Shown one piece after another: positions 1 through 64,000 of a DNA stretch of 64,000 nucleotides. The notes beneath the pieces were generated by a model. The model saw only the letters and a program-made list of their open reading frames with translations. It had not been told where the DNA came from and searched no databases. The DNA is taken from assembly GCA_015061285.1 (NCBI GenBank), contig SUWW01000007.1:62001-126000 (forward strand), in the 5' to 3' direction. The stretch's first letter is position 1; the number at the start of each line of letters is the position of its first letter. A program made the position numbers and the translations under genes. Source of the stretch: Bacteroidales bacterium. GTDB taxonomy: Bacteria; Bacteroidota; Bacteroidia; Bacteroidales; Marinilabiliaceae.

Positions 1-2841
1 CAGAAGCACCATTGCTGCAAATCCCCCTTGGTCGAAGTTGATGTCGAAGAGGTAGAAGGTGAGAAATAGTCCAACGAAAGAAATTGGTATTGTGCCTATA
101 ATTACAAGCGGTTTTAGTAACGAATCGAAAAGTATTGCTGTAATTGTGAAAATAATAGCAATAATAAGTAGCAATAATGGTAATATACTTCCACTTTCGC
201 TACGTCCCCAGAAATAGCCATACGAGCCCTTTATGGTGTAGCCTGTAGGAAGAATTTTTTTGTATTTATCAATTATTTCGTCGTAGACACGATTGCCGCC
301 TTTCGAACTGCCTATATATTCATATTGCAGCACAAGTTGATACTCTTGATTTGTCTTCTCGATGCTTTTGGGGCTTGTTTGACGCGTCAATTCGCACAAT
401 TCGGAGAGTTTGCAGTGCCTATTGCCTATGTTGATAGGCATGTTGCGCAGCGACCACACGTCGTATTCTTCCGATTCGTTGGCAGCTACTTTTATGGCTT
501 CGTATTCGTTGCCGTTCCATATTCTGCCACACAGCGTGCCTTTGTTGAATGCTGGTTTTATGGCGCTGAAGAATTGTCGTGGCGAAATGTTTTGCTCTGC
601 CATTTTGTGCATACGCATTTTGAATACGAATTCCGAATAATCCTCTTTCCAATGCACTTGGTGCGAGTTGCACGACACTTCGCGTATACGTCTGTGGCTC
701 AAGAGGTCGTTGCTTATATCTTCTGCCAATCCCAGTAGTTGCTCATAATTATAACCATAGAGCTTAATCATGTAGCTACCAACTTGCTCTTTCACATCGT
801 TGCTAAAACCATAATCCTGCAAACCATATATCGACCACGAACCGCCACCTATTTGCAGCGCTTTTTCGGTGAGTTTGCTTTTTACTATGTATGGATATGA
901 TGTGTTGCGAGTCTCGTCGGTGAAGTGAATGGAGATGTCGGCCGAGCGTGCGCCGCTGATGTTGGTTTCAAACATGCGTATGCCATCAAGCGACGATATG
1001 CAGCTCTCCATTTTTCTGACGGCTGCATTCATCTGGTCTAACGTGCTACCGTTGGGCATTGAGGCGTGTACGTAGAGCACAACTTCAGCAGTGTTGCTCA
1101 TAGAACCTGAGGCCGAGGTCTCTTGCACAAAAAGTCGCAGTGTGCCACCAAGAATCTTGTCTACCCACGGACGAATTGTCTGTAGGTAGGTTTCGCTGCC
1201 AAACACTTTGTTGTACGTCTCTGCCCACACGTTTTCCTCTTCTGCTTCAATTTTATCGGGCATAAGGAATGTGGGTATGCCGAATAATAATATTAGAAAA
1301 GCCGTAGAAAGGCGATTGTGGCGGCGAATGAATCTTATCGAAGCCGTTTGTGCATGGCGCAGACGGACGATAAACCGCATTCTTTTTTGCGATGTTTTGC
1401 TTGGTAGTTTTCTGCTTTGAGTGAGCTCTATAAGCGCTGGCACTATAAATAGCGATACCAACATCGATACGAGCATGTTTACTATCAGCACCGTAGAGAA
1501 ATCCATCAAACTGAGTTTCAACTCATCGTCGAGGAAGTATATTATCGACAAAGCTCCCGTAGTGGTGAGCGTTGCGGCGGCTATGGGCAAAATGGCTTTT
1601 AGGTTGTGCTCGCGTCGCCAATGGTTGGCCATCACTATTATGTTGTCTATGATGAGGTTTAGCGATATGGTTATGCTGGCAAGCGAATACGTATGTAGTT
1701 CAACGTCGAGTAGATAATAGGCTATTACCGATGTTGCCAACGTAACTATAAGACTTGTTGTAGTTACGAATACGCTGCGCATACTTAGCGACGTTATGAA
1801 TATGAATATCAGTAATATGAGTGTCGTGAGCCCCGAACGATAGTATATGCTTTCGAGCTCTTTGCTTATGTATTCGGTGGCGTCATACATAATATGCATC
1901 TCATAGTTTGGTGGCAATAAGGCTTTTTGCTGTTCTATCACTTTCACGGCACGATTTCGCACATCAATTTGGTTGGCATCGTCGTCGGCTGTGAGTTGCA
2001 GATAGATGGAGTTGAGTCCGTTTATTCTATAATAGCCAGTTGCTGGTTGTTCGCGATGCTTTAGGGTAGCTATTCTGTTAAGTTTTACCTGTTGCGTGTC
2101 GGCTGTAGCTATGCTTATTTGGTCGAATAAAAACACGGAGTCGGCAACGCCCGTCGAAAGGCGATAGTCGCCAATGGCAACATTTTTTTTCTCGAGAGCA
2201 ATGGCACGCGTTATGTCGTTTTCGTCGATTCCAGCGGCTTTGGCTTCATCGTTGTCGTACTCTACAATCCACTCCATAGGAGCGCCGCCAGATATACTTA
2301 CGTCGGAGATTCCATCCACATTGGCAAAGGCTGTTTTGAAGATTTTTTGTGCCGTCTCTTGAATGTCGGCGGAGTTGGTAGGTGCGTTTATGGTGTATAC
2401 GATGAAAGGCCCTTGTTGCTTTTCGTTGGTTTTGCTCACTCGTATTATTGGGTATGATGTGCCTGCGGGAAGCTCTTGCCACACTTGACGTATGAGCATA
2501 GAAGCCTCAAAACGAGCCATATCCATATCGGCGTGTTTGTCGAGGCGAATGGTTATGCTTCCCGAGCCATTGTTCGACCTCGACGAGATGCTATTTACGT
2601 TGCTGAGGCGAGCAAAAACGGCCTCCAATCGGCTTGTAACCTCCGTCTCTATCACTTTCGATGTGGCGCCATTGAGGTTGTAGCTGACACTCATTCTCGG
2701 CATTTGCGACGAAGGCGACAGCTTGAGTGGTAGCAGCGGAAGCAGCGCCATGCCAATGATAGAGAGGCACGCAGCTATGACACAAATTGTGAATGGCGAG
2801 AAGGGTAGAGCACGCCTATTATTTGTTGATTTCGTTTTCAA
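1..2841 (-). CDS. RND efflux permease 2 (partial, C-terminus off left edge)
   Basis: An inner-membrane RND (AcrB/HAE1-type) drug/proton antiporter subunit; 947 codons are visible and the last membrane helices lie outside the window. The first membrane helix is followed by PLKLSPSSQMPRMSVSY, the usual RND porter-domain entry. The TM4 proton-relay region reads NLIIDNIIVMAN, with one Asp where AcrB has two. No ATG precedes the first helix in this frame, so I chose a TTG inside the end of the TolC gene; the first internal ATG (2751) would remove the helix. It is the last gene of an operon that already encodes another RND permease, so the two may form an MdtBC-like hetero-trimer (inference). Family assignment is secure; start is tentative. 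Confidence 0.85.
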   Translation of the reverse strand, partial: MKTKSTNNRRALPFSPFTICVIAACLSIIGMALLPLLPLKLSPSSQMPRMSVSYNLNGATSKVIETEVTSRLEAVFARLSNVNSISSRSNNGSGSITIRLDKHADMDMARFEASMLIRQVWQELPAGTSYPIIRVSKTNEKQQGPFIVYTINAPTNSADIQETAQKIFKTAFANVDGISDVSISGGAPMEWIVEYDNDEAKAAGIDENDITRAIALEKKNVAIGDYRLSTGVADSVFLFDQISIATADTQQVKLNRIATLKHREQPATGYYRINGLNSIYLQLTADDDANQIDVRNRAVKVIEQQKALLPPNYEMHIMYDATEYISKELESIYYRSGLTTLILLIFIFITSLSMRSVFVTTTSLIVTLATSVIAYYLLDVELHTYSLASITISLNLIIDNIIVMANHWRREHNLKAILPIAAATLTTTGALSIIYFLDDELKLSLMDFSTVLIVNMLVSMLVSLFIVPALIELTQSRKLPSKTSQKRMRFIVRLRHAQTASIRFIRRHNRLSTAFLILLFGIPTFLMPDKIEAEEENVWAETYNKVFGSETYLQTIRPWVDKILGGTLRLFVQETSASGSMSNTAEVVLYVHASMPNGSTLDQMNAAVRKMESCISSLDGIRMFETNISGARSADISIHFTDETRNTSYPYIVKSKLTEKALQIGGGSWSIYGLQDYGFSNDVKEQVGSYMIKLYGYNYEQLLGLAEDISNDLLSHRRIREVSCNSHQVHWKEDYSEFVFKMRMHKMAEQNISPRQFFSAIKPAFNKGTLCGRIWNGNEYEAIKVAANESEEYDVWSLRNMPINIGNRHCKLSELCELTRQTSPKSIEKTNQEYQLVLQYEYIGSSKGGNRVYDEIIDKYKKILPTGYTIKGSYGYFWGRSESGSILPLLLLIIAIIFTITAILFDSLLKPLVIIGTIPISFVGLFLTFYLFDINFDQGGFAAMVLL

Positions 2842-4306
2842 GGTCGAATTTGTCGCTAAGTGAGAAACCAATAGAGAAATCGAAGAGTGTTAGTCGGCGC
2901 AATTTGTAGTAGCAATCCCAATATTTATATATGGCGTTTATGTAGCTCTCTTGAGCCGATAGTCTGTCTCCTTGAGCTTGCGTCAATGCAGTGAGGTCGG
3001 AAGTTCCCGATATGAAGCGCTTCATGGTTTGGTCGTACACTTTGTCGGCAAGAGTTAGCGTCTCTTCGGCTGTGGTGTAGAGTTCGCGGCGCGAGCGCAA
3101 TTCGCTGATAGTCACGAGTATCTCTTGCTCTTTTTCGGCCATGGTCTGTTGCGCGCTAATGCGAGCTATCTCCATCTGGCTATATGCCATATTTCTCTTT
3201 CCTCTGTTTACGCCCCAATCGAGCAGAGGTATAGTTATGTTGATACTTACAATATCTTGTCGCATGGGGTCTTGGTATGCTTTGCTTACGGCATCGCCTT
3301 GCTGGTTGAATCCAACGCTTGCGCCTACGTTTGCTTGAAATCGGGTCTGTTTTCTCACCTTGTCGAGCGTTTGCTCAGCTTCGAGCACAGCTTGCTCCAC
3401 ATTGATGAGTTCGTAACTATTTTTATGCATCATTTCAAGCGCCTTTTGCGTATCTATTTCAAAATCAGGAAGTATGCCTGGCATGTTTATATGTAGTTCG
3501 GCGTTTGGATTCATACTTAGAAACGAAGCCAATTGCATGCGAGCCTCTTTTAGAGCTACTTCGGCCGAAGTCTTTGCTGTTCGGGCTTTCACGGCATCTA
3601 AGCGCAGACGCATGATGTCGGTTTGTGTTATCGAAGCAATCTCAATTCTACGTTTGCCTATGTTGTAGAGCGTGTCGCATTGTGCCGATTGTAGAATAGC
3701 TAAGTCGTAGCTGGCTTGCGCGTTAGCAAGGTTGAAGAAGTATTGTATTGCCAACGACGACAGATATTCCATATAATAGAGATAATACAACTTGGCTTTT
3801 TCGTATTTGAGAGGCTCAATTTTTTTGTTCCATCGATGTTCGTTGTAGCCGAGTAGCGAGTTGCTATAGCCTATTTTTATTGGCACAGAGCTATATTGCG
3901 TGTAGTCCGACGAACCATAGTTGCGCATACGTTCGAGGCTCGTTGTGGCGTAGAAATAACCGCCAAGTGGGGCAAAATTTTGCGTAAGCGACAATGCCGC
4001 CGACGAGGTGAACACTTGCTGCTGACGATACACATCAATATCGTTTTCGCTGTCGTAGCGTTTGGTTAGGTATCGGTAATACTCAATCGGCATGACGTTG
4101 AGCGTCAAACTCGGCAATCGTTCTGCTTTGTATGCACGAAACTCCCAGTAGCTCGATTCTAATTGATTCTTATACTTACGTGCATATAGCGAACTGTCGG
4201 CTGCTATGCGTATGGTCTCTTGCAAATCGAGTGTGCGCCTCTCTTGTGAGTAGGTGCTATGACAAAAAGTTGCAATAATAGCAGATATGTATATAGATTT
4301 TTTCAT
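2819..4306 (-). CDS. TolC-family outer-membrane efflux factor
   Basis: Outer-membrane channel of a tripartite efflux pump, 495 residues, with a signal peptide (MKKSIYISAIIATFCHSTYS). The long helical, Gln/Glu/Ala-rich body carries two repeated halves typical of the OEP family, such as the segment with ALKEARMQLASFLSMNP and the C-terminal TQAQGDRLSAQESYINAIYK. The ATG overlaps the stop of RND permease 1 by 4 bp and the gene's end overlaps the presumed start of RND permease 2, so the operon is tightly coupled. No acylation Cys is placed as in OprM-like lipoproteins. Substrate cannot be read from sequence. Confidence 0.9.
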   Translation of the reverse strand: MKKSIYISAIIATFCHSTYSQERRTLDLQETIRIAADSSLYARKYKNQLESSYWEFRAYKAERLPSLTLNVMPIEYYRYLTKRYDSENDIDVYRQQQVFTSSAALSLTQNFAPLGGYFYATTSLERMRNYGSSDYTQYSSVPIKIGYSNSLLGYNEHRWNKKIEPLKYEKAKLYYLYYMEYLSSLAIQYFFNLANAQASYDLAILQSAQCDTLYNIGKRRIEIASITQTDIMRLRLDAVKARTAKTSAEVALKEARMQLASFLSMNPNAELHINMPGILPDFEIDTQKALEMMHKNSYELINVEQAVLEAEQTLDKVRKQTRFQANVGASVGFNQQGDAVSKAYQDPMRQDIVSINITIPLLDWGVNRGKRNMAYSQMEIARISAQQTMAEKEQEILVTISELRSRRELYTTAEETLTLADKVYDQTMKRFISGTSDLTALTQAQGDRLSAQESYINAIYKYWDCYYKLRRLTLFDFSIGFSLSDKFDLENEINK

Positions 4307-7300
4307 CTTTTTTTCTCTTCAATAAGTGCATATATAACGGGGATAACAAAAATGCTTACCAACGTACCTATTAGCATCGTAGCAATCATAGTTATGGCAA
4401 GTGGGCGTTGCAGGTCCGAACCTATGTCGTTGGTGAAAAGCACTGGTAGCATGGCTCCTATGGTCGTTAGCGATGTCATTATTATGGCTCTTATGCGGCG
4501 CTTGCCTGCCGTGTGAATGGCTTCATGCATTGGCATGCCTAACTTCCGCAATTCGTTGATGCTGTCTATTTTCAATATTGAGTCGTTCACTATTATACCA
4601 CACGACACTATTATACCTATGCCCGACATGAGGTTGAGCGAATCGCCCAACAACCAGAGCACAAGCAGTGCAAACGAGGTGTCGATGGGTATCTCTATGA
4701 GCACAATGAGTGGCTGAACGAAACTTTCAAATTGTGCGCATAGTATGAAATACATAAGCAAAACAGATATTAGTAGTACTATAATTAGACTGTTAATCAT
4801 CTCAATATTAGAGAAATATGCACCACTAAAATCAACTCCAAATTTATTGTCGGTGGCATAGGCTGCGCGCACTCTCTTGCAAAACTCTTCGGGCTCATCT
4901 ATTCCGTAGAACATTATTGGTATGTATTCGCCATCTTTGCCAGCGGTGATGTCTTTCAACTCTTCTGTTGTGGTGATTTTCAGCAAGATGCGAAGTGGAA
5001 CTTCTGTTGTGCGACCATCGATATAGGTAGTTATGTAGCCATTCTTAATCTCGTTCTCTATGTTGCGATCGGTCTCTTGAGTGAGGCGTATTGGCATGCG
5101 GTAGCTGTATGACTTGAGTGTAGTTACGTCGTTGCCACGCGCTACGCTCTTCAATCGATGCTCTATTTGGCTCAGACCAACGTTGTAAAGGCTCAGCAGT
5201 TCGCGGTCGACAACTATAGTCTTGCACGAGCGAAAAGTGGTGGTGGAGTGTCGACTATTGCCAGCCCACGATACGATGCGCCCTTCGGCATCGCGAATGT
5301 CATCGCAGCTGATGTCGGGGGCTTTACGCGATAGCTCCACGCAGATGTCGGGCTCGCCCGTGTCGAATATTTGCTCAAACACCGATGCTGGTGGCGCAAA
5401 GGTTATGCTTGCTTCGGGGTAATTATTTGTAATCCAGCTGCTAATGATATTTGTAACTATGCTTACCGAGTCGACCGAAGGCGTCATCCAATAGAGCTCA
5501 GCTTCCGATGTCGATAGCGACCCTTCATTGCCAAGCATATAATCTTGCGAGCCTACACTTGCCGAACTCTCCAAACATAAGTCGGCTACAGCTTGTTGCA
5601 TAGCCAACACACGACGATTGTTCTCGGCCACGCTGATGTTGCTATTCCAATCGATATGAGCTGTAAAGTCGGCATTGTCTATCTCGGGCATTCTGCTCTT
5701 TTCAAGCGCCTGAGCCACTATGTAGCACATCGGCAATGTAAGTATAGCCATAGCAATAACTACAATGCGATGACGTTCGCAGAAATTTGCGCCTCGGTCG
5801 TAGCCTCGAGCTATTGCGGGAGCAAGTGTTGCTACTTCGACTGTTCTCTTGCGCCAACCAATGAGTTTATACAACACAGGAAGTAATATTATGGCTGCTA
5901 CATACGACATTGCCAATCCCGATGTTATGGCAAAAGCCTGATCTGTGAATATTGCGCCAGCCATTCCGTTCAGAAATATAAGCGGCAGAAACACAGCCAC
6001 TGTGGTTAGTGTGGAACTTAGCATTGGCGAAATCATCTCGTTTGTGCCTCTTACGCAGGCTGCACGCATCGTACGCCCCGAGGCTCGCCACTGCATAATA
6101 TTTTCGGCCACTATTATGGCGCTGTCTATCATCATACCCACAACGAGAATCATGCCCGAGAGCGACACGATATTCAACGAACGATGCCCTACAAAGAATG
6201 GTATGAATGTAAGTATTACAGCTACCAACATAGCTATACCTATGACGATGCTCGTGCGAAAATCTCTCATGAACAGCATTGCCGTAATCATTATAAGTAT
6301 GAAACCCAAAATGAGGTTTTGCTCGAGGTTGCTTATGCTATAGTCGAGGAGTTCCGTTTGGTTGCGGCTTATAGTGAATTCGTATTCGGGAAACTGCTTG
6401 CTGAATTGTGCCACTACGCTGTTTAAGTGATCTTTTAGATCGTTCATTCCGTCGTCGCTCTGCTTAATCACAGCGAACGTCACAGCACGTTTGCCATTGC
6501 ATAGCGAACGACCATCGCTGCCTGTTGGCTGCTCTACTATTCGGCAGAAGTCTTTCAATTGTATCAATCGACCTCCGCAGCGTATGTATATATTGCCAAC
6601 ATCGCTCTTGTCGCTCAAAACGGTTTTGGTACGTATGGTGTATTGATAGTGGCCATCGTTCACCGTCATGCTGCCTGCATCGATATTGTTTCCGTTGAGA
6701 GCATTCTCTATGTCGCTTTGCGTCACACCCATCATCTTCATCTTCTCTACATTGGGTTCAACGTTAAGCACTCGCCCTGGAATGCCCGTTACGTCGGCCA
6801 TGGCCACTTCCGACATCTGCTCTATTCGGCGACGCACTATGTTGTCGGCTATGTCGCACATCTCAAGAAACTGAGCTTCGTTCTCTTGCGCATATCTATC
6901 TTCGTTGGTCAACGTCATATTTATGTAGCACACTGGAATGTCTGTTGCGCTTGCCTTTATGGCTTTGGGACGCGACACACCATTGCCAAGCGACCCCATT
7001 GCACCATCTATCTTTTCGTTTACCTCTATGAAGGCGAGGTCGGTGTTGGTGCCAAATTCGAAGCGCATATCTATGATGCCAATGCCATCGCGCACTGTGC
7101 TGCGTATGCTCGACAAGCCTTGTACCTGCAACAGTTGCCTACGCACCACCGACACTATGCTGTTCTCTATCTCTTGAGCCGACATGTCGCCTTCGTTCAC
7201 CTTTACGGTGATTTGCGGAATGGCTATGTTGGGCAGAAGCGATACGGGCAGAGTGTTGTAGGCCACTATGCCAAGCACCACAAAGGCCAAGAAGGTCATG

Positions 7301-7338
7301 AAAACGGCTATCGGACGCCTAATAAGGAAATCTATCAT
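4303..7338 (-). CDS. RND efflux permease 1 (AcrB/HAE1 family)
   Basis: Inner-membrane proton-driven efflux permease of 1,011 residues, full length for HAE1-type RND proteins. It starts MIDFLIRRPIAVFMTFLAF, the canonical first helix, followed by LPVSLLPNIAIPQITV. The TM4 motif reads GMMIDSAIIVAENI, so only one Asp of the usual Asp-Asp proton relay is present. A second membrane block (residues about 850-1000) ends with IPVIYALIEEKKR. It lies 3 bp after the fusion-protein gene and overlaps the TolC gene by 4 bp. Together they make a complete tripartite pump; substrate unknown. Confidence 0.93.
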   Translation of the reverse strand: MIDFLIRRPIAVFMTFLAFVVLGIVAYNTLPVSLLPNIAIPQITVKVNEGDMSAQEIENSIVSVVRRQLLQVQGLSSIRSTVRDGIGIIDMRFEFGTNTDLAFIEVNEKIDGAMGSLGNGVSRPKAIKASATDIPVCYINMTLTNEDRYAQENEAQFLEMCDIADNIVRRRIEQMSEVAMADVTGIPGRVLNVEPNVEKMKMMGVTQSDIENALNGNNIDAGSMTVNDGHYQYTIRTKTVLSDKSDVGNIYIRCGGRLIQLKDFCRIVEQPTGSDGRSLCNGKRAVTFAVIKQSDDGMNDLKDHLNSVVAQFSKQFPEYEFTISRNQTELLDYSISNLEQNLILGFILIMITAMLFMRDFRTSIVIGIAMLVAVILTFIPFFVGHRSLNIVSLSGMILVVGMMIDSAIIVAENIMQWRASGRTMRAACVRGTNEMISPMLSSTLTTVAVFLPLIFLNGMAGAIFTDQAFAITSGLAMSYVAAIILLPVLYKLIGWRKRTVEVATLAPAIARGYDRGANFCERHRIVVIAMAILTLPMCYIVAQALEKSRMPEIDNADFTAHIDWNSNISVAENNRRVLAMQQAVADLCLESSASVGSQDYMLGNEGSLSTSEAELYWMTPSVDSVSIVTNIISSWITNNYPEASITFAPPASVFEQIFDTGEPDICVELSRKAPDISCDDIRDAEGRIVSWAGNSRHSTTTFRSCKTIVVDRELLSLYNVGLSQIEHRLKSVARGNDVTTLKSYSYRMPIRLTQETDRNIENEIKNGYITTYIDGRTTEVPLRILLKITTTEELKDITAGKDGEYIPIMFYGIDEPEEFCKRVRAAYATDNKFGVDFSGAYFSNIEMINSLIIVLLISVLLMYFILCAQFESFVQPLIVLIEIPIDTSFALLVLWLLGDSLNLMSGIGIIVSCGIIVNDSILKIDSINELRKLGMPMHEAIHTAGKRRIRAIIMTSLTTIGAMLPVLFTNDIGSDLQRPLAITMIATMLIGTLVSIFVIPVIYALIEEKKR

Positions 7339-7341
7339 GGC

Positions 7342-8421
7342 TTAATAGTCAGTGGTTTTTGATATGATGAGCGATGCATTGTGGGCAAGGTCGGTAGCGC
7401 CGTCCACCACAATAGTGTCGCCAGCTTTTATGCCCTCTTTTATGGCTATGAACTCCGCATTCTCTACGCCGGTCTCTACATAGTTCCATTTAGCTATGCC
7501 ATTCTCTACGGAGAAAACTACCGACTTGCCCGAGCGCATAACTACAGCACCTTTTGGCACAGCAATATGTCGACCCGCATTTTTGTTTATCCACACGCGC
7601 ACGTTCATTCCTTCGAAGAAGGTCGCCTCTTTGCTATTTATGTTGGCATGAACCACTATGGTGCCGTTGGTCTCTACCACAGGGTTGATGTCAGTGATAG
7701 TGCCTTGTGCATATTGGCCTGGTGCCGAGTAGGCCTCTATCCTCACCGATGCTCCTTTGCTCACTTGAGGCAGTTCGCTCTCTATTATGGTGAACTCCAC
7801 CGTCATATTATTCATATCTATAACGCGGCAAAGTGGCTTGCTGGTGTTTGTACGGTTGTTTGCCTGAGCATCAAGATTTGCCACAACACCGTCGAATGGC
7901 GCTTTGACGCTTGCTTTTTTCAATTTCTGAAGCTGCAACTCATATTGAATCTTTGCTTGACGATAGCCACTCTTTATTTCGGCAATATCTTTCTGATTTT
8001 TAGGTATATCGTTGCTATTAGGGTCGTAGCCCTGGCCAATAAGAATGTCGTTGAACGAGAGTAGGCTCTTCTCCATGTCGGTCTTGATGGAGAGTATGTT
8101 GCGCGATAGTTCGAACGTGTCTATTCGTGCTATCAGAGCTCCGCTGCCTATGTGGTCGCCATTCTTCACGCGCACTTCGGCTATCTCGCCCGAGGTCTCC
8201 CAATAGATGTCGGCATAGCGCATAGGCTTCACTTTGCCATTGCTGACAATGTTCTCGTCGAAGTCCATCTCTTTGACTACCGATACTGTAACCTTCCGTT
8301 GCTCTTCGGCCAATTCTTGATTAGCATCGTTTTCTGTTGGTTGAGGATTTTCGCCGCAGGCTGTAATATTTATCACCACTAAAGAGGTAATTGCAAATTT
8401 TACTGTTGTAGAAATATTCAT
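7342..8421 (-). CDS. RND periplasmic adaptor (membrane fusion) lipoprotein
   Basis: Membrane-fusion protein linking the RND permease and TolC channel, 359 residues. The N-terminal signal ends at a lipobox (INITAC), so it should be a lipoprotein. The lipoyl/barrel-sandwich halves are visible as ETSGEIAEVRVKNGDHIGSG and ASVKAPFDGVVANLDAQANN, separated by an alpha-helical hairpin (about residues 105-165); the beta-barrel and membrane-proximal domains follow (VFSVENGIAKWNYVETG). First gene of the efflux operon. No clear TTTG/TAnnTTTG promoter was found just upstream. Confidence 0.92.
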   Translation of the reverse strand: MNISTTVKFAITSLVVINITACGENPQPTENDANQELAEEQRKVTVSVVKEMDFDENIVSNGKVKPMRYADIYWETSGEIAEVRVKNGDHIGSGALIARIDTFELSRNILSIKTDMEKSLLSFNDILIGQGYDPNSNDIPKNQKDIAEIKSGYRQAKIQYELQLQKLKKASVKAPFDGVVANLDAQANNRTNTSKPLCRVIDMNNMTVEFTIIESELPQVSKGASVRIEAYSAPGQYAQGTITDINPVVETNGTIVVHANINSKEATFFEGMNVRVWINKNAGRHIAVPKGAVVMRSGKSVVFSVENGIAKWNYVETGVENAEFIAIKEGIKAGDTIVVDGATDLAHNASLIISKTTDY

Positions 8422-8442
8422 GTAATATGTAGTTATTGACGG

Positions 8443-8538
8443 TTATTCGATTTGGTTTCCAACCACGAACCACTCGAAAGAGCGAATAGTTTTTCGTATT
8501 CTGTATATTCTGAGCTTTCCGTGGTTGTTGTTGTTCAT
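8443..8538 (-). CDS. 31-residue ORF within a dispersed 70-bp repeat (copy A)
   Basis: A short frame beginning MNNNNHGKLRIYRIRKT that sits in the gap between the signal peptidase gene and the efflux operon. Its first 14-15 codons fall in a 70-bp block found again at 14196-14265, where the equivalent frame carries a stop at codon 7 and a different, longer tail. Whether it is translated is unknown; repetition at two operon ends suggests a dispersed element rather than an ordinary gene. Confidence 0.35.
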   Translation of the reverse strand: MNNNNHGKLRIYRIRKTIRSFEWFVVGNQIE

Positions 8539-8564
8539 TGTTAGATATGGACGGTTATTTGGAT
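8495..8564. repeat. 70-bp dispersed repeat, copy A
   Basis: Matches 14196-14265 at 66 of 70 positions by hand alignment, same orientation, no gaps. Both copies lie immediately 3' of minus-strand operons (after the first signal peptidase gene and at the end of the ligase-like gene). Includes the conserved leader ATATCTAACA before an ATG on the minus strand. Confidence 0.85.
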
Positions 8565-8594
8565 AAGTCTGTTTGGGTTAACTCTTTTTACTCA

Positions 8595-8614
8595 TGTAGG
8601 AATTGAATCCTACA
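8595..8614 (-). terminator. Hairpin downstream of signal peptidase gene
   Basis: Perfect 7-bp stem TGTAGGA / TCCTACA with a 6-nt loop, about 40 bp after the stop of the first signal peptidase gene. On the minus strand it is followed by an A-rich rather than U-rich tract, so it is a weak terminator candidate. Confidence 0.35.
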
Positions 8615-8655
8615 AAACAAATTTCACACTTTTTTTCATAAAAATTAGCTTTTGG

Positions 8656-9498
8656 TTACAAAATCCAATCTACTCTTCCTACAATGAACTCCTCTGGCAC
8701 AAGCCCCCAATAGCGCGAATCCTGCGAATCGACAGCATTGTCGCCACAGACGAAATAGTAGTTCTGGTCGAAGGTGTAGCTCTCTATCAAGCTATCGCCA
8801 ACGAAGAACCTACCATCTTTTTCGGTAATGGTGGTATCCATCTCCCAATTCATCAGTTTCCCGTAGAGAATGAAGTTTTGGCTGTTTAGCTCTATCTGAT
8901 CTCCTTCTTTAGGTATGTAAATAGGCCCCATATTCTCTATAGTCCAAGGGAAATCGCGGTGCTTGGGGTAGCTGCGCAAGTAGCGATATACATCAGTGTC
9001 GCTGTCGGCTTTGTGACGTAAATGGCATACGTGACGCTCCAAATCGTCTTGTGCTGCCACATTACCAAGAGGTTCGTTGCAGCCTCGCACGTGGTAGTGG
9101 CAATTGATAATCTCAAACGTGTCGCCAGGCAAAGCCACACAGCGTTTTATGAAATACTTAAGCACATCGAAACTCAGGCTGTGGCGTATTTTGTGGTTGG
9201 CACGCGGATTATTGAATACAATAATGTCGTTTCGCTTCACATTGGTGAATCCGGGCATTCGGTAAATATCGCCATGCTTTACTTCTTTGGTCACATCGAA
9301 GATGCGTGCGCCGTATGCAAGTTTATTTACGAGTACGTTGTCACCAATGGCTATAGTTGGTTCCATTGAGCCCGAAGGAATTTTGAACGTTGCACATACA
9401 AAAACTTGCAGCACATGATAGGCCACAACGAGCAAAACCGAATAGTAAAGAATATTTATGACCCAATTGAATATCTTCTTAATAATTCCTTTTTTCAT
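8656..9498 (-). CDS. lepB: Signal peptidase I, paralogue 1
   Basis: Membrane serine protease that removes signal peptides from exported proteins; 280 residues with one N-terminal membrane helix (about 15-35). The nucleophile is Ser44 in PSGSMEPT; the general base is Lys118 in KRCVALPGD; the closing GDNAVDSQDSRYWGLVP is the conserved box. A longer frame to 9609 exists but would overlap the preceding gene and adds a non-hydrophobic leader, so the start MKKGIIKKIF was chosen, 7 bp after that gene's stop. It is the last gene of NVEALA locus 1. A clear paralogue sits in the same relative place in locus 2, suggesting a dedicated peptidase for this system (inference). Confidence 0.93.
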   Translation of the reverse strand: MKKGIIKKIFNWVINILYYSVLLVVAYHVLQVFVCATFKIPSGSMEPTIAIGDNVLVNKLAYGARIFDVTKEVKHGDIYRMPGFTNVKRNDIIVFNNPRANHKIRHSLSFDVLKYFIKRCVALPGDTFEIINCHYHVRGCNEPLGNVAAQDDLERHVCHLRHKADSDTDVYRYLRSYPKHRDFPWTIENMGPIYIPKEGDQIELNSQNFILYGKLMNWEMDTTITEKDGRFFVGDSLIESYTFDQNYYFVCGDNAVDSQDSRYWGLVPEEFIVGRVDWIL

Positions 9499-9505
9499 AA
9501 ATATT

Positions 9506-11461
9506 CTAATAAAATACCTGTTTGCCGTCCTCGTAGGTGAAAATGCGCTCTTCTGTGCCCTTGGTGAGGTCGCGAAGGTGATAAAGCGTTCCTTTAGGTA
9601 CCGACTCAAATGTAAGTTCGTGCGTTATGGCTTTTTTAGAACCTACAGAAATCCACTGCATACCATTCCAATAGCACAATTCATATTCATCTCCTTTCAA
9701 AAGGTAGTTAGTATCACTTCGCGGATAGTATTCCACGCGAGTTATATACATCTCATTGCCTTTGCCAAGGTCGATACCAACATAACCGCAGATAGAGCGA
9801 GGTTTAGAAAAATATGAACCTTCATTGCCGTCCATTGCATCAAAATATGAATGCCCTCGATTCTCGTCTGGCGAAGGGAATCCAAATTTTTGTCCTAATA
9901 GAATTTGCTCTGTATTGTTTGGCGATTTTTTCCCATAGAAAATCACTTCTGCAAGATCTCCGCAAGAGCCTTTACCAATAAACCAACGTATATATCTGTA
10001 TTTTTTACTACTTGAAACTATTGTGTCGCAATAGTTAATGGGTGCTCTTTCGACTTTCAAAAGCGTCTCTTTGGTATGAAAATATTTATCGTTGCTTGCT
10101 TCTACACTACTACCAATAAGAGGTTTGGCTCTCATCTCCTGGTGTTTTGAATATGGGTATTTACGTCGTACGGTTACACTATTTGTGGCATCAGATGCTT
10201 CAAAATAATGTATTTGTCCATCTTTTTTGAGAAGAAAAGGATTGGACGCAGGAATAATTTTCCCGCCATCGTAAAATGCTGCTATGTATACGACGTCACC
10301 AATCATTTTGTTGAATTTGAACGATTTGCCGTTAAATTCTCCAAACCAAACAGGAATCCACTCTTTTCGGTCGGCAACACAAATGACTCCATATTTCTTT
10401 GTGGTATTTCGATATTCATCTTTGCACTTTATAGTTATGTCAAAAGTCGGCTTGTATTCGTCTGAGACATCTTCAAAATCAATACTCCATAGATTTGAGG
10501 GAATGTCTTCTGTAATTATGCATTGATAATTATTAGAAAACCTTTTTCTAAAGATTTTGGCTGGTTTGTATTTGATTTCAAAATCGTTGGGTGTCATTGC
10601 GTTGAACGGGAATGATTTACCATTTTGTAGCATTATAGCATTCCAGACATGACCATTACTTGTGTTTCCCCAATGAGGAACATAGTCGATAGTGCAAGGA
10701 ACGCCTAATGCTCGCATAACTTGCACTGTGTAAATAGACTTATGACGACAAGTACCACGTCGTGCCAACTCCATCTGACTAACAGTCAACTCCAAAGGGT
10801 AATTATAGAGAATCTTGCTTGTGTCAAAGCCTTGATTGTTAACAAATTCTTTCATGAAAACGTTCTTGAAACCCTCGACAGTCGTTGTGGTGTCGCGCAA
10901 AATGCCATACAGATTTTTGTATTTTGCTCTATATACTTCTGGCTTTTCAAAGTCTATCCTATATGGTAATATGTATTCGAGAAAAGTATTGAAACTTGTA
11001 TCGCAATATGTTGGCGTTGTTCGACGTGCGATAAAAGCCTCATCTATATTTTGAATGAGGAAACTCGAGCTTATCTTTTTTGTGTCAAAGTCTTTACTCA
11101 AAGAGGTAATGTTAATTGTGCCAAATTGTTTCACTAAAGAATCCCAAGTATTGGAGAGTCTTTTATCTGAATCTTCTTTTATACCTGCACGCCTCATACT
11201 ATCTAAAAACTCAAAGAAAGGCGCGTAGCGTTCTATTATTTTTCCAGAATAGCAGTATTTGTTATGCATATTGGCAATGAGCCATTTGGCAGCATACGTT
11301 TTCTCCTTATCACCTATGCTATCGTAGTGCGCAATAACATGCTCTAATTCAGCTCTGTTACCTCCAGCAGATTCCAATGCAAATTCTAACTGCGCATCAA
11401 GTTCTGATTGACACGCAGTTAGAATAAGTACGCTCAAAAAAATTAGTAGTATTTTTCTCAT
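9506..11461 (-). CDS. Transglutaminase-like lipoprotein, paralogue 1
   Basis: A 651-residue predicted lipoprotein (lipobox LTAC, Cys17). A helical N-terminal region is followed by a transglutaminase-like core: Cys238 in RGTCRHKSIY and His271 in NGHVWNAIML; the third catalytic position reads FPFNAM, with Asn where Asp is usual. The C-terminal ~150 residues resemble a discoidin/F5-8C fold (IDLGKGNEMYITRVEYYPRS). Whether it acts as protease, cross-linker or binding protein is unknown. It overlaps the upstream gene by 4 bp and is directly followed by signal peptidase I. A homologue of exactly the same length lies in locus 2, and an N-terminal remnant of a third at 24696-24791. Confidence 0.8.
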   Translation of the reverse strand: MRKILLIFLSVLILTACQSELDAQLEFALESAGGNRAELEHVIAHYDSIGDKEKTYAAKWLIANMHNKYCYSGKIIERYAPFFEFLDSMRRAGIKEDSDKRLSNTWDSLVKQFGTINITSLSKDFDTKKISSSFLIQNIDEAFIARRTTPTYCDTSFNTFLEYILPYRIDFEKPEVYRAKYKNLYGILRDTTTTVEGFKNVFMKEFVNNQGFDTSKILYNYPLELTVSQMELARRGTCRHKSIYTVQVMRALGVPCTIDYVPHWGNTSNGHVWNAIMLQNGKSFPFNAMTPNDFEIKYKPAKIFRKRFSNNYQCIITEDIPSNLWSIDFEDVSDEYKPTFDITIKCKDEYRNTTKKYGVICVADRKEWIPVWFGEFNGKSFKFNKMIGDVVYIAAFYDGGKIIPASNPFLLKKDGQIHYFEASDATNSVTVRRKYPYSKHQEMRAKPLIGSSVEASNDKYFHTKETLLKVERAPINYCDTIVSSSKKYRYIRWFIGKGSCGDLAEVIFYGKKSPNNTEQILLGQKFGFPSPDENRGHSYFDAMDGNEGSYFSKPRSICGYVGIDLGKGNEMYITRVEYYPRSDTNYLLKGDEYELCYWNGMQWISVGSKKAITHELTFESVPKGTLYHLRDLTKGTEERIFTYEDGKQVFY

Positions 11462-12276
11462 TGTTCTACTGCAGAACCTTCTATGGTAAGTGTAATAGGT
11501 TCGTTTTGATGGTTTGTATGAACATACACCTCACGCATAAACGTTGATGCGCTTTCTGCAGCATAGCAGACTTCAACTTTCAGCGAATCTGTTGGTAACA
11601 CTTCGGATTGATAGCATTTTGCCGTTGTGCATTCACATGATGTCGTTATTGAATCAATACGCCATACCGCATCACTTTGGTTGGCTATTTTGAACGACAC
11701 TGTTTGTGGCTCTCGCCAATTGAATGTACCTAAATTTTGTGCATAGGTTGAAGATTCGGAAACCGCTTCGACACCCATAAAATCCATATATAGCTTAGCA
11801 ATATTGGAGCTATAAATGGGATTGCCGATAGCCACGATATGGTTCGCCGAATCGAGGAGAAACGTACGAAACATATCGTTTGATGGGAGTTCGTTTTTTT
11901 GTATAAAACGCCCTGCGGTGTCGGCTATCACAAAAAACAAAGATGCCTCTGCATGTCTGAAATTATGTTTTATCCGACCAATGCTTTTGTTGTGAACAAC
12001 AAAGACAACTTGTAGCGTTCCACTCAAGTCGCAACCAATGTTGTTCAGAAACTTTTGCCATTTGCGAATTTGCATTTGACATTCAGTGCATTGTGTAGAA
12101 TCTATATACGTCAAAATAGAATATGTACTACTTGGAACATTCCAATCTCCGTAATCTATTCTTTGACCATACATATTGGCAACGACATCTTTGACTTCTT
12201 TCTTACATAAAGAATCACACGAAGAAAAAAAAGTAGTTAGCGCAAGCAAGCCGCACACTATATTAGTTTTATTCAT
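11458..12276 (-). CDS. Thioredoxin-like / DUF1573 lipoprotein
   Basis: A 272-residue predicted lipoprotein (signal ending FFSSC). Residues about 50-170 look like a thioredoxin-type fold with TQCTECQMQ as a variant CxxC. The last ~95 residues match DUF1573: a TTSCECTTAKC core, then LPTDSLKVEVCY and HTNHQNEPITLTIEGSA. DUF1573 proteins in Bacteroidota are surface or periplasmic and often accompany propeller lipoproteins. It overlaps the propeller gene by 8 bp and the transglutaminase-like gene by 4 bp, so translation is coupled. Redox or scaffold role is inferred only. Confidence 0.75.
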   Translation of the reverse strand: MNKTNIVCGLLALTTFFSSCDSLCKKEVKDVVANMYGQRIDYGDWNVPSSTYSILTYIDSTQCTECQMQIRKWQKFLNNIGCDLSGTLQVVFVVHNKSIGRIKHNFRHAEASLFFVIADTAGRFIQKNELPSNDMFRTFLLDSANHIVAIGNPIYSSNIAKLYMDFMGVEAVSESSTYAQNLGTFNWREPQTVSFKIANQSDAVWRIDSITTSCECTTAKCYQSEVLPTDSLKVEVCYAAESASTFMREVYVHTNHQNEPITLTIEGSAVEQ

Positions 12277-13324
12277 TTACATACTTTTCAATATCATATA
12301 CATGAATCATTGCTTCTGGCTCTTTAGTTAGCGCATACAACTTTTTCGTATTTTTAGAATAATACAATTGTTCAATATCTACGTCAGGTTGCAAGCGCCA
12401 CACTAAATCTCCACTCCATGTATATAATAAGATTTCTTTGATATTTGGAGCTTTCTTACGTTCATCCTTGGGCTGCCCACTATATAGTAATGCCACATAT
12501 TTATCGTTAATAGTAGTTGAAGAAAAAACGTGTGCAACATCAGATGGTCTCGTGTTTATGTACCCCATTTCATCTACATTTTTTACATGGCACAGATTCT
12601 CTTTCACATCTTTCTTAACTATTTGCAACTTTTCGTCCGCCAACGAACAAAACAACATTATTCCTTCGTGTCTATAAGCAGCCACCACCCTTTTGTTGTC
12701 GGGCGAAACCGCCAAACTTGATGTTCCCCATATTGACGATTGAGAAATAGTAGGATACTTGCTCAGCTCTGATTCTTGAGGATATGGAATAGATGAAATC
12801 ACATTACCTACCGTATCGCAATACATAAACAGACAAGAATCGTTGTACGTTGACGTTATATATCTATAATTATCAACAATTTGCGTTGACATAGCCATCA
12901 ACATATATGGATATTGGGCGTAATACTTTATCTGAGCAGATTTGTTTGCCGTATTAATGCCTATTTTATAAACATTTTTACTGCTCATATCTATAATATA
13001 AGGAGTGTCGTTATAACATGTTAAGCACGAGAAACTTGATATCTCTTGAGGTCCCTGTCCAACTGTTATTGCTTTGAAACTAATACTATCTCGCTGTAAT
13101 AGGAGAAAAGAAAACTCTTTTTCGTCATTTATGTTTTGCGCTACCAAAACATCGTTTGCAATCACAAATCGAGAAATGTTGAAAATATCAAAGTGTTCAA
13201 GGTTAATTGTCGATTCTGATACTATTGTATCTGTTTGAACTTTTGCACCTTTACCGTCTTGTGTTAATTGGCAAGAGGTCGCAATCATGGAGGTTAAAAC
13301 ACCCCAAAGAATGTATTTATTCAT
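12269..13324 (-). CDS. 6-bladed beta-propeller lipoprotein (BF3164/TolB-like)
   Basis: A 351-residue predicted lipoprotein (lipobox ATSC). The rest is beta-rich, with a VGQGPQEISSFSCLTCYNDT stretch and blade-like repeats such as ISSIPYPQESELSKYP and LAVSPDNKRVVAAYRHEGI, as in the BF3164-type TolB-like 6-bladed propellers of Bacteroidales. These commonly neighbour NVEALA genes. It begins about 75 bp after the NVEALA stop, behind a strong hairpin, so it may be expressed at a lower level than the peptide. No enzymatic motif is evident; probably a binding or scaffold protein on the cell surface. Confidence 0.75.
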   Translation of the reverse strand: MNKYILWGVLTSMIATSCQLTQDGKGAKVQTDTIVSESTINLEHFDIFNISRFVIANDVLVAQNINDEKEFSFLLLQRDSISFKAITVGQGPQEISSFSCLTCYNDTPYIIDMSSKNVYKIGINTANKSAQIKYYAQYPYMLMAMSTQIVDNYRYITSTYNDSCLFMYCDTVGNVISSIPYPQESELSKYPTISQSSIWGTSSLAVSPDNKRVVAAYRHEGIMLFCSLADEKLQIVKKDVKENLCHVKNVDEMGYINTRPSDVAHVFSSTTINDKYVALLYSGQPKDERKKAPNIKEILLYTWSGDLVWRLQPDVDIEQLYYSKNTKKLYALTKEPEAMIHVYDIEKYVNE

Positions 13325-13354
13325 AATAATTTGAAATTGATTTCCTTTTGAAAA

Positions 13355-13386
13355 GTATAAGTCGGCAATAATTTACCGACTTATAC
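13355..13386 (-). terminator. Hairpin between NVEALA gene and propeller gene
   Basis: Perfect 11-bp stem GTATAAGTCGG / CCGACTTATAC with a 10-nt loop, followed on the minus strand by TTTTC. It sits directly after the NVEALA stop and before the rest of the operon, so it may be a partial terminator or a 3' stabiliser of the peptide mRNA. Locus 2 has an equivalent hairpin of different sequence. Confidence 0.7.
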
Positions 13387-13400
13387 TACCGCATTTGTTG

Positions 13401-13622
13401 TTAATCTCTGAAGCCAAATCGTTCGCCTTCGTACCAACACGGACAATATGTGTAATTAGGGCACGAACTTTTTACTGCAGGTGGTACTTCAGCAGATCCC
13501 AAAGCTTCAATATTTTCGAGTTGCAAATCAGAAAGCGTTTCTTGGCTTTTGTTCGCATTATACGTTGTAATTCCCGCAATGGCTGCTGCTGCAGCAACAG
13601 CTAAAGTTTTATAAATTTTCAT
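13401..13622 (-). CDS. NVEALA-family secreted peptide, Cys-rich (locus 1)
   Basis: A 73-residue small exported protein. Residues 1-20 (MKIYKTLAVAAAAAIAGITT) resemble the hydrophobic leader of NVEALA-domain proteins, and LQLENIEALGSAE is the family's NVEALA motif region with Ile for Val and Gly for the last Ala. The C-terminus is short and Cys/aromatic-rich (SSCPNYTYCPCWYEGERF), with three Cys. A longer frame to 13679 exists, but the extra residues overlap a conserved 5' hairpin and the chosen ATG matches the locus-2 start. First gene of the operon. NVEALA proteins have no established function that I know of; a processed peptide or surface component is plausible. Confidence 0.75.
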   Translation of the reverse strand: MKIYKTLAVAAAAAIAGITTYNANKSQETLSDLQLENIEALGSAEVPPAVKSSCPNYTYCPCWYEGERFGFRD

Positions 13623-13662
13623 TATTATCTTGTTTATTACTCCAACAAAAAAAATTACACTA

Positions 13663-13689
13663 ACTGCCACTTGGAGCATGTATGGCAGT
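13663..13689 (-). ncRNA. Conserved 5'-UTR hairpin upstream of NVEALA gene 1
   Basis: Perfect 7-bp stem ACTGCCA / TGGCAGT, about 40 nt upstream of the start codon. Locus 2 has a hairpin in the same position with stem TGTCACA / TGTGACA. At the aligned position TGCCA/TGGCA versus TGTCA/TGACA, a G-C pair is replaced by A-U, a compensatory change that supports an RNA structure. Confidence 0.55.
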
Positions 13690-13700
13690 AAAGCGTTTTT

Positions 13701-13877
13701 TCAATAAAAAAGTTGATTGTCTGCACTGCCAAGAACTGGCTCGCGCCGCCACTTTGCCGTAGCAAAAGGCATGGAAATTGTATATGTTTGTCGTGCACCT
13801 CCTTTCTTTTTAGGTTGTGTTATGTAGTTGGCTTGTTCAATTACCAAGGCGAAGAAGTCAACTACATTTTCTATTTG
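13701..13877 (-). CDS. Conserved short reading frame in shared leader, copy 1 (no standard start)
   Basis: Open frame of 58 codons bounded by TAA, with no ATG, GTG or usable TTG at its beginning. Translation reads IENVVDFFALVIEQANYITQ, then PKKKGGARQTY and PFATAKWRREPVLGS. Copies at 21671-21832 and 24192-24362 keep the NVVDFFA...EQANY...QPK...RQT core; copy 2 also keeps PFA-AKWRRE. Copies 1 and 2 differ by separate small indels that sum to three bases, so the frame is preserved. I do not recognise a named family. It may be a decayed or start-less coding element, a leader peptide using a non-standard start, or an RNA element that happens to be open. Confidence 0.45.
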   Translation of the reverse strand, partial: QIENVVDFFALVIEQANYITQPKKKGGARQTYTISMPFATAKWRREPVLGSADNQLFY

Positions 13878-13891
13878 TTAGTTATACTGTC

Positions 13892-13966
13892 ATCACCAAA
13901 CAAAACGAACACAACGAAGCGTAAACGCTCTAAAATCTTCGCTTTTATTGGTTTTATATTGGTGAT
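13892..13966 (-). repeat. Long inverted repeat of shared leader, copy 1
   Basis: Arms ATCACCAA and TTGGTGAT about 60 nt apart, enclosing a TAGAGCG block and inner complementary pieces. Copies 2 and 3 have inverted arms in the same place but with different sequences (ATCACCGAAT/ATTCGGTGAT; TAGCAA/TTGCTA), so pairing is kept while sequence changes. Likely an RNA stem in the 5' leader, downstream of the promoter at 14083-14113. Confidence 0.55.
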
Positions 13967-14082
13967 ATTTATTGCATACTGAGGATATTTCCCAAGTATT
14001 ACAGTCAGTTACAATCGTCTTCATTTTCATGTTTGCCATTAACATATATTAGTTACAGGGTTATTCTTTGTTAATAACATTG

Positions 14083-14113
14083 CAAATGTAATTTTTTTTT
14101 GAGCATAGCCAAA
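14083..14113 (-). promoter_or_regulatory. Bacteroidota-type promoter of NVEALA locus 1
   Basis: On the minus strand TTTG, a 19-nt spacer, then TACATTTG: exact matches to the -33 TTTG and -7 TAnnTTTG elements of Bacteroidota sigma-ABfr promoters. Transcription would enter the inverted repeat, short frame and NVEALA gene, giving an untranslated leader of about 450 nt. Confidence 0.75.
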
Positions 14114-14119
14114 TAAAAA

Positions 14120-14239
14120 CTAAAGAAAAATTAACAATCTCGGGTGTGTAATCTCGGAAACACTCGCGCCTCTGACAATGGGCTTGCACCATTGTCGTAT
14201 TCTGTATATTCTGAGCTTTCAGTGGCTGTTGTTTTTCAT
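14120..14239 (-). pseudogene. Small repeat ORF, copy B, interrupted by stop
   Basis: The frame corresponding to the 31-residue ORF at 8443-8538. It starts MKNNSH, then a TGA (GGA in the other copy), then KLRIYRIRQWCKPIVRGASV and SEITHPRLLIFL before TAG. The shared start lies in the 70-bp repeat; the tails differ between copies. It looks like a decayed copy of a dispersed small-protein element. Confidence 0.4.
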
Positions 14240-14265
14240 TGTTAGATATGGATGGTTATTTGGAT
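14196..14265. repeat. 70-bp dispersed repeat, copy B
   Basis: Differs from 8495-8564 at 4 of 70 positions. It overlaps the 3' end of the O-antigen-ligase-like gene and supplies that gene's last two codons and stop, which suggests the repeat inserted or recombined at the gene's end. Confidence 0.85.
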
Positions 14266-15833
14266 TTTCTCACTATCTCTCGCATCTCCTCTATCGCTTC
14301 CGATTCTGTCTTTGGTTTTTTGTGTAGCACACTGTCGGCTGCGGCTTGGCGCTTCGCATCGTTGTAGAATGCTGGCTCGCTGTAGAGTTTATATAGTAGG
14401 AAGTATGGATATACTCTATTAGGTAGTCGATTTGCCGATTTCAAAAACATCTGTTCTGCTTCGGCATACTTTCCTAAACTCTGAAGATTCTTGCCGCGAA
14501 TGTTAAGAATCATAGGGTCGCCAGAAATTTTCTGTGCTTCACATAGCACACTGTCAGACGCTGCGTATTTCTGCTCTTTATGCAGCGCATGTCCCCATTC
14601 GTAAAGGAATTGCGCATCGTTGTTGAGGGCTATCTTGGGGTAGAGAGCCGCTACCGCAGAGTATGATTTGCTAACGTAGTAGATTCGTGCTTTAGCATAT
14701 TCGGTCTGTTTGCTGACCTCTTTTTCCAAATTGGGTACTGACAGCATAAGAAAAGCAGATATTGTTAATAATGCTAAAGTAACAATAAATTTTGTTACGC
14801 GTCTATTGGAGTGTATACATAATAGCATAATAATTATGCTCGTTGCGACTATTACTGGTATTTTGAAAGGATAGGAGGCAAAGGCAAATATTGCTATTGA
14901 TACTATTGCGCCAACTTCGCCTATACGCCTATTGCGTATGCCGAGCCAAATTGTAGCTATACTTATAGCTATGAGCCCTAAAGCCATAGGTATACCATGC
15001 ACAAAGGCGATGTTGATATATTCGTTGAATGCGCAATCGGGCACACCTGCCACCCAACGCTCTGCCTCTGTGCCGCCTTGCGCGAAATATTGCTCTTGTA
15101 GTTCTGCGTATGTAGGCATAAACGAACCGTATCCTTTTATTGGCTCTTCAATAATGCCAAGCGCAGCAATTTTCCATATTAGCAATCGCCCCGATGCCGA
15201 ATCGGCATTTATGTGCCATAGTGCGATGCCTCCACCCAAGAGGATTATTGCAGACGCTCCATAAACCATTTTCCTATTTATTCCGACGGTCCACTTGCGA
15301 AATACATCACGTTTGAGGAAGAAAAATACTACACCACAGCTGATTGCGGCTGCTATGTATGCCGTGCGGCTGGCAGTGGAGGGTAGTATGCATACAATTA
15401 GAAATGCTGCCGCCCCGAAAACAAACCGCAACCATTTGTTGTGCGTCTCTATGTATGCTCCCAATGCTACTGGCAGCGCCATTGCTAAGAATCCTGCCAA
15501 CGGTCCTGGATTGTAGAATGTTCCCGTTATTTTGAATAAGTCGTGGTTAGAACTGCAAATATTTATTGTTTGCAAAAATGCCAATATACATTCTGCTATG
15601 GCAACCACCGATACACTTACCGTTACCGCCGTTCGCGTGCTTTGCGAATGCAACCATAGTCCTAACCCGACTACTATCGATGCCACCGCACCCCTCATTG
15701 CTACACGCAGCCACTGCTCCGCCAAATTCTGACCAATTGAAACGTCAGCCAAGAAGAATGCCGAGCTGAGAAGCCATATAGTTGCTGCACAGACGGATAA
15801 GAACACAAATGCTTTATTTCGCAAAATATTCAT
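14256..15833 (-). CDS. O-antigen-ligase-like membrane protein with C-terminal TPR
   Basis: A 525-residue polytopic membrane protein. About ten hydrophobic segments fill residues 1-370, with FYNPGPLAGFLAMALPVALG as the region typical of the Wzy_C/O-antigen ligase superfamily. The last ~150 residues are soluble TPR-like helices (FLYEWGHALHKEQKYAASDS, LGKYAEAEQMFLKSANRLP). Proteins of this fold attach or polymerise surface glycans; some act on exported proteins. It follows signal peptidase paralogue 2 with no real gap, so it belongs to locus 2; the ATG at 15833 avoids the overlap that the upstream ATG (15845) would make. Its stop lies in the 70-bp repeat. Locus 1 has no equivalent. Confidence 0.75.
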   Translation of the reverse strand: MNILRNKAFVFLSVCAATIWLLSSAFFLADVSIGQNLAEQWLRVAMRGAVASIVVGLGLWLHSQSTRTAVTVSVSVVAIAECILAFLQTINICSSNHDLFKITGTFYNPGPLAGFLAMALPVALGAYIETHNKWLRFVFGAAAFLIVCILPSTASRTAYIAAAISCGVVFFFLKRDVFRKWTVGINRKMVYGASAIILLGGGIALWHINADSASGRLLIWKIAALGIIEEPIKGYGSFMPTYAELQEQYFAQGGTEAERWVAGVPDCAFNEYINIAFVHGIPMALGLIAISIATIWLGIRNRRIGEVGAIVSIAIFAFASYPFKIPVIVATSIIIMLLCIHSNRRVTKFIVTLALLTISAFLMLSVPNLEKEVSKQTEYAKARIYYVSKSYSAVAALYPKIALNNDAQFLYEWGHALHKEQKYAASDSVLCEAQKISGDPMILNIRGKNLQSLGKYAEAEQMFLKSANRLPNRVYPYFLLYKLYSEPAFYNDAKRQAAADSVLHKKPKTESEAIEEMREIVRKSK

Positions 15834-15834
15834 A

Positions 15835-16656
15835 CTAATAAACAAGAATCACTTTCCCCACAATAAACTCTTCGGGCACAAGACCCCAGAAACGAGAATC
15901 GAGCGAGTTTGTGGTATTATCGCCGCACATGAAATAGTAGTTCTGCAGCATTACGTGATATTTTATTGGCGAGCCATCTGGATTTGAGAAGCCATTGTTA
16001 TCCCAAACGATCTTGTGTCCGAGCTCCCATTCTATGTATTTGCGATATATGCGCATATTCTTCTCATTGATATATATAGTATCGCCTTTTTGAGGAATAT
16101 ATAATGGACCAAAATTGCGAACATTCCATCCCAGTTTATCCCAAAATGGCAGTGTAGCGTATGGCATACCAACATGGCGTACATACGCTGTGTCACGCGT
16201 CATTTGTTCATGCATTTCTTGCGATTCTGACAATCCGAGCACTTCGTCTGAGCCCACAATATGGTAGCGGCAACTATCGATATAAAAACTATCTCCTGGC
16301 AATGCCACACAGCGCTTTACAAAATATTTCATCATGTCGAAAGCGATTGTGTCCCAACCAAGGAAACATGTTTCATTGAAAACAAATAGATCTCCGCGGT
16401 GTGGCTCTGACGTAGCATATCCGCGTATTATTTTACCATGTCGTATAGAATCGCAATCGCCCACATCAAAGATCCTTCTACCTAAAGACATTTTGTTCAC
16501 TAAGACATGCTCTCCTGCCATCACTGTGGGTTCCATCGATGGTGTGGGTACTTTGAATGTCATTAGCACGTGAGTAAAAAGTAAATTCTTTATGGTGTAA
16601 AGAATAGCTGCGATTAACGCGATCCATAAAACCTTTTCGACAATCTTTTTTCTCAT
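15835..16656 (-). CDS. lepB: Signal peptidase I, paralogue 2
   Basis: Type I signal peptidase of 273 residues from MRKKIVEKVL (an ATG two codons upstream is also possible). One N-terminal membrane helix; nucleophile Ser40 in PTPSMEPT; general base Lys114 in KRCVALPGD; conserved GDNTTNSLDSRFWGLVPEEF near the end. Clearly paralogous to the enzyme at 8656-9498, sharing HVLVNKMSLGRRIFDV-like and LYIPQKGD-like blocks. It sits about 20 bp after a transglutaminase-like lipoprotein gene, as does its paralogue, so the pair moves or duplicates together. Confidence 0.93.
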   Translation of the reverse strand: MRKKIVEKVLWIALIAAILYTIKNLLFTHVLMTFKVPTPSMEPTVMAGEHVLVNKMSLGRRIFDVGDCDSIRHGKIIRGYATSEPHRGDLFVFNETCFLGWDTIAFDMMKYFVKRCVALPGDSFYIDSCRYHIVGSDEVLGLSESQEMHEQMTRDTAYVRHVGMPYATLPFWDKLGWNVRNFGPLYIPQKGDTIYINEKNMRIYRKYIEWELGHKIVWDNNGFSNPDGSPIKYHVMLQNYYFMCGDNTTNSLDSRFWGLVPEEFIVGKVILVY

Positions 16657-16677
16657 ATACACACCGTTCTCATCTTG

Positions 16678-18633
16678 TTATCTCCATTCTACAATGCTAT
16701 CATTACGAATGATGAACGGTCGCTCATCCCAACCTCGTGTGAGGTCTCTTACCCAATACAAAGCATTGGTAGGTACATTGTCATAGCGCAAAACGTTAGT
16801 TTTAGCAACTTGTTGTTCTAATGCGACCCACACTCTACCATTGAAATAGCGTAACTCATAGGTATCACCGACACGTATGTCATTGTCATCAGAGCGTGGT
16901 ATTATGCGAACGAAACTGATTTCCTGAGGTTTGCTCAATTTTATTCCTACCCAATTGTTGTTCTTGTTTTGAGTCTCAAAGTTCGTCAGATAGTCGTTGT
17001 CGAAAGCTTTAGCTGTTACGTTTACTGTAGCGGCTTCGCAAGCTATAGGAGCACCTTCGAGCTTTGTTGTGTCGCTATCATAGAAAGCAAGTTCGGCTAT
17101 ACTTCCATAGCAATCATTGGCAGACAGATAACGATAATAACGATATGCTTTGTTGCATTGTATTTCTTGTGGATCATTTACGTATACATTATTTATGACA
17201 AAAAGGGTTTCGGCGTCCGCAAAGTCTAGGCGATTTGCCCCTTGTATCTTCCCTCCTAATAATCGGTGACGCATTTCAGCTACATTGCGACTTTGATAAT
17301 ATTTACGACGAATGTCAAGAGGTCGAGTTTGTATAGTATCACATACTATGTATTCTACACATCCATCTTGATGCACAATGAACGGTTGGCTTATTGGAAC
17401 CAAGTTTTGACCATCAAAGCCTTGCGCAATGTAGAGTATATTTCTGCCAATTTTTTTGAAGTAAGCCTTACCATTTTTGACTTCGCCATAGTCGACAACA
17501 GACCACTCTATGTCATGCCCATTGAATACTGAAATGTAAGCGTATGGTTCTACTAATTTTGTGCTCGGAGCGATGAAGATGCCTATATCTGATGTAGAAA
17601 AATATTTGTCTGTGACATCTATTTGACAAATAGGGAATGAATACTTCAATACAGATCCGTTCTTATACTTTAGTCTTTGAAGATTCATTGCGTATGTAGA
17701 ACGATAAACCTTAGGAATCCTTTCGTATGGGAAAAAAGCTTGCCCTGGCACAGACGATATATCCCATTCTGAAGTTAACTGCTCGCCTCTATGAGATAGC
17801 GTCACATACCATGTGTGGCCCGACCTATACCGACCCCACATTGGTGTTCCATCTATGATTGCTGGCAGACCCACACTTCGATAAGCGAGTACACCAAGCA
17901 ACACATAGTCGTGACATTGACCAAAAGTTAACCGAGATATGGTAGATGCACTAAGTAGAGTGTGACCTATTTCCGTGTATACTCCATATGGTTTTACTTT
18001 GCTCAATATTCTATTACGAACGGCAGATAGCGTTTTGGGTATAGTGTTATACTCTTCGTCATCTGGAATTATTCTGGCTATAGTATCTGCAAAAGCCATT
18101 CGCATGGTATCGCGCCATGCATCAAAACTCTGAAACTCAACCGCTTTATATGGCAAAATCCATTCGCAAAATTCGTCAAACGACAAATGCCGAGCCCATG
18201 GTTGTTGCCATTGCTCAAATGCATCATCGATGTTTTTTATAAGGTATTGTGCTGACATTATTTTTATGTCAGAAGTTTTGTTTGCAGTGGCATAAGCAAA
18301 ACTTTTTTTACTCAAGGCCAACAAGGTGTCGCGTTGTTGTATAGGAGTTAATTCCGATTGCAGAATTTGCGTAGCAATTGTGTAGTATCGTTCAATAGCG
18401 GAATCGGCATACGAATAATGCGCAGGCATATTGCGTATTAAGAATTTGGCAGCCTCCAATTTCAACGAATCTTTGGCATAGTGGTTCAATACGCACTCAA
18501 GTTCTGTCCTATTCGTGCCCGCTTGTTCTAATGCTACGCGTAGCATTCGCTCTTCGGTGCTTTGTCTGCAACCGCAAAGCGATAGCACAGCAAATAGCAA
18601 TGCGATATAGTTTTTTACTTTGATATTGCTCAT
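16678..18633 (-). CDS. Transglutaminase-like lipoprotein, paralogue 2
   Basis: A 651-residue predicted lipoprotein (signal ending LCGC) with the same architecture and exact length as the locus-1 homologue. The shared start of the mature region includes EQAGTNRTELECVLNHYAKD. The transglutaminase-like core has Cys in LTFGQCHDYVLLG and His in RSGHTWYVTLS, followed by SEWDISS, so unlike paralogue 1 an Asp is available for the triad. The C-terminus has a discoidin-like pattern (NWVGIKLSKPQEISFVRIIP) and ends with the shared WVRDLTRGWDERPF block. About 135 bp separates it from the upstream thiol gene. Substrate unknown. Confidence 0.8.
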   Translation of the reverse strand: MSNIKVKNYIALLFAVLSLCGCRQSTEERMLRVALEQAGTNRTELECVLNHYAKDSLKLEAAKFLIRNMPAHYSYADSAIERYYTIATQILQSELTPIQQRDTLLALSKKSFAYATANKTSDIKIMSAQYLIKNIDDAFEQWQQPWARHLSFDEFCEWILPYKAVEFQSFDAWRDTMRMAFADTIARIIPDDEEYNTIPKTLSAVRNRILSKVKPYGVYTEIGHTLLSASTISRLTFGQCHDYVLLGVLAYRSVGLPAIIDGTPMWGRYRSGHTWYVTLSHRGEQLTSEWDISSVPGQAFFPYERIPKVYRSTYAMNLQRLKYKNGSVLKYSFPICQIDVTDKYFSTSDIGIFIAPSTKLVEPYAYISVFNGHDIEWSVVDYGEVKNGKAYFKKIGRNILYIAQGFDGQNLVPISQPFIVHQDGCVEYIVCDTIQTRPLDIRRKYYQSRNVAEMRHRLLGGKIQGANRLDFADAETLFVINNVYVNDPQEIQCNKAYRYYRYLSANDCYGSIAELAFYDSDTTKLEGAPIACEAATVNVTAKAFDNDYLTNFETQNKNNNWVGIKLSKPQEISFVRIIPRSDDNDIRVGDTYELRYFNGRVWVALEQQVAKTNVLRYDNVPTNALYWVRDLTRGWDERPFIIRNDSIVEWR

Positions 18634-18768
18634 TGTCTATAGTATCATTTATGTATGGGTTCGCCTATTGCCAATATAGATGTCATAGAGTGGTATCTCT
18701 ATAAGCAGTATCATGGATAGTGCTGATTGCGCTTTTGTAAGACGGGTGGCGTATTTATTATTGCATTT

Positions 18769-19359
18769 CTAATATAACTTCTTACAAAATTCTCTAATGA
18801 ATGTTGAGTCTAATGATTCTGTTGCTTTACTCGGGAAATAGATACTTTCGACCTTTAGCTCGTTATTCACCACCATATAGTAAGGCATCATTTTTTCATC
18901 AGCGTTTAGGCTTAGATATGAAGTATTTACCACTTTGAAGTCTCTTATATGGCGTGGATCAATTATTCTGTTTAGCAGCCTTACATTTTTGAATGTACCA
19001 ACGAAAACTACCTTATCGAAAAGCGAAGCATCTACGTATCGTAATATTTTATTCACAGCATCTTCTTCGCAATTACCACAAAATTTTTCTGACATTCTGC
19101 AAATCAGAAGTTTGTCATTATCGACAAAAAGATTTTGTAGGGTATATACATCTTTGAGCGTATCTTCCACTTCAACGTTGTATAACGTTTGCCCAATGTT
19201 TTCGTAAGCAAAGGCTAAATTGCTTCGCAACACATTGTTCTCGTCACTCAATGCAATTACTTCTCTTTGAGGACCTATTTGCTCACCTTGTTGCAACGTA
19301 CAAGATAGGCTGATACTGACTAACACTACTGCTATAGGAGTTGTAACAAACTTTTTCAT
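18769..19359 (-). CDS. Exported thioredoxin-like CxxC protein (locus 2)
   Basis: A 196-residue predicted lipoprotein (signal ending SISLSC). The centre reads KLLICRMSEKFCGNCEEDAV, a CGNC redox-type motif after a beta strand, followed by KVVFVGTFKNVRLLN, which fits a thioredoxin-like fold. It parallels the thiol/DUF1573 gene of locus 1 and the CSSC lipoprotein of locus 3, but lacks the DUF1573 domain. Expressed with its neighbours (7 bp from the upstream gene). Reading past its TAG stop stays open for a further 36 codons, which may be chance. Confidence 0.65.
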   Translation of the reverse strand: MKKFVTTPIAVVLVSISLSCTLQQGEQIGPQREVIALSDENNVLRSNLAFAYENIGQTLYNVEVEDTLKDVYTLQNLFVDNDKLLICRMSEKFCGNCEEDAVNKILRYVDASLFDKVVFVGTFKNVRLLNRIIDPRHIRDFKVVNTSYLSLNADEKMMPYYMVVNNELKVESIYFPSKATESLDSTFIREFCKKLY

Positions 19360-19366
19360 TTTTTTT

Positions 19367-19798
19367 CTAAAATTTCCATTCCAATTTTAGGCCGACACCA
19401 TATTTGTATGGATAGCGGTAATCAATTTCGCCAGGAACACCAGGGGGCAATGGCAAAGCATCCGTTCTGTAGTATCCTATAGATGACTTGAATCCATTTT
19501 CACCATCTTTTGTGGCAACTCTATTGTTAAGCACGTCTATATAGCGGCTTGATGTCTTTACTAAAATCGGATATTTTGTCTTTTTGTCTCCGCCACCAAT
19601 AGATGATTCTACCACATCTGTTGCATTAGAAGAAATCCGGAATGATCGCTGTAGTGAATCACAATTTACGTGCATAATACTATATGCCTTATTGTTGGTG
19701 TATGTCGTATCCGTAAGGTTGCTATACTGAGCAAAGCCGACACACTCAAATGCAGAACTCAATGCTATTAGTAAAAGACTTCTCCCTTTAGCGTTCAT
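19367..19798 (-). CDS. Small exported protein of locus 2, unknown function
   Basis: 143 residues from MNAKGRSLLLIALSSAF, a signal-peptide-like start placed 13 bp after the preceding stop; the ATG at 19822 would overlap that gene. The mature part is beta-rich and ends YKYGVGLKLEWKF, with alternating hydrophobics and a terminal Phe as in outer-membrane strands, but it is too short for a full barrel. I do not recognise the family. Present only in locus 2, between the propeller and thiol genes. Confidence 0.6.
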   Translation of the reverse strand: MNAKGRSLLLIALSSAFECVGFAQYSNLTDTTYTNNKAYSIMHVNCDSLQRSFRISSNATDVVESSIGGGDKKTKYPILVKTSSRYIDVLNNRVATKDGENGFKSSIGYYRTDALPLPPGVPGEIDYRYPYKYGVGLKLEWKF

Positions 19799-19811
19799 AA
19801 CAAAATGATGT

Positions 19812-21047
19812 TTATAGTTCAACTTTATATAGAACTAACAACACATTATCTTCTTCCTTGTGCCTTTGAATTTTTGCTATGTCTTCTTTTGATAGCAATT
19901 TGCTATCCTTACAATATTCTGAATATGCGAAATTGGATATTGTGGTTATGAAATAATCTTTATAAGTTGAGAACGGAAGATCTATCAAAGGAAATTGGTT
20001 AATGTCTATATTTTTACGAAATCCACCAGTTATTTCCCCTGTTTTCATATTTCGATATGCTAAAAAATCACCTTTTGTAAAATGAGACAAACGAAACGCT
20101 TGAATGTTACCTGCTTCTCGGTAATCTCCAATAAAGAAGCAATAGTCAGAATTATTTACATTTCCATAAAAATCAGCAAATGAATTGCTTTTGTCTAATA
20201 TGCTTTGCGGAACCTTTTTGTCAGAATAGTATAGGACATAACTAGCAGACAATTTATTGTCGGATAGCGAGAAAATCGTATCGTTAAAAGGTTTTGGTAT
20301 AAGTAAATGTTCTTCATTAACAGATAGATAATGACGACTTGCTAGCCCTATAAAATTGGATCCTGGAAGGCCATAATTTATCATACTATAAGTTGTATCT
20401 GTTTGGAAAAACATATTATCAGAAATATCTTGCATTTGTGGATTTACGGAATTAAGCGTCTCAAATGCATAATGTCCATTGAATATTTTGAAATCGTGAG
20501 TTCCAAATGGGGTTATTTTTTCATGTAAATAATTACCATCCTTATCATAGTAGTACATGCATCTATTTTGACATACAACAAGTTCATTTGTGTTGTGGTC
20601 AAAGTCGATTGCAGCAACCATATATAATTCGCCCGGACCATTGCCATTTTTTATTCTATGGATAAATTTCCCTTCACGGTCAAATATTATTACGCCTCCT
20701 TGCAAATAGTCATCCTCTACATATATTCTTGAATCTGTTATGATAATATTATAAATATTTCCTACAAGACTTTCGTTTGTGGATTCCAATTCTATGATAT
20801 TCATTTTTTTGATTATACTTCCATACTCTATAGCGCTATCAAATAGATCGTTGAGATCTATTTTTATCGTTTTGGTACGGTCTACCGGCAAAAATGCGGA
20901 TGCGCTAGCATTTAGTGTCTCAATTTGTTTTTGAGAATATCCATAAGTCTCGTCTTGATTAGATGTTTTAGAATTACAATTTGTAAAAACAGAGATACTA
21001 ACAATTACTAAAGCATACAGAAAAGTTTGTTTAAGAATGAGTTTCAT
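19812..21047 (-). CDS. 6-bladed beta-propeller lipoprotein (locus 2)
   Basis: 411 residues from MKLILKQTFLYALVIV, with a lipobox-like VFTNC; the frame extends upstream to 21092, but those codons lie in the hairpin and are unlikely to be used. The mature protein has propeller-type strand repeats: GGVIIFDREGKFIHRIKNGN, GPGELYMVAAIDFD, MYYYDKDGNYLHEKI. This matches the Bacteroidales 6-bladed propeller lipoproteins related to BF3164. It follows the NVEALA-like gene across a strong hairpin, as in locus 1. Confidence 0.75.
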   Translation of the reverse strand: MKLILKQTFLYALVIVSISVFTNCNSKTSNQDETYGYSQKQIETLNASASAFLPVDRTKTIKIDLNDLFDSAIEYGSIIKKMNIIELESTNESLVGNIYNIIITDSRIYVEDDYLQGGVIIFDREGKFIHRIKNGNGPGELYMVAAIDFDHNTNELVVCQNRCMYYYDKDGNYLHEKITPFGTHDFKIFNGHYAFETLNSVNPQMQDISDNMFFQTDTTYSMINYGLPGSNFIGLASRHYLSVNEEHLLIPKPFNDTIFSLSDNKLSASYVLYYSDKKVPQSILDKSNSFADFYGNVNNSDYCFFIGDYREAGNIQAFRLSHFTKGDFLAYRNMKTGEITGGFRKNIDINQFPLIDLPFSTYKDYFITTISNFAYSEYCKDSKLLSKEDIAKIQRHKEEDNVLLVLYKVEL

Positions 21048-21078
21048 AGAATTTAATTTATTGCTGTTTATACTTATT

Positions 21079-21117
21079 AAACCACGACTCACACGAAACT
21101 CTTGCGAGTCGTGGTTT
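21079..21117 (-). terminator. Hairpin between NVEALA-like gene 2 and propeller gene
   Basis: Perfect 12-bp stem AAACCACGACTC / GAGTCGTGGTTT with a 15-nt loop. Same position as the 13355-13386 hairpin but unrelated in sequence. Few U residues follow, so a processing or stability element is as likely as a terminator. Confidence 0.65.
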
Positions 21118-21140
21118 CAATTTGTTACCTTAACATACTT

Positions 21141-21596
21141 CTAGAAGCAGAAATCAAAGCCTACTGTACACATGACTTGAAATTGTCCAGAATTAAAATT
21201 ATAGGAACCTTGCACCCCAAAATTGAAATTTCCATAAGAAGTGTTATAATTCTGATTGTAATTACCAGAAATTGACACTCCTTGGTTCTTGTTGTAATCC
21301 ATGCCAATACTATTCCCATTCCCAGAATTATAGGAGGCGCCTATTCCCCAGTTCTGAGAATTTTCATAGTTGCCTCGGATGACAACTGATTGCTTGTTCT
21401 TTTGTTGATTACTCAAAGAAGAAGGATATCCAAAGCTATTATTCCCAAACTGATAATCGGTTTGTGCCACAGCAACATGTTCTACATCGCCAATCATCAA
21501 ATCGGAATTTACAGAAGTGTCTTGGGCATTCCATACATTAATTCCCGCTATAGCAGCCGCAGCTGCTATGGCTAATGTTTTATGAATATTTTTCAT
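21141..21596 (-). CDS. Long NVEALA-like secreted protein with Gly/Asn/Tyr-rich tail (locus 2)
   Basis: 151 residues. The leader MKNIHKTLAIAAAAAIAGIN is very close to that of NVEALA peptide 1, and SDLMIGDVEHVAVAQ occupies the NVEALA-motif position. The rest differs: a tail of short alternating strands rich in Gly, Asn, Gln, Ser and Tyr (GIGASYNSGNGNSIGMDYNK, VSISGNYNQNYNTSYGNF), ending CTVGFDFCF with two Cys. The pattern suggests a small beta-barrel or an amyloid-like fibre subunit; neither is shown. First gene of locus 2, with the same leader elements upstream as locus 1. Confidence 0.65.
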   Translation of the reverse strand: MKNIHKTLAIAAAAAIAGINVWNAQDTSVNSDLMIGDVEHVAVAQTDYQFGNNSFGYPSSLSNQQKNKQSVVIRGNYENSQNWGIGASYNSGNGNSIGMDYNKNQGVSISGNYNQNYNTSYGNFNFGVQGSYNFNSGQFQVMCTVGFDFCF

Positions 21597-21635
21597 TTTA
21601 TGTTCTATTCATTTGCTCAAAAAAATCTCACTCAT

Positions 21636-21657
21636 TGTCACATTGAGCGGTGTGACA
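21636..21657 (-). ncRNA. Conserved 5'-UTR hairpin upstream of NVEALA-like gene 2
   Basis: Perfect 7-bp stem TGTCACA / TGTGACA with an 8-nt loop, 40 nt upstream of the start. Counterpart of 13663-13689 with a compensatory base-pair change. Confidence 0.55.
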
Positions 21658-21670
21658 GAAAAGCGTTTTT

Positions 21671-21832
21671 TCAAAAAAAATGATTGCACTGCTGAAAAAC
21701 CAGCTCGCGCCGCCATTTTGCCATAGCAAAAGGCTCAGAATTTACGTATGTTTGCCGTTGCCTCCTTTCTTTAGGTTGGTTTGTGTAGTTGGCTTGTTCA
21801 GTTACCAAGGCGAAGAAGTCAACTACATTTTT
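21671..21832 (-). CDS. Conserved short reading frame in shared leader, copy 2
   Basis: 53 open codons after a TAG, again without a standard start: KNVVDFFALVTEQANYTNQP, then RQRQTYVNSEPFAMAKWRRE and LVFQQCNHFF. Aligned with copy 1, several differences are synonymous in this frame (TAT/TAC, TCC/TCT, AAG/AAA, CGA/CGG). It ends 74 bp before the NVEALA-like start. The opposite strand is also open, so coding status is not settled. Confidence 0.45.
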   Translation of the reverse strand, partial: KNVVDFFALVTEQANYTNQPKERRQRQTYVNSEPFAMAKWRRELVFQQCNHFF

Positions 21833-21850
21833 CTATTTAGTTATATTGCT

Positions 21851-21927
21851 ATCACCGAATAAAACAGTATATCACGAATCTTGTACGCTCTAAAAAAGTA
21901 TCGCTTTTATTAGTCTAATTCGGTGAT
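21851..21927 (-). repeat. Long inverted repeat of shared leader, copy 2
   Basis: Arms ATCACCGAAT / ATTCGGTGAT (10 bp perfect) with a 57-nt interior that includes the TAGAGCG and AAAAGCGA blocks seen in copy 1. Relative to copy 1, an A-U pair in the arm is replaced by G-C. No good TTTG/TAnnTTTG promoter was found between it and the preceding gene. Confidence 0.55.
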
Positions 21928-21996
21928 GTTTTTTATTGTATAAAAGAGATTGTCTTTATACTTCGGTTCCTCTTTTCTTTATGTAACATTTTTATT

Positions 21997-22308
21997 TCAA
22001 AACGTTCCATCCGTATTGTCCTCTTCTGGTGAAACGCCTACTGTTGGGATGTATATCGGTTGATCGGCGATTGCATTTATTTCCCCATAATATAATAATT
22101 CGCCATCCTCAGTGCTTATCGTTAATCTGTATCGGCCAGAATAGAAAAATGTTACAACAAATCCATCTTTGACAATCTCTATATTGCCATTATAGAGGTG
22201 TAGCCCTTTGTTGCCTGTAGATACTTTTTGTGTTGATATTACTATTTCTTTAGCACTTGTCATTAATGTAATTGCAATGAGCAAAAACAGAGATGTGATT
22301 CTTTTCAT
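21997..22308 (-). CDS. Small exported protein, DUF3244-like
   Basis: 103 residues from MKRITSLFLLIAITLMTSA, a clear signal peptide; the frame extends to 22434, but those residues are not signal-like. The mature ~80 residues form a short beta sandwich pattern (NGNIEIVKDGFVVTFFYSGR, YRLTISTEDGELLYYGEI) like the DUF3244 family of Bacteroidales. A TATTTTTG sequence about 25 bp upstream may be its own -7 element, although no TTTG lies at normal spacing. It follows the regulator gene on the same strand. Function unknown. Confidence 0.55.
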   Translation of the reverse strand: MKRITSLFLLIAITLMTSAKEIVISTQKVSTGNKGLHLYNGNIEIVKDGFVVTFFYSGRYRLTISTEDGELLYYGEINAIADQPIYIPTVGVSPEEDNTDGTF

Positions 22309-22484
22309 TTTCGTTTTTGTTATTTGGTTTTGAGCAAAAATACCCCTGTTGTGCTGTAGAATACGAATCAAAAGTTGGTGGTTTTTTACAAAGTTTTCAA
22401 CAGGATAAAACACTGTGTTTTTAGCATGGTGCATTTTGGTTACAAGTAAAACTCGTAAAAAAGTTGGTGATTGGCCATTTCAAA

Positions 22485-24149
22485 TTATAGGCGTTTTCGT
22501 TGTCTTTCTACAATATGCCAGAGATCGTTCCATTGCATGTTTTCGTTTCCCTCTTGTTTGGCTATTTGTTCACGAATTAGGCGTTGACGTGTGCGTATGG
22601 TATTAACCGATTTGAACAAACATTCCGCTATTGTTATTGCAGTAAAGCCTACTCGCGTCATTTCACATACGGCAATGTCGTATGAGGTAAGGTTGCTGTA
22701 TCTACTCAACATAGCATTCGACATCATAGGGTAGATATACTCTATTTGCTCTATTATAAATGCGTATTTGTCATCGGCTTTTGCATCTTCATTTAGTTTT
22801 AGCAAACCTCGCGATATATTTTCGCAGATGTTCTTTCGCAGGATTTTATCCTCTGTGGTTTGTGCTTCTTCTTTTTGTGAATTCGCCAACACCTCAAGTT
22901 GCTTGCTTATATCTCTGTTTTTTAGCGTCTCTTCTATCAATTGCCTCATTATTTGCGCCTTGTGAGCTTCCAGCTCTGCGTTTCTGTGGCTTATATTGTC
23001 CCTTTGCCATTTAAGCCTTATTGTCACCAGAGACAAAACCAAGAATATTATAATTACGCTTACGATGAAATTGAAAAATCTCTGAACAATAGCATCTCTT
23101 GACGCAGTGAGCTCTCTATGTTCGTTCAACATACGGTCGATATTTTCAACTTCTAATTTGTTGCTATTTATTAGCACACTGTCCGACATAGCATCGTATC
23201 TGTAGAAATATGATAACTGTTGTTCATCATTTCTACGCTGCATATTGGCAATTATTCTCGATCGAGTGTAAGACAATTCTTCATAATAATTGCGAGGTGT
23301 AATAGTGTCGAGTATTGCATTGCAAGCCTTATAATCCCCCATTCCCGCTAGAAATGCAGCCTTATCAATCATTTCAGAAACAATATCATCATATTCTTCC
23401 GATGCATACATTATGCTCGTATCGCTATATGCAAGAGCCAAATCCCACTTCCCTTCTTTTACGTATGCGCCAGAAAGCAACATATAACTCAAAGAAGACG
23501 GAATAACTCTTTCGTCTGAAATACACGCAATCATAGAATCAGGCTCGTGCAATGAATAGTAGCATTCAGCTATACGAATTAGTGTAGACGATATGTATAT
23601 GGGATTATTTATTCGCTCAGCTATTTGTAAAGCTTCTTTCAATCTGCCTACTGCCAACCGCATAGAATATCGTTGTATATGCGCAATTGCTTCACGTTCG
23701 CGCGCCAAAAACGAATATCTATCGCATAGTATGGTGTCGAAAAGCGCCTGAGCTTGCTTTTCTATGTACAACGTAGAACTATAATCGCGATTTACGAAAG
23801 CCACCTTGCCCATATAATAGTGCGCCAAGCCAGCATGGTAATAGTCTTCTTTGTTGTCGCGGTAATATAAATAAGCACCTACACCAAGAGAATCGACAAG
23901 TGGTACATCACAGCGGTCTTGCGCTTGTAGCAAAAGTGTGCAGTAGAGCGCGTAAGTGTCGTCATCAACTTCAAATAAGTTAAGTTTGATAGGTTCAAGG
24001 AGGGCATAAGCCTCAGAGTCGCGATTACATATCAATAGAGAATCGGCTTCGGCTAGCACTGGGCGCAATTGTCTATCTTTTAGGTTGCATGCCGATATTA
24101 TGCTCACAAATATTCCGATGTACAGAATTTTGAATATAGATGATTTCAT
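22485..24149 (-). CDS. Envelope-anchored TPR sensor with C-terminal HTH (DUF6377-type regulator)
   Basis: 554 residues. An N-terminal signal ends in a lipobox-like IISAC. Residues about 30-330 are TPR-like helical pairs (LAHYYMGKVAFVNRDYSS, RIAECYYSLHEPDSMI). One membrane helix (about 358-378, FNFIVSVIIIFLVLSLV) is followed by a coiled coil and a C-terminal HTH resembling LuxR/GerE (about 490-525, SYDIAVCEMTRVGFTAITIA then ECLFKSVNTIRTRQ). This is the layout of the Bacteroidota TPR-membrane-HTH regulators: the TPR part outside the cytoplasm, the HTH inside. The shared leader of the two NVEALA operons also precedes this gene, so it probably controls them and itself (inference). Confidence 0.75.
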   Translation of the reverse strand: MKSSIFKILYIGIFVSIISACNLKDRQLRPVLAEADSLLICNRDSEAYALLEPIKLNLFEVDDDTYALYCTLLLQAQDRCDVPLVDSLGVGAYLYYRDNKEDYYHAGLAHYYMGKVAFVNRDYSSTLYIEKQAQALFDTILCDRYSFLAREREAIAHIQRYSMRLAVGRLKEALQIAERINNPIYISSTLIRIAECYYSLHEPDSMIACISDERVIPSSLSYMLLSGAYVKEGKWDLALAYSDTSIMYASEEYDDIVSEMIDKAAFLAGMGDYKACNAILDTITPRNYYEELSYTRSRIIANMQRRNDEQQLSYFYRYDAMSDSVLINSNKLEVENIDRMLNEHRELTASRDAIVQRFFNFIVSVIIIFLVLSLVTIRLKWQRDNISHRNAELEAHKAQIMRQLIEETLKNRDISKQLEVLANSQKEEAQTTEDKILRKNICENISRGLLKLNEDAKADDKYAFIIEQIEYIYPMMSNAMLSRYSNLTSYDIAVCEMTRVGFTAITIAECLFKSVNTIRTRQRLIREQIAKQEGNENMQWNDLWHIVERQRKRL

Positions 24150-24191
24150 TTAGGTACAAGGTTGATTAAGGATAAAGCAAAATTTCTACTG

Positions 24192-24362
24192 TCAAGAAGC
24201 CAACAAGTTATTTATATAGCCCATCCTAATAAAAAACGGATGCAAAGAATGGTAATTTGATAATGTTTGTCGTGCACCTACTTTCTTTTTAGGTTGTGTT
24301 ATGTAGTTGGCTTGTTCAACTTGCTGGGCGAAGAAGTCAACTACATTTTCTATTATTCTTTT
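24192..24362 (-). CDS. Conserved short reading frame in shared leader, copy 3
   Basis: 56 open codons, again with no standard start. It keeps ENVVDFFAQQVEQANYITQP and KKKVGARQT, then diverges (LSNYHSLHPFFIRMGYINN); the AKWRRE segment is lost. It ends 42 bp before the regulator start codon. The nucleotide block is nearly identical to copy 1 through the RQT codons. Confidence 0.4.
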   Translation of the reverse strand, partial: KRIIENVVDFFAQQVEQANYITQPKKKVGARQTLSNYHSLHPFFIRMGYINNLLAS

Positions 24363-24369
24363 TTATACG

Positions 24370-24421
24370 TAGCAAAACGAAAAAATAAAACGCTCTAAGT
24401 TCTAAGTACATCGTATTGCTA
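24370..24421 (-). repeat. Inverted repeat of shared leader, copy 3
   Basis: Arms TAGCAA / TTGCTA, shorter interior (40 nt) than the other two copies, with the shared TAGAGCGTTTT block inside. Arm sequence is unrelated to copies 1 and 2, while position and inverted pairing are kept. Confidence 0.4.
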
Positions 24422-24641
24422 AGGTTGTATCTGTTAGTAGTTATGTTTGCGGGTTAACACAATGTTTATTTGGTTATACCAAGTTACAAGCAAGATGGAA
24501 GAATCATTTTGCTATTGCGGTCGAGGCGGTTCGTCGAAAAAGGCGAGAATCGCCAAGTTTGGGTGGGTAGTTTTTGCAATCATTTTTTACTCTTTGTTAT
24601 TTATAAATACTAACAACATGGTTAAATGTTGTTAACGGGTG
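24422..24641. other. Intergenic region upstream of shared leader copy 3
   Basis: Holds only short frames on either strand. The minus-strand frame at 24512-24583 starts MIAKTTHPNLAILAFFDEPP and is 23 codons long; no second copy is in the window. An 8-bp inverted repeat AACAACAT / ATGTTGTT lies near 24613-24634. I see no convincing gene. Confidence 0.4.
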
Positions 24642-24649
24642 CAAATGTA
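24642..24649 (-). promoter_or_regulatory. Possible -7 element for regulator transcript
   Basis: TACATTTG on the minus strand, preceded by an A-tract as in the locus-1 promoter, but no TTTG at 19-21 nt. It is placed to transcribe leader copy 3 and the regulator. Confidence 0.4.
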
Positions 24650-24695
24650 TATTTTTTTTTTTTTCTTGATTACGCAAGAAAGATGTGGAGAAATT

Positions 24696-24791
24696 TTACA
24701 AAGCATTAAGCATATACTCCAAATGCCTATCAATCTCCGATTGGCAAGCAGTTAGCATAAGTACTATTAGCGCAAAAAGTAGTTTTTGCAT
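24696..24791 (-). pseudogene. N-terminal remnant of a third transglutaminase-like lipoprotein
   Basis: A 31-codon frame, MQKLLFALIVLMLTACQSEI followed by DRHLEYMLNAL and a stop. It aligns with the first 31 residues of the 651-residue locus-1 lipoprotein (LTACQSELDAQLEFALES), keeping the lipobox Cys. The rest of the gene, and any signal peptidase after it, is missing; the shared leader begins instead. It lies just after the CxxC lipoprotein gene, the expected slot. This indicates locus 3 is a truncated copy of the module, although a short lipopeptide could still be made. Confidence 0.7.
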
Positions 24792-24836
24792 GGGATTATA
24801 TTTTAGCAGTTGTAGGGTATGTATTTATTGGGGCTT

Positions 24837-25337
24837 TTACTTGAGAATCATACCCTTATTGGGTTTATTAGTAAAGTCGTGAAGATACCCTTTATAGATT
24901 ACAGACTCATCTTTGGTTATTATAATATCGTAAATACCTGTACATTGCATGAATTTGTCTAACACCGATTTATTAGCATCGAAAACTATGTGTTGCCTTT
25001 GTGGCTCGTCAATTTTGAACTTTGTCATATAATGTTCAATCAAGATGAAATCACTTGCGCCACAAGCAATAGTATAGAGAGAGTCGTAGTTGCATTTCTT
25101 TACCTCTTCCACAAAATTGAAATAGTCACCTATACACGAAGAACACGATGCGTCGAACAAGAAACAAATATTAGTGCCACTGCTAATGTTTAACGTTTTA
25201 GAAACATCTTTAGACAATGGCTCGCGAATTTGCTTCTCTTGAATCGCCTTATTCATCAGTTCACTCAATGAAGGCTTAGAACAAGACGAGAAAAGCAGAA
25301 CAAATACAACTAATACAACTAATACAACGTGTTTCAT
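24837..25337 (-). CDS. Thioredoxin-like CSSC lipoprotein (locus 3)
   Basis: 166-residue predicted lipoprotein (signal ending LFSSC). ICFLFDASCSSCIGDYFNFV places a CxxC motif after a beta strand, as in thioredoxin-like folds, and YDIIITKDESVIYKGYLHD resembles the closing strands. Its start overlaps the propeller stop by 4 bp. Counterpart of the thiol genes of loci 1 and 2. Partners unknown. Confidence 0.65.
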   Translation of the reverse strand: MKHVVLVVLVVFVLLFSSCSKPSLSELMNKAIQEKQIREPLSKDVSKTLNISSGTNICFLFDASCSSCIGDYFNFVEEVKKCNYDSLYTIACGASDFILIEHYMTKFKIDEPQRQHIVFDANKSVLDKFMQCTGIYDIIITKDESVIYKGYLHDFTNKPNKGMILK

Positions 25338-26422
25338 TTGAGCGTACTTTTATAAAGTCCTAATTCTCCATCTTCGTCATAGCCGTTTACGTATAATGTC
25401 TTTGTCTCTTCGCAATATGAAGGGGCAAACAATCTGCCATACGTATTAGGAATTTTATATCTGTTTATAAAATCACCTTTAGAATTAAATCTCCATATTT
25501 CCTGATAATCTACATAGTATTGTGCTTCATTTTTGCGGTAATCAGGTTTCGCAACTTTGTAAGTTCTACTATTGATGAAAAAAATATTGTTTTCTGAAAT
25601 GGTAGATGATTCGAAGAAAAAAGAAATTTTTCCATCTTTCTCTCGCAAATTTCCCCACTCATCTCTCAATTCAAATTCTACATCATTTTCTTCAGGACCT
25701 ACATAAGTTTTAATTTTGTTCAAATTCTTATCAAGCATATCGATTTGTGGTCGTCTTGTAAAAGCCATCATATATATATTTTCTTTAGATGAGTACACCA
25801 ATTGACCTCCTGTTACTCCACCTGCAAAAAATTTTTCGTCCATTGCTGTATTATCACAAATACCTGTTTTGACATTAATATGAATATATTCTGGAATAGT
25901 TGGATCTGTTGTCATTCCTGCTAAATATCCAATATTGTATGCTGTTATTGATGTGTCATTTGTGAATGCATACCCCCTATTTATGCTTGTGCTAATAGTG
26001 TTTATTTGGGGATGGTAGTCATATTTCAATGTGGCAATAGAGTCAATGTTCATTTTTACGATTTTTTGTGAAACAGGGTCGTTTATAAGTAAATAGTTGT
26101 CTTGTAATTGTGTGGAAATGCCGATGAATTCTTCTGGGCCCTCACCTTTTTTGTAGTATTCTGCAATTATTTCACCCGATAAGTTTGTAACTGTCAAGAA
26201 ATAAGGATTAGGATGCGACGAATTGATGGATATAATGAGATTTTTGCGCACAAAACTATATGCATCTAAAATATTCTCGTTCAACTCAACCTTTTCGAGA
26301 TATAGAGTATCCAAGCGAGGCATATTGTCTTCGGTAAGGAAAATAGTCTTGTCAGATGTTTGTTGCTCTTTTTGGCAGCCAATGATTGCTATTAGTAGCA
26401 AAGCAAATAGTAATTTCTTCAT
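25334..26422 (-). CDS. 6-bladed beta-propeller lipoprotein (locus 3)
   Basis: 362 residues from MKKLLFALLLIAIIGCQKEQ, a standard lipoprotein signal; the frame runs up to 26524, but those codons are AT-rich and lack a signal. Propeller-like features include VTNLSGEIIAEYYKKGEGPE followed by EFIGISTQLQDNYLL, and IWRFNSKGDFINRYKIP near the end. The GEGPEEF motif matches the GxGPxE motif of the two other propeller lipoproteins here (GQGPQEI, GNGPGEL). First gene of locus 3; no NVEALA gene precedes it. Confidence 0.75.
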   Translation of the reverse strand: MKKLLFALLLIAIIGCQKEQQTSDKTIFLTEDNMPRLDTLYLEKVELNENILDAYSFVRKNLIISINSSHPNPYFLTVTNLSGEIIAEYYKKGEGPEEFIGISTQLQDNYLLINDPVSQKIVKMNIDSIATLKYDYHPQINTISTSINRGYAFTNDTSITAYNIGYLAGMTTDPTIPEYIHINVKTGICDNTAMDEKFFAGGVTGGQLVYSSKENIYMMAFTRRPQIDMLDKNLNKIKTYVGPEENDVEFELRDEWGNLREKDGKISFFFESSTISENNIFFINSRTYKVAKPDYRKNEAQYYVDYQEIWRFNSKGDFINRYKIPNTYGRLFAPSYCEETKTLYVNGYDEDGELGLYKSTLK

Positions 26423-26488
26423 GTTTTTTCGTTTGATTGTTATGTTTATGTAGATAGTAATGTTATAGGTAGCAATTGTTAATAGATG

Positions 26489-26496
26489 CAAATATA
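26489..26496 (-). promoter_or_regulatory. Possible -7 element for locus 3
   Basis: TATATTTG on the minus strand, 66 bp upstream of the propeller start; no matching TTTG at normal spacing. Moderate match only. Confidence 0.35.
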
Positions 26497-26626
26497 TGTT
26501 GTTTTTTTGGTGTGTAATAGGCATAATTAAGAAAATAGTAGAGTATAGTAAAAGAGGTGTTGTTAGTCAAAAACAAGAGTTATCAGTACGAAATACGTTA
26601 TGCCTTTGTAATTTCGCTTTTTGTAA

Positions 26627-27058
26627 ATGCAAACGACAGAGAAAATGAAAATAGAAGTTCGTTCGTTGGAAGAACTTGATTCTTCGGCAGCAGAAATAAT
26701 AAACGCTATCGGTTCGCGTCGAGTGGTGGCATTTTATGCGCCTATGGGAGCAGGCAAGACCACGCTAATCTCGGCCTTGGCAAAGCAACTTGGATCAACG
26801 TCCATTACTAATAGCCCAACATTCGCCATAGTCAACGATTACGAGTTGCCCAATGGCGATTCGATATACCATTTCGATTTGTATAGGTTGAAATCGACTT
26901 CTGAACTTATCGACGTAGGCTGCGACGACTATTTTTCGTCGGGGTGCTACTGTTTTGTAGAGTGGCCCGAGCTCGCCGAACCTCTTATGCCAAACGAGGT
27001 GTGTAACATAACTATTAAGGTCGCCGCCGATGGAACACGTGAGATTGAAGTTGATTGA
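26627..27058 (+). CDS. tsaE: tRNA threonylcarbamoyladenosine biosynthesis ATPase TsaE
   Basis: P-loop ATPase needed with TsaB/TsaD for t6A37 modification of ANN-decoding tRNAs. 143 residues, normal length. Walker A is YAPMGAGKTTLISALAK; TNSPTFAIVNDY and YHFDLYRL are the conserved TsaE segments, and FVEWPELAEPLMP the closing one. ATG at 26627 is used here; MKIEV at 26645 is an alternative. First gene of the plus-strand housekeeping run, divergent from locus 3. Confidence 0.93.
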   Translation: MQTTEKMKIEVRSLEELDSSAAEIINAIGSRRVVAFYAPMGAGKTTLISALAKQLGSTSITNSPTFAIVNDYELPNGDSIYHFDLYRLKSTSELIDVGCDDYFSSGCYCFVEWPELAEPLMPNEVCNITIKVAADGTREIEVD

Positions 27059-27168
27059 TAGTGATCAATCGAGATAGTAATTTCAAAATTCTAATTTGAC
27101 AACTACAGCGCTTTTTATATATTTGCCGTGATAGTAAAAACGGAAAACACAATATAAATAGTAGAATT

Positions 27169-27366
27169 ATGAAAGTCTTGACAAAACACTTCCAGTACTC
27201 TGGTTTGGATGACTTCGATTTGGCTCTTGATGCTCAAATTAACGACTTCCTCACGAAGGCTAATATCGGTGATGACGAACTTATCGATATAAAATATCAT
27301 GGATATTCTGAAGGCGGAAATGTTATTACATATTCTGCATTAGTGATATACAAATCAAAAAAATAA
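27169..27366 (+). CDS. Small Cse60-like protein
   Basis: 65 residues: an acidic N-terminal half (DDFDLALDAQINDFLTKANI) then LIDIKYHG and a YSALVIYKSK ending. This resembles the small Cse60 (PF10957-type) family, found in non-sporulating bacteria too, whose function is not known. Has its own spacing (110 bp after tsaE) and is followed by a terminator-like hairpin. Confidence 0.6.
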   Translation: MKVLTKHFQYSGLDDFDLALDAQINDFLTKANIGDDELIDIKYHGYSEGGNVITYSALVIYKSKK

Positions 27367-27412
27367 AGAGTTTTCTCCCTCGTCGTTCTGCTTGCTTGAG
27401 CGGCGAAAGGTG

Positions 27413-27450
27413 AAAAGCGTGGCACGGCAAAAATGTGTTGCGCTTTTTTT
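27413..27450 (+). terminator. Rho-independent-like terminator
   Basis: AAAAGCG / CGCTTTT stem followed by a T-run, between the Cse60-like gene and AMP nucleosidase gene; the interior can pair further with wobble. Confidence 0.5.
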
Positions 27451-27475
27451 GTAGAATCTTAATACGATAATCCCC

Positions 27476-28240
27476 ATGAAGACGAAACAAGAAATAGTAG
27501 AAAACTGGCTTCAACGCTACACTAATCGATCTATCGATACGATTCCTCGCTATGTGCTTCTGACAAATTTTCAGAAATACGTAGAGATGTTTGCCGAATA
27601 TTACAATGTTGAAGTTGTTATGGGCAATATGCCCTCGGCTCAAGCCGATAACCTCATCATAATCAATTTCGGAATGGGTAGCCCTAATGCCGCAACTATT
27701 ATGGACCTTCTATCGGCCATACAACCGAAGGCTGTGCTTTTCCTCGGCAAGTGTGGCGGCTTGAAACGTAAGAATAATATCGGCGATTTCATTCTTCCGA
27801 TAGCTGCTATCAGAGGCGAGGGTACGTCCAACGACTACTTCCCTCCAGAAGTGCCTGCACTTCCGGCCTTCTCGCTTCAACGTGCTGTGTCTACTGCCAT
27901 TCGTGATGCTGGCTACGACTATTGGACTGGTACTGTATACACCACTAACCGCCGCGTGTGGGAGCACGATCAGACATTCAAGTCCTACCTCGAGAGTGTG
28001 CGTGCTATGGCAGTAGATATGGAGACGGCAACAATATTTACTGTTGGCTTTCACAACGAGATCCCTTGTGGTGCTCTTCTGCTCGTCTCGGATCAACCTA
28101 TGATTCCTGAAGGCGTAAAAACTGCCGAGAGCGACAAAAGAGTTACTGCCAACTTTGTGCGCCCTCATCTCGAAATAGGTATTATGGCTTTGAAAGAGAT
28201 TGCTGAAGATGGTAAGTCGGTAAAACATCTGAAATTCTAA
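27476..28240 (+). CDS. amn: AMP nucleosidase
   Basis: Splits AMP into adenine and ribose 5-phosphate in purine salvage. 254 residues, the short Bacteroidota form that lacks the N-terminal regulatory domain of the E. coli enzyme. Purine nucleoside phosphorylase-fold features: INFGMGSPNAATIMD, LFLGKCGGLKRKNNIGDFIL, VDMETATIFTVGF (the conserved Met-Glu pair that binds ribose) and LLVSDQPMIPEGVK. Followed 12 bp later by holA. Confidence 0.9.
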   Translation: MKTKQEIVENWLQRYTNRSIDTIPRYVLLTNFQKYVEMFAEYYNVEVVMGNMPSAQADNLIIINFGMGSPNAATIMDLLSAIQPKAVLFLGKCGGLKRKNNIGDFILPIAAIRGEGTSNDYFPPEVPALPAFSLQRAVSTAIRDAGYDYWTGTVYTTNRRVWEHDQTFKSYLESVRAMAVDMETATIFTVGFHNEIPCGALLLVSDQPMIPEGVKTAESDKRVTANFVRPHLEIGIMALKEIAEDGKSVKHLKF

Positions 28241-28252
28241 TATTTACATCGT

Positions 28253-29269
28253 ATGAAGTTCGATGAGGTAATGGCCGAATTGAAGGGCGGCAAATTTCGC
28301 CCTTTTTATTTGCTGCAAGGCGATGAGCCATATTATATAGACACTGTAGCTAATTATATTGAGCAGCATGCGTTAAGCGAAGCCGACAAAGCCTTCAATC
28401 AGACCATACTCTACGGGCGCGATGTGAATGCCACAACAGTGGTGCACGAAGCCGACCAATATCCAATGATGGCCGAACGGCGTCTTGTGATAGTTCGTGA
28501 AGCTCAAGACATCTCCGATTTGAGCCCTTTCGATATGTATGCAAAGCATTTGCAAGAGAAAACTATACTTGTGCTTTGCTACAAAAAAAAGATAGATAAA
28601 CGTCTGTCGCTCATTAAGACTGTCGAAAAGGTAGGGTGCGTAATGGAGAGCACTGCGCTACGTGCCTACGAAATGCCTGCTTGGCTCACCAGTTATGTGA
28701 GAAGTCAAGGACTGTCGATAGAAGAGAAAGCCAATTCGCTACTATGCGAAGCTGTCGGGTCCGATTTGAGTAATATGGTTTCGGCTATTGAGAAGCTAAA
28801 ACTCGTTGCCGAGAGTAGTAGCCAAAAGGTGATAACCTCACAATTGGTTACTCAAAACATAGGCATCTCGAATGAATACAACAACTTTGAATTTCGAGAT
28901 GCCATATTCTCACGCGACATAGCTAAGGTAAACCGCATAGTGAAGGCCTATTCCGAAAATGAAAAAGCCCACCCTATTCAACCTATTATAGCATATCTGT
29001 ATAACGAGTTTTTGAAATTGTTCTCCTTTATAATGCTTGGTAGGGCATCGGATGCCGAAAAGATGAGTGCGCTTGGCGTGAGCCAATATGCACTAAAGAC
29101 CTATGCTAAGGCATCGAGTAAATATACAATTCAGCAAAGTAGAGACATTATTTATATCATTCGTAGATACGATGCGCGCTCGAAAGGTTTCAACTATCCT
29201 GCAATTCCTAAAGAATATGCAGGCGATTTGTTGAAGGAGATGGTGGCTCGTATCGTTTATTGTAGATAA
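28253..29269 (+). CDS. holA: DNA polymerase III subunit delta
   Basis: Clamp-loader subunit that opens the sliding clamp. 338 residues, normal length. Family features: FRPFYLLQGDEPYYIDTVAN at the N-terminus, YPMMAERRLVIVREAQDI, then TILVLCYKKKIDKR, and a C-terminal helical collar (GVSQYALKTYAKASSKYT). The P-loop is degenerate, as usual for delta. Start is 12 bp after the AMP nucleosidase stop. Confidence 0.92.
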   Translation: MKFDEVMAELKGGKFRPFYLLQGDEPYYIDTVANYIEQHALSEADKAFNQTILYGRDVNATTVVHEADQYPMMAERRLVIVREAQDISDLSPFDMYAKHLQEKTILVLCYKKKIDKRLSLIKTVEKVGCVMESTALRAYEMPAWLTSYVRSQGLSIEEKANSLLCEAVGSDLSNMVSAIEKLKLVAESSSQKVITSQLVTQNIGISNEYNNFEFRDAIFSRDIAKVNRIVKAYSENEKAHPIQPIIAYLYNEFLKLFSFIMLGRASDAEKMSALGVSQYALKTYAKASSKYTIQQSRDIIYIIRRYDARSKGFNYPAIPKEYAGDLLKEMVARIVYCR

Positions 29270-29284
29270 TCTGTAACCATAAAT

Positions 29285-31891
29285 ATGAAATCACAAAGCA
29301 CAGAAACGCCCCTTATGAGGCAGTATAATCAGATAAAAGCCAAACATCCTGATGCAATACTGCTGTTTAGAATGGGCGATTTCTATGAAACCTTCTATGA
29401 CGATGCTGTAAAGGTGTCGGAGGTGCTTGGAATAACGCTTACTACACGCAACAATGGCGCTGCAGCAAGTGCAGCATTGGCGGGCTTCCCTCATCATGCT
29501 ATAGATACATATTTGCCAAAGCTTGTTCACGCTGGTTTGCGCGTGGCCGTGTGCGACCAACTTGAAGATCCTCGTTTCGCAAAAGGCCTTGTAAAGCGTG
29601 GCATTACAGAACTCGTTACTCCAGGAGTAGCAATAGGCGATAATGTGCTCGAAAACAGAGAAAACAACTTCTTGGCGTGTGTAAACATGCAAGCTGGTGT
29701 TGTGGGGGTGGCCTTCCTCGATCTCTCTACTGGCGAGTTTATGATGAGCGAAGGACGCGCAGAAGATATAGATAGACTTTTGGCTACATTCAAGCCCAAA
29801 GAGGTGCTTTTTGAAAAGGGAAAGCGTCAACAATTTGTAGAACTGTTTGGCAATAAGTGGCTTACATATCCATTTGATGATTGGGCTTTCGACTCAACAT
29901 CGGCAGTGGAACGCCTAACTAAGCATTTCGAAACTCTTTCGCTCAAAGGCTTTGGTGTGCAAGGTATGCAATATGGCGTCACGGCGGCTGGTGCTATAAT
30001 GCAGTATCTCGATGTTACGCAACACGATCACACCTCGCACATACGCACTCTTACGCGCATCGAGAGCGATAGGTATGTATGGCTCGATAAGTTTACTATT
30101 CGCAATCTTGAACTCCTGCCTTCGGGCGTCGATGGTAGTAAATCTCTTATCGATATTATAGATAAAACCATCACTCCTATGGGCTCGCGAATGCTCAAAC
30201 GCTGGGTGGTGTTGCCATTGAAAGACAAACCGACTATCGATGCTCGCCTCGATAGCGTAGCAGAACTTATCGACAATTCGAATGCTGCCGATACGCTACG
30301 CGACTCATTATCGGTGGTAGGTGACATGGAGCGCCTCGTTGGTAAAGTGGCGGCCGGAAGAGTGTCGCCACGTGAAATGATTCAGCTCAAAAAGACTCTT
30401 TATGCTATTGAACCACTCATTGATACTTTTGCAAATTCCAAGTCGGAACATTTGAGACGTCTCACTTCGTCGATTGACAAATGTCTTGATGTGCGTAATA
30501 GAATAGAGAAAACTATTATGGCAGAACCATCGGCAACCATTGCTAAAGGTAATGTGATAGCTACAGGTGTGAATGCCGAACTTGACGATCTGCGTAGCAT
30601 TTCGCTTACCAGTCGTGATTACATTGCTAATATGCAAGCCGAATTGATAGAACAGACTGGCATAAGTAGTCTGAAAATCAATTTCAATAACGTGTTTGGC
30701 TATTACATCGAGGTGCGTAATACATATAAAGATAAAGTGCCCGACACGTGGATGCGTAAACAGACTCTTGCAAATGCCGAACGATATATCACCGAGGAGC
30801 TAAAAGAGTATGAAGAAAAAATTCTTCATGCCGATGAACGCTCGCTTACTCTCGAAATGGAGATATATAACGAACTGTTGTATACTCTGCTCAACTATAT
30901 GGCTCCGCTCCAGCACGATGCGCAAGTGCTATCCGAACTCGATGTGCTGCTCGCCTTCGCAGCTAACGCTATTGAGAATAACTATTGCCGACCAGAGATA
31001 ACCACTTCCGATGAACTGAAGATAACTCAGGGTAGACATCCTGTGATAGAACGAATCTTGCCAGCTGGCGAACCATACATAGCCAACGACGTAGAACTCG
31101 ACTGCGCGCATCAACAAATAATTATAGTAACTGGTCCGAATATGGCCGGTAAAAGCGCGCTTTTGCGACAAACAGCTCTCATAGTTCTAATGGCTCAAAT
31201 TGGTAGTTTCGTGCCAGCCCAAGCAGCTCAAGTGGGTGTGGTTGATAAGATATTTACCCGCGTAGGTGCTTCGGATAATATCTCACAAGGCGAATCGACG
31301 TTTATGGTGGAGATGACCGAAGCTGCAAACATTCTTAACAATGTCACGCCGCGTAGTCTTGTGCTCTTCGATGAACTCGGACGCGGCACGTCTACCTACG
31401 ACGGCATTTCGCTTGCTTGGTCGATTGTGGAATATCTACACGAACAGCCATCGGCGCGCGCTAAGACGCTTTTCGCTACTCACTATCACGAACTCAATGA
31501 TATGGAGCAGAAGATGGATCGTATACACAACTTCAATGTGGCTGTGCGTGAGGTGAATGGCAAGATTGTCTTCATGCGCAAACTTGAGCGTGGCGGTAGT
31601 GCACATAGCTTTGGTATACATGTAGCCAAACTTGCTGGTATGCCTCGCACTGTGGTGAATCGAGCCAACGAAATATTGGCCTCCCTTGAAGCTAATCGCA
31701 ATTCTGTCGAAGCTGACACAACTCAGATTGATGCACCAAGTGGCATGCAATATAGCATATTCCAACTCGATGACCCTGTGCTTAGTGAGGTGCGCCGCCA
31801 AATTGTTGGCATTGATATTAATAACCTCACGCCGCTCGAAGCTCTCAACAAACTCTCTGATATAAAGAATCTTCTTGGTATAAAGAACTAA
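29285..31891 (+). CDS. mutS: DNA mismatch repair protein MutS
   Basis: Mismatch-recognition ATPase, 868 residues. The mismatch-reading Phe-x-Glu is F33-Y34-E35 in MGDFYETFYDDA. The core and clamp domains span residues about 130-590; Walker A is GPNMAGKSALLRQTAL (about 613-628), Walker B VLFDELGRGTSTYDG, and the dimerisation His is in TLFATHYHEL. The C-terminal helix-turn-helix region ends LSDIKNLLGIK. Third gene of the housekeeping run; the ABC-F gene starts 2 bp after its stop. Confidence 0.97.
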   Translation: MKSQSTETPLMRQYNQIKAKHPDAILLFRMGDFYETFYDDAVKVSEVLGITLTTRNNGAAASAALAGFPHHAIDTYLPKLVHAGLRVAVCDQLEDPRFAKGLVKRGITELVTPGVAIGDNVLENRENNFLACVNMQAGVVGVAFLDLSTGEFMMSEGRAEDIDRLLATFKPKEVLFEKGKRQQFVELFGNKWLTYPFDDWAFDSTSAVERLTKHFETLSLKGFGVQGMQYGVTAAGAIMQYLDVTQHDHTSHIRTLTRIESDRYVWLDKFTIRNLELLPSGVDGSKSLIDIIDKTITPMGSRMLKRWVVLPLKDKPTIDARLDSVAELIDNSNAADTLRDSLSVVGDMERLVGKVAAGRVSPREMIQLKKTLYAIEPLIDTFANSKSEHLRRLTSSIDKCLDVRNRIEKTIMAEPSATIAKGNVIATGVNAELDDLRSISLTSRDYIANMQAELIEQTGISSLKINFNNVFGYYIEVRNTYKDKVPDTWMRKQTLANAERYITEELKEYEEKILHADERSLTLEMEIYNELLYTLLNYMAPLQHDAQVLSELDVLLAFAANAIENNYCRPEITTSDELKITQGRHPVIERILPAGEPYIANDVELDCAHQQIIIVTGPNMAGKSALLRQTALIVLMAQIGSFVPAQAAQVGVVDKIFTRVGASDNISQGESTFMVEMTEAANILNNVTPRSLVLFDELGRGTSTYDGISLAWSIVEYLHEQPSARAKTLFATHYHELNDMEQKMDRIHNFNVAVREVNGKIVFMRKLERGGSAHSFGIHVAKLAGMPRTVVNRANEILASLEANRNSVEADTTQIDAPSGMQYSIFQLDDPVLSEVRRQIVGIDINNLTPLEALNKLSDIKNLLGIKN

Positions 31892-31893
31892 TT

Positions 31894-33771
31894 ATGACCG
31901 CATACCTAACAGTCGAAAATCTCAACTACCATTGGGGCGACATTTGCTTGTTCGATGATATATCTTTTGGTATAAACGAAGGGCAGAAAACGGCTCTCAT
32001 TGCGCGCAATGGTACTGGCAAGTCAACTCTCCTAAATATGCTCACTGGTAAGATGCAACCCGACTCGGGCCGCATCTCGTTCAACGATTCCATTCGCGTG
32101 GGCTATTTGGAGCAGTCGCCTATTTTCACTGGTAACAATACTGTGATTGAGCAGGTGTTCGATTATGGTGGTGACGTGGCTGATACCGTTCGACAATATG
32201 AACAGGCCATCGCCTCTTCTGACGAGAACGCACTAACTCCGCTCATCGAAAAAATGGACGCCCTCGGTGCTTGGGATTTTGAACAACGCGTGCGTCAAAT
32301 TCTTTCTCAATTGCATATAACAGACCTCTCTCAACGCATCGCTACGTTGTCGGGCGGTCAGCAAAAGCGTGTAGCTCTCGCGGCGCTACTTATTAGCGAA
32401 CCAAATTTCCTCATACTCGACGAACCTACCAATCATCTCGATCTCGATATTATCTATTGGCTCGAAGACTATCTCACTCGCGCTAATATCACATTACTTA
32501 TGGTTACTCACGACCGCTATTTTCTCGATCGTGTTTGCAATGATATTATTGAGCTCGACAATCGTCAGATTTATAGATATGCAGGTAACTATTCTTATTT
32601 CTTGCAGAAACGCCAAGAACGCAACGAGTCTATGGCCGCCGAAGTAGATAAAGCAAAGAATCTACTTCGTCGCGAGCAAGATTGGATGAATCGTCAACCG
32701 CAAGCGCGAGGCACAAAAGCAAAATATCGTATTGATGCGTTTTACGATTTGAAACAACGTGCGCAGCTCACTCCCGAACAGCGTTCAATAGATCTGAAAT
32801 TTGAGGCTCAACGCATGGGTAGAAAGGTTATCGATGCTTATGGAATATCAAAATCGTATGGCTCGAAAAAGATAATTGATGAGTTTAGCTACAAATTTAT
32901 GCCTCGTGAAAAGGTAGCGATTGTCGGACCTAATGGAGCAGGTAAAACTACGCTTCTGAATATGCTCACTGGCAACCTCGCTCCTGATGATGGCTATATC
33001 GAAACTGGCGAAACCATCTCTATTGGCTACTATAAGCAGGAAGGTATTGTTGTAGATGAAAACAAAAAAGTGATAGAGGTTATTACCGATATTGCTGAAA
33101 ATGTGCCTACTGCCTCTGGCTCAATGTCGGCAGCTCAGTTCTTGCGTTTTTTTCTATTCCCAAACGAGTTGCACTATGTGGCAGTGAATAAGCTCAGTGG
33201 CGGTGAACGCAAACGCCTCTATCTGCTTACTGTGCTTGTGCGAAATCCAAATTTCCTCATACTCGACGAGCCTACCAACGATCTCGATATTCTTACTCTC
33301 AATGTGCTCGAAGATTATCTGCAACATTTCAATGGTACGGTTATAATCGTTTCGCACGACCGCTTCTTTGTCGATAAGGTTGCCGAACACCTCTTTGTGC
33401 TCGATGGAAGTGGCGCGGTGAAGAATTTTATGGGTAATTATTCTGAGTATATCGATTGGTGTAAGGCCGATGCTGCTCTGCGCCGTGAACAACATGCAGA
33501 AGAGAAACCTAAAGTGATAGTAGAATCGGCAAAGCCAAAGTCGGTTCGTAAGCCCAAACTTACTTTTGCAGAACGCAAAGAGTACGAAAGTCTCGAAACG
33601 CAAATTGCCGCGGCTACAACTCGCAAAAAGGAGATTGAAACACTTTTGTCGGGTGGTGCTCCACTTGAGCAAAATAAGCTTATGGAACTTACTTCTGAGT
33701 ATGAAAAGCTATCGCAAGAACTCGATGATATAGAGATGCGATGGCTCGAACTTGATGAAAAGAACGGCTGA
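31894..33771 (+). CDS. uup: ABC-F family ATPase (Uup-like)
   Basis: Soluble protein with two ABC ATPase domains and no membrane segment, 625 residues. Walker A ARNGTGKSTLLNMLTGKM and GPNGAGKTTLLNMLTGNL; signatures LSGGQQKRVALAALL and LSGGERKRLYLLTVL; Walker B ILDEPTNHLD and ILDEPTNDLD. The inter-domain linker contains the P-site-tRNA-interaction region typical of ABC-F, and the C-terminus (about 545-625) is a charged coiled coil as in Uup. ABC-F proteins act on the ribosome. Followed by a strong terminator. Confidence 0.92.
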   Translation: MTAYLTVENLNYHWGDICLFDDISFGINEGQKTALIARNGTGKSTLLNMLTGKMQPDSGRISFNDSIRVGYLEQSPIFTGNNTVIEQVFDYGGDVADTVRQYEQAIASSDENALTPLIEKMDALGAWDFEQRVRQILSQLHITDLSQRIATLSGGQQKRVALAALLISEPNFLILDEPTNHLDLDIIYWLEDYLTRANITLLMVTHDRYFLDRVCNDIIELDNRQIYRYAGNYSYFLQKRQERNESMAAEVDKAKNLLRREQDWMNRQPQARGTKAKYRIDAFYDLKQRAQLTPEQRSIDLKFEAQRMGRKVIDAYGISKSYGSKKIIDEFSYKFMPREKVAIVGPNGAGKTTLLNMLTGNLAPDDGYIETGETISIGYYKQEGIVVDENKKVIEVITDIAENVPTASGSMSAAQFLRFFLFPNELHYVAVNKLSGGERKRLYLLTVLVRNPNFLILDEPTNDLDILTLNVLEDYLQHFNGTVIIVSHDRFFVDKVAEHLFVLDGSGAVKNFMGNYSEYIDWCKADAALRREQHAEEKPKVIVESAKPKSVRKPKLTFAERKEYESLETQIAAATTRKKEIETLLSGGAPLEQNKLMELTSEYEKLSQELDDIEMRWLELDEKNG

Positions 33772-33782
33772 TATCCAATAGG

Positions 33783-33812
33783 AGCGAAGATCTCTAAAGT
33801 CTTCGCTTTTTT
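33783..33812 (+). terminator. Rho-independent terminator after ABC-F gene
   Basis: Perfect 8-bp stem AGCGAAGA / TCTTCGCT, 9-nt loop, then six T. 12 bp after the stop codon. Confidence 0.85.
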
Positions 33813-33843
33813 GTTAGTGTTATGTTCGATGTATACAAAAACA

Positions 33844-33871
33844 AAGTCCGAACTCTCCCAAGCCCGGACTT
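33844..33871 (-). terminator. Terminator of small membrane-protein gene
   Basis: Stem AAGTCCG / CGGACTT (7 bp), followed on the minus strand by TGTTTTTG. Convergent with the ABC-F terminator. Confidence 0.7.
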
Positions 33872-33910
33872 CAAATCATAGTGTTATGTTCTACCCTGCA
33901 ACCAAGTCTG

Positions 33911-34135
33911 TTACATAACTGTAATCAAACTTAGTCTACTTTTCCCCAAATATGTAGTACTGTCACTACATTCTTCATAGTGTGTTATATCATTCTGTGT
34001 GTTTACTCCTATATACTCAGTCTCCGTGTGTTTAACCCTGCTTATATTTTCATCGTAGTCTGATATGCTCATCGAGAAATAAACTATTCCCCAAATCAAG
34101 AGCGCTATTCCAACTACTGTGAGTGCTTTTTCCAT
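33911..34135 (-). CDS. Small membrane protein, unknown function
   Basis: 74 residues: one membrane helix near the N-terminus (MEKALTVVGIALLIWGIVYF) and a polar remainder with two Thr/Glu-rich stretches (RVKHTETEYIGVNTQNDITH). No family recognised. It has a downstream terminator, which supports expression as a single gene, but it could be a spurious frame. Confidence 0.4.
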   Translation of the reverse strand: MEKALTVVGIALLIWGIVYFSMSISDYDENISRVKHTETEYIGVNTQNDITHYEECSDSTTYLGKSRLSLITVM

Positions 34136-34469
34136 TTCTTTTCTCTTCTTAACGATGCAATATTAGTTACGTTTTATTTTCTAAACGCCTAAAGACTTTT
34201 TGCAGTTGATTAACAAAGGTCAGTTTTTGACGTTTGCCCGCTTTGTGTATGTTCCCCTTGACGAAAGGCCATGTTTTGTTGACGAATGAGATTTTGCTTA
34301 ACATAATGTAAATATGTGTGTGCAAGTGCTCTATTTTTCACCTTTTTAGAGTCTATAGTCGGTGTTTTATCGTAAAGAGGGAGATTAATTTTTGTTTGTT
34401 ATAGAGTGTTTATAAAAGTTAAATCAACTCTGTTATGTTTGTCTGCATAATTATTATACAATTCTCTCT
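34136..34469. other. Intergenic region upstream of pectin genes
   Basis: AT-rich, no convincing frame. Contains a TATGTTTG at 34434-34441 (plus strand), a good -7 element 28 bp before the esterase start, with TGTTTA rather than TTTG at the -33 distance. Confidence 0.45.
34434..34441 (+). promoter_or_regulatory. Probable -7 element of pectin methylesterase gene
   Basis: TATGTTTG matches TAnnTTTG; the upstream element is imperfect. The leader would be short (about 20 nt). Confidence 0.45.
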
Positions 34470-37400
34470 ATGAAACACTTATTACAGAAACTTTTGTTAT
34501 GCGCGGCAATTAGCACTGCTATGACAAATGCTTATGCCGAAGCTGCAATAGCTACGTGGGATTTTACCACCGATGCTTCTGTGCGCGCATCTGCCTTTTA
34601 TCAAGGTTCTGCGGGTTATGTCTCGTCCGATGTCGATGGCTTGTCTCTATACGTCGATGCTACTAATGGAAAATTTGACTGTGTTAATCGTACTGGTGAT
34701 GTACAGATTAATGCAGGTACCATAGTTAATGTTCCAGTGTCGAAAGTTGGTGATGTAGTAACAATTGTAGGTAACTACGCTGTAGATTATACTATTGGTT
34801 CTGATGCTGAAGCCGTAACTGTACTGAATAAAGAGTACTCCGCCTCAGCTTCCGATGTCGCTAAAGGCTATGTTGTTATTACTGCTACAGGTAATACTTA
34901 TTTCTATTCTATCAAGGTAGAGCTAAATGGCAATGTAAATAATATAAAGAAGTGGACGGCTACATGGGATTATGCTAATGCTACTGTTATGGATGCGACG
35001 ATGGCTCTCTCTGGTGCTTCCGAAGCTGGCACTGTGAATGATATTGAAGATAACGGTATATTGCTCACTGTTGAGGCTAATGAAAAAACATTCCGCAATA
35101 ATGGTAACAATATACAAGTGCGTAGTGGCGCTGTGTTCAAAGTGCCGGTACGTAGCACGCGCGATGTAATTACTGTAAAGGGTTATCCGGGTTATTCATA
35201 TTACAAAATAGGCGACTCTGATGAGCTAAACGGTGAAAATACCTATTCCCCTAAAACCGCCGATGTCGCTGCTGGTTATGTAGCTATTACATCTACCAAC
35301 GATAATAATTATTTCTATAGTATCTCTACTATTCAAATGAATGCCAAGGAGTTGGTTTCTCTCACCGATGAGGCTGCTACAGCTACATTTCCATTCAATT
35401 TAGGTACCGATGGACAGGTGGCCGATTTTGCCGATGCAAGCGACTATTTCATTGCAAGCAAAGTGGCTCTTGGTAGCAATTTGTCTATAAAGGGCTTAGA
35501 TACAAAAGGAAATAATCAAACTCAGATTCAACCTCTCGAACAAGAATCTGCTGCTGATGAAACAAACGCCATAAGATTCTTGATTCAACCTAATTTTGGC
35601 TTTGCTTTTACGCCTACTAAGGTGTCTTTCAAAGCTACTCGCTATGGTACCGATGGTGGAAAGATTGATGTAGCTTGGCAAAATCCTGATGGTACTACGG
35701 TTTCGTTGGCTAAAGAGTGTGTGGCTCAACGCGATAATGGTTCGGCTGGCTCTGGCGGTGTTGATGGCGAGAAAGTTACCACTTTCACATTCAACGTTGC
35801 TAATGCTACTGTGGCCGAAGGTGCATGTGGCTTGCTTCTCAATATCTATAGCTTGGGAAATACTAAGCAAATTGGATTTTCCGATATTACTATCACGGGT
35901 ACTCTCAATGGTACGGAGAGAGAAGTTCCTCTTTTGAACTCTTTTACAGCCAACGAGACTGTGTTTGCTGCCGATGATGTGTTCGAAGCCAGTGGAAACC
36001 AATATGTAGCTACTATCGAATTATCGAAGAAAGCTACTATGATTTCGGCAACTAATGCTATTACTGCCGAAGCTTTGAAAGGAACCTTGGGTACTATCTC
36101 ATACGAAGGTGATGAAACGCAATGTGTTGCTACTGTTCCTGTTACGCTCAACGACATTACGATTAATTATGTTGTTACTTTCGTTCAAAAGCCCGATTTT
36201 ACTCTTACATACTACAATACCGATGGCTCGGTTATGGCTACCCAGTTGGTTGAAAAAGATGCAACTATTGGCGAGTTTGCTACCGACTATACCAATGCAA
36301 TAGCTGCAGAAGGGTACAAAGTTCGTGGCTGGTTTGTAAAAGAGTCGGGTGGACGTAAATACACTGTCGATGATGTTATAACTGGCAATACCAATATATA
36401 TGCTGTAGCTACAGAAATAGAGGTTTCGAGCGATTATAAAAAATACACATTCAACCTTGCCAATGAATATTTCTATGCAGAAGATCACGAAGCCTTCTGC
36501 CCTTCAGACAAGAGTGCTTGTAAGTTCCACGATACTACGCATGGTTGGTCGTTCTACAATGGCGATGTTGTTGAAATTCTTGTTGGTCCTAAAGCTACTA
36601 TCTCTATTGCTCTTTGTAAATATGGCAAAGCAACCAATATCGTTGTAAAGAAAGGCGATGAGGTTCTTGCTACTCTCGACGGAATGTCGGAAACTGATGG
36701 TGATGTAGTTGCTTACAACTACGAAGGCGAATCTGCTACTTTGACTCTCAACTTTGAGTCTACAGGCGAAATGTATATCCACAATGTGAAAGTTGTAAAC
36801 ACTACTACTACCAACTATAATAGCAAAGGCTCATGGTATTTTGTGAAAGCCGGCGATGCAAGTAGTCTCGTTGATGTTATTGATGCTGTGAATGGTATCA
36901 ATGCTTCGAAAGATGCAGCCCGTTCTTACATATTTATACCTAATGGTACCTATAATCTTGGTACTGCATGTCTTACAAATATTAATGGACATAATATTTC
37001 TCTCATTGGCGAGAGTCAAGATGGTGTAATTATTAGAAATAAGCCCGAAGCAGAAGGCATTTCCGTAACGGCTACTATCCTCAACACTGGCACCAATAAC
37101 TACTTCCAAGATTTCACTCTGAAAAACGAATGGGATTATTATGGTCGCATAGCCGCTGGAGATGGTGCTGGTCGTGCTGTTTGCTTGCAGGACAAAGGCT
37201 CTAACACCATTTGCAAGAATGTAACTATGCTCTCATATCAGGATACTTATTATTCTAATAGTGCTTCTAAATTCTACTGGGAAACGTCTGAAATACATGG
37301 TACTGTCGATTTCCTCTGTGGTGATGGCGATGTCGTGTATAACGGATGTAATATCTATGTAGAACCACGCAACGAGAATGGCAAAGGCGAGTGTACCATT

Positions 37401-38171
37401 GCTGCTCCATACCAAACTGCGGGCACTTGCGATTGGGGCTATGTATTTATGAATTGTAGCATCGAGAATAAAGCTGAGAAATTTAATCTCGGTCGCGCTT
37501 GGGGCGGTGCTGCCAAACTTACTTACCTCAATACTGTATTCACTGATGATGCTTCTTCTAAAATAAACAGAACACGCTTTACTACTGCTGGTATGAACGT
37601 TGCCGCAACAGCATTCTATGAATATAATAGCGTTGATGAAAGTGGTAAGGTTGTTTCGCCTGCATCTAACGTGCTGACATTTACTCATAGCACTGGCAAT
37701 AATGCAAACTTTGAAACAATCCTCACTGCCGAAGCTGCAGCCAATTATACCTTGTCGAATATCTATCCATCGTGGACACCTGCTGAGTATACCAAGCAAG
37801 TGACTTCGCCTGAGGTTACTCTTGCTGATGGCGTGGCTTCGTGGGTAGCCGACGAAAATGCAATTGCTTATGCTGTGTATGTCGATGGTGTGTTGGCCGA
37901 CATCGTAACTACTAATACCTACAATGCTGCTGGTGCAACTACTGTAGAAGTTCGTGCAGCTAATGCCATGGGTGGCTTTGGCGCTAAGAAGTCTCAATCT
38001 TCTGAAGTAACTCCTATAGAATCTGTCAACTCTGCCGACTTAGATGTTTTGATGGTTGAGTATTACAATCTTGTAGGTCAGAGGTTTGCTGCTCCTCAGC
38101 GTGGCGTAAATATTGTTCGTACTATATATACCAATGGTGAATCGAAAACAGAGAAAGTAATAGTGAAATAA
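34470..38171 (+). CDS. Secreted pectin methylesterase (CE8-like), multidomain
   Basis: De-esterifies methylated pectin outside the cell. 1,233 residues with a signal peptide ending NAYA. Residues about 25-800 are beta-rich accessory modules, including repeated IATWDFTTDASVRAS- and TATWDYANATVM-like segments and a listerial-type repeat (LTYYNTDGSVMATQLVEKDA). The esterase domain lies at about 800-1130: QDTYYSN near 923, GTVDFLCGDGDVVYNG near 943 (usual GTVDFIFG), and FNLGRAWGG near 1007 (usual LGRPW); the catalytic Asp/Asp/Arg set is present. The last ~45 residues (VEYYNLVGQRFAAPQRGVNI) are homologous to the pectate-lyase tail, probably a sorting tail. Next to a pectate lyase. Confidence 0.88.
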   Translation: MKHLLQKLLLCAAISTAMTNAYAEAAIATWDFTTDASVRASAFYQGSAGYVSSDVDGLSLYVDATNGKFDCVNRTGDVQINAGTIVNVPVSKVGDVVTIVGNYAVDYTIGSDAEAVTVLNKEYSASASDVAKGYVVITATGNTYFYSIKVELNGNVNNIKKWTATWDYANATVMDATMALSGASEAGTVNDIEDNGILLTVEANEKTFRNNGNNIQVRSGAVFKVPVRSTRDVITVKGYPGYSYYKIGDSDELNGENTYSPKTADVAAGYVAITSTNDNNYFYSISTIQMNAKELVSLTDEAATATFPFNLGTDGQVADFADASDYFIASKVALGSNLSIKGLDTKGNNQTQIQPLEQESAADETNAIRFLIQPNFGFAFTPTKVSFKATRYGTDGGKIDVAWQNPDGTTVSLAKECVAQRDNGSAGSGGVDGEKVTTFTFNVANATVAEGACGLLLNIYSLGNTKQIGFSDITITGTLNGTEREVPLLNSFTANETVFAADDVFEASGNQYVATIELSKKATMISATNAITAEALKGTLGTISYEGDETQCVATVPVTLNDITINYVVTFVQKPDFTLTYYNTDGSVMATQLVEKDATIGEFATDYTNAIAAEGYKVRGWFVKESGGRKYTVDDVITGNTNIYAVATEIEVSSDYKKYTFNLANEYFYAEDHEAFCPSDKSACKFHDTTHGWSFYNGDVVEILVGPKATISIALCKYGKATNIVVKKGDEVLATLDGMSETDGDVVAYNYEGESATLTLNFESTGEMYIHNVKVVNTTTTNYNSKGSWYFVKAGDASSLVDVIDAVNGINASKDAARSYIFIPNGTYNLGTACLTNINGHNISLIGESQDGVIIRNKPEAEGISVTATILNTGTNNYFQDFTLKNEWDYYGRIAAGDGAGRAVCLQDKGSNTICKNVTMLSYQDTYYSNSASKFYWETSEIHGTVDFLCGDGDVVYNGCNIYVEPRNENGKGECTIAAPYQTAGTCDWGYVFMNCSIENKAEKFNLGRAWGGAAKLTYLNTVFTDDASSKINRTRFTTAGMNVAATAFYEYNSVDESGKVVSPASNVLTFTHSTGNNANFETILTAEAAANYTLSNIYPSWTPAEYTKQVTSPEVTLADGVASWVADENAIAYAVYVDGVLADIVTTNTYNAAGATTVEVRAANAMGGFGAKKSQSSEVTPIESVNSADLDVLMVEYYNLVGQRFAAPQRGVNIVRTIYTNGESKTEKVIVK

Positions 38172-38194
38172 AAGTTATAGTTATCTAAATAATC

Positions 38195-38226
38195 CGTCGT
38201 ATCCTTTTTTCAATGGATACGGCGGC
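38195..38226 (+). terminator. Hairpin between pectin genes
   Basis: CCGTCGTATCC / GGATACGGCGG, an 11-bp stem with one G-U pair; moderate U content afterwards. Confidence 0.6.
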
Positions 38227-38269
38227 TTATTTATGAGTTATATTTACCGCTGATTATTAATTGTTATAG

Positions 38270-39661
38270 ATGAAATATATGAGGAAAATTCTTACCACAA
38301 GTTTTGCTTGTGTTGCTGTGCTTGCTACTGCGCAAACTAATGAAGGCCTCTCGCAGTATGATTCAAATGCTCCTTGGGGCTGGGCTGCTTGTTCCAGCAT
38401 GACGAGCGCCGACGACTATTCTGTCACTGGTGGTGGCGAAAGTACGTCTTCTAATACTATTACTCTTGTTAGCGATGGCGAGGGGGTAGACATGAGGTCT
38501 AAAATCATCAGCGCCATAAATAATTATAGTGTTATTATTCTCGATGGCTCGAATGGCGATTTCACTATTAGTGCTACAATGAGTTTCAGTAGCAAATCAA
38601 ACAAAACCATAGTTGGTGTAAATAATGCTCGCCTCTGCACCAAGTTCTATCTAACCGACGAAATAAAGACTGCGCTCGATGCTGCTAATGTAAAATCAGC
38701 AAGTTCAACCAGTGGAGGTGGTACACTCTCAAATGGGAAATCAGTGTCAGAACAACGTGAATACCTTACTCGTCAAACAATTATCAACCTAACTGGCGAT
38801 GCTTCGGAATCGTGTCAGAAAGCTGGCATCTTTAGCTTCAGTAGTTGTACCAATATCATCATGCGAAACCTCGTTTTGGTTGGCCCTGGCCCATGCGATG
38901 TAGGTGGCAACGATTTGCTTTCGCTCACTGGTTCTAAGCATTTTTGGGTCGATCACTGTGAGTTAACCGATGGTATAGATGGCAATTTCGATATTACCAA
39001 GAGTAGCGATTTCAATACTGTTACTTGGTGTATATTCAATTATACCGATCGTGCATACGACCACATGAACTCCAATCTTATTGGTAGCTCCGATAGCGAA
39101 GATGCTGCCTATCTGAACACTACTATGGCATGCAATATTTGGGGTTACAAGTGCAATCAGCGAATGCCAATGGCTCGTGCTGGTAATATTCACCTTGTGA
39201 ACAACTTTTACGATTGTGCTGGCAATAGTGTGGCTGTCAATCCTCGTAAAAATTCTGAGTTCTTAGTCGAAAACTGCTACTTTGCCACGGGTGTGAAGCC
39301 ATTCTCGCAGAGTGGTGCGTTGGGATACAACTTTATTGATTGCTATACAGAAGATTCATACACTTTTCAGCAGAGTGGTACAGTGTCTGTGCCATACGCT
39401 TACTCTAAGTTTGATGTGCAATTAGTACCCGAGCAACTCAATAAATATGCTGGCGCAACGCTTACTTCTCCGCTTGTCATAGGTCGGGAAGAGGGAGTTG
39501 TTACTCCTATTAGTGCTGTCTCTGTTGATAGCGATGTTGTGTTGGTCGAATACTATTCGCTGACTGGTAATCGTGTTAACACGCTCAATAGAGGCATCAA
39601 TATCGTTAGAACTATTTACGCCAACGGCAAAGTAACCACACAAAAGGTTTTGGTGAAATAG
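38270..39661 (+). CDS. Secreted pectate lyase (PL1-like)
   Basis: Cleaves de-esterified pectin by beta-elimination; acts after the adjacent esterase. 463 residues with a signal peptide (an ATG three codons in, MRKILTTSFACVAVLATAQT, is an alternative start). Parallel beta-helix motifs of the Amb/PelC family: HFWVDHCELTDGIDGNFDIT near residue 224 (Ca-binding Asp residues), RMPMARAGNIHLVNNFYD near 297 (catalytic Arg) and NPRKNSEFLVENCYF. The C-terminal tail (VEYYSLTGNRVNTLNRGINI, then VRTIYANG) is homologous to that of the esterase. Together they form a small pectin locus without SusCD genes in this window. Confidence 0.9.
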   Translation: MKYMRKILTTSFACVAVLATAQTNEGLSQYDSNAPWGWAACSSMTSADDYSVTGGGESTSSNTITLVSDGEGVDMRSKIISAINNYSVIILDGSNGDFTISATMSFSSKSNKTIVGVNNARLCTKFYLTDEIKTALDAANVKSASSTSGGGTLSNGKSVSEQREYLTRQTIINLTGDASESCQKAGIFSFSSCTNIIMRNLVLVGPGPCDVGGNDLLSLTGSKHFWVDHCELTDGIDGNFDITKSSDFNTVTWCIFNYTDRAYDHMNSNLIGSSDSEDAAYLNTTMACNIWGYKCNQRMPMARAGNIHLVNNFYDCAGNSVAVNPRKNSEFLVENCYFATGVKPFSQSGALGYNFIDCYTEDSYTFQQSGTVSVPYAYSKFDVQLVPEQLNKYAGATLTSPLVIGREEGVVTPISAVSVDSDVVLVEYYSLTGNRVNTLNRGINIVRTIYANGKVTTQKVLVK

Positions 39662-39685
39662 ACTACGCCAACGAACATAATTATA

Positions 39686-39718
39686 GCACGCTTCACGTTT
39701 GTTGTGGCGTGTTTTTTT
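39686..39718 (+). terminator. Terminator after pectate lyase
   Basis: GCACGC...GGCGTG stem with inner CAC/GTG pairing, then seven T. 25 bp after the stop codon. Confidence 0.65.
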
Positions 39719-40126
39719 GTGCATATGTAATATTGATTTTGCTACGAATAACGCTAAACACACGAAAGAATAGCCTCGGTTTAAGCTGATTTGAAATCTT
39801 GTTGTCGGATTATCTAATCATAAGAACATAAAAGCCGCAGATTTACCGATTAACGCAGATTATATAATCCTAATAATCCTAACAAATCAGCGCTCCTAAT
39901 ACATAGTATGTATATAAAAGAAAAGAGCGACAACCAATGCCGCTCTTCACAATTAAACGTCTTTTATTAATACATATCCATAAGTGTGTGTGTGATAAAA
40001 ATTCCCCCTTATAGTGTGCGTTTTGATGTTTTGTAGTGTGCAAAACTTGTTATTTTGAGTGTGTATGTTATCTTCTTTTTAGAAGTGTTTTTTATGGTGT
40101 GTGCTTCCCCCAAATATATTTATGTT
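39719..40126. other. Intergenic region between convergent genes
   Basis: No convincing frame. AT-rich, with GCAGATT repeated twice near 39840, short direct repeats of TAATCC, and several GTGTGTGT-like tracts at 39980-40100. One minus-strand terminator at 39923-39947. Confidence 0.4.
39923..39947 (-). terminator. Probable minus-strand terminator
   Basis: AAGAGCG / CGCTCTT perfect stem with 11-nt loop; on the minus strand it is followed by TTTCTTTT. About 180 bp beyond the nearest minus gene's stop. Confidence 0.55.
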
Positions 40127-40573
40127 TTATAATTCATCGCAATATTTGCAATCCGAAATGCGAGCTATCAGATTGCCACGTTTGTTAGCTAAGCTATCCC
40201 AAACGTATATTGCATCAGAAATTAATTCCCCATCTTTGTCAAAAACAACATCGTGCAAATAGCAGTCGTCTGCACTGAGGTCGTTGCTATTGAAAACATT
40301 ATTACAAATCAATCCGTTTTCTTGGTGCGAGAGGAGTTGCCCTTTCGTATCAGTCTTGAGATCCCATTCGTAAATATTGCTTTCAATCAGATTACCTTTT
40401 GCATCGAATACCAAGTCGACAAACAAATCTTCTCGGGTCTCCAATGCTGAGTATATATCTCCTGAAAAGGTAATGGCATCAATCTTCTCGATTGTGTCGG
40501 TAAAGGCGTTGTGGATAGTTATTGTGGTAACCAAGCACAATGCAGTGAAAACAATAAGTATTACTCTTTTCAT
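40127..40573 (-). CDS. Small exported protein (DUF3836-like)
   Basis: 148 residues with a signal peptide (MKRVILIVFTALCLVTTITI). Two copies of a short motif, VDLVFDAKGNLIESNIYEWD and HDVVFDKDGELISDAIYVWD, recall the exported DUF3836 family of Bacteroidales. Seven residues of the pattern CKYCDEL close the protein. Role unknown. Confidence 0.5.
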   Translation of the reverse strand: MKRVILIVFTALCLVTTITIHNAFTDTIEKIDAITFSGDIYSALETREDLFVDLVFDAKGNLIESNIYEWDLKTDTKGQLLSHQENGLICNNVFNSNDLSADDCYLHDVVFDKDGELISDAIYVWDSLANKRGNLIARISDCKYCDEL

Positions 40574-40779
40574 CTTTATATGTCATCCTTATCTGACACA
40601 AAAATAAAGTATGCATTTCAGAGCAAATTTATTTCAATCTCTCTTTTGATTAGTGTGGCTCTTTCTTTGGTCAAACAAAATTGACATACAATTGCTATTG
40701 ACGAATCGACCGTCCAAAGTGACGAATGTTTTCTGTGGTTAACATAATTGTAAGAACGATTCTCGGAATGCATAAAACA

Positions 40780-40809
40780 AAGGCTCGAAGTTCTTAATCT
40801 CCGAGCCTT
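40780..40809 (-). terminator. Terminator of sufE/MIP18 operon
   Basis: AAGGCTCG / CGAGCCTT perfect 8-bp stem; on the minus strand followed by TGTTTTATG. 25 bp after the MIP18 stop. Confidence 0.75.
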
Positions 40810-40833
40810 ATAATTCTTTTTGTGCGCTTCTAT

Positions 40834-41148
40834 CTAAATAAGTCCCAGTTCGAGTCGGGCTTCTTCAGATAGATTGTCTTGCGACCAGGGTGGGTCGAAA
40901 GTTAGGTTAACCTCAACAGCGCTTACGCCCTCAATCTTCTGTAGCTTTTCCATCACCTCTTCTGGCAGCGACTCGGCTACGGGACAGTTAGGCGTAGTGA
41001 GTGTCATCACTATATGCACCATTTTGTTTTCGTCCACATCGATTTGGTAAACCAACCCTAAGTCGTATATGTTTACAGGAATCTCTGGGTCGAATATGGT
41101 GCGTAGAGCTTCGATGATTTTTTGCTCTATCGTAGTTTGTTCGTCCAT
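40834..41148 (-). CDS. MIP18/DUF59 Fe-S assembly factor (SufT-like)
   Basis: 104-residue member of the MIP18 (DUF59) family that helps transfer iron-sulphur clusters. Diagnostic DPEIPVNIYDLGLVYQI and MTLTTPNCPVAESLPEEV (conserved Cys), then VNLTFDPPWSQDNLSEEAR. It starts 2 bp after the sufE stop, so cluster assembly is the shared job. Confidence 0.9.
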   Translation of the reverse strand: MDEQTTIEQKIIEALRTIFDPEIPVNIYDLGLVYQIDVDENKMVHIVMTLTTPNCPVAESLPEEVMEKLQKIEGVSAVEVNLTFDPPWSQDNLSEEARLELGLI

Positions 41149-41150
41149 TG

Positions 41151-41573
41151 CTAATTCTGTTTCTCTTTGAATGCCAAAGCGTAAAGTTTCATTTGCTTAA
41201 TCATGGCCAATAGACCATTTGAACGTGTAGGTGTCAAGTTCTCTTTCAATCCTATATCGTCGATGAAATGTAGATTGGTGTCGAGAATCTCCTGAGGTGT
41301 ATGGCCCGATAGTACTCTTACGAGTAAGCCTACAATGCCCTTTACGATGATGGCATCGGAGTCGGCTTCGAAGAAAATTTTGCCATCGCGATAGTCGGCA
41401 AAAATCCACACTTGACTTTGGCAGCCATCTATGAGGTTTTGTTGCGTGCGTTGCTCCTCGGGGTAGGGTGGCATGTCGTTGCCAAGCTCAATGAGGTAAC
41501 TGTATTTGTCCATCCAGTCGTCGTAGCCGCTGAATTCGTCTACAATTTCTTGCTGTACTTCTTCTATTGTCAT
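41151..41573 (-). CDS. sufE: SufE family sulphur acceptor
   Basis: 140-residue SufE, which accepts persulphide sulphur from SufS. Active-site Cys is in LIDGCQSQVWIFAD; IVKGIVGLLVRVLSGHTPQE is the conserved helical segment. Coupled to the MIP18 gene downstream and 19 bp after the M23 peptidase gene. Confidence 0.92.
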   Translation of the reverse strand: MTIEEVQQEIVDEFSGYDDWMDKYSYLIELGNDMPPYPEEQRTQQNLIDGCQSQVWIFADYRDGKIFFEADSDAIIVKGIVGLLVRVLSGHTPQEILDTNLHFIDDIGLKENLTPTRSNGLLAMIKQMKLYALAFKEKQN

Positions 41574-41592
41574 AATTATAGTTGAGCAATTT

Positions 41593-42828
41593 TTATTTAC
41601 ATAGACATGAGCGTAAACTATCGCTGTAGGCTATGTATCGTTCAAGTTCATCGTTATTGATTGGTTCCACGGGTGGAGCTTCCACTTTGAGTGGGTCAAC
41701 AGGTTTTCCGTTCATATATATGCGGAAGTCGAGGTGCGGGCCAGTGGCTAAGCCCGATTTGCCCACATAACCGATGAGGTCGCCTTGGCTAACCGTTTTG
41801 CCTACAGCTATTCCGTTAGCAAACCCACGAAGGTGCATATATACGCTGGTATAAACCGAGTTGTGCTTGATTTTTATATAGTTGCCGCCGCCTTTTTTGT
41901 CCCACCCTTTAGCAACTATTTTACCATCGCCGATGGTGTAGACGGGAGTTCCCGAAGGGGCTGCATAGTCGACTCCGTGATGTGCGCGACGAATTTTCAA
42001 AATTGGGTGCATACGGCCATTGGAGAATCGGCTCGAGATGCGGGTGTAGCTCAGTGGTGCTTTTAGAAATGCGCGTCGGAGGTTATTTCCCTCCATGTCG
42101 AAATAGCTCACCAGACTATCTTGTTCGTAGCGAAAAGCGTAATAACGATGTCCGTGAGAGTCCATATACGCAGCCACAATTTTGTCGATGCCTATTGAAG
42201 TTGTGTCGACATAATTTTCGGTGTATATGACGCCTATTTTGTCGCCTTTTTCTATGCCGAAGAAGTCGATGGTCCAAGCGTAGATTTCAGAGAGTCCGAG
42301 GGCAAGTTCTGGAGGCAAGTTCTGTTTGGTGAGAGCCGTCCAAAGGCTCGATTCGATGGTGGCTGTAGCAAAATGTTCTTTGCTATGTATTTCGCGTTGA
42401 ACGAGTTCTATTTCAGGCTCTATAGATATGCTGCATCGTATGTATCGTTGAGCATCGATGTCGTAGATGAAATAGCGAAGGGTGCGCAGTGTGTCGGGCG
42501 AGAAGAAGAGCGTGTAGCTGTTTCCTGAGCGAATGCCGCGAAAATCGAATTTGGGTAGTGCTACTTCATTGATGTTGTGGGTGATAAGAGGCGACACACC
42601 ATTGCGTGCCATGATGACACCGAGGTTCTCTCCTCGTTTCACCATGTGTCGTTCCACTTCAAAAGAGTCGATTGGTATGCCATACATATATTCTCCTGCA
42701 GGATTGGCTGCTACTTCGGCTTGCGACAAGGCAGCCTCAGACTCTGTTTGTTGCTCGCTTGGAGTGCTACAACATACTGCTATTGAGGTTATTATCGCTA
42801 TTGGTATGTATATGTGGAATATGCGCAT
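41593..42828 (-). CDS. M23 family peptidase (LytM-like), lipoprotein
   Basis: 411 residues from MRIFHIYIPIAIITSIAVCC, with a Cys at the end of the signal; the frame runs to 42882 but lacks signal features there. A LysM-like segment (VKRGENLGVIMARNGVSPLI) precedes a C-terminal M23 domain: HPILKIRRAHHGVDYAAPSG (zinc His and Asp), VYMHLRGFA and SGLATGPHLDFRIY. The last motif is HxD where LytM-type enzymes have HxH, so the third zinc ligand may be Asp, or the domain may be inactive. Probably acts in peptidoglycan remodelling or as an amidase activator. Confidence 0.85.
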   Translation of the reverse strand: MRIFHIYIPIAIITSIAVCCSTPSEQQTESEAALSQAEVAANPAGEYMYGIPIDSFEVERHMVKRGENLGVIMARNGVSPLITHNINEVALPKFDFRGIRSGNSYTLFFSPDTLRTLRYFIYDIDAQRYIRCSISIEPEIELVQREIHSKEHFATATIESSLWTALTKQNLPPELALGLSEIYAWTIDFFGIEKGDKIGVIYTENYVDTTSIGIDKIVAAYMDSHGHRYYAFRYEQDSLVSYFDMEGNNLRRAFLKAPLSYTRISSRFSNGRMHPILKIRRAHHGVDYAAPSGTPVYTIGDGKIVAKGWDKKGGGNYIKIKHNSVYTSVYMHLRGFANGIAVGKTVSQGDLIGYVGKSGLATGPHLDFRIYMNGKPVDPLKVEAPPVEPINNDELERYIAYSDSLRSCLCK

Positions 42829-43317
42829 CGTACTTAATATTTCAACCCGCGAAGATAGAAAATGACTAATGAAAATTGACATTGATGGCTGCGAATTACT
42901 AATCGAGAGTTATAAACAGGTAAAAGCACCCAAAGTGGTCGCGAGCGGTGTTATTTGTTCTTCGAATGGGGGCGAAATGTTTACTTGTTTTATGTATGTA
43001 TATGCATTCATAATACACAAGTAGAACCAAAGTAGTACTAATGTAGTATTAGAGTAGTTTTGCGAGTGTATATAAATACTATTATATTATATGCATACAT
43101 AAATATATATAGCATTAGTTCAAAGATTGAGCAAAGAAATTTGAAGTGCTGATGTCTCTTTTTTTTCATGTTTATCAATAATTACCGCGAGTAGACGATG
43201 GTCGATAGCATATAAAAGTTTATTTTTACGGCTATTCCCCACGGGTGAAAGCAAGTGTATTTCAAATTGAGATGCTTTGTGTGTAACCTGTTGAAATATA
43301 GATGATAGGAAGGCGTG
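42829..43317. other. AT-rich intergenic region upstream of dprA
   Basis: Between divergent genes. Very AT-rich, with several TATGTATG/ATGCATACATA partial inverted repeats (near 42990 and 43092) and repeated TAGTA tracts. A TAGTTTTG at 43055 could be a -7 element for dprA but lacks an upstream TTTG. No convincing frame or RNA gene seen. Confidence 0.4.
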
Positions 43318-44442
43318 ATGACGGATTATGATTTGTACATAAATGCATTGATAGCGGTGCGTGGAGTTGGTCCACACACGGCAAAGTTGTTGGTGAACGA
43401 AGCCGGCGACGCTAAATCGGTGTTTTCTATGAGTCGTGCAGAGATGAACGCCATAGTTGGAATTGGTGACAAAACGTACGAATACATAACCACGCAAAAG
43501 AATGAAGTAATCGAAGAGGCTAAACGCGAACAAGATTACATGAACAAGCACGCCATACGTCAGATAAACTATACCGATGCCGCTTTCCCGCTGCGATTTA
43601 ATGCAATGCTCGATGGTCCTTTGGCAATTTTTGTGAAAGGTGAAGGCTCGCTTCAACCACACAAGTCGCTTAGTGTTGTGGGAACGCGCAAGGCTACTGA
43701 TGAGGGTAAGCAGATATGCACAGAAATAGTTGGAACTCTTGCTCGCAGATTTCCCGATTTGACGATAGTAAGTGGTTTGGCTTATGGTATAGATATTACG
43801 GCGCACAGAGCAGCATTGACCAACAATGTGCCTACGATAGCAGTTCTTGCGCATGGACTCGATCATATATATCCGGCAGCGCACAAGAACGAAGCGGCAC
43901 TTATGATGGAGAATGGCGCATTGCTGACCGAATATAGAGTAGGAACGCCTATGGAGCGTAAGCAGTTTGTTAGCCGCAACCGTTTGATAGCAGCTTTGAC
44001 AGATGCAACGCTTGTGGTAGAGAGTTCCGAAAATGGCGGTTCAATGCTGACGATGAGATATGCAGCATCGTATAGCCGCGAGATAATGGCAGTGCCAGGC
44101 TCGCCGCTTAGTGAGAGTTTCAGAGGCTGCAATTGGGCAATAAAGACAGGCTTTGCCAAGATGGTGGAGAATGCTGACGATGTGGCGGCTGTGATGAACT
44201 GGGAAAATGATAACGAAATAGAAAAACGTGACAATATAATAGAAATGGAACAGCGCGAACCATTGGACGAGAGCGAACAGCTACTTTGGGACGTGTTGCA
44301 AACCGAAAAAGACGGACTCACAGCAAGTATGTTGAGTGCGAAAATGCAAATGCCGGTGCGCAACGTAAACGCTATTCTCTTCGACTTGGAGATGAAAGAG
44401 CGAGTGAAAGCAATGCCGGGAAATAATTACAAGGCTATATGA
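43318..44442 (+). CDS. dprA: DNA processing protein DprA
   Basis: Protects and hands incoming single-stranded DNA to RecA during natural transformation. 374 residues from ATG 43318 (a GTG one codon earlier is possible). Helix-hairpin-helix at the N-terminus (VRGVGPHTAKLLVNEA), then the Rossmann core: VVGTRKATDEG, SGLAYGIDITAHRAAL and GSPLSESFRGCNWAIKTGFA. A C-terminal winged-helix-like segment (DGLTASMLSAKMQMPVRNVN) is present. Its stop overlaps by ATGA the start of the giant adhesin gene, an unusual coupling. Confidence 0.95.
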   Translation: MTDYDLYINALIAVRGVGPHTAKLLVNEAGDAKSVFSMSRAEMNAIVGIGDKTYEYITTQKNEVIEEAKREQDYMNKHAIRQINYTDAAFPLRFNAMLDGPLAIFVKGEGSLQPHKSLSVVGTRKATDEGKQICTEIVGTLARRFPDLTIVSGLAYGIDITAHRAALTNNVPTIAVLAHGLDHIYPAAHKNEAALMMENGALLTEYRVGTPMERKQFVSRNRLIAALTDATLVVESSENGGSMLTMRYAASYSREIMAVPGSPLSESFRGCNWAIKTGFAKMVENADDVAAVMNWENDNEIEKRDNIIEMEQREPLDESEQLLWDVLQTEKDGLTASMLSAKMQMPVRNVNAILFDLEMKERVKAMPGNNYKAI

Positions 44443-47400
44443 ATAAGCCACTAAAACCGAAAAACGATACAACAGATATGAACGTTACGAAACTTAAGAG
44501 CTTGATACTGATTCTGGTGATGACCATTTGGGGAGTCACGAGTGTGTATGGTACAACAGCCAAGTTGGTGTATGGTAGTGATGGTAAACCTGAAACTCTT
44601 TATATATCCACGGAGACTTTAGGGGAAACCGATAAAGATAGTAAATGCTTTTTGGCGTATAACTATGCTGGAACTGATACTATTACCATTGAGCCTGATC
44701 TTGAGACCATATCAGGTGTTGTCTATTGGAAACTTGATCTAACGGCAAGTACCTTCAGCGCAATTCGTAGCAGTTCGACGCTTTTAGCACGATTAATAGA
44801 TTTGCTGAAGACAAACCCATTGCCAATTACCGGCTTGGGAAATAGTAAGGAAACTATAACGTTGGAAAGCCCAATAGAAGAGGATAATGGCGGCACTACT
44901 ACAAACCCAGCTATAGCTGAGGCAACGTTCACACCTTCTAATGGTACGATGACTGTTACTATTACTAATACGGTATCGGGTGTATCTTACACGGTGACTG
45001 GTTCTAATGGCTATTCGCAAACTCAGGTGTCAAGTGGTGGAACGCTGACCTTTACTAATACGCCTACACAGCAATCAGATTCATATTCAGTAACGTATAC
45101 TGTATCTTCAAATAATGCGTCGCTTAGTACCATAAACACCTCGGGTATTCCTACGCTTACAGTTCCAGCAAAGGCCACGGCAACAACGGCAACATTCTCG
45201 CCTGCAGGTGGCACGATGACGATAGCTCTTTCGAATGCCGATGCTAACGCTACATATACTATAACTCGTTCGGGTACTGATAATAGTACGAAGCAGTTTA
45301 CTTATAGCGGCTCTTCGTTCACCGATACGCCAGCACAGGGCAATACTGCTGTTAGCTATACATATACTGTGGTGTCGAATAAGCAGAATAATACTATAAC
45401 AAATCAAGGTACTAACACGCTATCTGTAAATGCATTAGGTTGCAATTTGTCGGATTTTGGCATAACAAATCCTACTGGTTGTATAGGCGACCCAAATTCG
45501 TATCTTGAAATATCTGGTTCGCAAGAGGGTGTGAAGTATGAGGTTTACTCTTCGAGCAACTTGAACACGCCGTTGGCTTTTGCAACTTCAAGTAGTGGCA
45601 CGCAAATGACATCTGTTACGGGTAACTCAGCATCGGGCGACCCGATTCGTTTTTATGGACTTACAACAGCAGGTACATATAAGGTAAAAGCATCGTATGG
45701 TTCATGTGAGTTGTGGCTCTCAGACTCGTATGAAGTGCGAGATTACAGCGATTTTACTACAATATCAGATTTGACATATTGTCAAGGCGAGTTGGCAGAG
45801 GTGCAATACTTGCACGTGCGCAATGCCGAGAAGGGTGTTACCTATACGCTCTATGCTAACGGTAGCAGCATGGGTTCGGCATACAGTGCAAAAGCTGCGG
45901 TGGACAATGGCGTGGTTGAGATAAATATTACAGCGCTTACGCCTGGCAAGACTTATACTGTTTATGCGCAGCGTGAAGGATGCTCGTCGAATCCACAGCA
46001 AGTAGATGGTTCGCTTTCTATTAATTCGGCAGTACCTACAGCGCCTATAGTTATTGAGGCTCAGTGCAGTGGTTCTATCAATAGCATAACATTCAATACC
46101 GAAACGAATGTATCGTACGACTTGTATGAAGTGGGAAATAACACAAAACTACAGTCGACAACCAATGGCTCGTTTACAGGATTGACTGCAGGAAAATCTT
46201 ATTATGTTAAGTCGGAGTGTGGCTCTATAAGCCAAGTAAGTAATACTATCAAGTTCCCAACAGAGCAGAACTATACACTCAGCCCTACGTCTGGAGCATG
46301 TGCAGGCGAGACAGCTTCGTTTATGATGAGCAGTTCGGAAGTAGGTGTAGACTATTATGTGTATATGGGTTCAGCCAAGATAGCAGGACCATACGCAGGC
46401 ACAGGATATGCGTTGCAAATAGACGTGCCAGCAGCTGCAGCGGGAGCATACACAGTGAAAGCATTTCCATCGGGACAAGAGAATGCTTGCCCAGTGTCGG
46501 CAACGAACGATACATACACGGTTTCGGCTGGATTGAACAAAGTGACAGCAACAATAGATAATGAATGTTGCACCTTAGACAATCCTTCACAAGTTTCAAT
46601 TACTGGAAGAAATAACGGTATAACCTATTTCCTATATGATAGCGATGGTAACTATTATGGTCAGTTTGATGGAGCCGGAAAAATTTCAGTTACTCAAGCA
46701 GGTACATATTATGTATACGCAGCATGCACAGCCAACAGTTCGCTTCAGCAGGTGAGCAATTCGGCAATAATAATAAAATCGGGAGCTGTTGACACGAGCG
46801 TACGTATAGCAAACACAAGCGTGGGTTATATGTGCGATGCATCGTCGCGCATACTTACACTTACAGGTGCGCAATCGCAAGCTACATATACAGTATATAA
46901 GGTAACAACTGACGACACTGGAGCTGAGACTCTGACAGCAACATCGTATAGCAAGACGGCTTCGTCGGCATCGGAGACCATACAATTTACATTGACCGAA
47001 GAGGGAACATACGCAGTGAAAGCCAGTGTGAATGGCTGCAACACCAATGAAGTTACACTCGATGGACGCTTCACCATTAAGCCAAGCTATAGCTCAGAGA
47101 CAACAATTGATGTGCTTGCATATTGCTCTAACCAAGTGGGTTACCTCTCGGTGCTCAATGCCGAGAAAGATGTAACATACTTTGTATATCAGGGTAATAG
47201 CCGAGTAACAACGTTAGCTGAGATTACTGCAAATGCCGATAATGCCGATGTGCGATTCAACATGTCGACTGTGGCTGGCGCAGTAACCGCAACTACAGTA
47301 TATACAGTCAAAGCAAAACGTGGCGACTGCGAATTGTATGATGTGCCAGGTAGCTACACCGTAGTTCCATCGCCCGCTGTGATAACCGACGTTGATGTTC

Positions 47401-50400
47401 AGCAAGAGGCTACCGAAAGTTGTTTGACCAAAATAACATTGAATGGCACTCAAAGCGGACTCTATTACTATTTGAAAGATGCAGCTGGCGTTTACTCAAC
47501 AGCGAAACTTGCAGCTGGCGCAACGTTGACATTCGACAAGGTGCTGCCTGGTAAGTATTTCGTATACGCTACACCAGTAGACCCAACGAGCATTGCTTCT
47601 ACGAGTGGCGTATGTCAGGCAGAAGTGGGAACAGTAGTTGTTGGCGGTGCACCAATTTTGAATGTAGAAGAGACAACGGTTTACTATTGCTCTGATACAT
47701 ACGGAACTAAAGTAACAATAACTAGTGAAGAGCCTTATCCATCAGGTTCTACTATCACACTCTACAAATCGGATGGTACAGTGGTAGATACTCGCGACCT
47801 TATAGAAGACAATGTGTTCGATGGTGTGACGGAGGGTATATACTACGCCATAGCCAAGAGCGGTTTGGGTTGCGAAACCAAGACCACGAACATCACGGTG
47901 GTTAAGTATCCTAATATGCCTACCATTACTGGTTCGCTTTCGCCTGTGGCTGGCGAAACACAGTCGATATGTATGGCGACGGCAGGTTCGTTTACGTATA
48001 ACCTCACGATATTCTTCCCAGTTCCGCTTGTAGATGAGAATAGTACAAGCACAACAAATAACACCAAACCATACTCATTCACATTGCATATAAAAGGTGG
48101 AGGTATCGACCAAGAGATAAGCAGTACAAATACGACATATATAACAAATAAAGACAATCGCTCGTATGTATTTGCCTTTGTACCAAGCGAATGGCTGCCA
48201 AAAGATGCCGACGGAGACTATACAATATCGTTGACTATTAACGATACGGATACCGACATACCAGCCGATTGTTATCCTGCAACGCTTACGTTCAACGTAC
48301 AAAAAGCACCTGAAGACATTTGTGTTTCTGGTTATTCGGGAGAAGCTACAATGAACGTGATATGCCCAACCGACGTAGATCAAGAGATACAAGCACTTTA
48401 TGTGTGCGAAGGTGATGGTATATATTTGAAAGCATCGCCAGTGCCAAATGGAGGTTTCATACAGTGGTCGAAGAATGCGAACTTCGCAACTATAGAAGCG
48501 ACAACTACAGCCGATACATATTATCGTGACAATGCAACAACAGAGGGCGGAGAAGCAACAGTGGTAGATGGCGTAACATACTACTTGACCAAATATTATG
48601 CACGCCCCCGTAGTTCGGCCGACGATGATAACTCGTGTCCAGGAGCGTCGCGTACGGTAAATGTTTATGTTAAGAAGAATCCGATGTCGTACAACATTCC
48701 ATTGCAGGATTATCGTTGGCGACTTTGCGAGGATTCTGATCCTGTAGCACTTTCCGACTACTACAATGGTGCATACAAATACTACATCATGGCCGACGAT
48801 GGTTCGGGCAACTACTGTGAGATTACTCAGATAATTGGAGGTTCGGCGGTGTTTGACCCACAAGTGTTTACGCCTAATGGCATAGATGTAGCATACGCCA
48901 AAGAAAATGGTTATCTATCGTGCTTCACAGCCAAGAAAGATGCTCAAGGAAATCCGATACCACTCGATGTGGCAAGCTTCAGTGTCAGTGGAGCAGCAGG
49001 AACGTCTACCACATACCATATTATAGCGCGTAGTGCAGAATGTCCTGAGAATTTCTATTTGGACGAAGGCTACTTCACCGTGAATGCGAAGAATACGTTT
49101 GCTGTAAGTATTAATGCCGACGATTGCTATTGTACCAACGATCTTATCACCGTGCAAGGTATACCAAATGTGCCTCCAACAGAAGGTTATGGTTATTTGT
49201 ATGCAGAAGGTAAGTATATGGCAGACCAACCATCGGACGATGGCTTGACATGGCAATACACATTCAGCCCAGTGCTTCGCTACCGTGGCAATGCAAACGG
49301 CTACCCAGTAGAGTTTACATACGAATATAAAGACGACCGTGGTTGTGTATATGAGGCTAAGAAAACTTCATATCTATATCAGCCAGTGGCCGATGAAATA
49401 TTCTTTGGAATAGCAGGATTGCCAACGGCATGTAATGGAGACACCCCAGATCCACTCGCATTCCAAAAAGGCTTCAGCGAAGACTTCCTCTGCCCAGACG
49501 ACAACAATCACTATCGTCTTGTGCCATACGTATTCCAATACCAGTATCAGACCGATGGCAGCGGCAATCCTGTACTCGTTTACGACCGTCCAACATCTAC
49601 TACCAACATAGTTACATATACAAGGGGCTACGCACATACGGCTGCCGAGAAAGTGTTCTACGTGGTGAACGAAGGCACAATGGCTGAGGCAAATGCAGCT
49701 TGGCCTGCAGGTTATTCAAAACTCAATAGCCATTCACAAACAGTAACTTATTATGCAGCAGGTAACAAGGTTAACTACGTTTCGCCTTGGTTCGCTAACA
49801 ATACAATGGCAATTGATGTTCATGCTATAGACGGAACAAAGATTGTTATTACCTCAGAAATAGCCTACACTCAAGTGGGTGATAAATACACAGTTACAGA
49901 AACAATTCACGTTATAGAAGATGCAGCTTATACCTTTAGCGATGGCACTATAATTTCGGCGCTCGACCTTACAACAGCTAAGGTTGCCGCGCAAGGCGCA
50001 TTCTATCAGAAGTTGCCAACCGACTTGTCGTACTACACCAGCCAAGACGTAAACAACTACTATTATAACTTCTCGGGAGTTCCTGTTCATGCTGTTTATG
50101 TAAAATCGAAGACATTGAAACATTCAGGAGCAAGCACAACAAATCCTGAAAACTATACATATACATATACCGAAAACGTAGACGAAGCAATGGAAGATGG
50201 CACAACGGGCAATAAACTCGTTGGCTACTACTACTTTGTGCCTTCGGAGATTGGTAACAACAATACAAACACCATTACGCTCTACGTAGACAATGGTGCT
50301 GAATGTCGAGGCAACCAGAACGACCAATGTCGTGCTTCGGTAAGCCGTCCAATACGTATAAAGCGTGAACTTAAACACAACATGTGTTCAAGCTATTGTG

Positions 50401-53400
50401 CATACGATAACAATAGTATTCCAGTAACACTTAACTATCCATCGCGACCACTCTCTGCGGCCGAGACTGTGAACGGGGCAAACTTCGCAACAAGCGACCT
50501 TATAACTACATACAATTATAATTATGAGGGCGTTTGCGGAACTTCGACCGTTGTTATAAAGAAAGTTCAGACCAAAGATGCCGACGGCAAACCTACATCA
50601 TATTATCCTGCTTATAACCACGTATATAACATCGATTATAACCAGTTAACTGCCGAACCTATAGTTACTTACGATGATAACGGAATAGGTAGCGTGGATT
50701 TCGACTTGCATAAATGCGTGGAGACAACACCAGTTTCGTTCACCTTCGACTTCGATGGTGGAACTTCTGGTGAGGGTACGTATGAATTCCATTGGACATT
50801 TACAGATGCTACAGGTTGCGCAATGGATACCACTTGGTATGTAGAGGTTATTAGCAAATCTGCGCCATTCGGTATATATCATGGAACGACATTCGCTAAT
50901 GCCAACACACCTGCACAATATCCATCGAAAAAGTCGGATGCAAGTAGTACTACATATAATGGTTCAACATTTACAGGTACTTGGGATTATAGCGATTTGC
51001 AAGATGACTCTTGGTTCGATTCGAATGGCAACCTCAAAAACCAACAAGGTTTGCCAGAAATACGTATCTGCTGGAATTCAAATACGGCAGATGTAAACCT
51101 CTATACTGCAGAAAATATCTTGAGTTTCTTGCCCGATGATATGATAGAGGTGGCTACAACAGCTACTGGCAAAACATACGGTCCGGGTATCTTCTACTTG
51201 CAGGAAGTAGTTAGTGATGATGGTACTGTAAATGATGTGCCAGCCATACCTGTTGATGGTCAAGATGGTGTGATAGAGATTAATCAGACCAACTTCCCAG
51301 GTCACCAGTGGCTGAATAACTATTCGGTATATACAACTGCGCTGAAAGACAAGAAATACCGCGTGCTTTATTACGAAGGCTGCGGCGTGGTTTGGTTGCG
51401 CGAGATTTACCTCATAGGCAACTCATCAGTAACAATACAAATTGGTGATGGAAGCTATGTGCAGTGTACAACCGCTTCGGAAAACGTCAATGGCTTGACA
51501 ACATCGAAGATTAACCATACTATTAAGGTAACAGCTACAGGTACAGCTATTCAGAATGGTAGCTTCTCTATATCGCCAGAAAAGTTGCTTAGCTCAACTA
51601 CCACAAAAGAGGAAACGGCTGGTCAGGTAATTTATACCACCTACTTGGACATCGATGAATATAAGAAGAGTTTGAAGACAGAGGACGATGCTACATTCTA
51701 CCTCAACTTCACATTCCAATCTGGTGATTGCTGGAATACGACCACCAAGGAGTTTATGATACACGATAACTCCGACCCGAACTTCAAAGTTTCGTCGCTC
51801 AATGGCGCTACGGAAGAACCTCGAATCTTCTGCCGCAGCGATGAAGGCGCATATCCACTTGCTACGGAGCACCCACTGAAATCGGGCAGTTCAACAGAGC
51901 GTGTGCCAGGCTACGGTTACTTCGAGGTAACTATGCAGGGAGTTACCTACACTGCCAACGATGCGAGCCGCAACCTCGGTCTGGAATTTGTATACAACTC
52001 TAATTATGGTGAAACGTCAGTAGACTATTTTGCTAAGAGTGAAGTAGATGCAGCGCTTGCAGCCGCTTCGCCAAGAGTGTCGGCAACGCCGATAATTGAA
52101 AATGGTAATACATATTATGCTAAAGACGAAGTTGATGCTCAATTTACATTGCTTGGCATCTCGGCTTCGCTGACGCCGGTAGATGTTAATGGTGTAGATT
52201 GCTATACTGCTACCGATGTTAATGCCATAATGACACTCAATGCTAAGACACTCTCGTCGTCAGTTCAAGTGGTAACCATTGATGATGTAGATTATTACAA
52301 GAAAAGCACGATTTTGTCAGAGTTTGCTGCGCTCAACGTAGATGCAAGTACGCTAACCACTGTTCAGAAAAACATTTCGTCGAGCCTTGCAGGAACGAAA
52401 CTAACAACAGTGCCTTGCAACGGTGACATCACCGACGATATGGGTCAGTTCTACTTCAATCCTGAGAATCTCTCGCCAGGCATATATAATATCAACTACA
52501 TATTTATGTCGGAGAGCGGAGCATGTCCGCAGACCATATTCCGCCAATACTATGTAGCACCTAAGCATCAGTATCAAGCTACCGATACTGTGGTTTATTG
52601 CCCATTCTATGTTGATAAAGACGGCAACTATAAGGAGAATTGGCTCAACAACGAAGAGCTCGGTAGTGACGGCAATTCTCTTGGACTTGACTTGTTGACA
52701 GACAAGTTGCAATTCCAAATGCAGGATCTCGACCAGAAGAAATATGGCTACTACACCTTCAAGATGACGCACGCCACCAATAGCGCCATTAGCTATGATA
52801 TGGAGATAAAGAACTCTACGAATACTGATGGTGAGTATGTAGCAAACTCGGGCAATGTGATCGCAACACATGTAATTACGAACCAAGCAGGTGCCGATCA
52901 TAAAGTATATGAGACAGCGCAGCCGCAAGATGGTTGGAATGTTACGGCAAGTCTACCTATTAAGTACATACTTAGCCCAGAGAACACCGTAACCGATGGC
53001 ACATTGCCAACGGCTACCAACCCCTATGACGATACATATATATATGTACTCGATAAGAGTGGCAGTGATATTAATGGTCGTAGTTTGCCTACAGGCGCAA
53101 CAGAGCAGACTACTAACACTTGCGACAACGTGATAGCTAAGATTATCCCTATTAAGTATAGAGATTATGTAATGCAATTCGACCTTGTCAACTCATGTTC
53201 TACTGCCGATGGTGCGGATAGAAGCAATGGCTCAGTAACCCTTAGCAGTCTGACGAAAAATGGTCAGCCAGTGAGCATAAGTTCAACGGCCTTTAGCTAC
53301 GCATGGTTCGATTATAAGACAAATGGAGCAAACCTTTCGAGTGACAAAGCGATGGCTAACAATGAATATAGCTATCCAAACTTGCCAGCTGGACAATATA

Positions 53401-56400
53401 TCTTGTTGCTCACCGACAACGAAACAGGTTGTGTGTACAAATCGCCAGTTCAGACGATAAATGCAGTTGAACCAGTCGACTTTGTGCTCAACGTCACCGA
53501 GCCATACAACTGCTGTACTGATGCCGACGATAGTAACTGTACGGCTATAGGTTCTGCAGCTATTGATCACGTTAGCAACTCGAACTTCAACGTTGTTTGG
53601 TCGCAGCGCTCAGGATCAGAGTTTACGACGCATAACACTAATATTCAGAATCTTACTGCTGGATATTATTCTGTTTCGGTGTTCTCAGGCGACAATACCG
53701 AATGTAGCAACACAATGGAGTTTGAGATTAAGGCATTGCCTAATATCACTTCAATATATAGCTCAGAAGATGTAAGTTGTAAGGGTGCTCAAGATGGTAA
53801 AGTTGAAATTACGTTTACGCACTTGCAAAATGTAGCAGAATATACAGTTCCAACCACCGCAACCTCAACAAACTATGTGAAATATCGTGCCTTCAACTCG
53901 AAGGTTAACTTCATAATAGTGGAAAAAGGAAACACCGTTGATGGATCAAGTTCGGGTTGGAAGAAAGTATCGGATTTTGTTACCCAAAGCAACTACGACA
54001 TCTCAGGCTTCAACATACGTTCTAAAGTAACTTATACAGCTGGTGGTCAAAATGATGAATCCACACAAAAAGATGGTCAGATACTCGTTTCTAATAAACT
54101 TTCGGTAGACAATCTTGTGGCTGGCGAGTATACCATTTGGTATATGTATGAAGACTATCCAAACTGCATATATTCGCAAGACTTTACAATAGAAGAGCCT
54201 GATAAAGAGCTTAATATCGTTCGCTATGCTGTTGAAGATGTAAACTGCAAGTGCGAAGATCCAAGCAATCCTGAAACCTACGATATTAATGCTGCAAACT
54301 GCACACTTGGTTCTATCCAAGTAACGCAAATGGAAGGTGGTAACGTGACACAGCAAGGAACTCTTACCAACTATACATTTAAGCTATTCGATAATTCAGG
54401 TAATGATGTAACAGCAACATACGTAAGCACCGATAAAACCTATCGTTTTGAAGGCTTACCAGCAGGCACATATACATTACATGCTGAAGACGATAAAGGA
54501 TGTTACGATGAAGAACAAATAGTCATCTACGAGCCTGATTATATCGATCTTGTAACCCCAGAATTCTATGTATGTAGCTCGTCGATAGTTTCAAGCATAA
54601 CGGGTAGCTGGAACACTGTGACAGCGCAGAAGAACCAGCGCAACCACGCAACTACGTTCGAACTCTCTGTTTGGCGCTACGACAAATCGCGCACAACATG
54701 GGTTATGACCAACGACTGGGCTACCGTTCAAGACGGTGTCAACAAGTCATTCACTATTGATTTGACAGATATTACCGAGCCTGTCAACTATAAAGTAGCA
54801 TACCGCGCTAAGTGGACGAATCCAAGCACATATACTATCGATGGTCAGACGGATAAGGTGATAACATGTTATGGCGAAAAAGTTGTAACTATAGAGCCAA
54901 AGATTGTAGCGCAGATAGTAAGCACAGTTGATTTCCTCTGTGCCGACAATGAGAAAGAGTACGACAGTGCAAATAGTACAATTGGAAGTAAATCCGTAGC
55001 TACTATTACAGCTTCGGCAACATACGGCGATTCAGAATATCACTTCTACAAACTATATAAGCAAGTAGATAATGGTAATGGTACATACGATTACTCGCTT
55101 GTGGCTTCGCAAGTGATAAAAGATAATGGCGCTTATACAGGCATAAGCGATGAAAGCAACGAAGTAAAGAAGACACAATACACATTTACACTTCAAAGTG
55201 GCAACACAGGTACATTCATCGTTCGCGTATACAATGGATTGAACGATGGAGAGGGAACATGTTTCTCAGAAACTGCACCTGTAACTATTACTCAGCCCAA
55301 AGACATCCGTGTTGAGGCTGAGAATATTATTCCTGATAATGGTACGTCGATAGGTTCTATTGAGATAAAGGCAATTGAAAATGGTATCGGTCAGAGCTAC
55401 GAATGGTATTGGTATGCAGCCGATGACCTCGATAATGCTCTTACCACAACGACCAATCCTACCGGTAAGAATGCCAACCCAATAGATCACCTTTCAGTTC
55501 GCGATGCTCAAAACAACCGTTTGGCGTCGAAGAACTTCATAATTAAGGTTGTTGATACCGAACGATGCTACTTCGATAAGCAGTTTACCGTAGGTGGCAA
55601 CTCATTGCAAGTTGATGCCACATCGATAGACAATCAATGTTACTCTGAGAATGCAGGTACAGGTTCTATCACCCTTACTATCACAGGTCAAGCACCATAT
55701 ACAGTGAAGTTGGGCGGCGAGGTATATATTGACGCACAAGGTAACAGAGCCGATAATATTATGCCTGTCAACGCTGGTGATGCGAACGTAACTTACACCC
55801 TCAGCAACTTGATGGCTGGTTCGTACCAAATCACTGTTGTAGATGGAAATAACGTAAGTGTCGACCTCGATCCTATTGTAATTAGCAATATATCTAACAT
55901 GGTTAGAGGTGCGGTAACGTCGGTACTTAATATAGATGGTACGGGCGTTATTACGGCTGAAATCAAAGGCGGCGCAATAAAAGGTGGCAATCCGAATTAT
56001 CGTTGGTATCTCTACAAAGAGGGCGAAGACCAAGCAAGCGATCAAGGTACAGTATCTACTATGAATGCTGCTGATAGCGTAAGTACTATCACGACAAAAG
56101 CAGATTTAACTGCAGCTGTATACTACTTGATGGTTTACGACTTCAACTCGATAGACCAAGATCCTACAACCAACAACACCTGTATGATACGCTTCGACGA
56201 CCTTGTGCTTTCATACAACCTGAAAGATGTGCAGCCGCTCTGCGAAACATCCGACAAAGGTTCGTTGGAGGCAGAACTTGTTCGTGCTGTTGGTACGGTT
56301 ACATATAAATGGTATTATTCCGATACTTATTCAGACAACATAGCTAACTACACAGAGCTAACTAACACTGATGTAACTAATTATCCGAATGGTAAGAGCC

Positions 56401-59400
56401 GCATAGAAGAACTCGAACCAGGTTTCTATGTTGGCTATGTAAACGAAGTTGTCTACGACACCGATGGAACAACCAAACTCCGCGACTTCCAGCTCTATAA
56501 GATGGTTGAACTTGCATACCAAAAGACGGTTGTGTTCGACCAATATATCAAGACTGTTGAAGCATGCGCTGGCGAAGGTGTTCCTACTCAAGCCCTCGTT
56601 ACACTCAATGGCTTCACCGATGCAGAACTTGGCTTACAGATAACCCGCGACACAATAGGCATGACCGATCAGGAGAAGATTGACTTCTTGAACAATCTTG
56701 TAACCTTCACATGGAACGGTCACCCTGGTAAAGATGTAACTAAGAAGGTGAAGATTGCTCGATCTTCGGGTAAACTCAATCAGTATTATCTCGAATCGGC
56801 AACGCTCGATACCTATTTGGAAGACGGTGAACCAAAAGATGTTGATTATACACTTACTATTAGTGCTCCGCAGTCGGGTTGTGTGTTCACGGGTAATACT
56901 ACTGTCGTTGGTATCAAGCCGATAACCTTCAATCTTACTGCAAATGACATCTGCGATGTAAAGAAAAGAACGCTCACCGTAAGCGATTTCTCTTACAATG
57001 GCGAAGAGAGTAAATATGACTTCTTCTGGACTGGTGATAGCATACCTCAAGATTTTAGCTTTACTTATCCGAAAACATCCGTTATGCCGGCTGGTGGTTA
57101 TGTTCAACTTACCATCTCAGATAAGGCTAACGCTTCATGCCAGCACACCGAGTCGATATTCTTGCCATCGGATATTGTTGTGGAATACAAGACTACGCCA
57201 GTAACTTGTAAAGGTGGCAACGATGGTCACATAGTTATTGAAGGTAATCACGGCGAGGGTGTAGGTGCTCTGCCTAAGTATGCTGAATATGGCTATACAT
57301 ACACATGGAAATATGCACCTAATAGTGTAGGTAAGTTAGAAAATGCAATAACCGATGCAATGTATAGCGAAACTTGCACTCCTAACCAAACCTCTGCTTC
57401 GGGTGTATATATACAAAAGACATCGCCTTACGCTCTCGACGGCCCTGCTGGTTGGTACGAGGTGACTGTAACAAACGATAACACTACTGATTTCAGTGGC
57501 TGCTCAGTAACAAAGCATATCTATCTCGATACATACGAAATAAATGCCGACGTATCGCACACCGATGTTGTCTCTTGTGATGCAAGTGCTACGGGTACTA
57601 TCACTGTTCGTCCTAAAGGTGGTATCGCGCCGTATACTGTAATGGTTAAGGTTGGTAATAATGCTAATACTTCACAAGTTCAGTCGACCAAGAAGGATAT
57701 AAAGGAAAACAATCCATGGACATTTGAAAACATCCCTGCTGGCGACTATACCATCGTTGTAGAAGATGCTACTAAGTGCGATAGTGTATACTCTGTAACA
57801 GTAGAACAAACTGAGCAAATTACTGCTACTCTTCAAGAGTTTACCATGAAAGCCGGCGATGCAAACGGCGGCTCAGCTAAGATTATGATCACTGGTGGTA
57901 AGTCTCAGCAATACATGGTTAAGCTCGTGAACAACACTACCGGTTCGTCTACCTCGTTCAGCTTGCCATCAACCGATACCAACTATTCGTTCGATGCCGC
58001 AACTAATATTGTAACAATCAACAAACTTGTTGCAGGTGAATATAGTGTTGAGGTTTCGGACAACGATCCGCAAGGCGATTCATATTCGTGCCGTGCAAGT
58101 CTCACATTTGGTTTGAATGTAAATACATATCCATACAAACCTAAGTGTGCAACCGATGAAGATGGCAAGATTGAGTTGAAGGTAACAGGCTATACCGATG
58201 CAACTAAGTTGAGCTATAGCATAAGTAAAGATGGTACAGATGTTACTTCATCCGTACAAAAATCGACATCGACGGGTGGGGTGACGTTCAACAACCTTGC
58301 TCCTGGTACATACACAATTGTTGTTACCGATACCGAGGACATCAACAAAGGCACGTACACACTTGCTGATGTAGTGCTTGTATATGAGAAGATTCTTCAA
58401 GTATCTATTTCGGATCATACCAACGTAACATGCAATGGCAATAGCGATGGTACTATCACACTCAACGCTGTTACTTCGGGCGTAAGTAGCGTCAACTATA
58501 CATGGTACAAAGCTACTGGCGGCGCAGGAACAACGGCTGATCCATACACATTCGCAGCAATGCCAGCTGGTAGTTGGACAATGACGGCAGGTCAGGTGTT
58601 CAAAGGCTTTACTGCTGGTACATATAAAGTGCGTATCTACGAAGGCTCTGATGCCGATGGCTGCTACGACGAATCGGATATTGTTACGCTCACCGAAGAC
58701 CAAGTGGTCGACTTCATGCTTGTTGTTAACGATGGCACTGGTGATGCTTGCGACGTAAATACTCGCACAGTGGAGGTTTGGCGTGCCGACGCATTTACAT
58801 CAATTGGCGACTATAATTTCAACTGGAGCGGCAAAGCTTTCACAGGTAATAGCAATCCACAATATACTGCTGGTGGCTCGTCGGCTACTGGTACTCACGC
58901 TGGATATACATACGTAGGAAGCCTCAAGAATATCATTAACGGCGGCGATCTGAATCTGACGCTTCAGCATAAGACAAGTGGCTGCACAAGCCTTGTAACA
59001 AAGAGTGTTACACTCAACGATGAATTAACTCTTGAACTCGTTAATGTAGAGCCAATTACCTCAATTCAGAAAGCCGAGATTGTTGTCAAGGCTGAGGGAG
59101 GTTCGGGTACTTATAGCTACTCTTGGTATAAGTCGGAAACTGCTTATAATGAGACAACTCCGGCTAACATTACCTATCCTACAACGGCATTCAGGGTAAC
59201 TACTGAGCCTATTTGCGACGACCTCGAAGCTGGCTACTATGAAGTGGTTGTTACCGATGGCATCTGCAAAACCACGATGAAGGACATCATCGTGCCTACC
59301 TACGAAGGTTTGTCTGTCTCTGTGTCGGCTACACAAGTGTCGTGCAACGGACAGAGCGATGCTATTGTTACGGCTGTTGCCAAAGGTGGTAGCGGTCAGT

Positions 59401-62400
59401 ATACATATCAATGGTATATGGCTGATGCAAGCGACAACTACATAATTATTACTGGTCAGACGAGCAACCAACTCAAGAATGTAGCTGCCGGAAGCTATAA
59501 GGTGGTTGTGAAAGATTCTAAGGGTGCTCAGAACGAGGGTAGTGCAGTGGTTGTTGAGCCTGTGCCTATTTCGTTCATGCTCCAGAAGACTCAAGATATT
59601 GGTTGCGATGGTGAGAATGGTAAACTCGAGATTGTATTCGACGAAATTGCTCTGCTTCAGCAAACCTCTATAAAAGTAAATTCTGCAATACATACTTTGA
59701 CTGATGCTGAGGTTACTGCCAATAAGACATACCAAGCAAATGCAGAGAATTCAAATATCACCTTGGGTAACCAATGGAACGATGCTACTCACATACTTAC
59801 CGTAGCTTACGAGAAGAATGGCACGCGTCAGCAAATGCAGATTGAGATTAACTGGAATGGTACGAACGTTAGCGATGCAACCGGTCTCACGCAAGAGAAT
59901 CTTGTTAGTGGAAGCTACACCGTTACAGCTTCGGTAGTTTCATCGACGGGTGCTAAGAACTGTCCTGAGACACGTTCCGTTACATTCGTTCAGCCGCTTA
60001 GTGCTACATACGTATCATCGAACTCAACTTGTACAGGCAACAACACTGGTACAATCACCGTTACCACAACTGGCGGTTCTGGAGAATATTTATATGCATG
60101 GGCCGATTTGGTTGGCTTCGATGCTAATGGAAATCCAATTGAGCCTACCGATGGACAATTTACAGCGTTGAATGCACGTAGCAACTTGGCCAAGGGTACA
60201 TACTATGTACGTATCAAAGACAATGTGGCTCGTGATATGGACGGCACTGGCGTTAAGACCAATTGTACATATCCATTGCTTAACAGTACTGCAACAAATC
60301 ACCAAAACGGTTGGTTGAAGATTGAGATTGGCGACAACTATCCATTCTCTGTAAAGGGCGTCTCTACCGATGTTACCTGCTACGAAGCGCAGAACGGTAC
60401 TATCAGTTTGGCTGTTCAAGGCGGTTCGGGTAGCTATATATACACATGGTCTGGTTCGGGCGATGGTCTCAACAAGGCGAACTCGGTTTATAACCAAACA
60501 GGTCTTGCAAGTGGTAACTATCAAGTTACAGTAACCGACCGCTACTACGGATGTTCAATGTCCGAAGAATACACAATCACAGGACCTACTGAGCCACTAA
60601 CCGTTACATCGAGCGTTGAGAATGTACATTGCTTTGGCGACAACGATGGTTCTGTTACGTTCAGTGTGTCTGGTGGTACTCCATTCGATAATGGTACGAA
60701 ACTCTATCGTTATCGTCAGCAAGGCAAAGATGCTACTGATGTTCGCAACGAACTCTCGAGTGGCGATAAGATAGAAGGTCTTGAAGCTGGTAACTACATA
60801 TTCTATATCTACGATGCTAACGATTGTGTAGTTCCTATTGAAGTGACCATAGGTACGCCAGATCGCATCACGTTTAGCTACGATGTTGTTGACGTCACTA
60901 TCGACGATCCATACAATGGTAAGATTAGCATTGGTGATGTGACGGGTGGCACACAGCCTTATACGCTCGAATGGTCGTCATTCAATATACAGCAAGATGC
61001 AACAACCAAGAAATATTCAGCTGTTTCGAGTCAACCATTTGTAGCCGATGACCAATATAACGACCAGTATATGGTTTCGCCATTGCCTAAGGGTACATAC
61101 TACGTACGCGTGAAGGATGTAAATGGTTGCTACTCAAGCGAAGATGGTACTCCTATAATTATAAACGACAATGGAGCACTCTCAGTTGCCATTCGTGCCG
61201 ACTCAGTACGATGCTTCGGCGATGCTACAGGTGCTATCAACATCATGATTAACAACGGTAAGCGTCCGTTTAATATTTACATTGATGATGTGCTTGTGAA
61301 AGAGGATTATCCTGGTACCACAATGCTAATTCTCGATGGCTATGCAGTTGGCGACTATAAAGTGCGTATTGAGGATAAAGATGGCGGTGCATACGAACAA
61401 GACATAAAAGTAGAATATGCCGATGGCGCTAATGTTGCGCTCAACCTCACGCTCTCTACCGACAATGTGCCTCTATGCTATGGTGCTAAAGATGGTGTTG
61501 TGAACTACGAAGTTGTTGGTGGTAGAACACAAAAAGCTTTAGTTGTAGGAAATACAGTCGACCACTATAAATCTGTCACCTTGTCGCCTGGCGCTAAACG
61601 CTATTCCGACGAAAACGCTATTTCGCAAAGCAGCTTCACCGATTTGTATGCTGGAACATACATAGTTACTGTTACCGATTATAACAATTGTCAAGTTTCG
61701 AGTGAGATAACTATTGATGAGTACCCAGAGATAACTATTGAGAGCCCAGTTAAGAGCGATGTCAGCTGCTACAATGCAAAAGATGGTTCGTTCTCGGCAG
61801 CTATCTATGGTGGCGATGGCGACTATAAATATTATTGGCAGAAGTTTGCCAATAGCCAGTATGAAGACTTTACACTCTCTACAGGTAATGTGCCTTCGAG
61901 CACCAACCCATCTGTAGCTTCATCGAAACAAAATAGTGTTTCGATAGAAGGCCTCGAAGGTGGTTTGTATAAACTCGTTGTGAAAGACAACAAAGGATGC
62001 GAGAAGTCAGTAACATTCGAAATCTTAGAACCTACACGTCTCTACTACACAGTTCAGCACGAAAATGTTCGTAGCTGCGATGCTGGTGTTGCTACTGGCT
62101 CTATAACTATGCAGATTACTGGTGGCACACCTTCATATCAAGTAATTCTCGATGGTGGCGCTCCTGTTACTACAACAGGCTACTATCGCTTTAGTGGACT
62201 TATTGCTGGTACTCACTATATCACCATGAGCGATGCTAACGGTTGCGCTACATTCTATTCTGTTGCCGACGGTAGTGAGTTGCCATTAGCGCAGAACGCA
62301 ACTGCAGGTCAAGCTTCTCAGCCGCCTATTGAAGTTGTTATTAGTAAGTATGAAGAAATTGTGATAAGCGACCTTGAATACGTAATGAACGATGGCAATG

Positions 62401-64000
62401 ATAAACTTGGTTATGCTAAGTTCAACGTTTCAGGTGGTACGCCTAATAGTTTAGGTGAGTATCGCATAAATCTCTCACTTGCAAGTGACGATGTAGATGG
62501 CTTCGGTGCTCGCAACGTTTCGTTGAATAGTAGTGCTACCAACGTAAGCAATCAGAATCTTGTGTATGGTAAATATTCATACGTATGGAACGATGCAAGT
62601 AAGCAGTTTGAGGTTGAATTTACCGACCTCGAAGCTGGTGCCTATACCATCTCGGCTCTCGATATGGTTACCAACGAGGCTACATGTTCTACAAATTCAA
62701 GTTTTGAACTCAACAAACTCGCTATAACCTACGCAACAACCAATCCTTATTGTTCTGGTATTAAGAATGGTGCTATTAGCGTTAATGTTACTGGTGCTGT
62801 TGGCGTGGTTAAGTATGGTTGGGAAGTTTCAGATGGTAATGGTGGTTGGACGCCAATTAGCTATCAAACTACGAGCACTCTTGTTGGGCGTGAAGCTGGT
62901 AAATATCGTGTTACTATTTACGATGGCGCCAAAGATGATGAAACTACTGGCGATACCGATGGCAATCACAAAATTGGCATCTTGATACAAGAATTTGAAT
63001 TGGTCGACGACCGTCAATATAATATCAATGAGGATATTACCGATGTTACATGTTATGGAGATAACAATGGTTCTATCAGCGTTGTAGTTGAGGGTGAACA
63101 AGCCGATAAAGAACTCACCTACATTTGGACGGGTGTGTCTGGATTTGCTTCAAGCAGTAAGAACATCACCGACCTTGTTGCTGGATACTATTATCTACAA
63201 GTTGTCGACGAAGATGGTTGCTCTGTAAGCAAGTCGCTTCAAGTGAAACAGCCTTCACAAATCAGCTATTCTCTAAGAGTTGTGGCTGGTTCGGTAGATT
63301 GTGAGAACAACGTTCGCCGATTCGAATTTGAAGCGGAGCCTACAGGTGGTGAGCCATATAACAATGGTTCAAATTATCGCTATAACATCACAGGTCCATT
63401 CAATGGAATGCAATTGGGCGATTATACCGATTTGGCAAATCAGGATTTCACTCGTGCTGGTACTTATACTATGCATGTCATGGATGCTAATGGCTGTGAA
63501 GCAGAACAGACTTTCGAAGTGCCAGATGCTATTACACTTATAAGTATTCCTCCAATCATTGGTAACGTAAGTTGTAATGGCGGTTCCGATGGCTACATCT
63601 CACTGGACGTATCTGGCGTAGTGAATCCAACATTCCAATGGTATACTGCCGATCCTTCTGGTATGACCGATGCTCAGCTTTCGGCCATTGAGGTTAAGAA
63701 TAACAATACGTCTAAATCGAGCTCGCTTGAAAATGTTCCTGCTGGTACATATTGGGTAGTTATTGGAAGAAACGATGCTTCGGGTCAGACATGTACCAAG
63801 ACATTTGGCGGCGCAGGCGATGGATTTGTTGTTACCGAGCCCGATAAGATGATGTTTACTGCTACAGCATTCGACGAATCTGGATGTAGCGACGATGCTA
63901 CAGGTAAGATTGCCGTCAATGTGGTTAATGGTACTGCACCTTATACCATTATGCTATATGGTTCAAGCAGTGCAGCTGTGAGCGCTACAAGCAAGACAGG
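44439..64000 (+). CDS. Giant SprB-like repeat adhesin (partial, runs off right edge)
   Basis: One uninterrupted frame of 6,520 codons to the window edge. The ATG overlaps the dprA stop (ATGA); an internal ATG at codon 14 (44478) would give a shorter start to the signal MNVTKLKSLILILVMTIWGV. Residues about 160-330 hold two ~86-residue repeats (TFTPSNGTMTV, TFSPAGGTMTI). Residues about 340-1290 are Ig-like-sized modules closed by a Y-x-V-x-A phrase (AGTYKVKASYGSC, EGTYAVKASVNGC). A mixed, less repetitive part follows to about 2,900. From there the SprB-type C-x-G-x-x-D/N-G repeats dominate. SprB of Flavobacterium, a gliding adhesin secreted by T9SS, is of similar size; here a surface adhesin role is likely and T9SS export is inferred, as the C-terminus is out of view. 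Confidence 0.9.
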   Translation, partial: MNKPLKPKNDTTDMNVTKLKSLILILVMTIWGVTSVYGTTAKLVYGSDGKPETLYISTETLGETDKDSKCFLAYNYAGTDTITIEPDLETISGVVYWKLDLTASTFSAIRSSSTLLARLIDLLKTNPLPITGLGNSKETITLESPIEEDNGGTTTNPAIAEATFTPSNGTMTVTITNTVSGVSYTVTGSNGYSQTQVSSGGTLTFTNTPTQQSDSYSVTYTVSSNNASLSTINTSGIPTLTVPAKATATTATFSPAGGTMTIALSNADANATYTITRSGTDNSTKQFTYSGSSFTDTPAQGNTAVSYTYTVVSNKQNNTITNQGTNTLSVNALGCNLSDFGITNPTGCIGDPNSYLEISGSQEGVKYEVYSSSNLNTPLAFATSSSGTQMTSVTGNSASGDPIRFYGLTTAGTYKVKASYGSCELWLSDSYEVRDYSDFTTISDLTYCQGELAEVQYLHVRNAEKGVTYTLYANGSSMGSAYSAKAAVDNGVVEINITALTPGKTYTVYAQREGCSSNPQQVDGSLSINSAVPTAPIVIEAQCSGSINSITFNTETNVSYDLYEVGNNTKLQSTTNGSFTGLTAGKSYYVKSECGSISQVSNTIKFPTEQNYTLSPTSGACAGETASFMMSSSEVGVDYYVYMGSAKIAGPYAGTGYALQIDVPAAAAGAYTVKAFPSGQENACPVSATNDTYTVSAGLNKVTATIDNECCTLDNPSQVSITGRNNGITYFLYDSDGNYYGQFDGAGKISVTQAGTYYVYAACTANSSLQQVSNSAIIIKSGAVDTSVRIANTSVGYMCDASSRILTLTGAQSQATYTVYKVTTDDTGAETLTATSYSKTASSASETIQFTLTEEGTYAVKASVNGCNTNEVTLDGRFTIKPSYSSETTIDVLAYCSNQVGYLSVLNAEKDVTYFVYQGNSRVTTLAEITANADNADVRFNMSTVAGAVTATTVYTVKAKRGDCELYDVPGSYTVVPSPAVITDVDVQQEATESCLTKITLNGTQSGLYYYLKDAAGVYSTAKLAAGATLTFDKVLPGKYFVYATPVDPTSIASTSGVCQAEVGTVVVGGAPILNVEETTVYYCSDTYGTKVTITSEEPYPSGSTITLYKSDGTVVDTRDLIEDNVFDGVTEGIYYAIAKSGLGCETKTTNITVVKYPNMPTITGSLSPVAGETQSICMATAGSFTYNLTIFFPVPLVDENSTSTTNNTKPYSFTLHIKGGGIDQEISSTNTTYITNKDNRSYVFAFVPSEWLPKDADGDYTISLTINDTDTDIPADCYPATLTFNVQKAPEDICVSGYSGEATMNVICPTDVDQEIQALYVCEGDGIYLKASPVPNGGFIQWSKNANFATIEATTTADTYYRDNATTEGGEATVVDGVTYYLTKYYARPRSSADDDNSCPGASRTVNVYVKKNPMSYNIPLQDYRWRLCEDSDPVALSDYYNGAYKYYIMADDGSGNYCEITQIIGGSAVFDPQVFTPNGIDVAYAKENGYLSCFTAKKDAQGNPIPLDVASFSVSGAAGTSTTYHIIARSAECPENFYLDEGYFTVNAKNTFAVSINADDCYCTNDLITVQGIPNVPPTEGYGYLYAEGKYMADQPSDDGLTWQYTFSPVLRYRGNANGYPVEFTYEYKDDRGCVYEAKKTSYLYQPVADEIFFGIAGLPTACNGDTPDPLAFQKGFSEDFLCPDDNNHYRLVPYVFQYQYQTDGSGNPVLVYDRPTSTTNIVTYTRGYAHTAAEKVFYVVNEGTMAEANAAWPAGYSKLNSHSQTVTYYAAGNKVNYVSPWFANNTMAIDVHAIDGTKIVITSEIAYTQVGDKYTVTETIHVIEDAAYTFSDGTIISALDLTTAKVAAQGAFYQKLPTDLSYYTSQDVNNYYYNFSGVPVHAVYVKSKTLKHSGASTTNPENYTYTYTENVDEAMEDGTTGNKLVGYYYFVPSEIGNNNTNTITLYVDNGAECRGNQNDQCRASVSRPIRIKRELKHNMCSSYCAYDNNSIPVTLNYPSRPLSAAETVNGANFATSDLITTYNYNYEGVCGTSTVVIKKVQTKDADGKPTSYYPAYNHVYNIDYNQLTAEPIVTYDDNGIGSVDFDLHKCVETTPVSFTFDFDGGTSGEGTYEFHWTFTDATGCAMDTTWYVEVISKSAPFGIYHGTTFANANTPAQYPSKKSDASSTTYNGSTFTGTWDYSDLQDDSWFDSNGNLKNQQGLPEIRICWNSNTADVNLYTAENILSFLPDDMIEVATTATGKTYGPGIFYLQEVVSDDGTVNDVPAIPVDGQDGVIEINQTNFPGHQWLNNYSVYTTALKDKKYRVLYYEGCGVVWLREIYLIGNSSVTIQIGDGSYVQCTTASENVNGLTTSKINHTIKVTATGTAIQNGSFSISPEKLLSSTTTKEETAGQVIYTTYLDIDEYKKSLKTEDDATFYLNFTFQSGDCWNTTTKEFMIHDNSDPNFKVSSLNGATEEPRIFCRSDEGAYPLATEHPLKSGSSTERVPGYGYFEVTMQGVTYTANDASRNLGLEFVYNSNYGETSVDYFAKSEVDAALAAASPRVSATPIIENGNTYYAKDEVDAQFTLLGISASLTPVDVNGVDCYTATDVNAIMTLNAKTLSSSVQVVTIDDVDYYKKSTILSEFAALNVDASTLTTVQKNISSSLAGTKLTTVPCNGDITDDMGQFYFNPENLSPGIYNINYIFMSESGACPQTIFRQYYVAPKHQYQATDTVVYCPFYVDKDGNYKENWLNNEELGSDGNSLGLDLLTDKLQFQMQDLDQKKYGYYTFKMTHATNSAISYDMEIKNSTNTDGEYVANSGNVIATHVITNQAGADHKVYETAQPQDGWNVTASLPIKYILSPENTVTDGTLPTATNPYDDTYIYVLDKSGSDINGRSLPTGATEQTTNTCDNVIAKIIPIKYRDYVMQFDLVNSCSTADGADRSNGSVTLSSLTKNGQPVSISSTAFSYAWFDYKTNGANLSSDKAMANNEYSYPNLPAGQYILLLTDNETGCVYKSPVQTINAVEPVDFVLNVTEPYNCCTDADDSNCTAIGSAAIDHVSNSNFNVVWSQRSGSEFTTHNTNIQNLTAGYYSVSVFSGDNTECSNTMEFEIKALPNITSIYSSEDVSCKGAQDGKVEITFTHLQNVAEYTVPTTATSTNYVKYRAFNSKVNFIIVEKGNTVDGSSSGWKKVSDFVTQSNYDISGFNIRSKVTYTAGGQNDESTQKDGQILVSNKLSVDNLVAGEYTIWYMYEDYPNCIYSQDFTIEEPDKELNIVRYAVEDVNCKCEDPSNPETYDINAANCTLGSIQVTQMEGGNVTQQGTLTNYTFKLFDNSGNDVTATYVSTDKTYRFEGLPAGTYTLHAEDDKGCYDEEQIVIYEPDYIDLVTPEFYVCSSSIVSSITGSWNTVTAQKNQRNHATTFELSVWRYDKSRTTWVMTNDWATVQDGVNKSFTIDLTDITEPVNYKVAYRAKWTNPSTYTIDGQTDKVITCYGEKVVTIEPKIVAQIVSTVDFLCADNEKEYDSANSTIGSKSVATITASATYGDSEYHFYKLYKQVDNGNGTYDYSLVASQVIKDNGAYTGISDESNEVKKTQYTFTLQSGNTGTFIVRVYNGLNDGEGTCFSETAPVTITQPKDIRVEAENIIPDNGTSIGSIEIKAIENGIGQSYEWYWYAADDLDNALTTTTNPTGKNANPIDHLSVRDAQNNRLASKNFIIKVVDTERCYFDKQFTVGGNSLQVDATSIDNQCYSENAGTGSITLTITGQAPYTVKLGGEVYIDAQGNRADNIMPVNAGDANVTYTLSNLMAGSYQITVVDGNNVSVDLDPIVISNISNMVRGAVTSVLNIDGTGVITAEIKGGAIKGGNPNYRWYLYKEGEDQASDQGTVSTMNAADSVSTITTKADLTAAVYYLMVYDFNSIDQDPTTNNTCMIRFDDLVLSYNLKDVQPLCETSDKGSLEAELVRAVGTVTYKWYYSDTYSDNIANYTELTNTDVTNYPNGKSRIEELEPGFYVGYVNEVVYDTDGTTKLRDFQLYKMVELAYQKTVVFDQYIKTVEACAGEGVPTQALVTLNGFTDAELGLQITRDTIGMTDQEKIDFLNNLVTFTWNGHPGKDVTKKVKIARSSGKLNQYYLESATLDTYLEDGEPKDVDYTLTISAPQSGCVFTGNTTVVGIKPITFNLTANDICDVKKRTLTVSDFSYNGEESKYDFFWTGDSIPQDFSFTYPKTSVMPAGGYVQLTISDKANASCQHTESIFLPSDIVVEYKTTPVTCKGGNDGHIVIEGNHGEGVGALPKYAEYGYTYTWKYAPNSVGKLENAITDAMYSETCTPNQTSASGVYIQKTSPYALDGPAGWYEVTVTNDNTTDFSGCSVTKHIYLDTYEINADVSHTDVVSCDASATGTITVRPKGGIAPYTVMVKVGNNANTSQVQSTKKDIKENNPWTFENIPAGDYTIVVEDATKCDSVYSVTVEQTEQITATLQEFTMKAGDANGGSAKIMITGGKSQQYMVKLVNNTTGSSTSFSLPSTDTNYSFDAATNIVTINKLVAGEYSVEVSDNDPQGDSYSCRASLTFGLNVNTYPYKPKCATDEDGKIELKVTGYTDATKLSYSISKDGTDVTSSVQKSTSTGGVTFNNLAPGTYTIVVTDTEDINKGTYTLADVVLVYEKILQVSISDHTNVTCNGNSDGTITLNAVTSGVSSVNYTWYKATGGAGTTADPYTFAAMPAGSWTMTAGQVFKGFTAGTYKVRIYEGSDADGCYDESDIVTLTEDQVVDFMLVVNDGTGDACDVNTRTVEVWRADAFTSIGDYNFNWSGKAFTGNSNPQYTAGGSSATGTHAGYTYVGSLKNIINGGDLNLTLQHKTSGCTSLVTKSVTLNDELTLELVNVEPITSIQKAEIVVKAEGGSGTYSYSWYKSETAYNETTPANITYPTTAFRVTTEPICDDLEAGYYEVVVTDGICKTTMKDIIVPTYEGLSVSVSATQVSCNGQSDAIVTAVAKGGSGQYTYQWYMADASDNYIIITGQTSNQLKNVAAGSYKVVVKDSKGAQNEGSAVVVEPVPISFMLQKTQDIGCDGENGKLEIVFDEIALLQQTSIKVNSAIHTLTDAEVTANKTYQANAENSNITLGNQWNDATHILTVAYEKNGTRQQMQIEINWNGTNVSDATGLTQENLVSGSYTVTASVVSSTGAKNCPETRSVTFVQPLSATYVSSNSTCTGNNTGTITVTTTGGSGEYLYAWADLVGFDANGNPIEPTDGQFTALNARSNLAKGTYYVRIKDNVARDMDGTGVKTNCTYPLLNSTATNHQNGWLKIEIGDNYPFSVKGVSTDVTCYEAQNGTISLAVQGGSGSYIYTWSGSGDGLNKANSVYNQTGLASGNYQVTVTDRYYGCSMSEEYTITGPTEPLTVTSSVENVHCFGDNDGSVTFSVSGGTPFDNGTKLYRYRQQGKDATDVRNELSSGDKIEGLEAGNYIFYIYDANDCVVPIEVTIGTPDRITFSYDVVDVTIDDPYNGKISIGDVTGGTQPYTLEWSSFNIQQDATTKKYSAVSSQPFVADDQYNDQYMVSPLPKGTYYVRVKDVNGCYSSEDGTPIIINDNGALSVAIRADSVRCFGDATGAINIMINNGKRPFNIYIDDVLVKEDYPGTTMLILDGYAVGDYKVRIEDKDGGAYEQDIKVEYADGANVALNLTLSTDNVPLCYGAKDGVVNYEVVGGRTQKALVVGNTVDHYKSVTLSPGAKRYSDENAISQSSFTDLYAGTYIVTVTDYNNCQVSSEITIDEYPEITIESPVKSDVSCYNAKDGSFSAAIYGGDGDYKYYWQKFANSQYEDFTLSTGNVPSSTNPSVASSKQNSVSIEGLEGGLYKLVVKDNKGCEKSVTFEILEPTRLYYTVQHENVRSCDAGVATGSITMQITGGTPSYQVILDGGAPVTTTGYYRFSGLIAGTHYITMSDANGCATFYSVADGSELPLAQNATAGQASQPPIEVVISKYEEIVISDLEYVMNDGNDKLGYAKFNVSGGTPNSLGEYRINLSLASDDVDGFGARNVSLNSSATNVSNQNLVYGKYSYVWNDASKQFEVEFTDLEAGAYTISALDMVTNEATCSTNSSFELNKLAITYATTNPYCSGIKNGAISVNVTGAVGVVKYGWEVSDGNGGWTPISYQTTSTLVGREAGKYRVTIYDGAKDDETTGDTDGNHKIGILIQEFELVDDRQYNINEDITDVTCYGDNNGSISVVVEGEQADKELTYIWTGVSGFASSSKNITDLVAGYYYLQVVDEDGCSVSKSLQVKQPSQISYSLRVVAGSVDCENNVRRFEFEAEPTGGEPYNNGSNYRYNITGPFNGMQLGDYTDLANQDFTRAGTYTMHVMDANGCEAEQTFEVPDAITLISIPPIIGNVSCNGGSDGYISLDVSGVVNPTFQWYTADPSGMTDAQLSAIEVKNNNTSKSSSLENVPAGTYWVVIGRNDASGQTCTKTFGGAGDGFVVTEPDKMMFTATAFDESGCSDDATGKIAVNVVNGTAPYTIMLYGSSSAAVSATSKT
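52015..52345 (+). repeat. Tail-fibre-like KSEVDA segment within giant adhesin
   Basis: Four spaced copies of an aromatic-K/T-x-E/D-V-D-A type unit: YFAKSEVDAALAAASP, YYAKDEVDAQFTLLG, CYTATDVNAIMTLNA, YYKKSTILSEFAALN. The same short phrase (Y-x-K-x-E-V-D-A-L) recurs in many phage tail-fibre proteins. It stands out from the beta-rich modules around it. Confidence 0.6.
53200..64000 (+). repeat. SprB-type repeat array in giant adhesin
   Basis: About 20 units of roughly 85-140 residues. Each opens with a Cys phrase and closes with an AGxYxVxVxD phrase. Examples: DVSCKGAQDGKVEI (53769), PVTCKGGNDGHIVI (57201), NVTCNGNSDGTITL (58422), QVSCNGQSDAIVTA (59334), DVTCYEAQNGTISL (60369), NVHCFGDNDGSVTF (60621), DVTCYGDNNGSISV (63042), NVSCNGGSDGYISL (63567). 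Units are diverged, not tandem-identical, so the array is old or diversified. Confidence 0.85.

Follow-up and report, generated by a model that had tools for sequence, protein, structure and literature searches.

Gene content of the three copies

The window, a 64,000-nt stretch of a Bacteroidales (Marinilabiliaceae) contig, holds three related copies of a gene module, as an earlier note on this DNA had proposed, and all the genes named in that note were found on the minus strand. The module is larger than the note had it, as the Wzy and RND genes had been overlooked: an outer-membrane channel, an adaptor and two RND pumps occupy positions 1-8421, directly downstream of copy 1. Module profiles supplied the names of the copy-2 thiol gene and of the thiol and propeller genes of copy 3, none of which had a Pfam match over cut-off. 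The features are as follows.

1-2751, minus: RND pump, the module's second (module RND profile), truncated at the window start; start codon uncertain
2819-4306, minus: OEP/TolC-type outer-membrane efflux channel, 495 aa (PF02321, 98.5 bits)
4303-7338, minus: RND pump, AcrB/ACR_tran, 1011 aa (PF00873, 508 bits)
7342-8421, minus: HlyD-type RND periplasmic adaptor, 359 aa (PF16576/PF13437)
8491-8564, minus: putative Wzy-gene remnant, 74 nt, 93% identical to the last 10 nt of the Wzy gene plus the next 64 nt
8656-9498, minus: LepB1, signal peptidase I of copy 1, 280 aa (PF10502, 115 bits; TIGR02227; module clade)
9506-11461, minus: TGL1, transglutaminase-like lipoprotein, 651 aa (Transglut_core, PF01841, 25.2 bits; cut-off 23)
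11458-12276, minus: thiol/DUF1573 lipoprotein of copy 1, 272 aa (PF07610, 69 bits; CxxC is CTEC; DUF1573 C-terminal)
12269-13324, minus: six-bladed TolB_like propeller lipoprotein of copy 1, 351 aa (PF15869, 48.3 bits)
13355-13386, minus: stem-loop in the NVEALA-1/propeller spacer, read in the sequence (spacer z −5.9)
13401-13622, minus: NVEALA-1 precursor, 73 aa (PF14055, 35.4 bits; cut-off 27), NIEALG followed by a Cys-rich tail; a 92-aa ORF reaching 13679 is probably an over-long call of this gene
13640-13990, minus: leader upstream of NVEALA-1, with a hairpin (13824-13865), a short ORF (by eye), a second stem-loop and a U run
14256-15833, minus: Wzy_C O-antigen-ligase-like protein with a TPR-like C-terminal part, 525 aa (PF04932, 49.4 bits; weak TPR matches)
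15835-16656, minus: LepB2, signal peptidase I of copy 2, 273 aa (PF10502, 101 bits)
16678-18633, minus: TGL2, transglutaminase-like lipoprotein, 651 aa (32% identity to TGL1, E 1e-66; no Transglut_core match in Pfam)
18769-19359, minus: thioredoxin-like (thiol) lipoprotein of copy 2, CGNC, 196 aa (module profile; ResA-type profile)
19367-19798, minus: small secreted-type protein, 143 aa, an extra copy-2 gene in the propeller/thiol interval
19812-21047, minus: six-bladed DUF5128 propeller lipoprotein of copy 2, 411 aa (PF17170, 90 bits)
21079-21117, minus: stem-loop in the NVEALA-2/propeller spacer, read in the sequence (spacer z −5.7)
21141-21596, minus: NVEALA-2, NVEALA-like precursor, 151 aa (E 3e-7 to NVEALA-1)
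21597-21950, minus: leader upstream of NVEALA-2 (hairpin 21785-21826)
22485-24149, minus: membrane TPR-HTH regulator, 554 aa, by sequence reading (Pfam matches weak)
24254-24354, minus: leader hairpin again, a third copy (24303-24344), here upstream of the regulator
about 24696-24791, minus: N-terminal TGL stub, 31 codons, by sequence reading
24837-25337, minus: thioredoxin-like (thiol) lipoprotein of copy 3, CSSC, 166 aa (module profile)
25334-26524, minus: propeller-type lipoprotein of copy 3, 396-aa ORF (module profile), likely start inside the ORF

Copies 1 and 2 had been described as sharing one order (NVEALA-type protein, hairpin, propeller, thiol lipoprotein, TGL and signal peptidase). 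Every one of these genes is present in both, but copy 2 carries the extra gene at 19367-19798, for whose 143-aa product the 79 loci searched encode no relative. Copy 3 consists, as described, of the propeller-type and thiol lipoproteins and the 31-codon TGL stub only. A second, hairpin-bearing leader element is common to the upstream regions of both NVEALA genes and of the regulator. Also absent from the earlier picture were the pairing of peptide and propeller and the peptide's leader/core structure.

Recurrence of the module across genomes

The TGL-anchored comparison set 79 loci encoding TGL relatives against 20 control stretches of 20 kb. O-antigen-ligase-like Wzy proteins occurred in 43/79 TGL loci vs. 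1/20 controls, propellers in 36 vs. 0, thiol lipoproteins in 34 vs. 1, NVEALA peptides in 27 vs. 0, signal peptidase I in 26 vs. 0 and RND pumps in 18 vs. 1; TGL itself was found in none of the control stretches. A second set was anchored on NVEALA and comprised 12 regions, several of them cut by contig ends (L226 was excluded for overlap with L049), with LepB in six, Wzy in five and TGL in four. The RND pump appeared in one of these 12 regions vs. one of the 20 controls, and the pump link is thus seen from the TGL side only. In both sets the genes are repeatedly co-located in other genomes, which the earlier note had named as the check on its proposal.

A Wzy gene lies at the place equivalent to 8491-8564 in three genomes of the same genus (L125, L134, L127, and L128), and the 74-nt copy of its end suggests that copy 1 lost such a gene there; G057 (L140) also has no Wzy at that place, like copy 1 of the window. 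In the three same-genus genomes the adaptor, RND and channel genes come after Wzy, as do an adaptor and RND pump in L095, and MacB-type exporters are present in some TGL loci.

Gene order varies between loci, 67 of 99 TGL loci have no NVEALA gene, and NVEALA-propeller pairs stand alone in places, all of which would suit a loose envelope neighborhood in which lipoprotein, efflux and glycan genes have no common pathway. The counts relative to the controls, together with the signal peptidase clade and the conserved stem-loop and gene pairing described below, make this quite improbable.

NVEALA precursors and their candidate maturation proteins

NVEALA-1 scores above the PF14055 cut-off and shares the motif and signal segment of that family, an entry whose Pfam row, as consulted here, gave a name only and no function, partner or cut site. 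The NVEALA N-terminus is conserved, with a hydrophobic segment followed by L..L.NVEALA, and the tail of ~40 residues is hypervariable and Cys-rich. The −3/−1 rule of signal peptidases is obeyed at the end of NVEALA in 59 of 62 proteins (37 of them A-x-A), the best column pair; the next best overlaps it inside the motif (51/62, five A-x-A) and the third lies in the hydrophobic part (43/59). Residue −1 is A, S, G, or T in 61/62. Cysteine makes up 8.4% of tails, compared with 1.0% of leaders and 1.2% of the background, and all 53 motif-positive tails have at least two. Tail identity is 0.23 vs. 0.21 in shuffled tails, and leader identity is 0.35. Among the L107 paralogues, the 200 nt of DNA that run up to NVEALA are 90–100% identical and identity falls to 24–30% thereafter, so that these paralogues combine a conserved leader with a hypervariable core in the manner of RiPP-type precursors. 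Judged by these sequence features, NVEALA proteins look like leader-core precursors. NVEALA-2 departs from the family pattern: its leader is related to that of NVEALA-1, its tail is long and Gly/Asn-rich with two Cys, and it gave no PF14055 match at E 0.1 (Pfam cut-off 27 bits).

The gene after NVEALA encodes a propeller in 51/61 cases, and likewise in 13/14 cases in the NVEALA-anchored set and 8/10 in the family genomes. Most of the intervening spacers carry a stem-loop, with a mean z of −4.2 for 36 spacers of 35–250 nt compared with −0.5 for 159 controls. The predicted model of the copy-1 propeller (pLDDT 84.9) matched WD/NHL propeller structures. Co-variation between tail and propeller gave r = 0.25, which fell to 0.04 without a few close pairs.

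This pairing of peptide and partner, with its variable specificity region, could also reflect signaling, in which the tails are pheromones received by membrane TPR-HTH proteins or else by the paired propellers; the TPR-HTH gene adjoins the module and has the same leader element. We consider it unlikely, as TPR-HTH relatives were found in 11/79 loci with a drifting profile, and a first strict search returned four proteins, the window's own included. For the same reasons, the earlier proposal that this protein is the module's own regulator finds little support. Against NF053779 the protein scored 41.5 bits (cut-off 940).

Both window signal peptidases match TIGR02227 (114.7 and 97.3 bits, cut-off 47) and have the catalytic Ser and Lys, with the motifs SGSMEPT and KRCVALPGD in LepB1. 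Twenty-seven of 35 module LepBs form a single clade (support 100/100) with no other LepB inside it, and eight fall outside. Within the clade the catalytic Lys is present in 27/27 and the Ser in 26/27, the remaining sequence being without its start; a more restrictive text search for the Ser motif matched only 10/40. Ordinary signal peptidases lie elsewhere, two adjacent ones being at G000:C18:60443-62490, and the extra lepB genes are therefore not the sole signal peptidases of the cell. The clade LepB is absent from 15/32 NVEALA loci, where contigs are often cut. Because NVEALA-propeller pairs occur without TGL or extra lepB (G056), the maturation set is not obligatory, and for the same reason the NVEALA site may be cut by an ordinary peptidase or left uncut. 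The motif, tail and LepB clade are consistent with the earlier idea of an exported small protein with its own maturation set.

TGL1 belongs to the transglutaminase-like superfamily (PF01841) by both profile match and fold, with a lipobox Cys (C17) and with C238 and H271 invariant in 47 aligned sequences. Foldseek matches to TGL1 were weak (probability about 0.1–0.5) and the third residue of the Cys-His-Asp triad is not conserved, which makes any transglutaminase chemistry of TGL tentative. Among the matched structures, 3isr carries the annotation of a putative cysteine protease. In excerpts of PMC6890996, LapG is described as a periplasmic transglutaminase-like protease that cuts di-alanine sites. 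TGL resembles LapG (BTLCP) in its periplasmic transglutaminase-like fold, putative catalytic Cys and possible peptidase role, and the two are set apart by their descriptions: at 651 aa, TGL is a lipoprotein that also has an F5/8-type domain, and it lies beside peptides rather than giant adhesins. The LapG precedent, the invariant Cys and His, the fold and the 3isr annotation would allow TGL, rather than LepB, to cut at NVEALA. That is doubtful in view of the adherence of the site to the −3/−1 rule and the presence of a dedicated signal peptidase clade whose catalytic residues are intact, and LapG cuts A-A, not A-x-A.

Alternatively, along the lines of the earlier note, NVEALA could be a surface protein that the module LepB processes and TGL cross-links or anchors, with the pump an unrelated neighbor. 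Most partners are lipoproteins by sequence, the fold of TGL would fit such a role, as would its C-terminal F5/8-type (carbohydrate-binding-like) domain, found in 42/47 members, and RND genes were not enriched in the NVEALA-anchored regions. The tails, however, are short, Cys-rich and hypervariable, unlike structural proteins, and the exporter genes after Wzy in same-genus genomes and L095, like the MacB-type exporters of other TGL loci, speak against an unrelated neighbor; this reading strikes us as decidedly unlikely.

CxxC was found in 49/68 thiol-class proteins vs. 66/565 comparison proteins, and a profile of 20 chosen relatives matched ResA in the PDB (E 1e-5). The class is mixed, some members being DUF1573 proteins without CxxC.

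A proposed periplasmic maturation and export route

Our favored reading, to which we give slightly more credence than doubt, is that the cluster makes and secretes Sec-exported cysteine peptides that mature in the periplasm before being pumped from the cell. The precursor would cross the inner membrane by Sec, the module signal peptidase would cut where NVEALA ends, at its A-x-A site, and the thioredoxin-like lipoproteins would set the disulfides. TGL, through its Cys-His pair, and the Wzy protein would then modify the peptide, and the tripartite pump would take it across the outer membrane, with the paired propeller binding it as a holder or for self-protection. The products would most likely serve cell-cell antagonism or signaling and would be bacteriocin-like rather than structural. 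A fully specified version, a wholly extracytoplasmic pathway of LepB cutting, thioredoxin folding, TGL cross-linking, Wzy glycosylation, propeller immunity and RND/MacB export that delivers a diversified arsenal, is improbable in that degree of detail.

RiPP and bacteriocin clusters have a conserved leader, a variable core, modifying enzymes, an exporter and a stem-loop after the precursor gene. The module shares the conserved leader, variable core and stem-loop, and possibly the modifying enzymes and exporter; it differs in that its leader is a membrane/signal segment and its partners, whether lipoproteins or membrane proteins, lie outside the cytoplasm. We did not adopt a RiPP classification, as no RiPP tailoring enzyme or GG-leader protease was found among the Pfam/NCBIfam matches of 16 window proteins. 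Relatives of the fulvocin C-related family (NF033852), in which "bacteriocin" is a database label only, occur in 5/99 TGL loci, accompanied by Wzy in 5/5 and a thiol-class protein in 4/5. Like NVEALA tails they have Cys-rich C-terminal ends, but they are longer lipoproteins without the NVEALA motif and were found in NVEALA loci in 0/5 cases. The Wzy protein gave a weak match to the PEP-CTERM/exosortase O-ligase PEP_O_lig_1 (TIGR03097), with 16.7 bits, far below the cut-off of 188.

Excerpts of PMC5985334 describe the enterotoxin STII as passing through Sec, acquiring disulfides through Dsb and being exported by MacAB-TolC. This parallels our proposal in Sec export, signal cleavage, periplasmic disulfides and a tripartite pump; the module differs in its dedicated signal peptidase, TGL, Wzy protein, propellers and hypervariable tails, and in that the window's pumps are of the RND type, not MacB.

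We found no description of the cluster in the open-access library searched. Many gut Bacteroidales carry it, and its gene content suggests a role in cutting, modifying and pumping out peptides. The annotations of BT0662, BT0664, BT0667, and BT0669 of B. thetaiotaomicron, as given in excerpts of PMC10434189, match the module; this species probably has it, and a direct test is possible in a genetically tractable commensal. If our reading is correct, it would give a role to the orphan families NVEALA, TolB_like/DUF5128 propellers and thiol-DUF1573 lipoproteins, as well as to the extra signal peptidases and Wzy-TPR proteins, and many gut Bacteroidales would possess a route, so far undescribed, by which diversified disulfide peptides are made and exported.

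Module copies and their recurrence in other genomes

An envelope-gene run, nearly all of it on the minus strand, occupies positions 1-26524 of the window and holds the three module copies. Below, NVEALA denotes a small precursor-type protein with that motif (PF14055), propeller a 6-bladed propeller lipoprotein, thiol a thioredoxin-like/DUF1573 lipoprotein, TGL a transglutaminase-like lipoprotein, LepB signal peptidase I, and Wzy an O-antigen-ligase-like (Wzy_C/TPR) gene.

Copy 1, in order: NVEALA, stem-loop, propeller, thiol/DUF1573, 651-aa TGL, LepB, RND adaptor, pump, outer-membrane channel, second RND pump (truncated by the window edge)
Copy 2, in order: NVEALA-like, stem-loop, propeller, small gene, thiol, TGL, LepB, Wzy_C/TPR
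Copy 3, content: propeller-type gene, thiol lipoprotein, 31-codon TGL stub

Between LepB1 and the adaptor lies a 74-nt duplicate (93% identity) of the Wzy gene end and its downstream DNA, a position that Wzy itself occupies in four loci (L125, L127, L128, L134) of three same-genus genomes; a fourth relative (genome G057, locus L140) is without Wzy there, like the window. Because this remnant sits where relatives carry Wzy, the complete series TGL, LepB, Wzy, RND was probably once present in copy 1. TGL is broken in L140 (contig C67, same genus), with LepB, propellers and RND genes intact. Whole-genome search of the source genome found two TGLs in total, both in the window, one Pfam-level NVEALA, and two ordinary signal peptidases adjacent on another contig, so the module lepB genes are indeed additional, as the earlier note had supposed.

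Scanning named genomes with an alignment of TGLs yielded 304 relatives spanning Bacteroides, Parabacteroides, Paraprevotella, Tannerella, Prevotella, Alistipes, Maribacter, Pedobacter and Dawidia, among others. From the best 80 of these 304, 79 loci were kept, and their genes were labelled by profiles built from window proteins and relatives.

Table. Number of loci or stretches with each gene class. TGL loci: 79, many on short contigs and some sharing one genome (L093/L098, L066/L068). Controls: 20 stretches, each of 20 kb, placed at round coordinates in four genomes of the family. Family loci: 20 (L125-L144), hand-chosen from TGL matches.
Gene: TGL loci, controls, family loci
Wzy: 43, 1, 14
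Propeller: 36, 0, 12
Thiol: 34, 1, 10
NVEALA: 27, 0, 5
LepB: 26, 0, 10
RND: 18, 1, 10
Adaptor: 16, 1, 12
Channel: 14, 1, 8

The co-location described in the earlier note was thus encountered again in other genomes. Gene prediction simply took the longest open reading frame, a rule under which small genes may be missed; the TGL label was lost in one of the 79 loci, and one locus (L233) had no NVEALA ORF. Compared with the proteins encoded in the 79 loci, two small proteins of unassigned family beside module genes in the window (19367-19798 and 21997-22434) gave no relatives.

As this first sample was anchored on TGL, recurrence was also counted from NVEALA. Of 149 genomes in the order, six, one of them the source genome, had PF14055 at E 1e-4, and 12 regions from the other five contained LepB (6/12), Wzy (5/12) and TGL (4/12); locus L226 was left out of this set for a 19-kb overlap of nearly identical DNA with L049. 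L227 has no DNA in common with the TGL loci but adjoins L226 in the same genome, and without it the counts were 5/11, 4/11 and 4/11. The NVEALA-side association with LepB, Wzy and TGL holds; a link to the pump was not shown from this side, because RND occurred in 1 of 12 regions (L225), not above controls. Composition is not fixed: NVEALA-propeller(-thiol) sets are free-standing at two places in genome G058, and in G056 (98% complete) NVEALA-propeller pairs occur with no TGL match and a single LepB match at E 1e-10. That these genes form a loose envelope neighbourhood without a common pathway nevertheless seems to us very improbable.

Several TGL loci without NVEALA carry other genes. L126, L129, L130 and L051 contain MacB-type and adaptor genes. 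To these L126 adds ABC ATPase and Yip1-domain genes, L129 Yip1-domain genes, and L051 both ABC ATPase and RND-type genes. Relatives of a "bacteriocin fulvocin C-related" lipoprotein are found in L083, L066, L076, L069 and L106, and ResA-like proteins (under the model cut-off) lie near them in L083 and L066.

The NVEALA precursor and its predicted cut site

Small residues at positions −3 and −1 are the signal peptidase I rule. Across 62 aligned NVEALA-type proteins, the last motif position is A in 46, S in 7, G in 5, T in 3 and M in 1, and the third-last is A in 50, V in 5, L in 2, and S, M, H, T and I in one each. The motif end was the best-fitting column pair tested for the rule (59/62, 37 of them A-x-A); the second-best overlaps it inside the same motif (51/62, 5 A-x-A), and a third lies in the hydrophobic part (43/59, 10 A-x-A). 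Read from the sequences, the predicted cut site is ∼20 residues past the hydrophobic segment, farther than in a usual signal peptide, so a dedicated cutting enzyme would fit, although the cut may instead lie nearer the hydrophobic part. Most module LepBs (27 of 35) form a clade when set against other LepBs, some of which may have distant TGL neighbours. By analogy, the enzyme that cuts at NVEALA could be TGL instead of LepB, for which LapG, described in passages of PMC6890996 as cutting di-alanine sites, is a precedent.

The tails beyond the motif are rich in cysteine (209 of 2502 residues, 8.4%, vs. 26 of 2506 in leaders and 3219 of 277758 in the background). Every one of the 53 motif-positive tails contains two or more cysteines, and in 40 the number is even; 10 of 63 NVEALA-labelled proteins were off the motif pattern and excluded from these counts. 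Over 41 NVEALA-propeller pairs, tail identity was 0.23 vs. 0.21 for shuffled sequences, and leader identity was 0.35. In eight pairs the leaders were 0.7 or more identical; tail and propeller identities lay at baseline or close to it in seven of these, and in the eighth (L105) both were ∼0.84. In L107, the DNA of two paralogues is 90–100% identical across the 200 nt that end at the motif and 24–30% identical beyond it. Near-identical leader DNA and tails at the shuffled level point to a conserved leader joined to a swapped or fast-evolving core. By eye, a tail subfamily of approximate form C-x-G-x-G-S-L/I-x-C was seen in NVEALA proteins of L227, L228, L098, L070, L071, L073 and others; since it occurs in several Bacteroides and Parabacteroides loci, some cores appear to be kept across species.

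Propeller pairing, stem-loops and hairpin leaders

In 51 of 61 cases the gene that follows NVEALA on its strand is a propeller; the figures are 13 of 14 within the NVEALA-anchored set (L226 excluded; 11 of 12 without L227) and 8 of 10 at other NVEALA places of family genomes. Co-evolution of tail and propeller was rejected as evidence: a Mantel r of 0.25 (0/2000 permutations) fell to 0.04 (328/2000) once three members were dropped so that no two propellers reached 0.40 identity. The propeller was likewise rejected as a peptidylglycine amidating lyase, which appeared at rank 38 only, among general propellers.

The hairpin described in the earlier note proved to be a general feature, because NVEALA-propeller spacers form much stronger folds than shuffled DNA (mean z −4.2, 86% below −2; 36 spacers of 35–250 nt) and than 159 control spacers behind other module genes (mean z −0.5, 14% below −2; Mann-Whitney p 2e-13). 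The window's two spacers scored −5.9 and −5.7. In peptide operons, a stem-loop after the precursor gene is a familiar means of making precursor message more abundant than the message downstream, and by analogy this one is a putative booster of the same kind.

A separate hairpin leader has three copies in the window:

13640-13990, minus strand, leader before NVEALA-1
21597-21950, minus strand, leader before NVEALA-2
24254-24354, minus strand, shorter leader before the TPR-HTH regulator gene (22485-24149, minus strand)

In both NVEALA leaders the hairpin is accompanied by a short ORF (identified by eye), another stem-loop and a run of U. Relative to copy 1, identity over the aligned parts is 78% and 91%, and the second stems of the two NVEALA leaders, unlike in sequence, both still pair. 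The three copies look like a shared regulatory leader. It matched no Rfam family at the gathering threshold. As a widespread RNA it was rejected, since a search of 71 family genomes gave no copy beyond the three in the window and the other loci searched had none; a 27-nt match in genome G053 was taken as chance, as was a fourth genomic hairpin match (L016, two mismatches) inside a 737-aa ORF read as a SusC-type gene. The regulator was not accepted as a general module member, as its counts could not be trusted after the profile swelled from 4 to 53 matches over search rounds.

A candidate route and role for the peptides

Co-location, leader/core structure, a cut-site-like motif, cysteine enrichment, pairing, the stem-loop and the LepB clade are established by sequence. 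The reading we consider slightly better than evenly balanced is a route that secretes disulfide peptides in two steps: the precursor would be cut at the NVEALA motif, disulfides would form in the cysteine-rich tail, the peptide would be modified by TGL and/or Wzy and bound by the propeller, and the pump would export it, this last being the least supported step. The route is likened to that of enterotoxin STII, which passages of PMC5985334 give as Sec, signal cleavage, disulfides and then MacAB-TolC. A fuller version, wholly extracytoplasmic modification with dedicated cut, cysteine folding, TGL cross-linking, Wzy glycosylation, propeller immunity and RND/MacB export, is a long shot. About as doubtful is an arrangement with the pump unrelated, in which NVEALA would be a surface protein cross-linked or anchored by TGL and processed by LepB.

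Our search of the open-access literature, with subscription papers mostly outside its scope, found no description of such a system. In the iron-response tables of Bacteroides thetaiotaomicron (PMC10434189), BT0662 (O-antigen ligase family), BT0664 (6-bladed propeller), BT0667 (signal peptidase I) and BT0669 (RND adaptor) appear as single genes, not joined there as one system; from these table annotations rather than DNA, we infer that BT0662-BT0669 is a candidate copy of the module.

We rate the module as belonging with exported peptide clusters, a known kind, and its chemistry may be new. The peptides may serve in signalling. The diversity of the tails, their pairing with propellers and the fulvocin-like replacements favour antagonism over a structural role.
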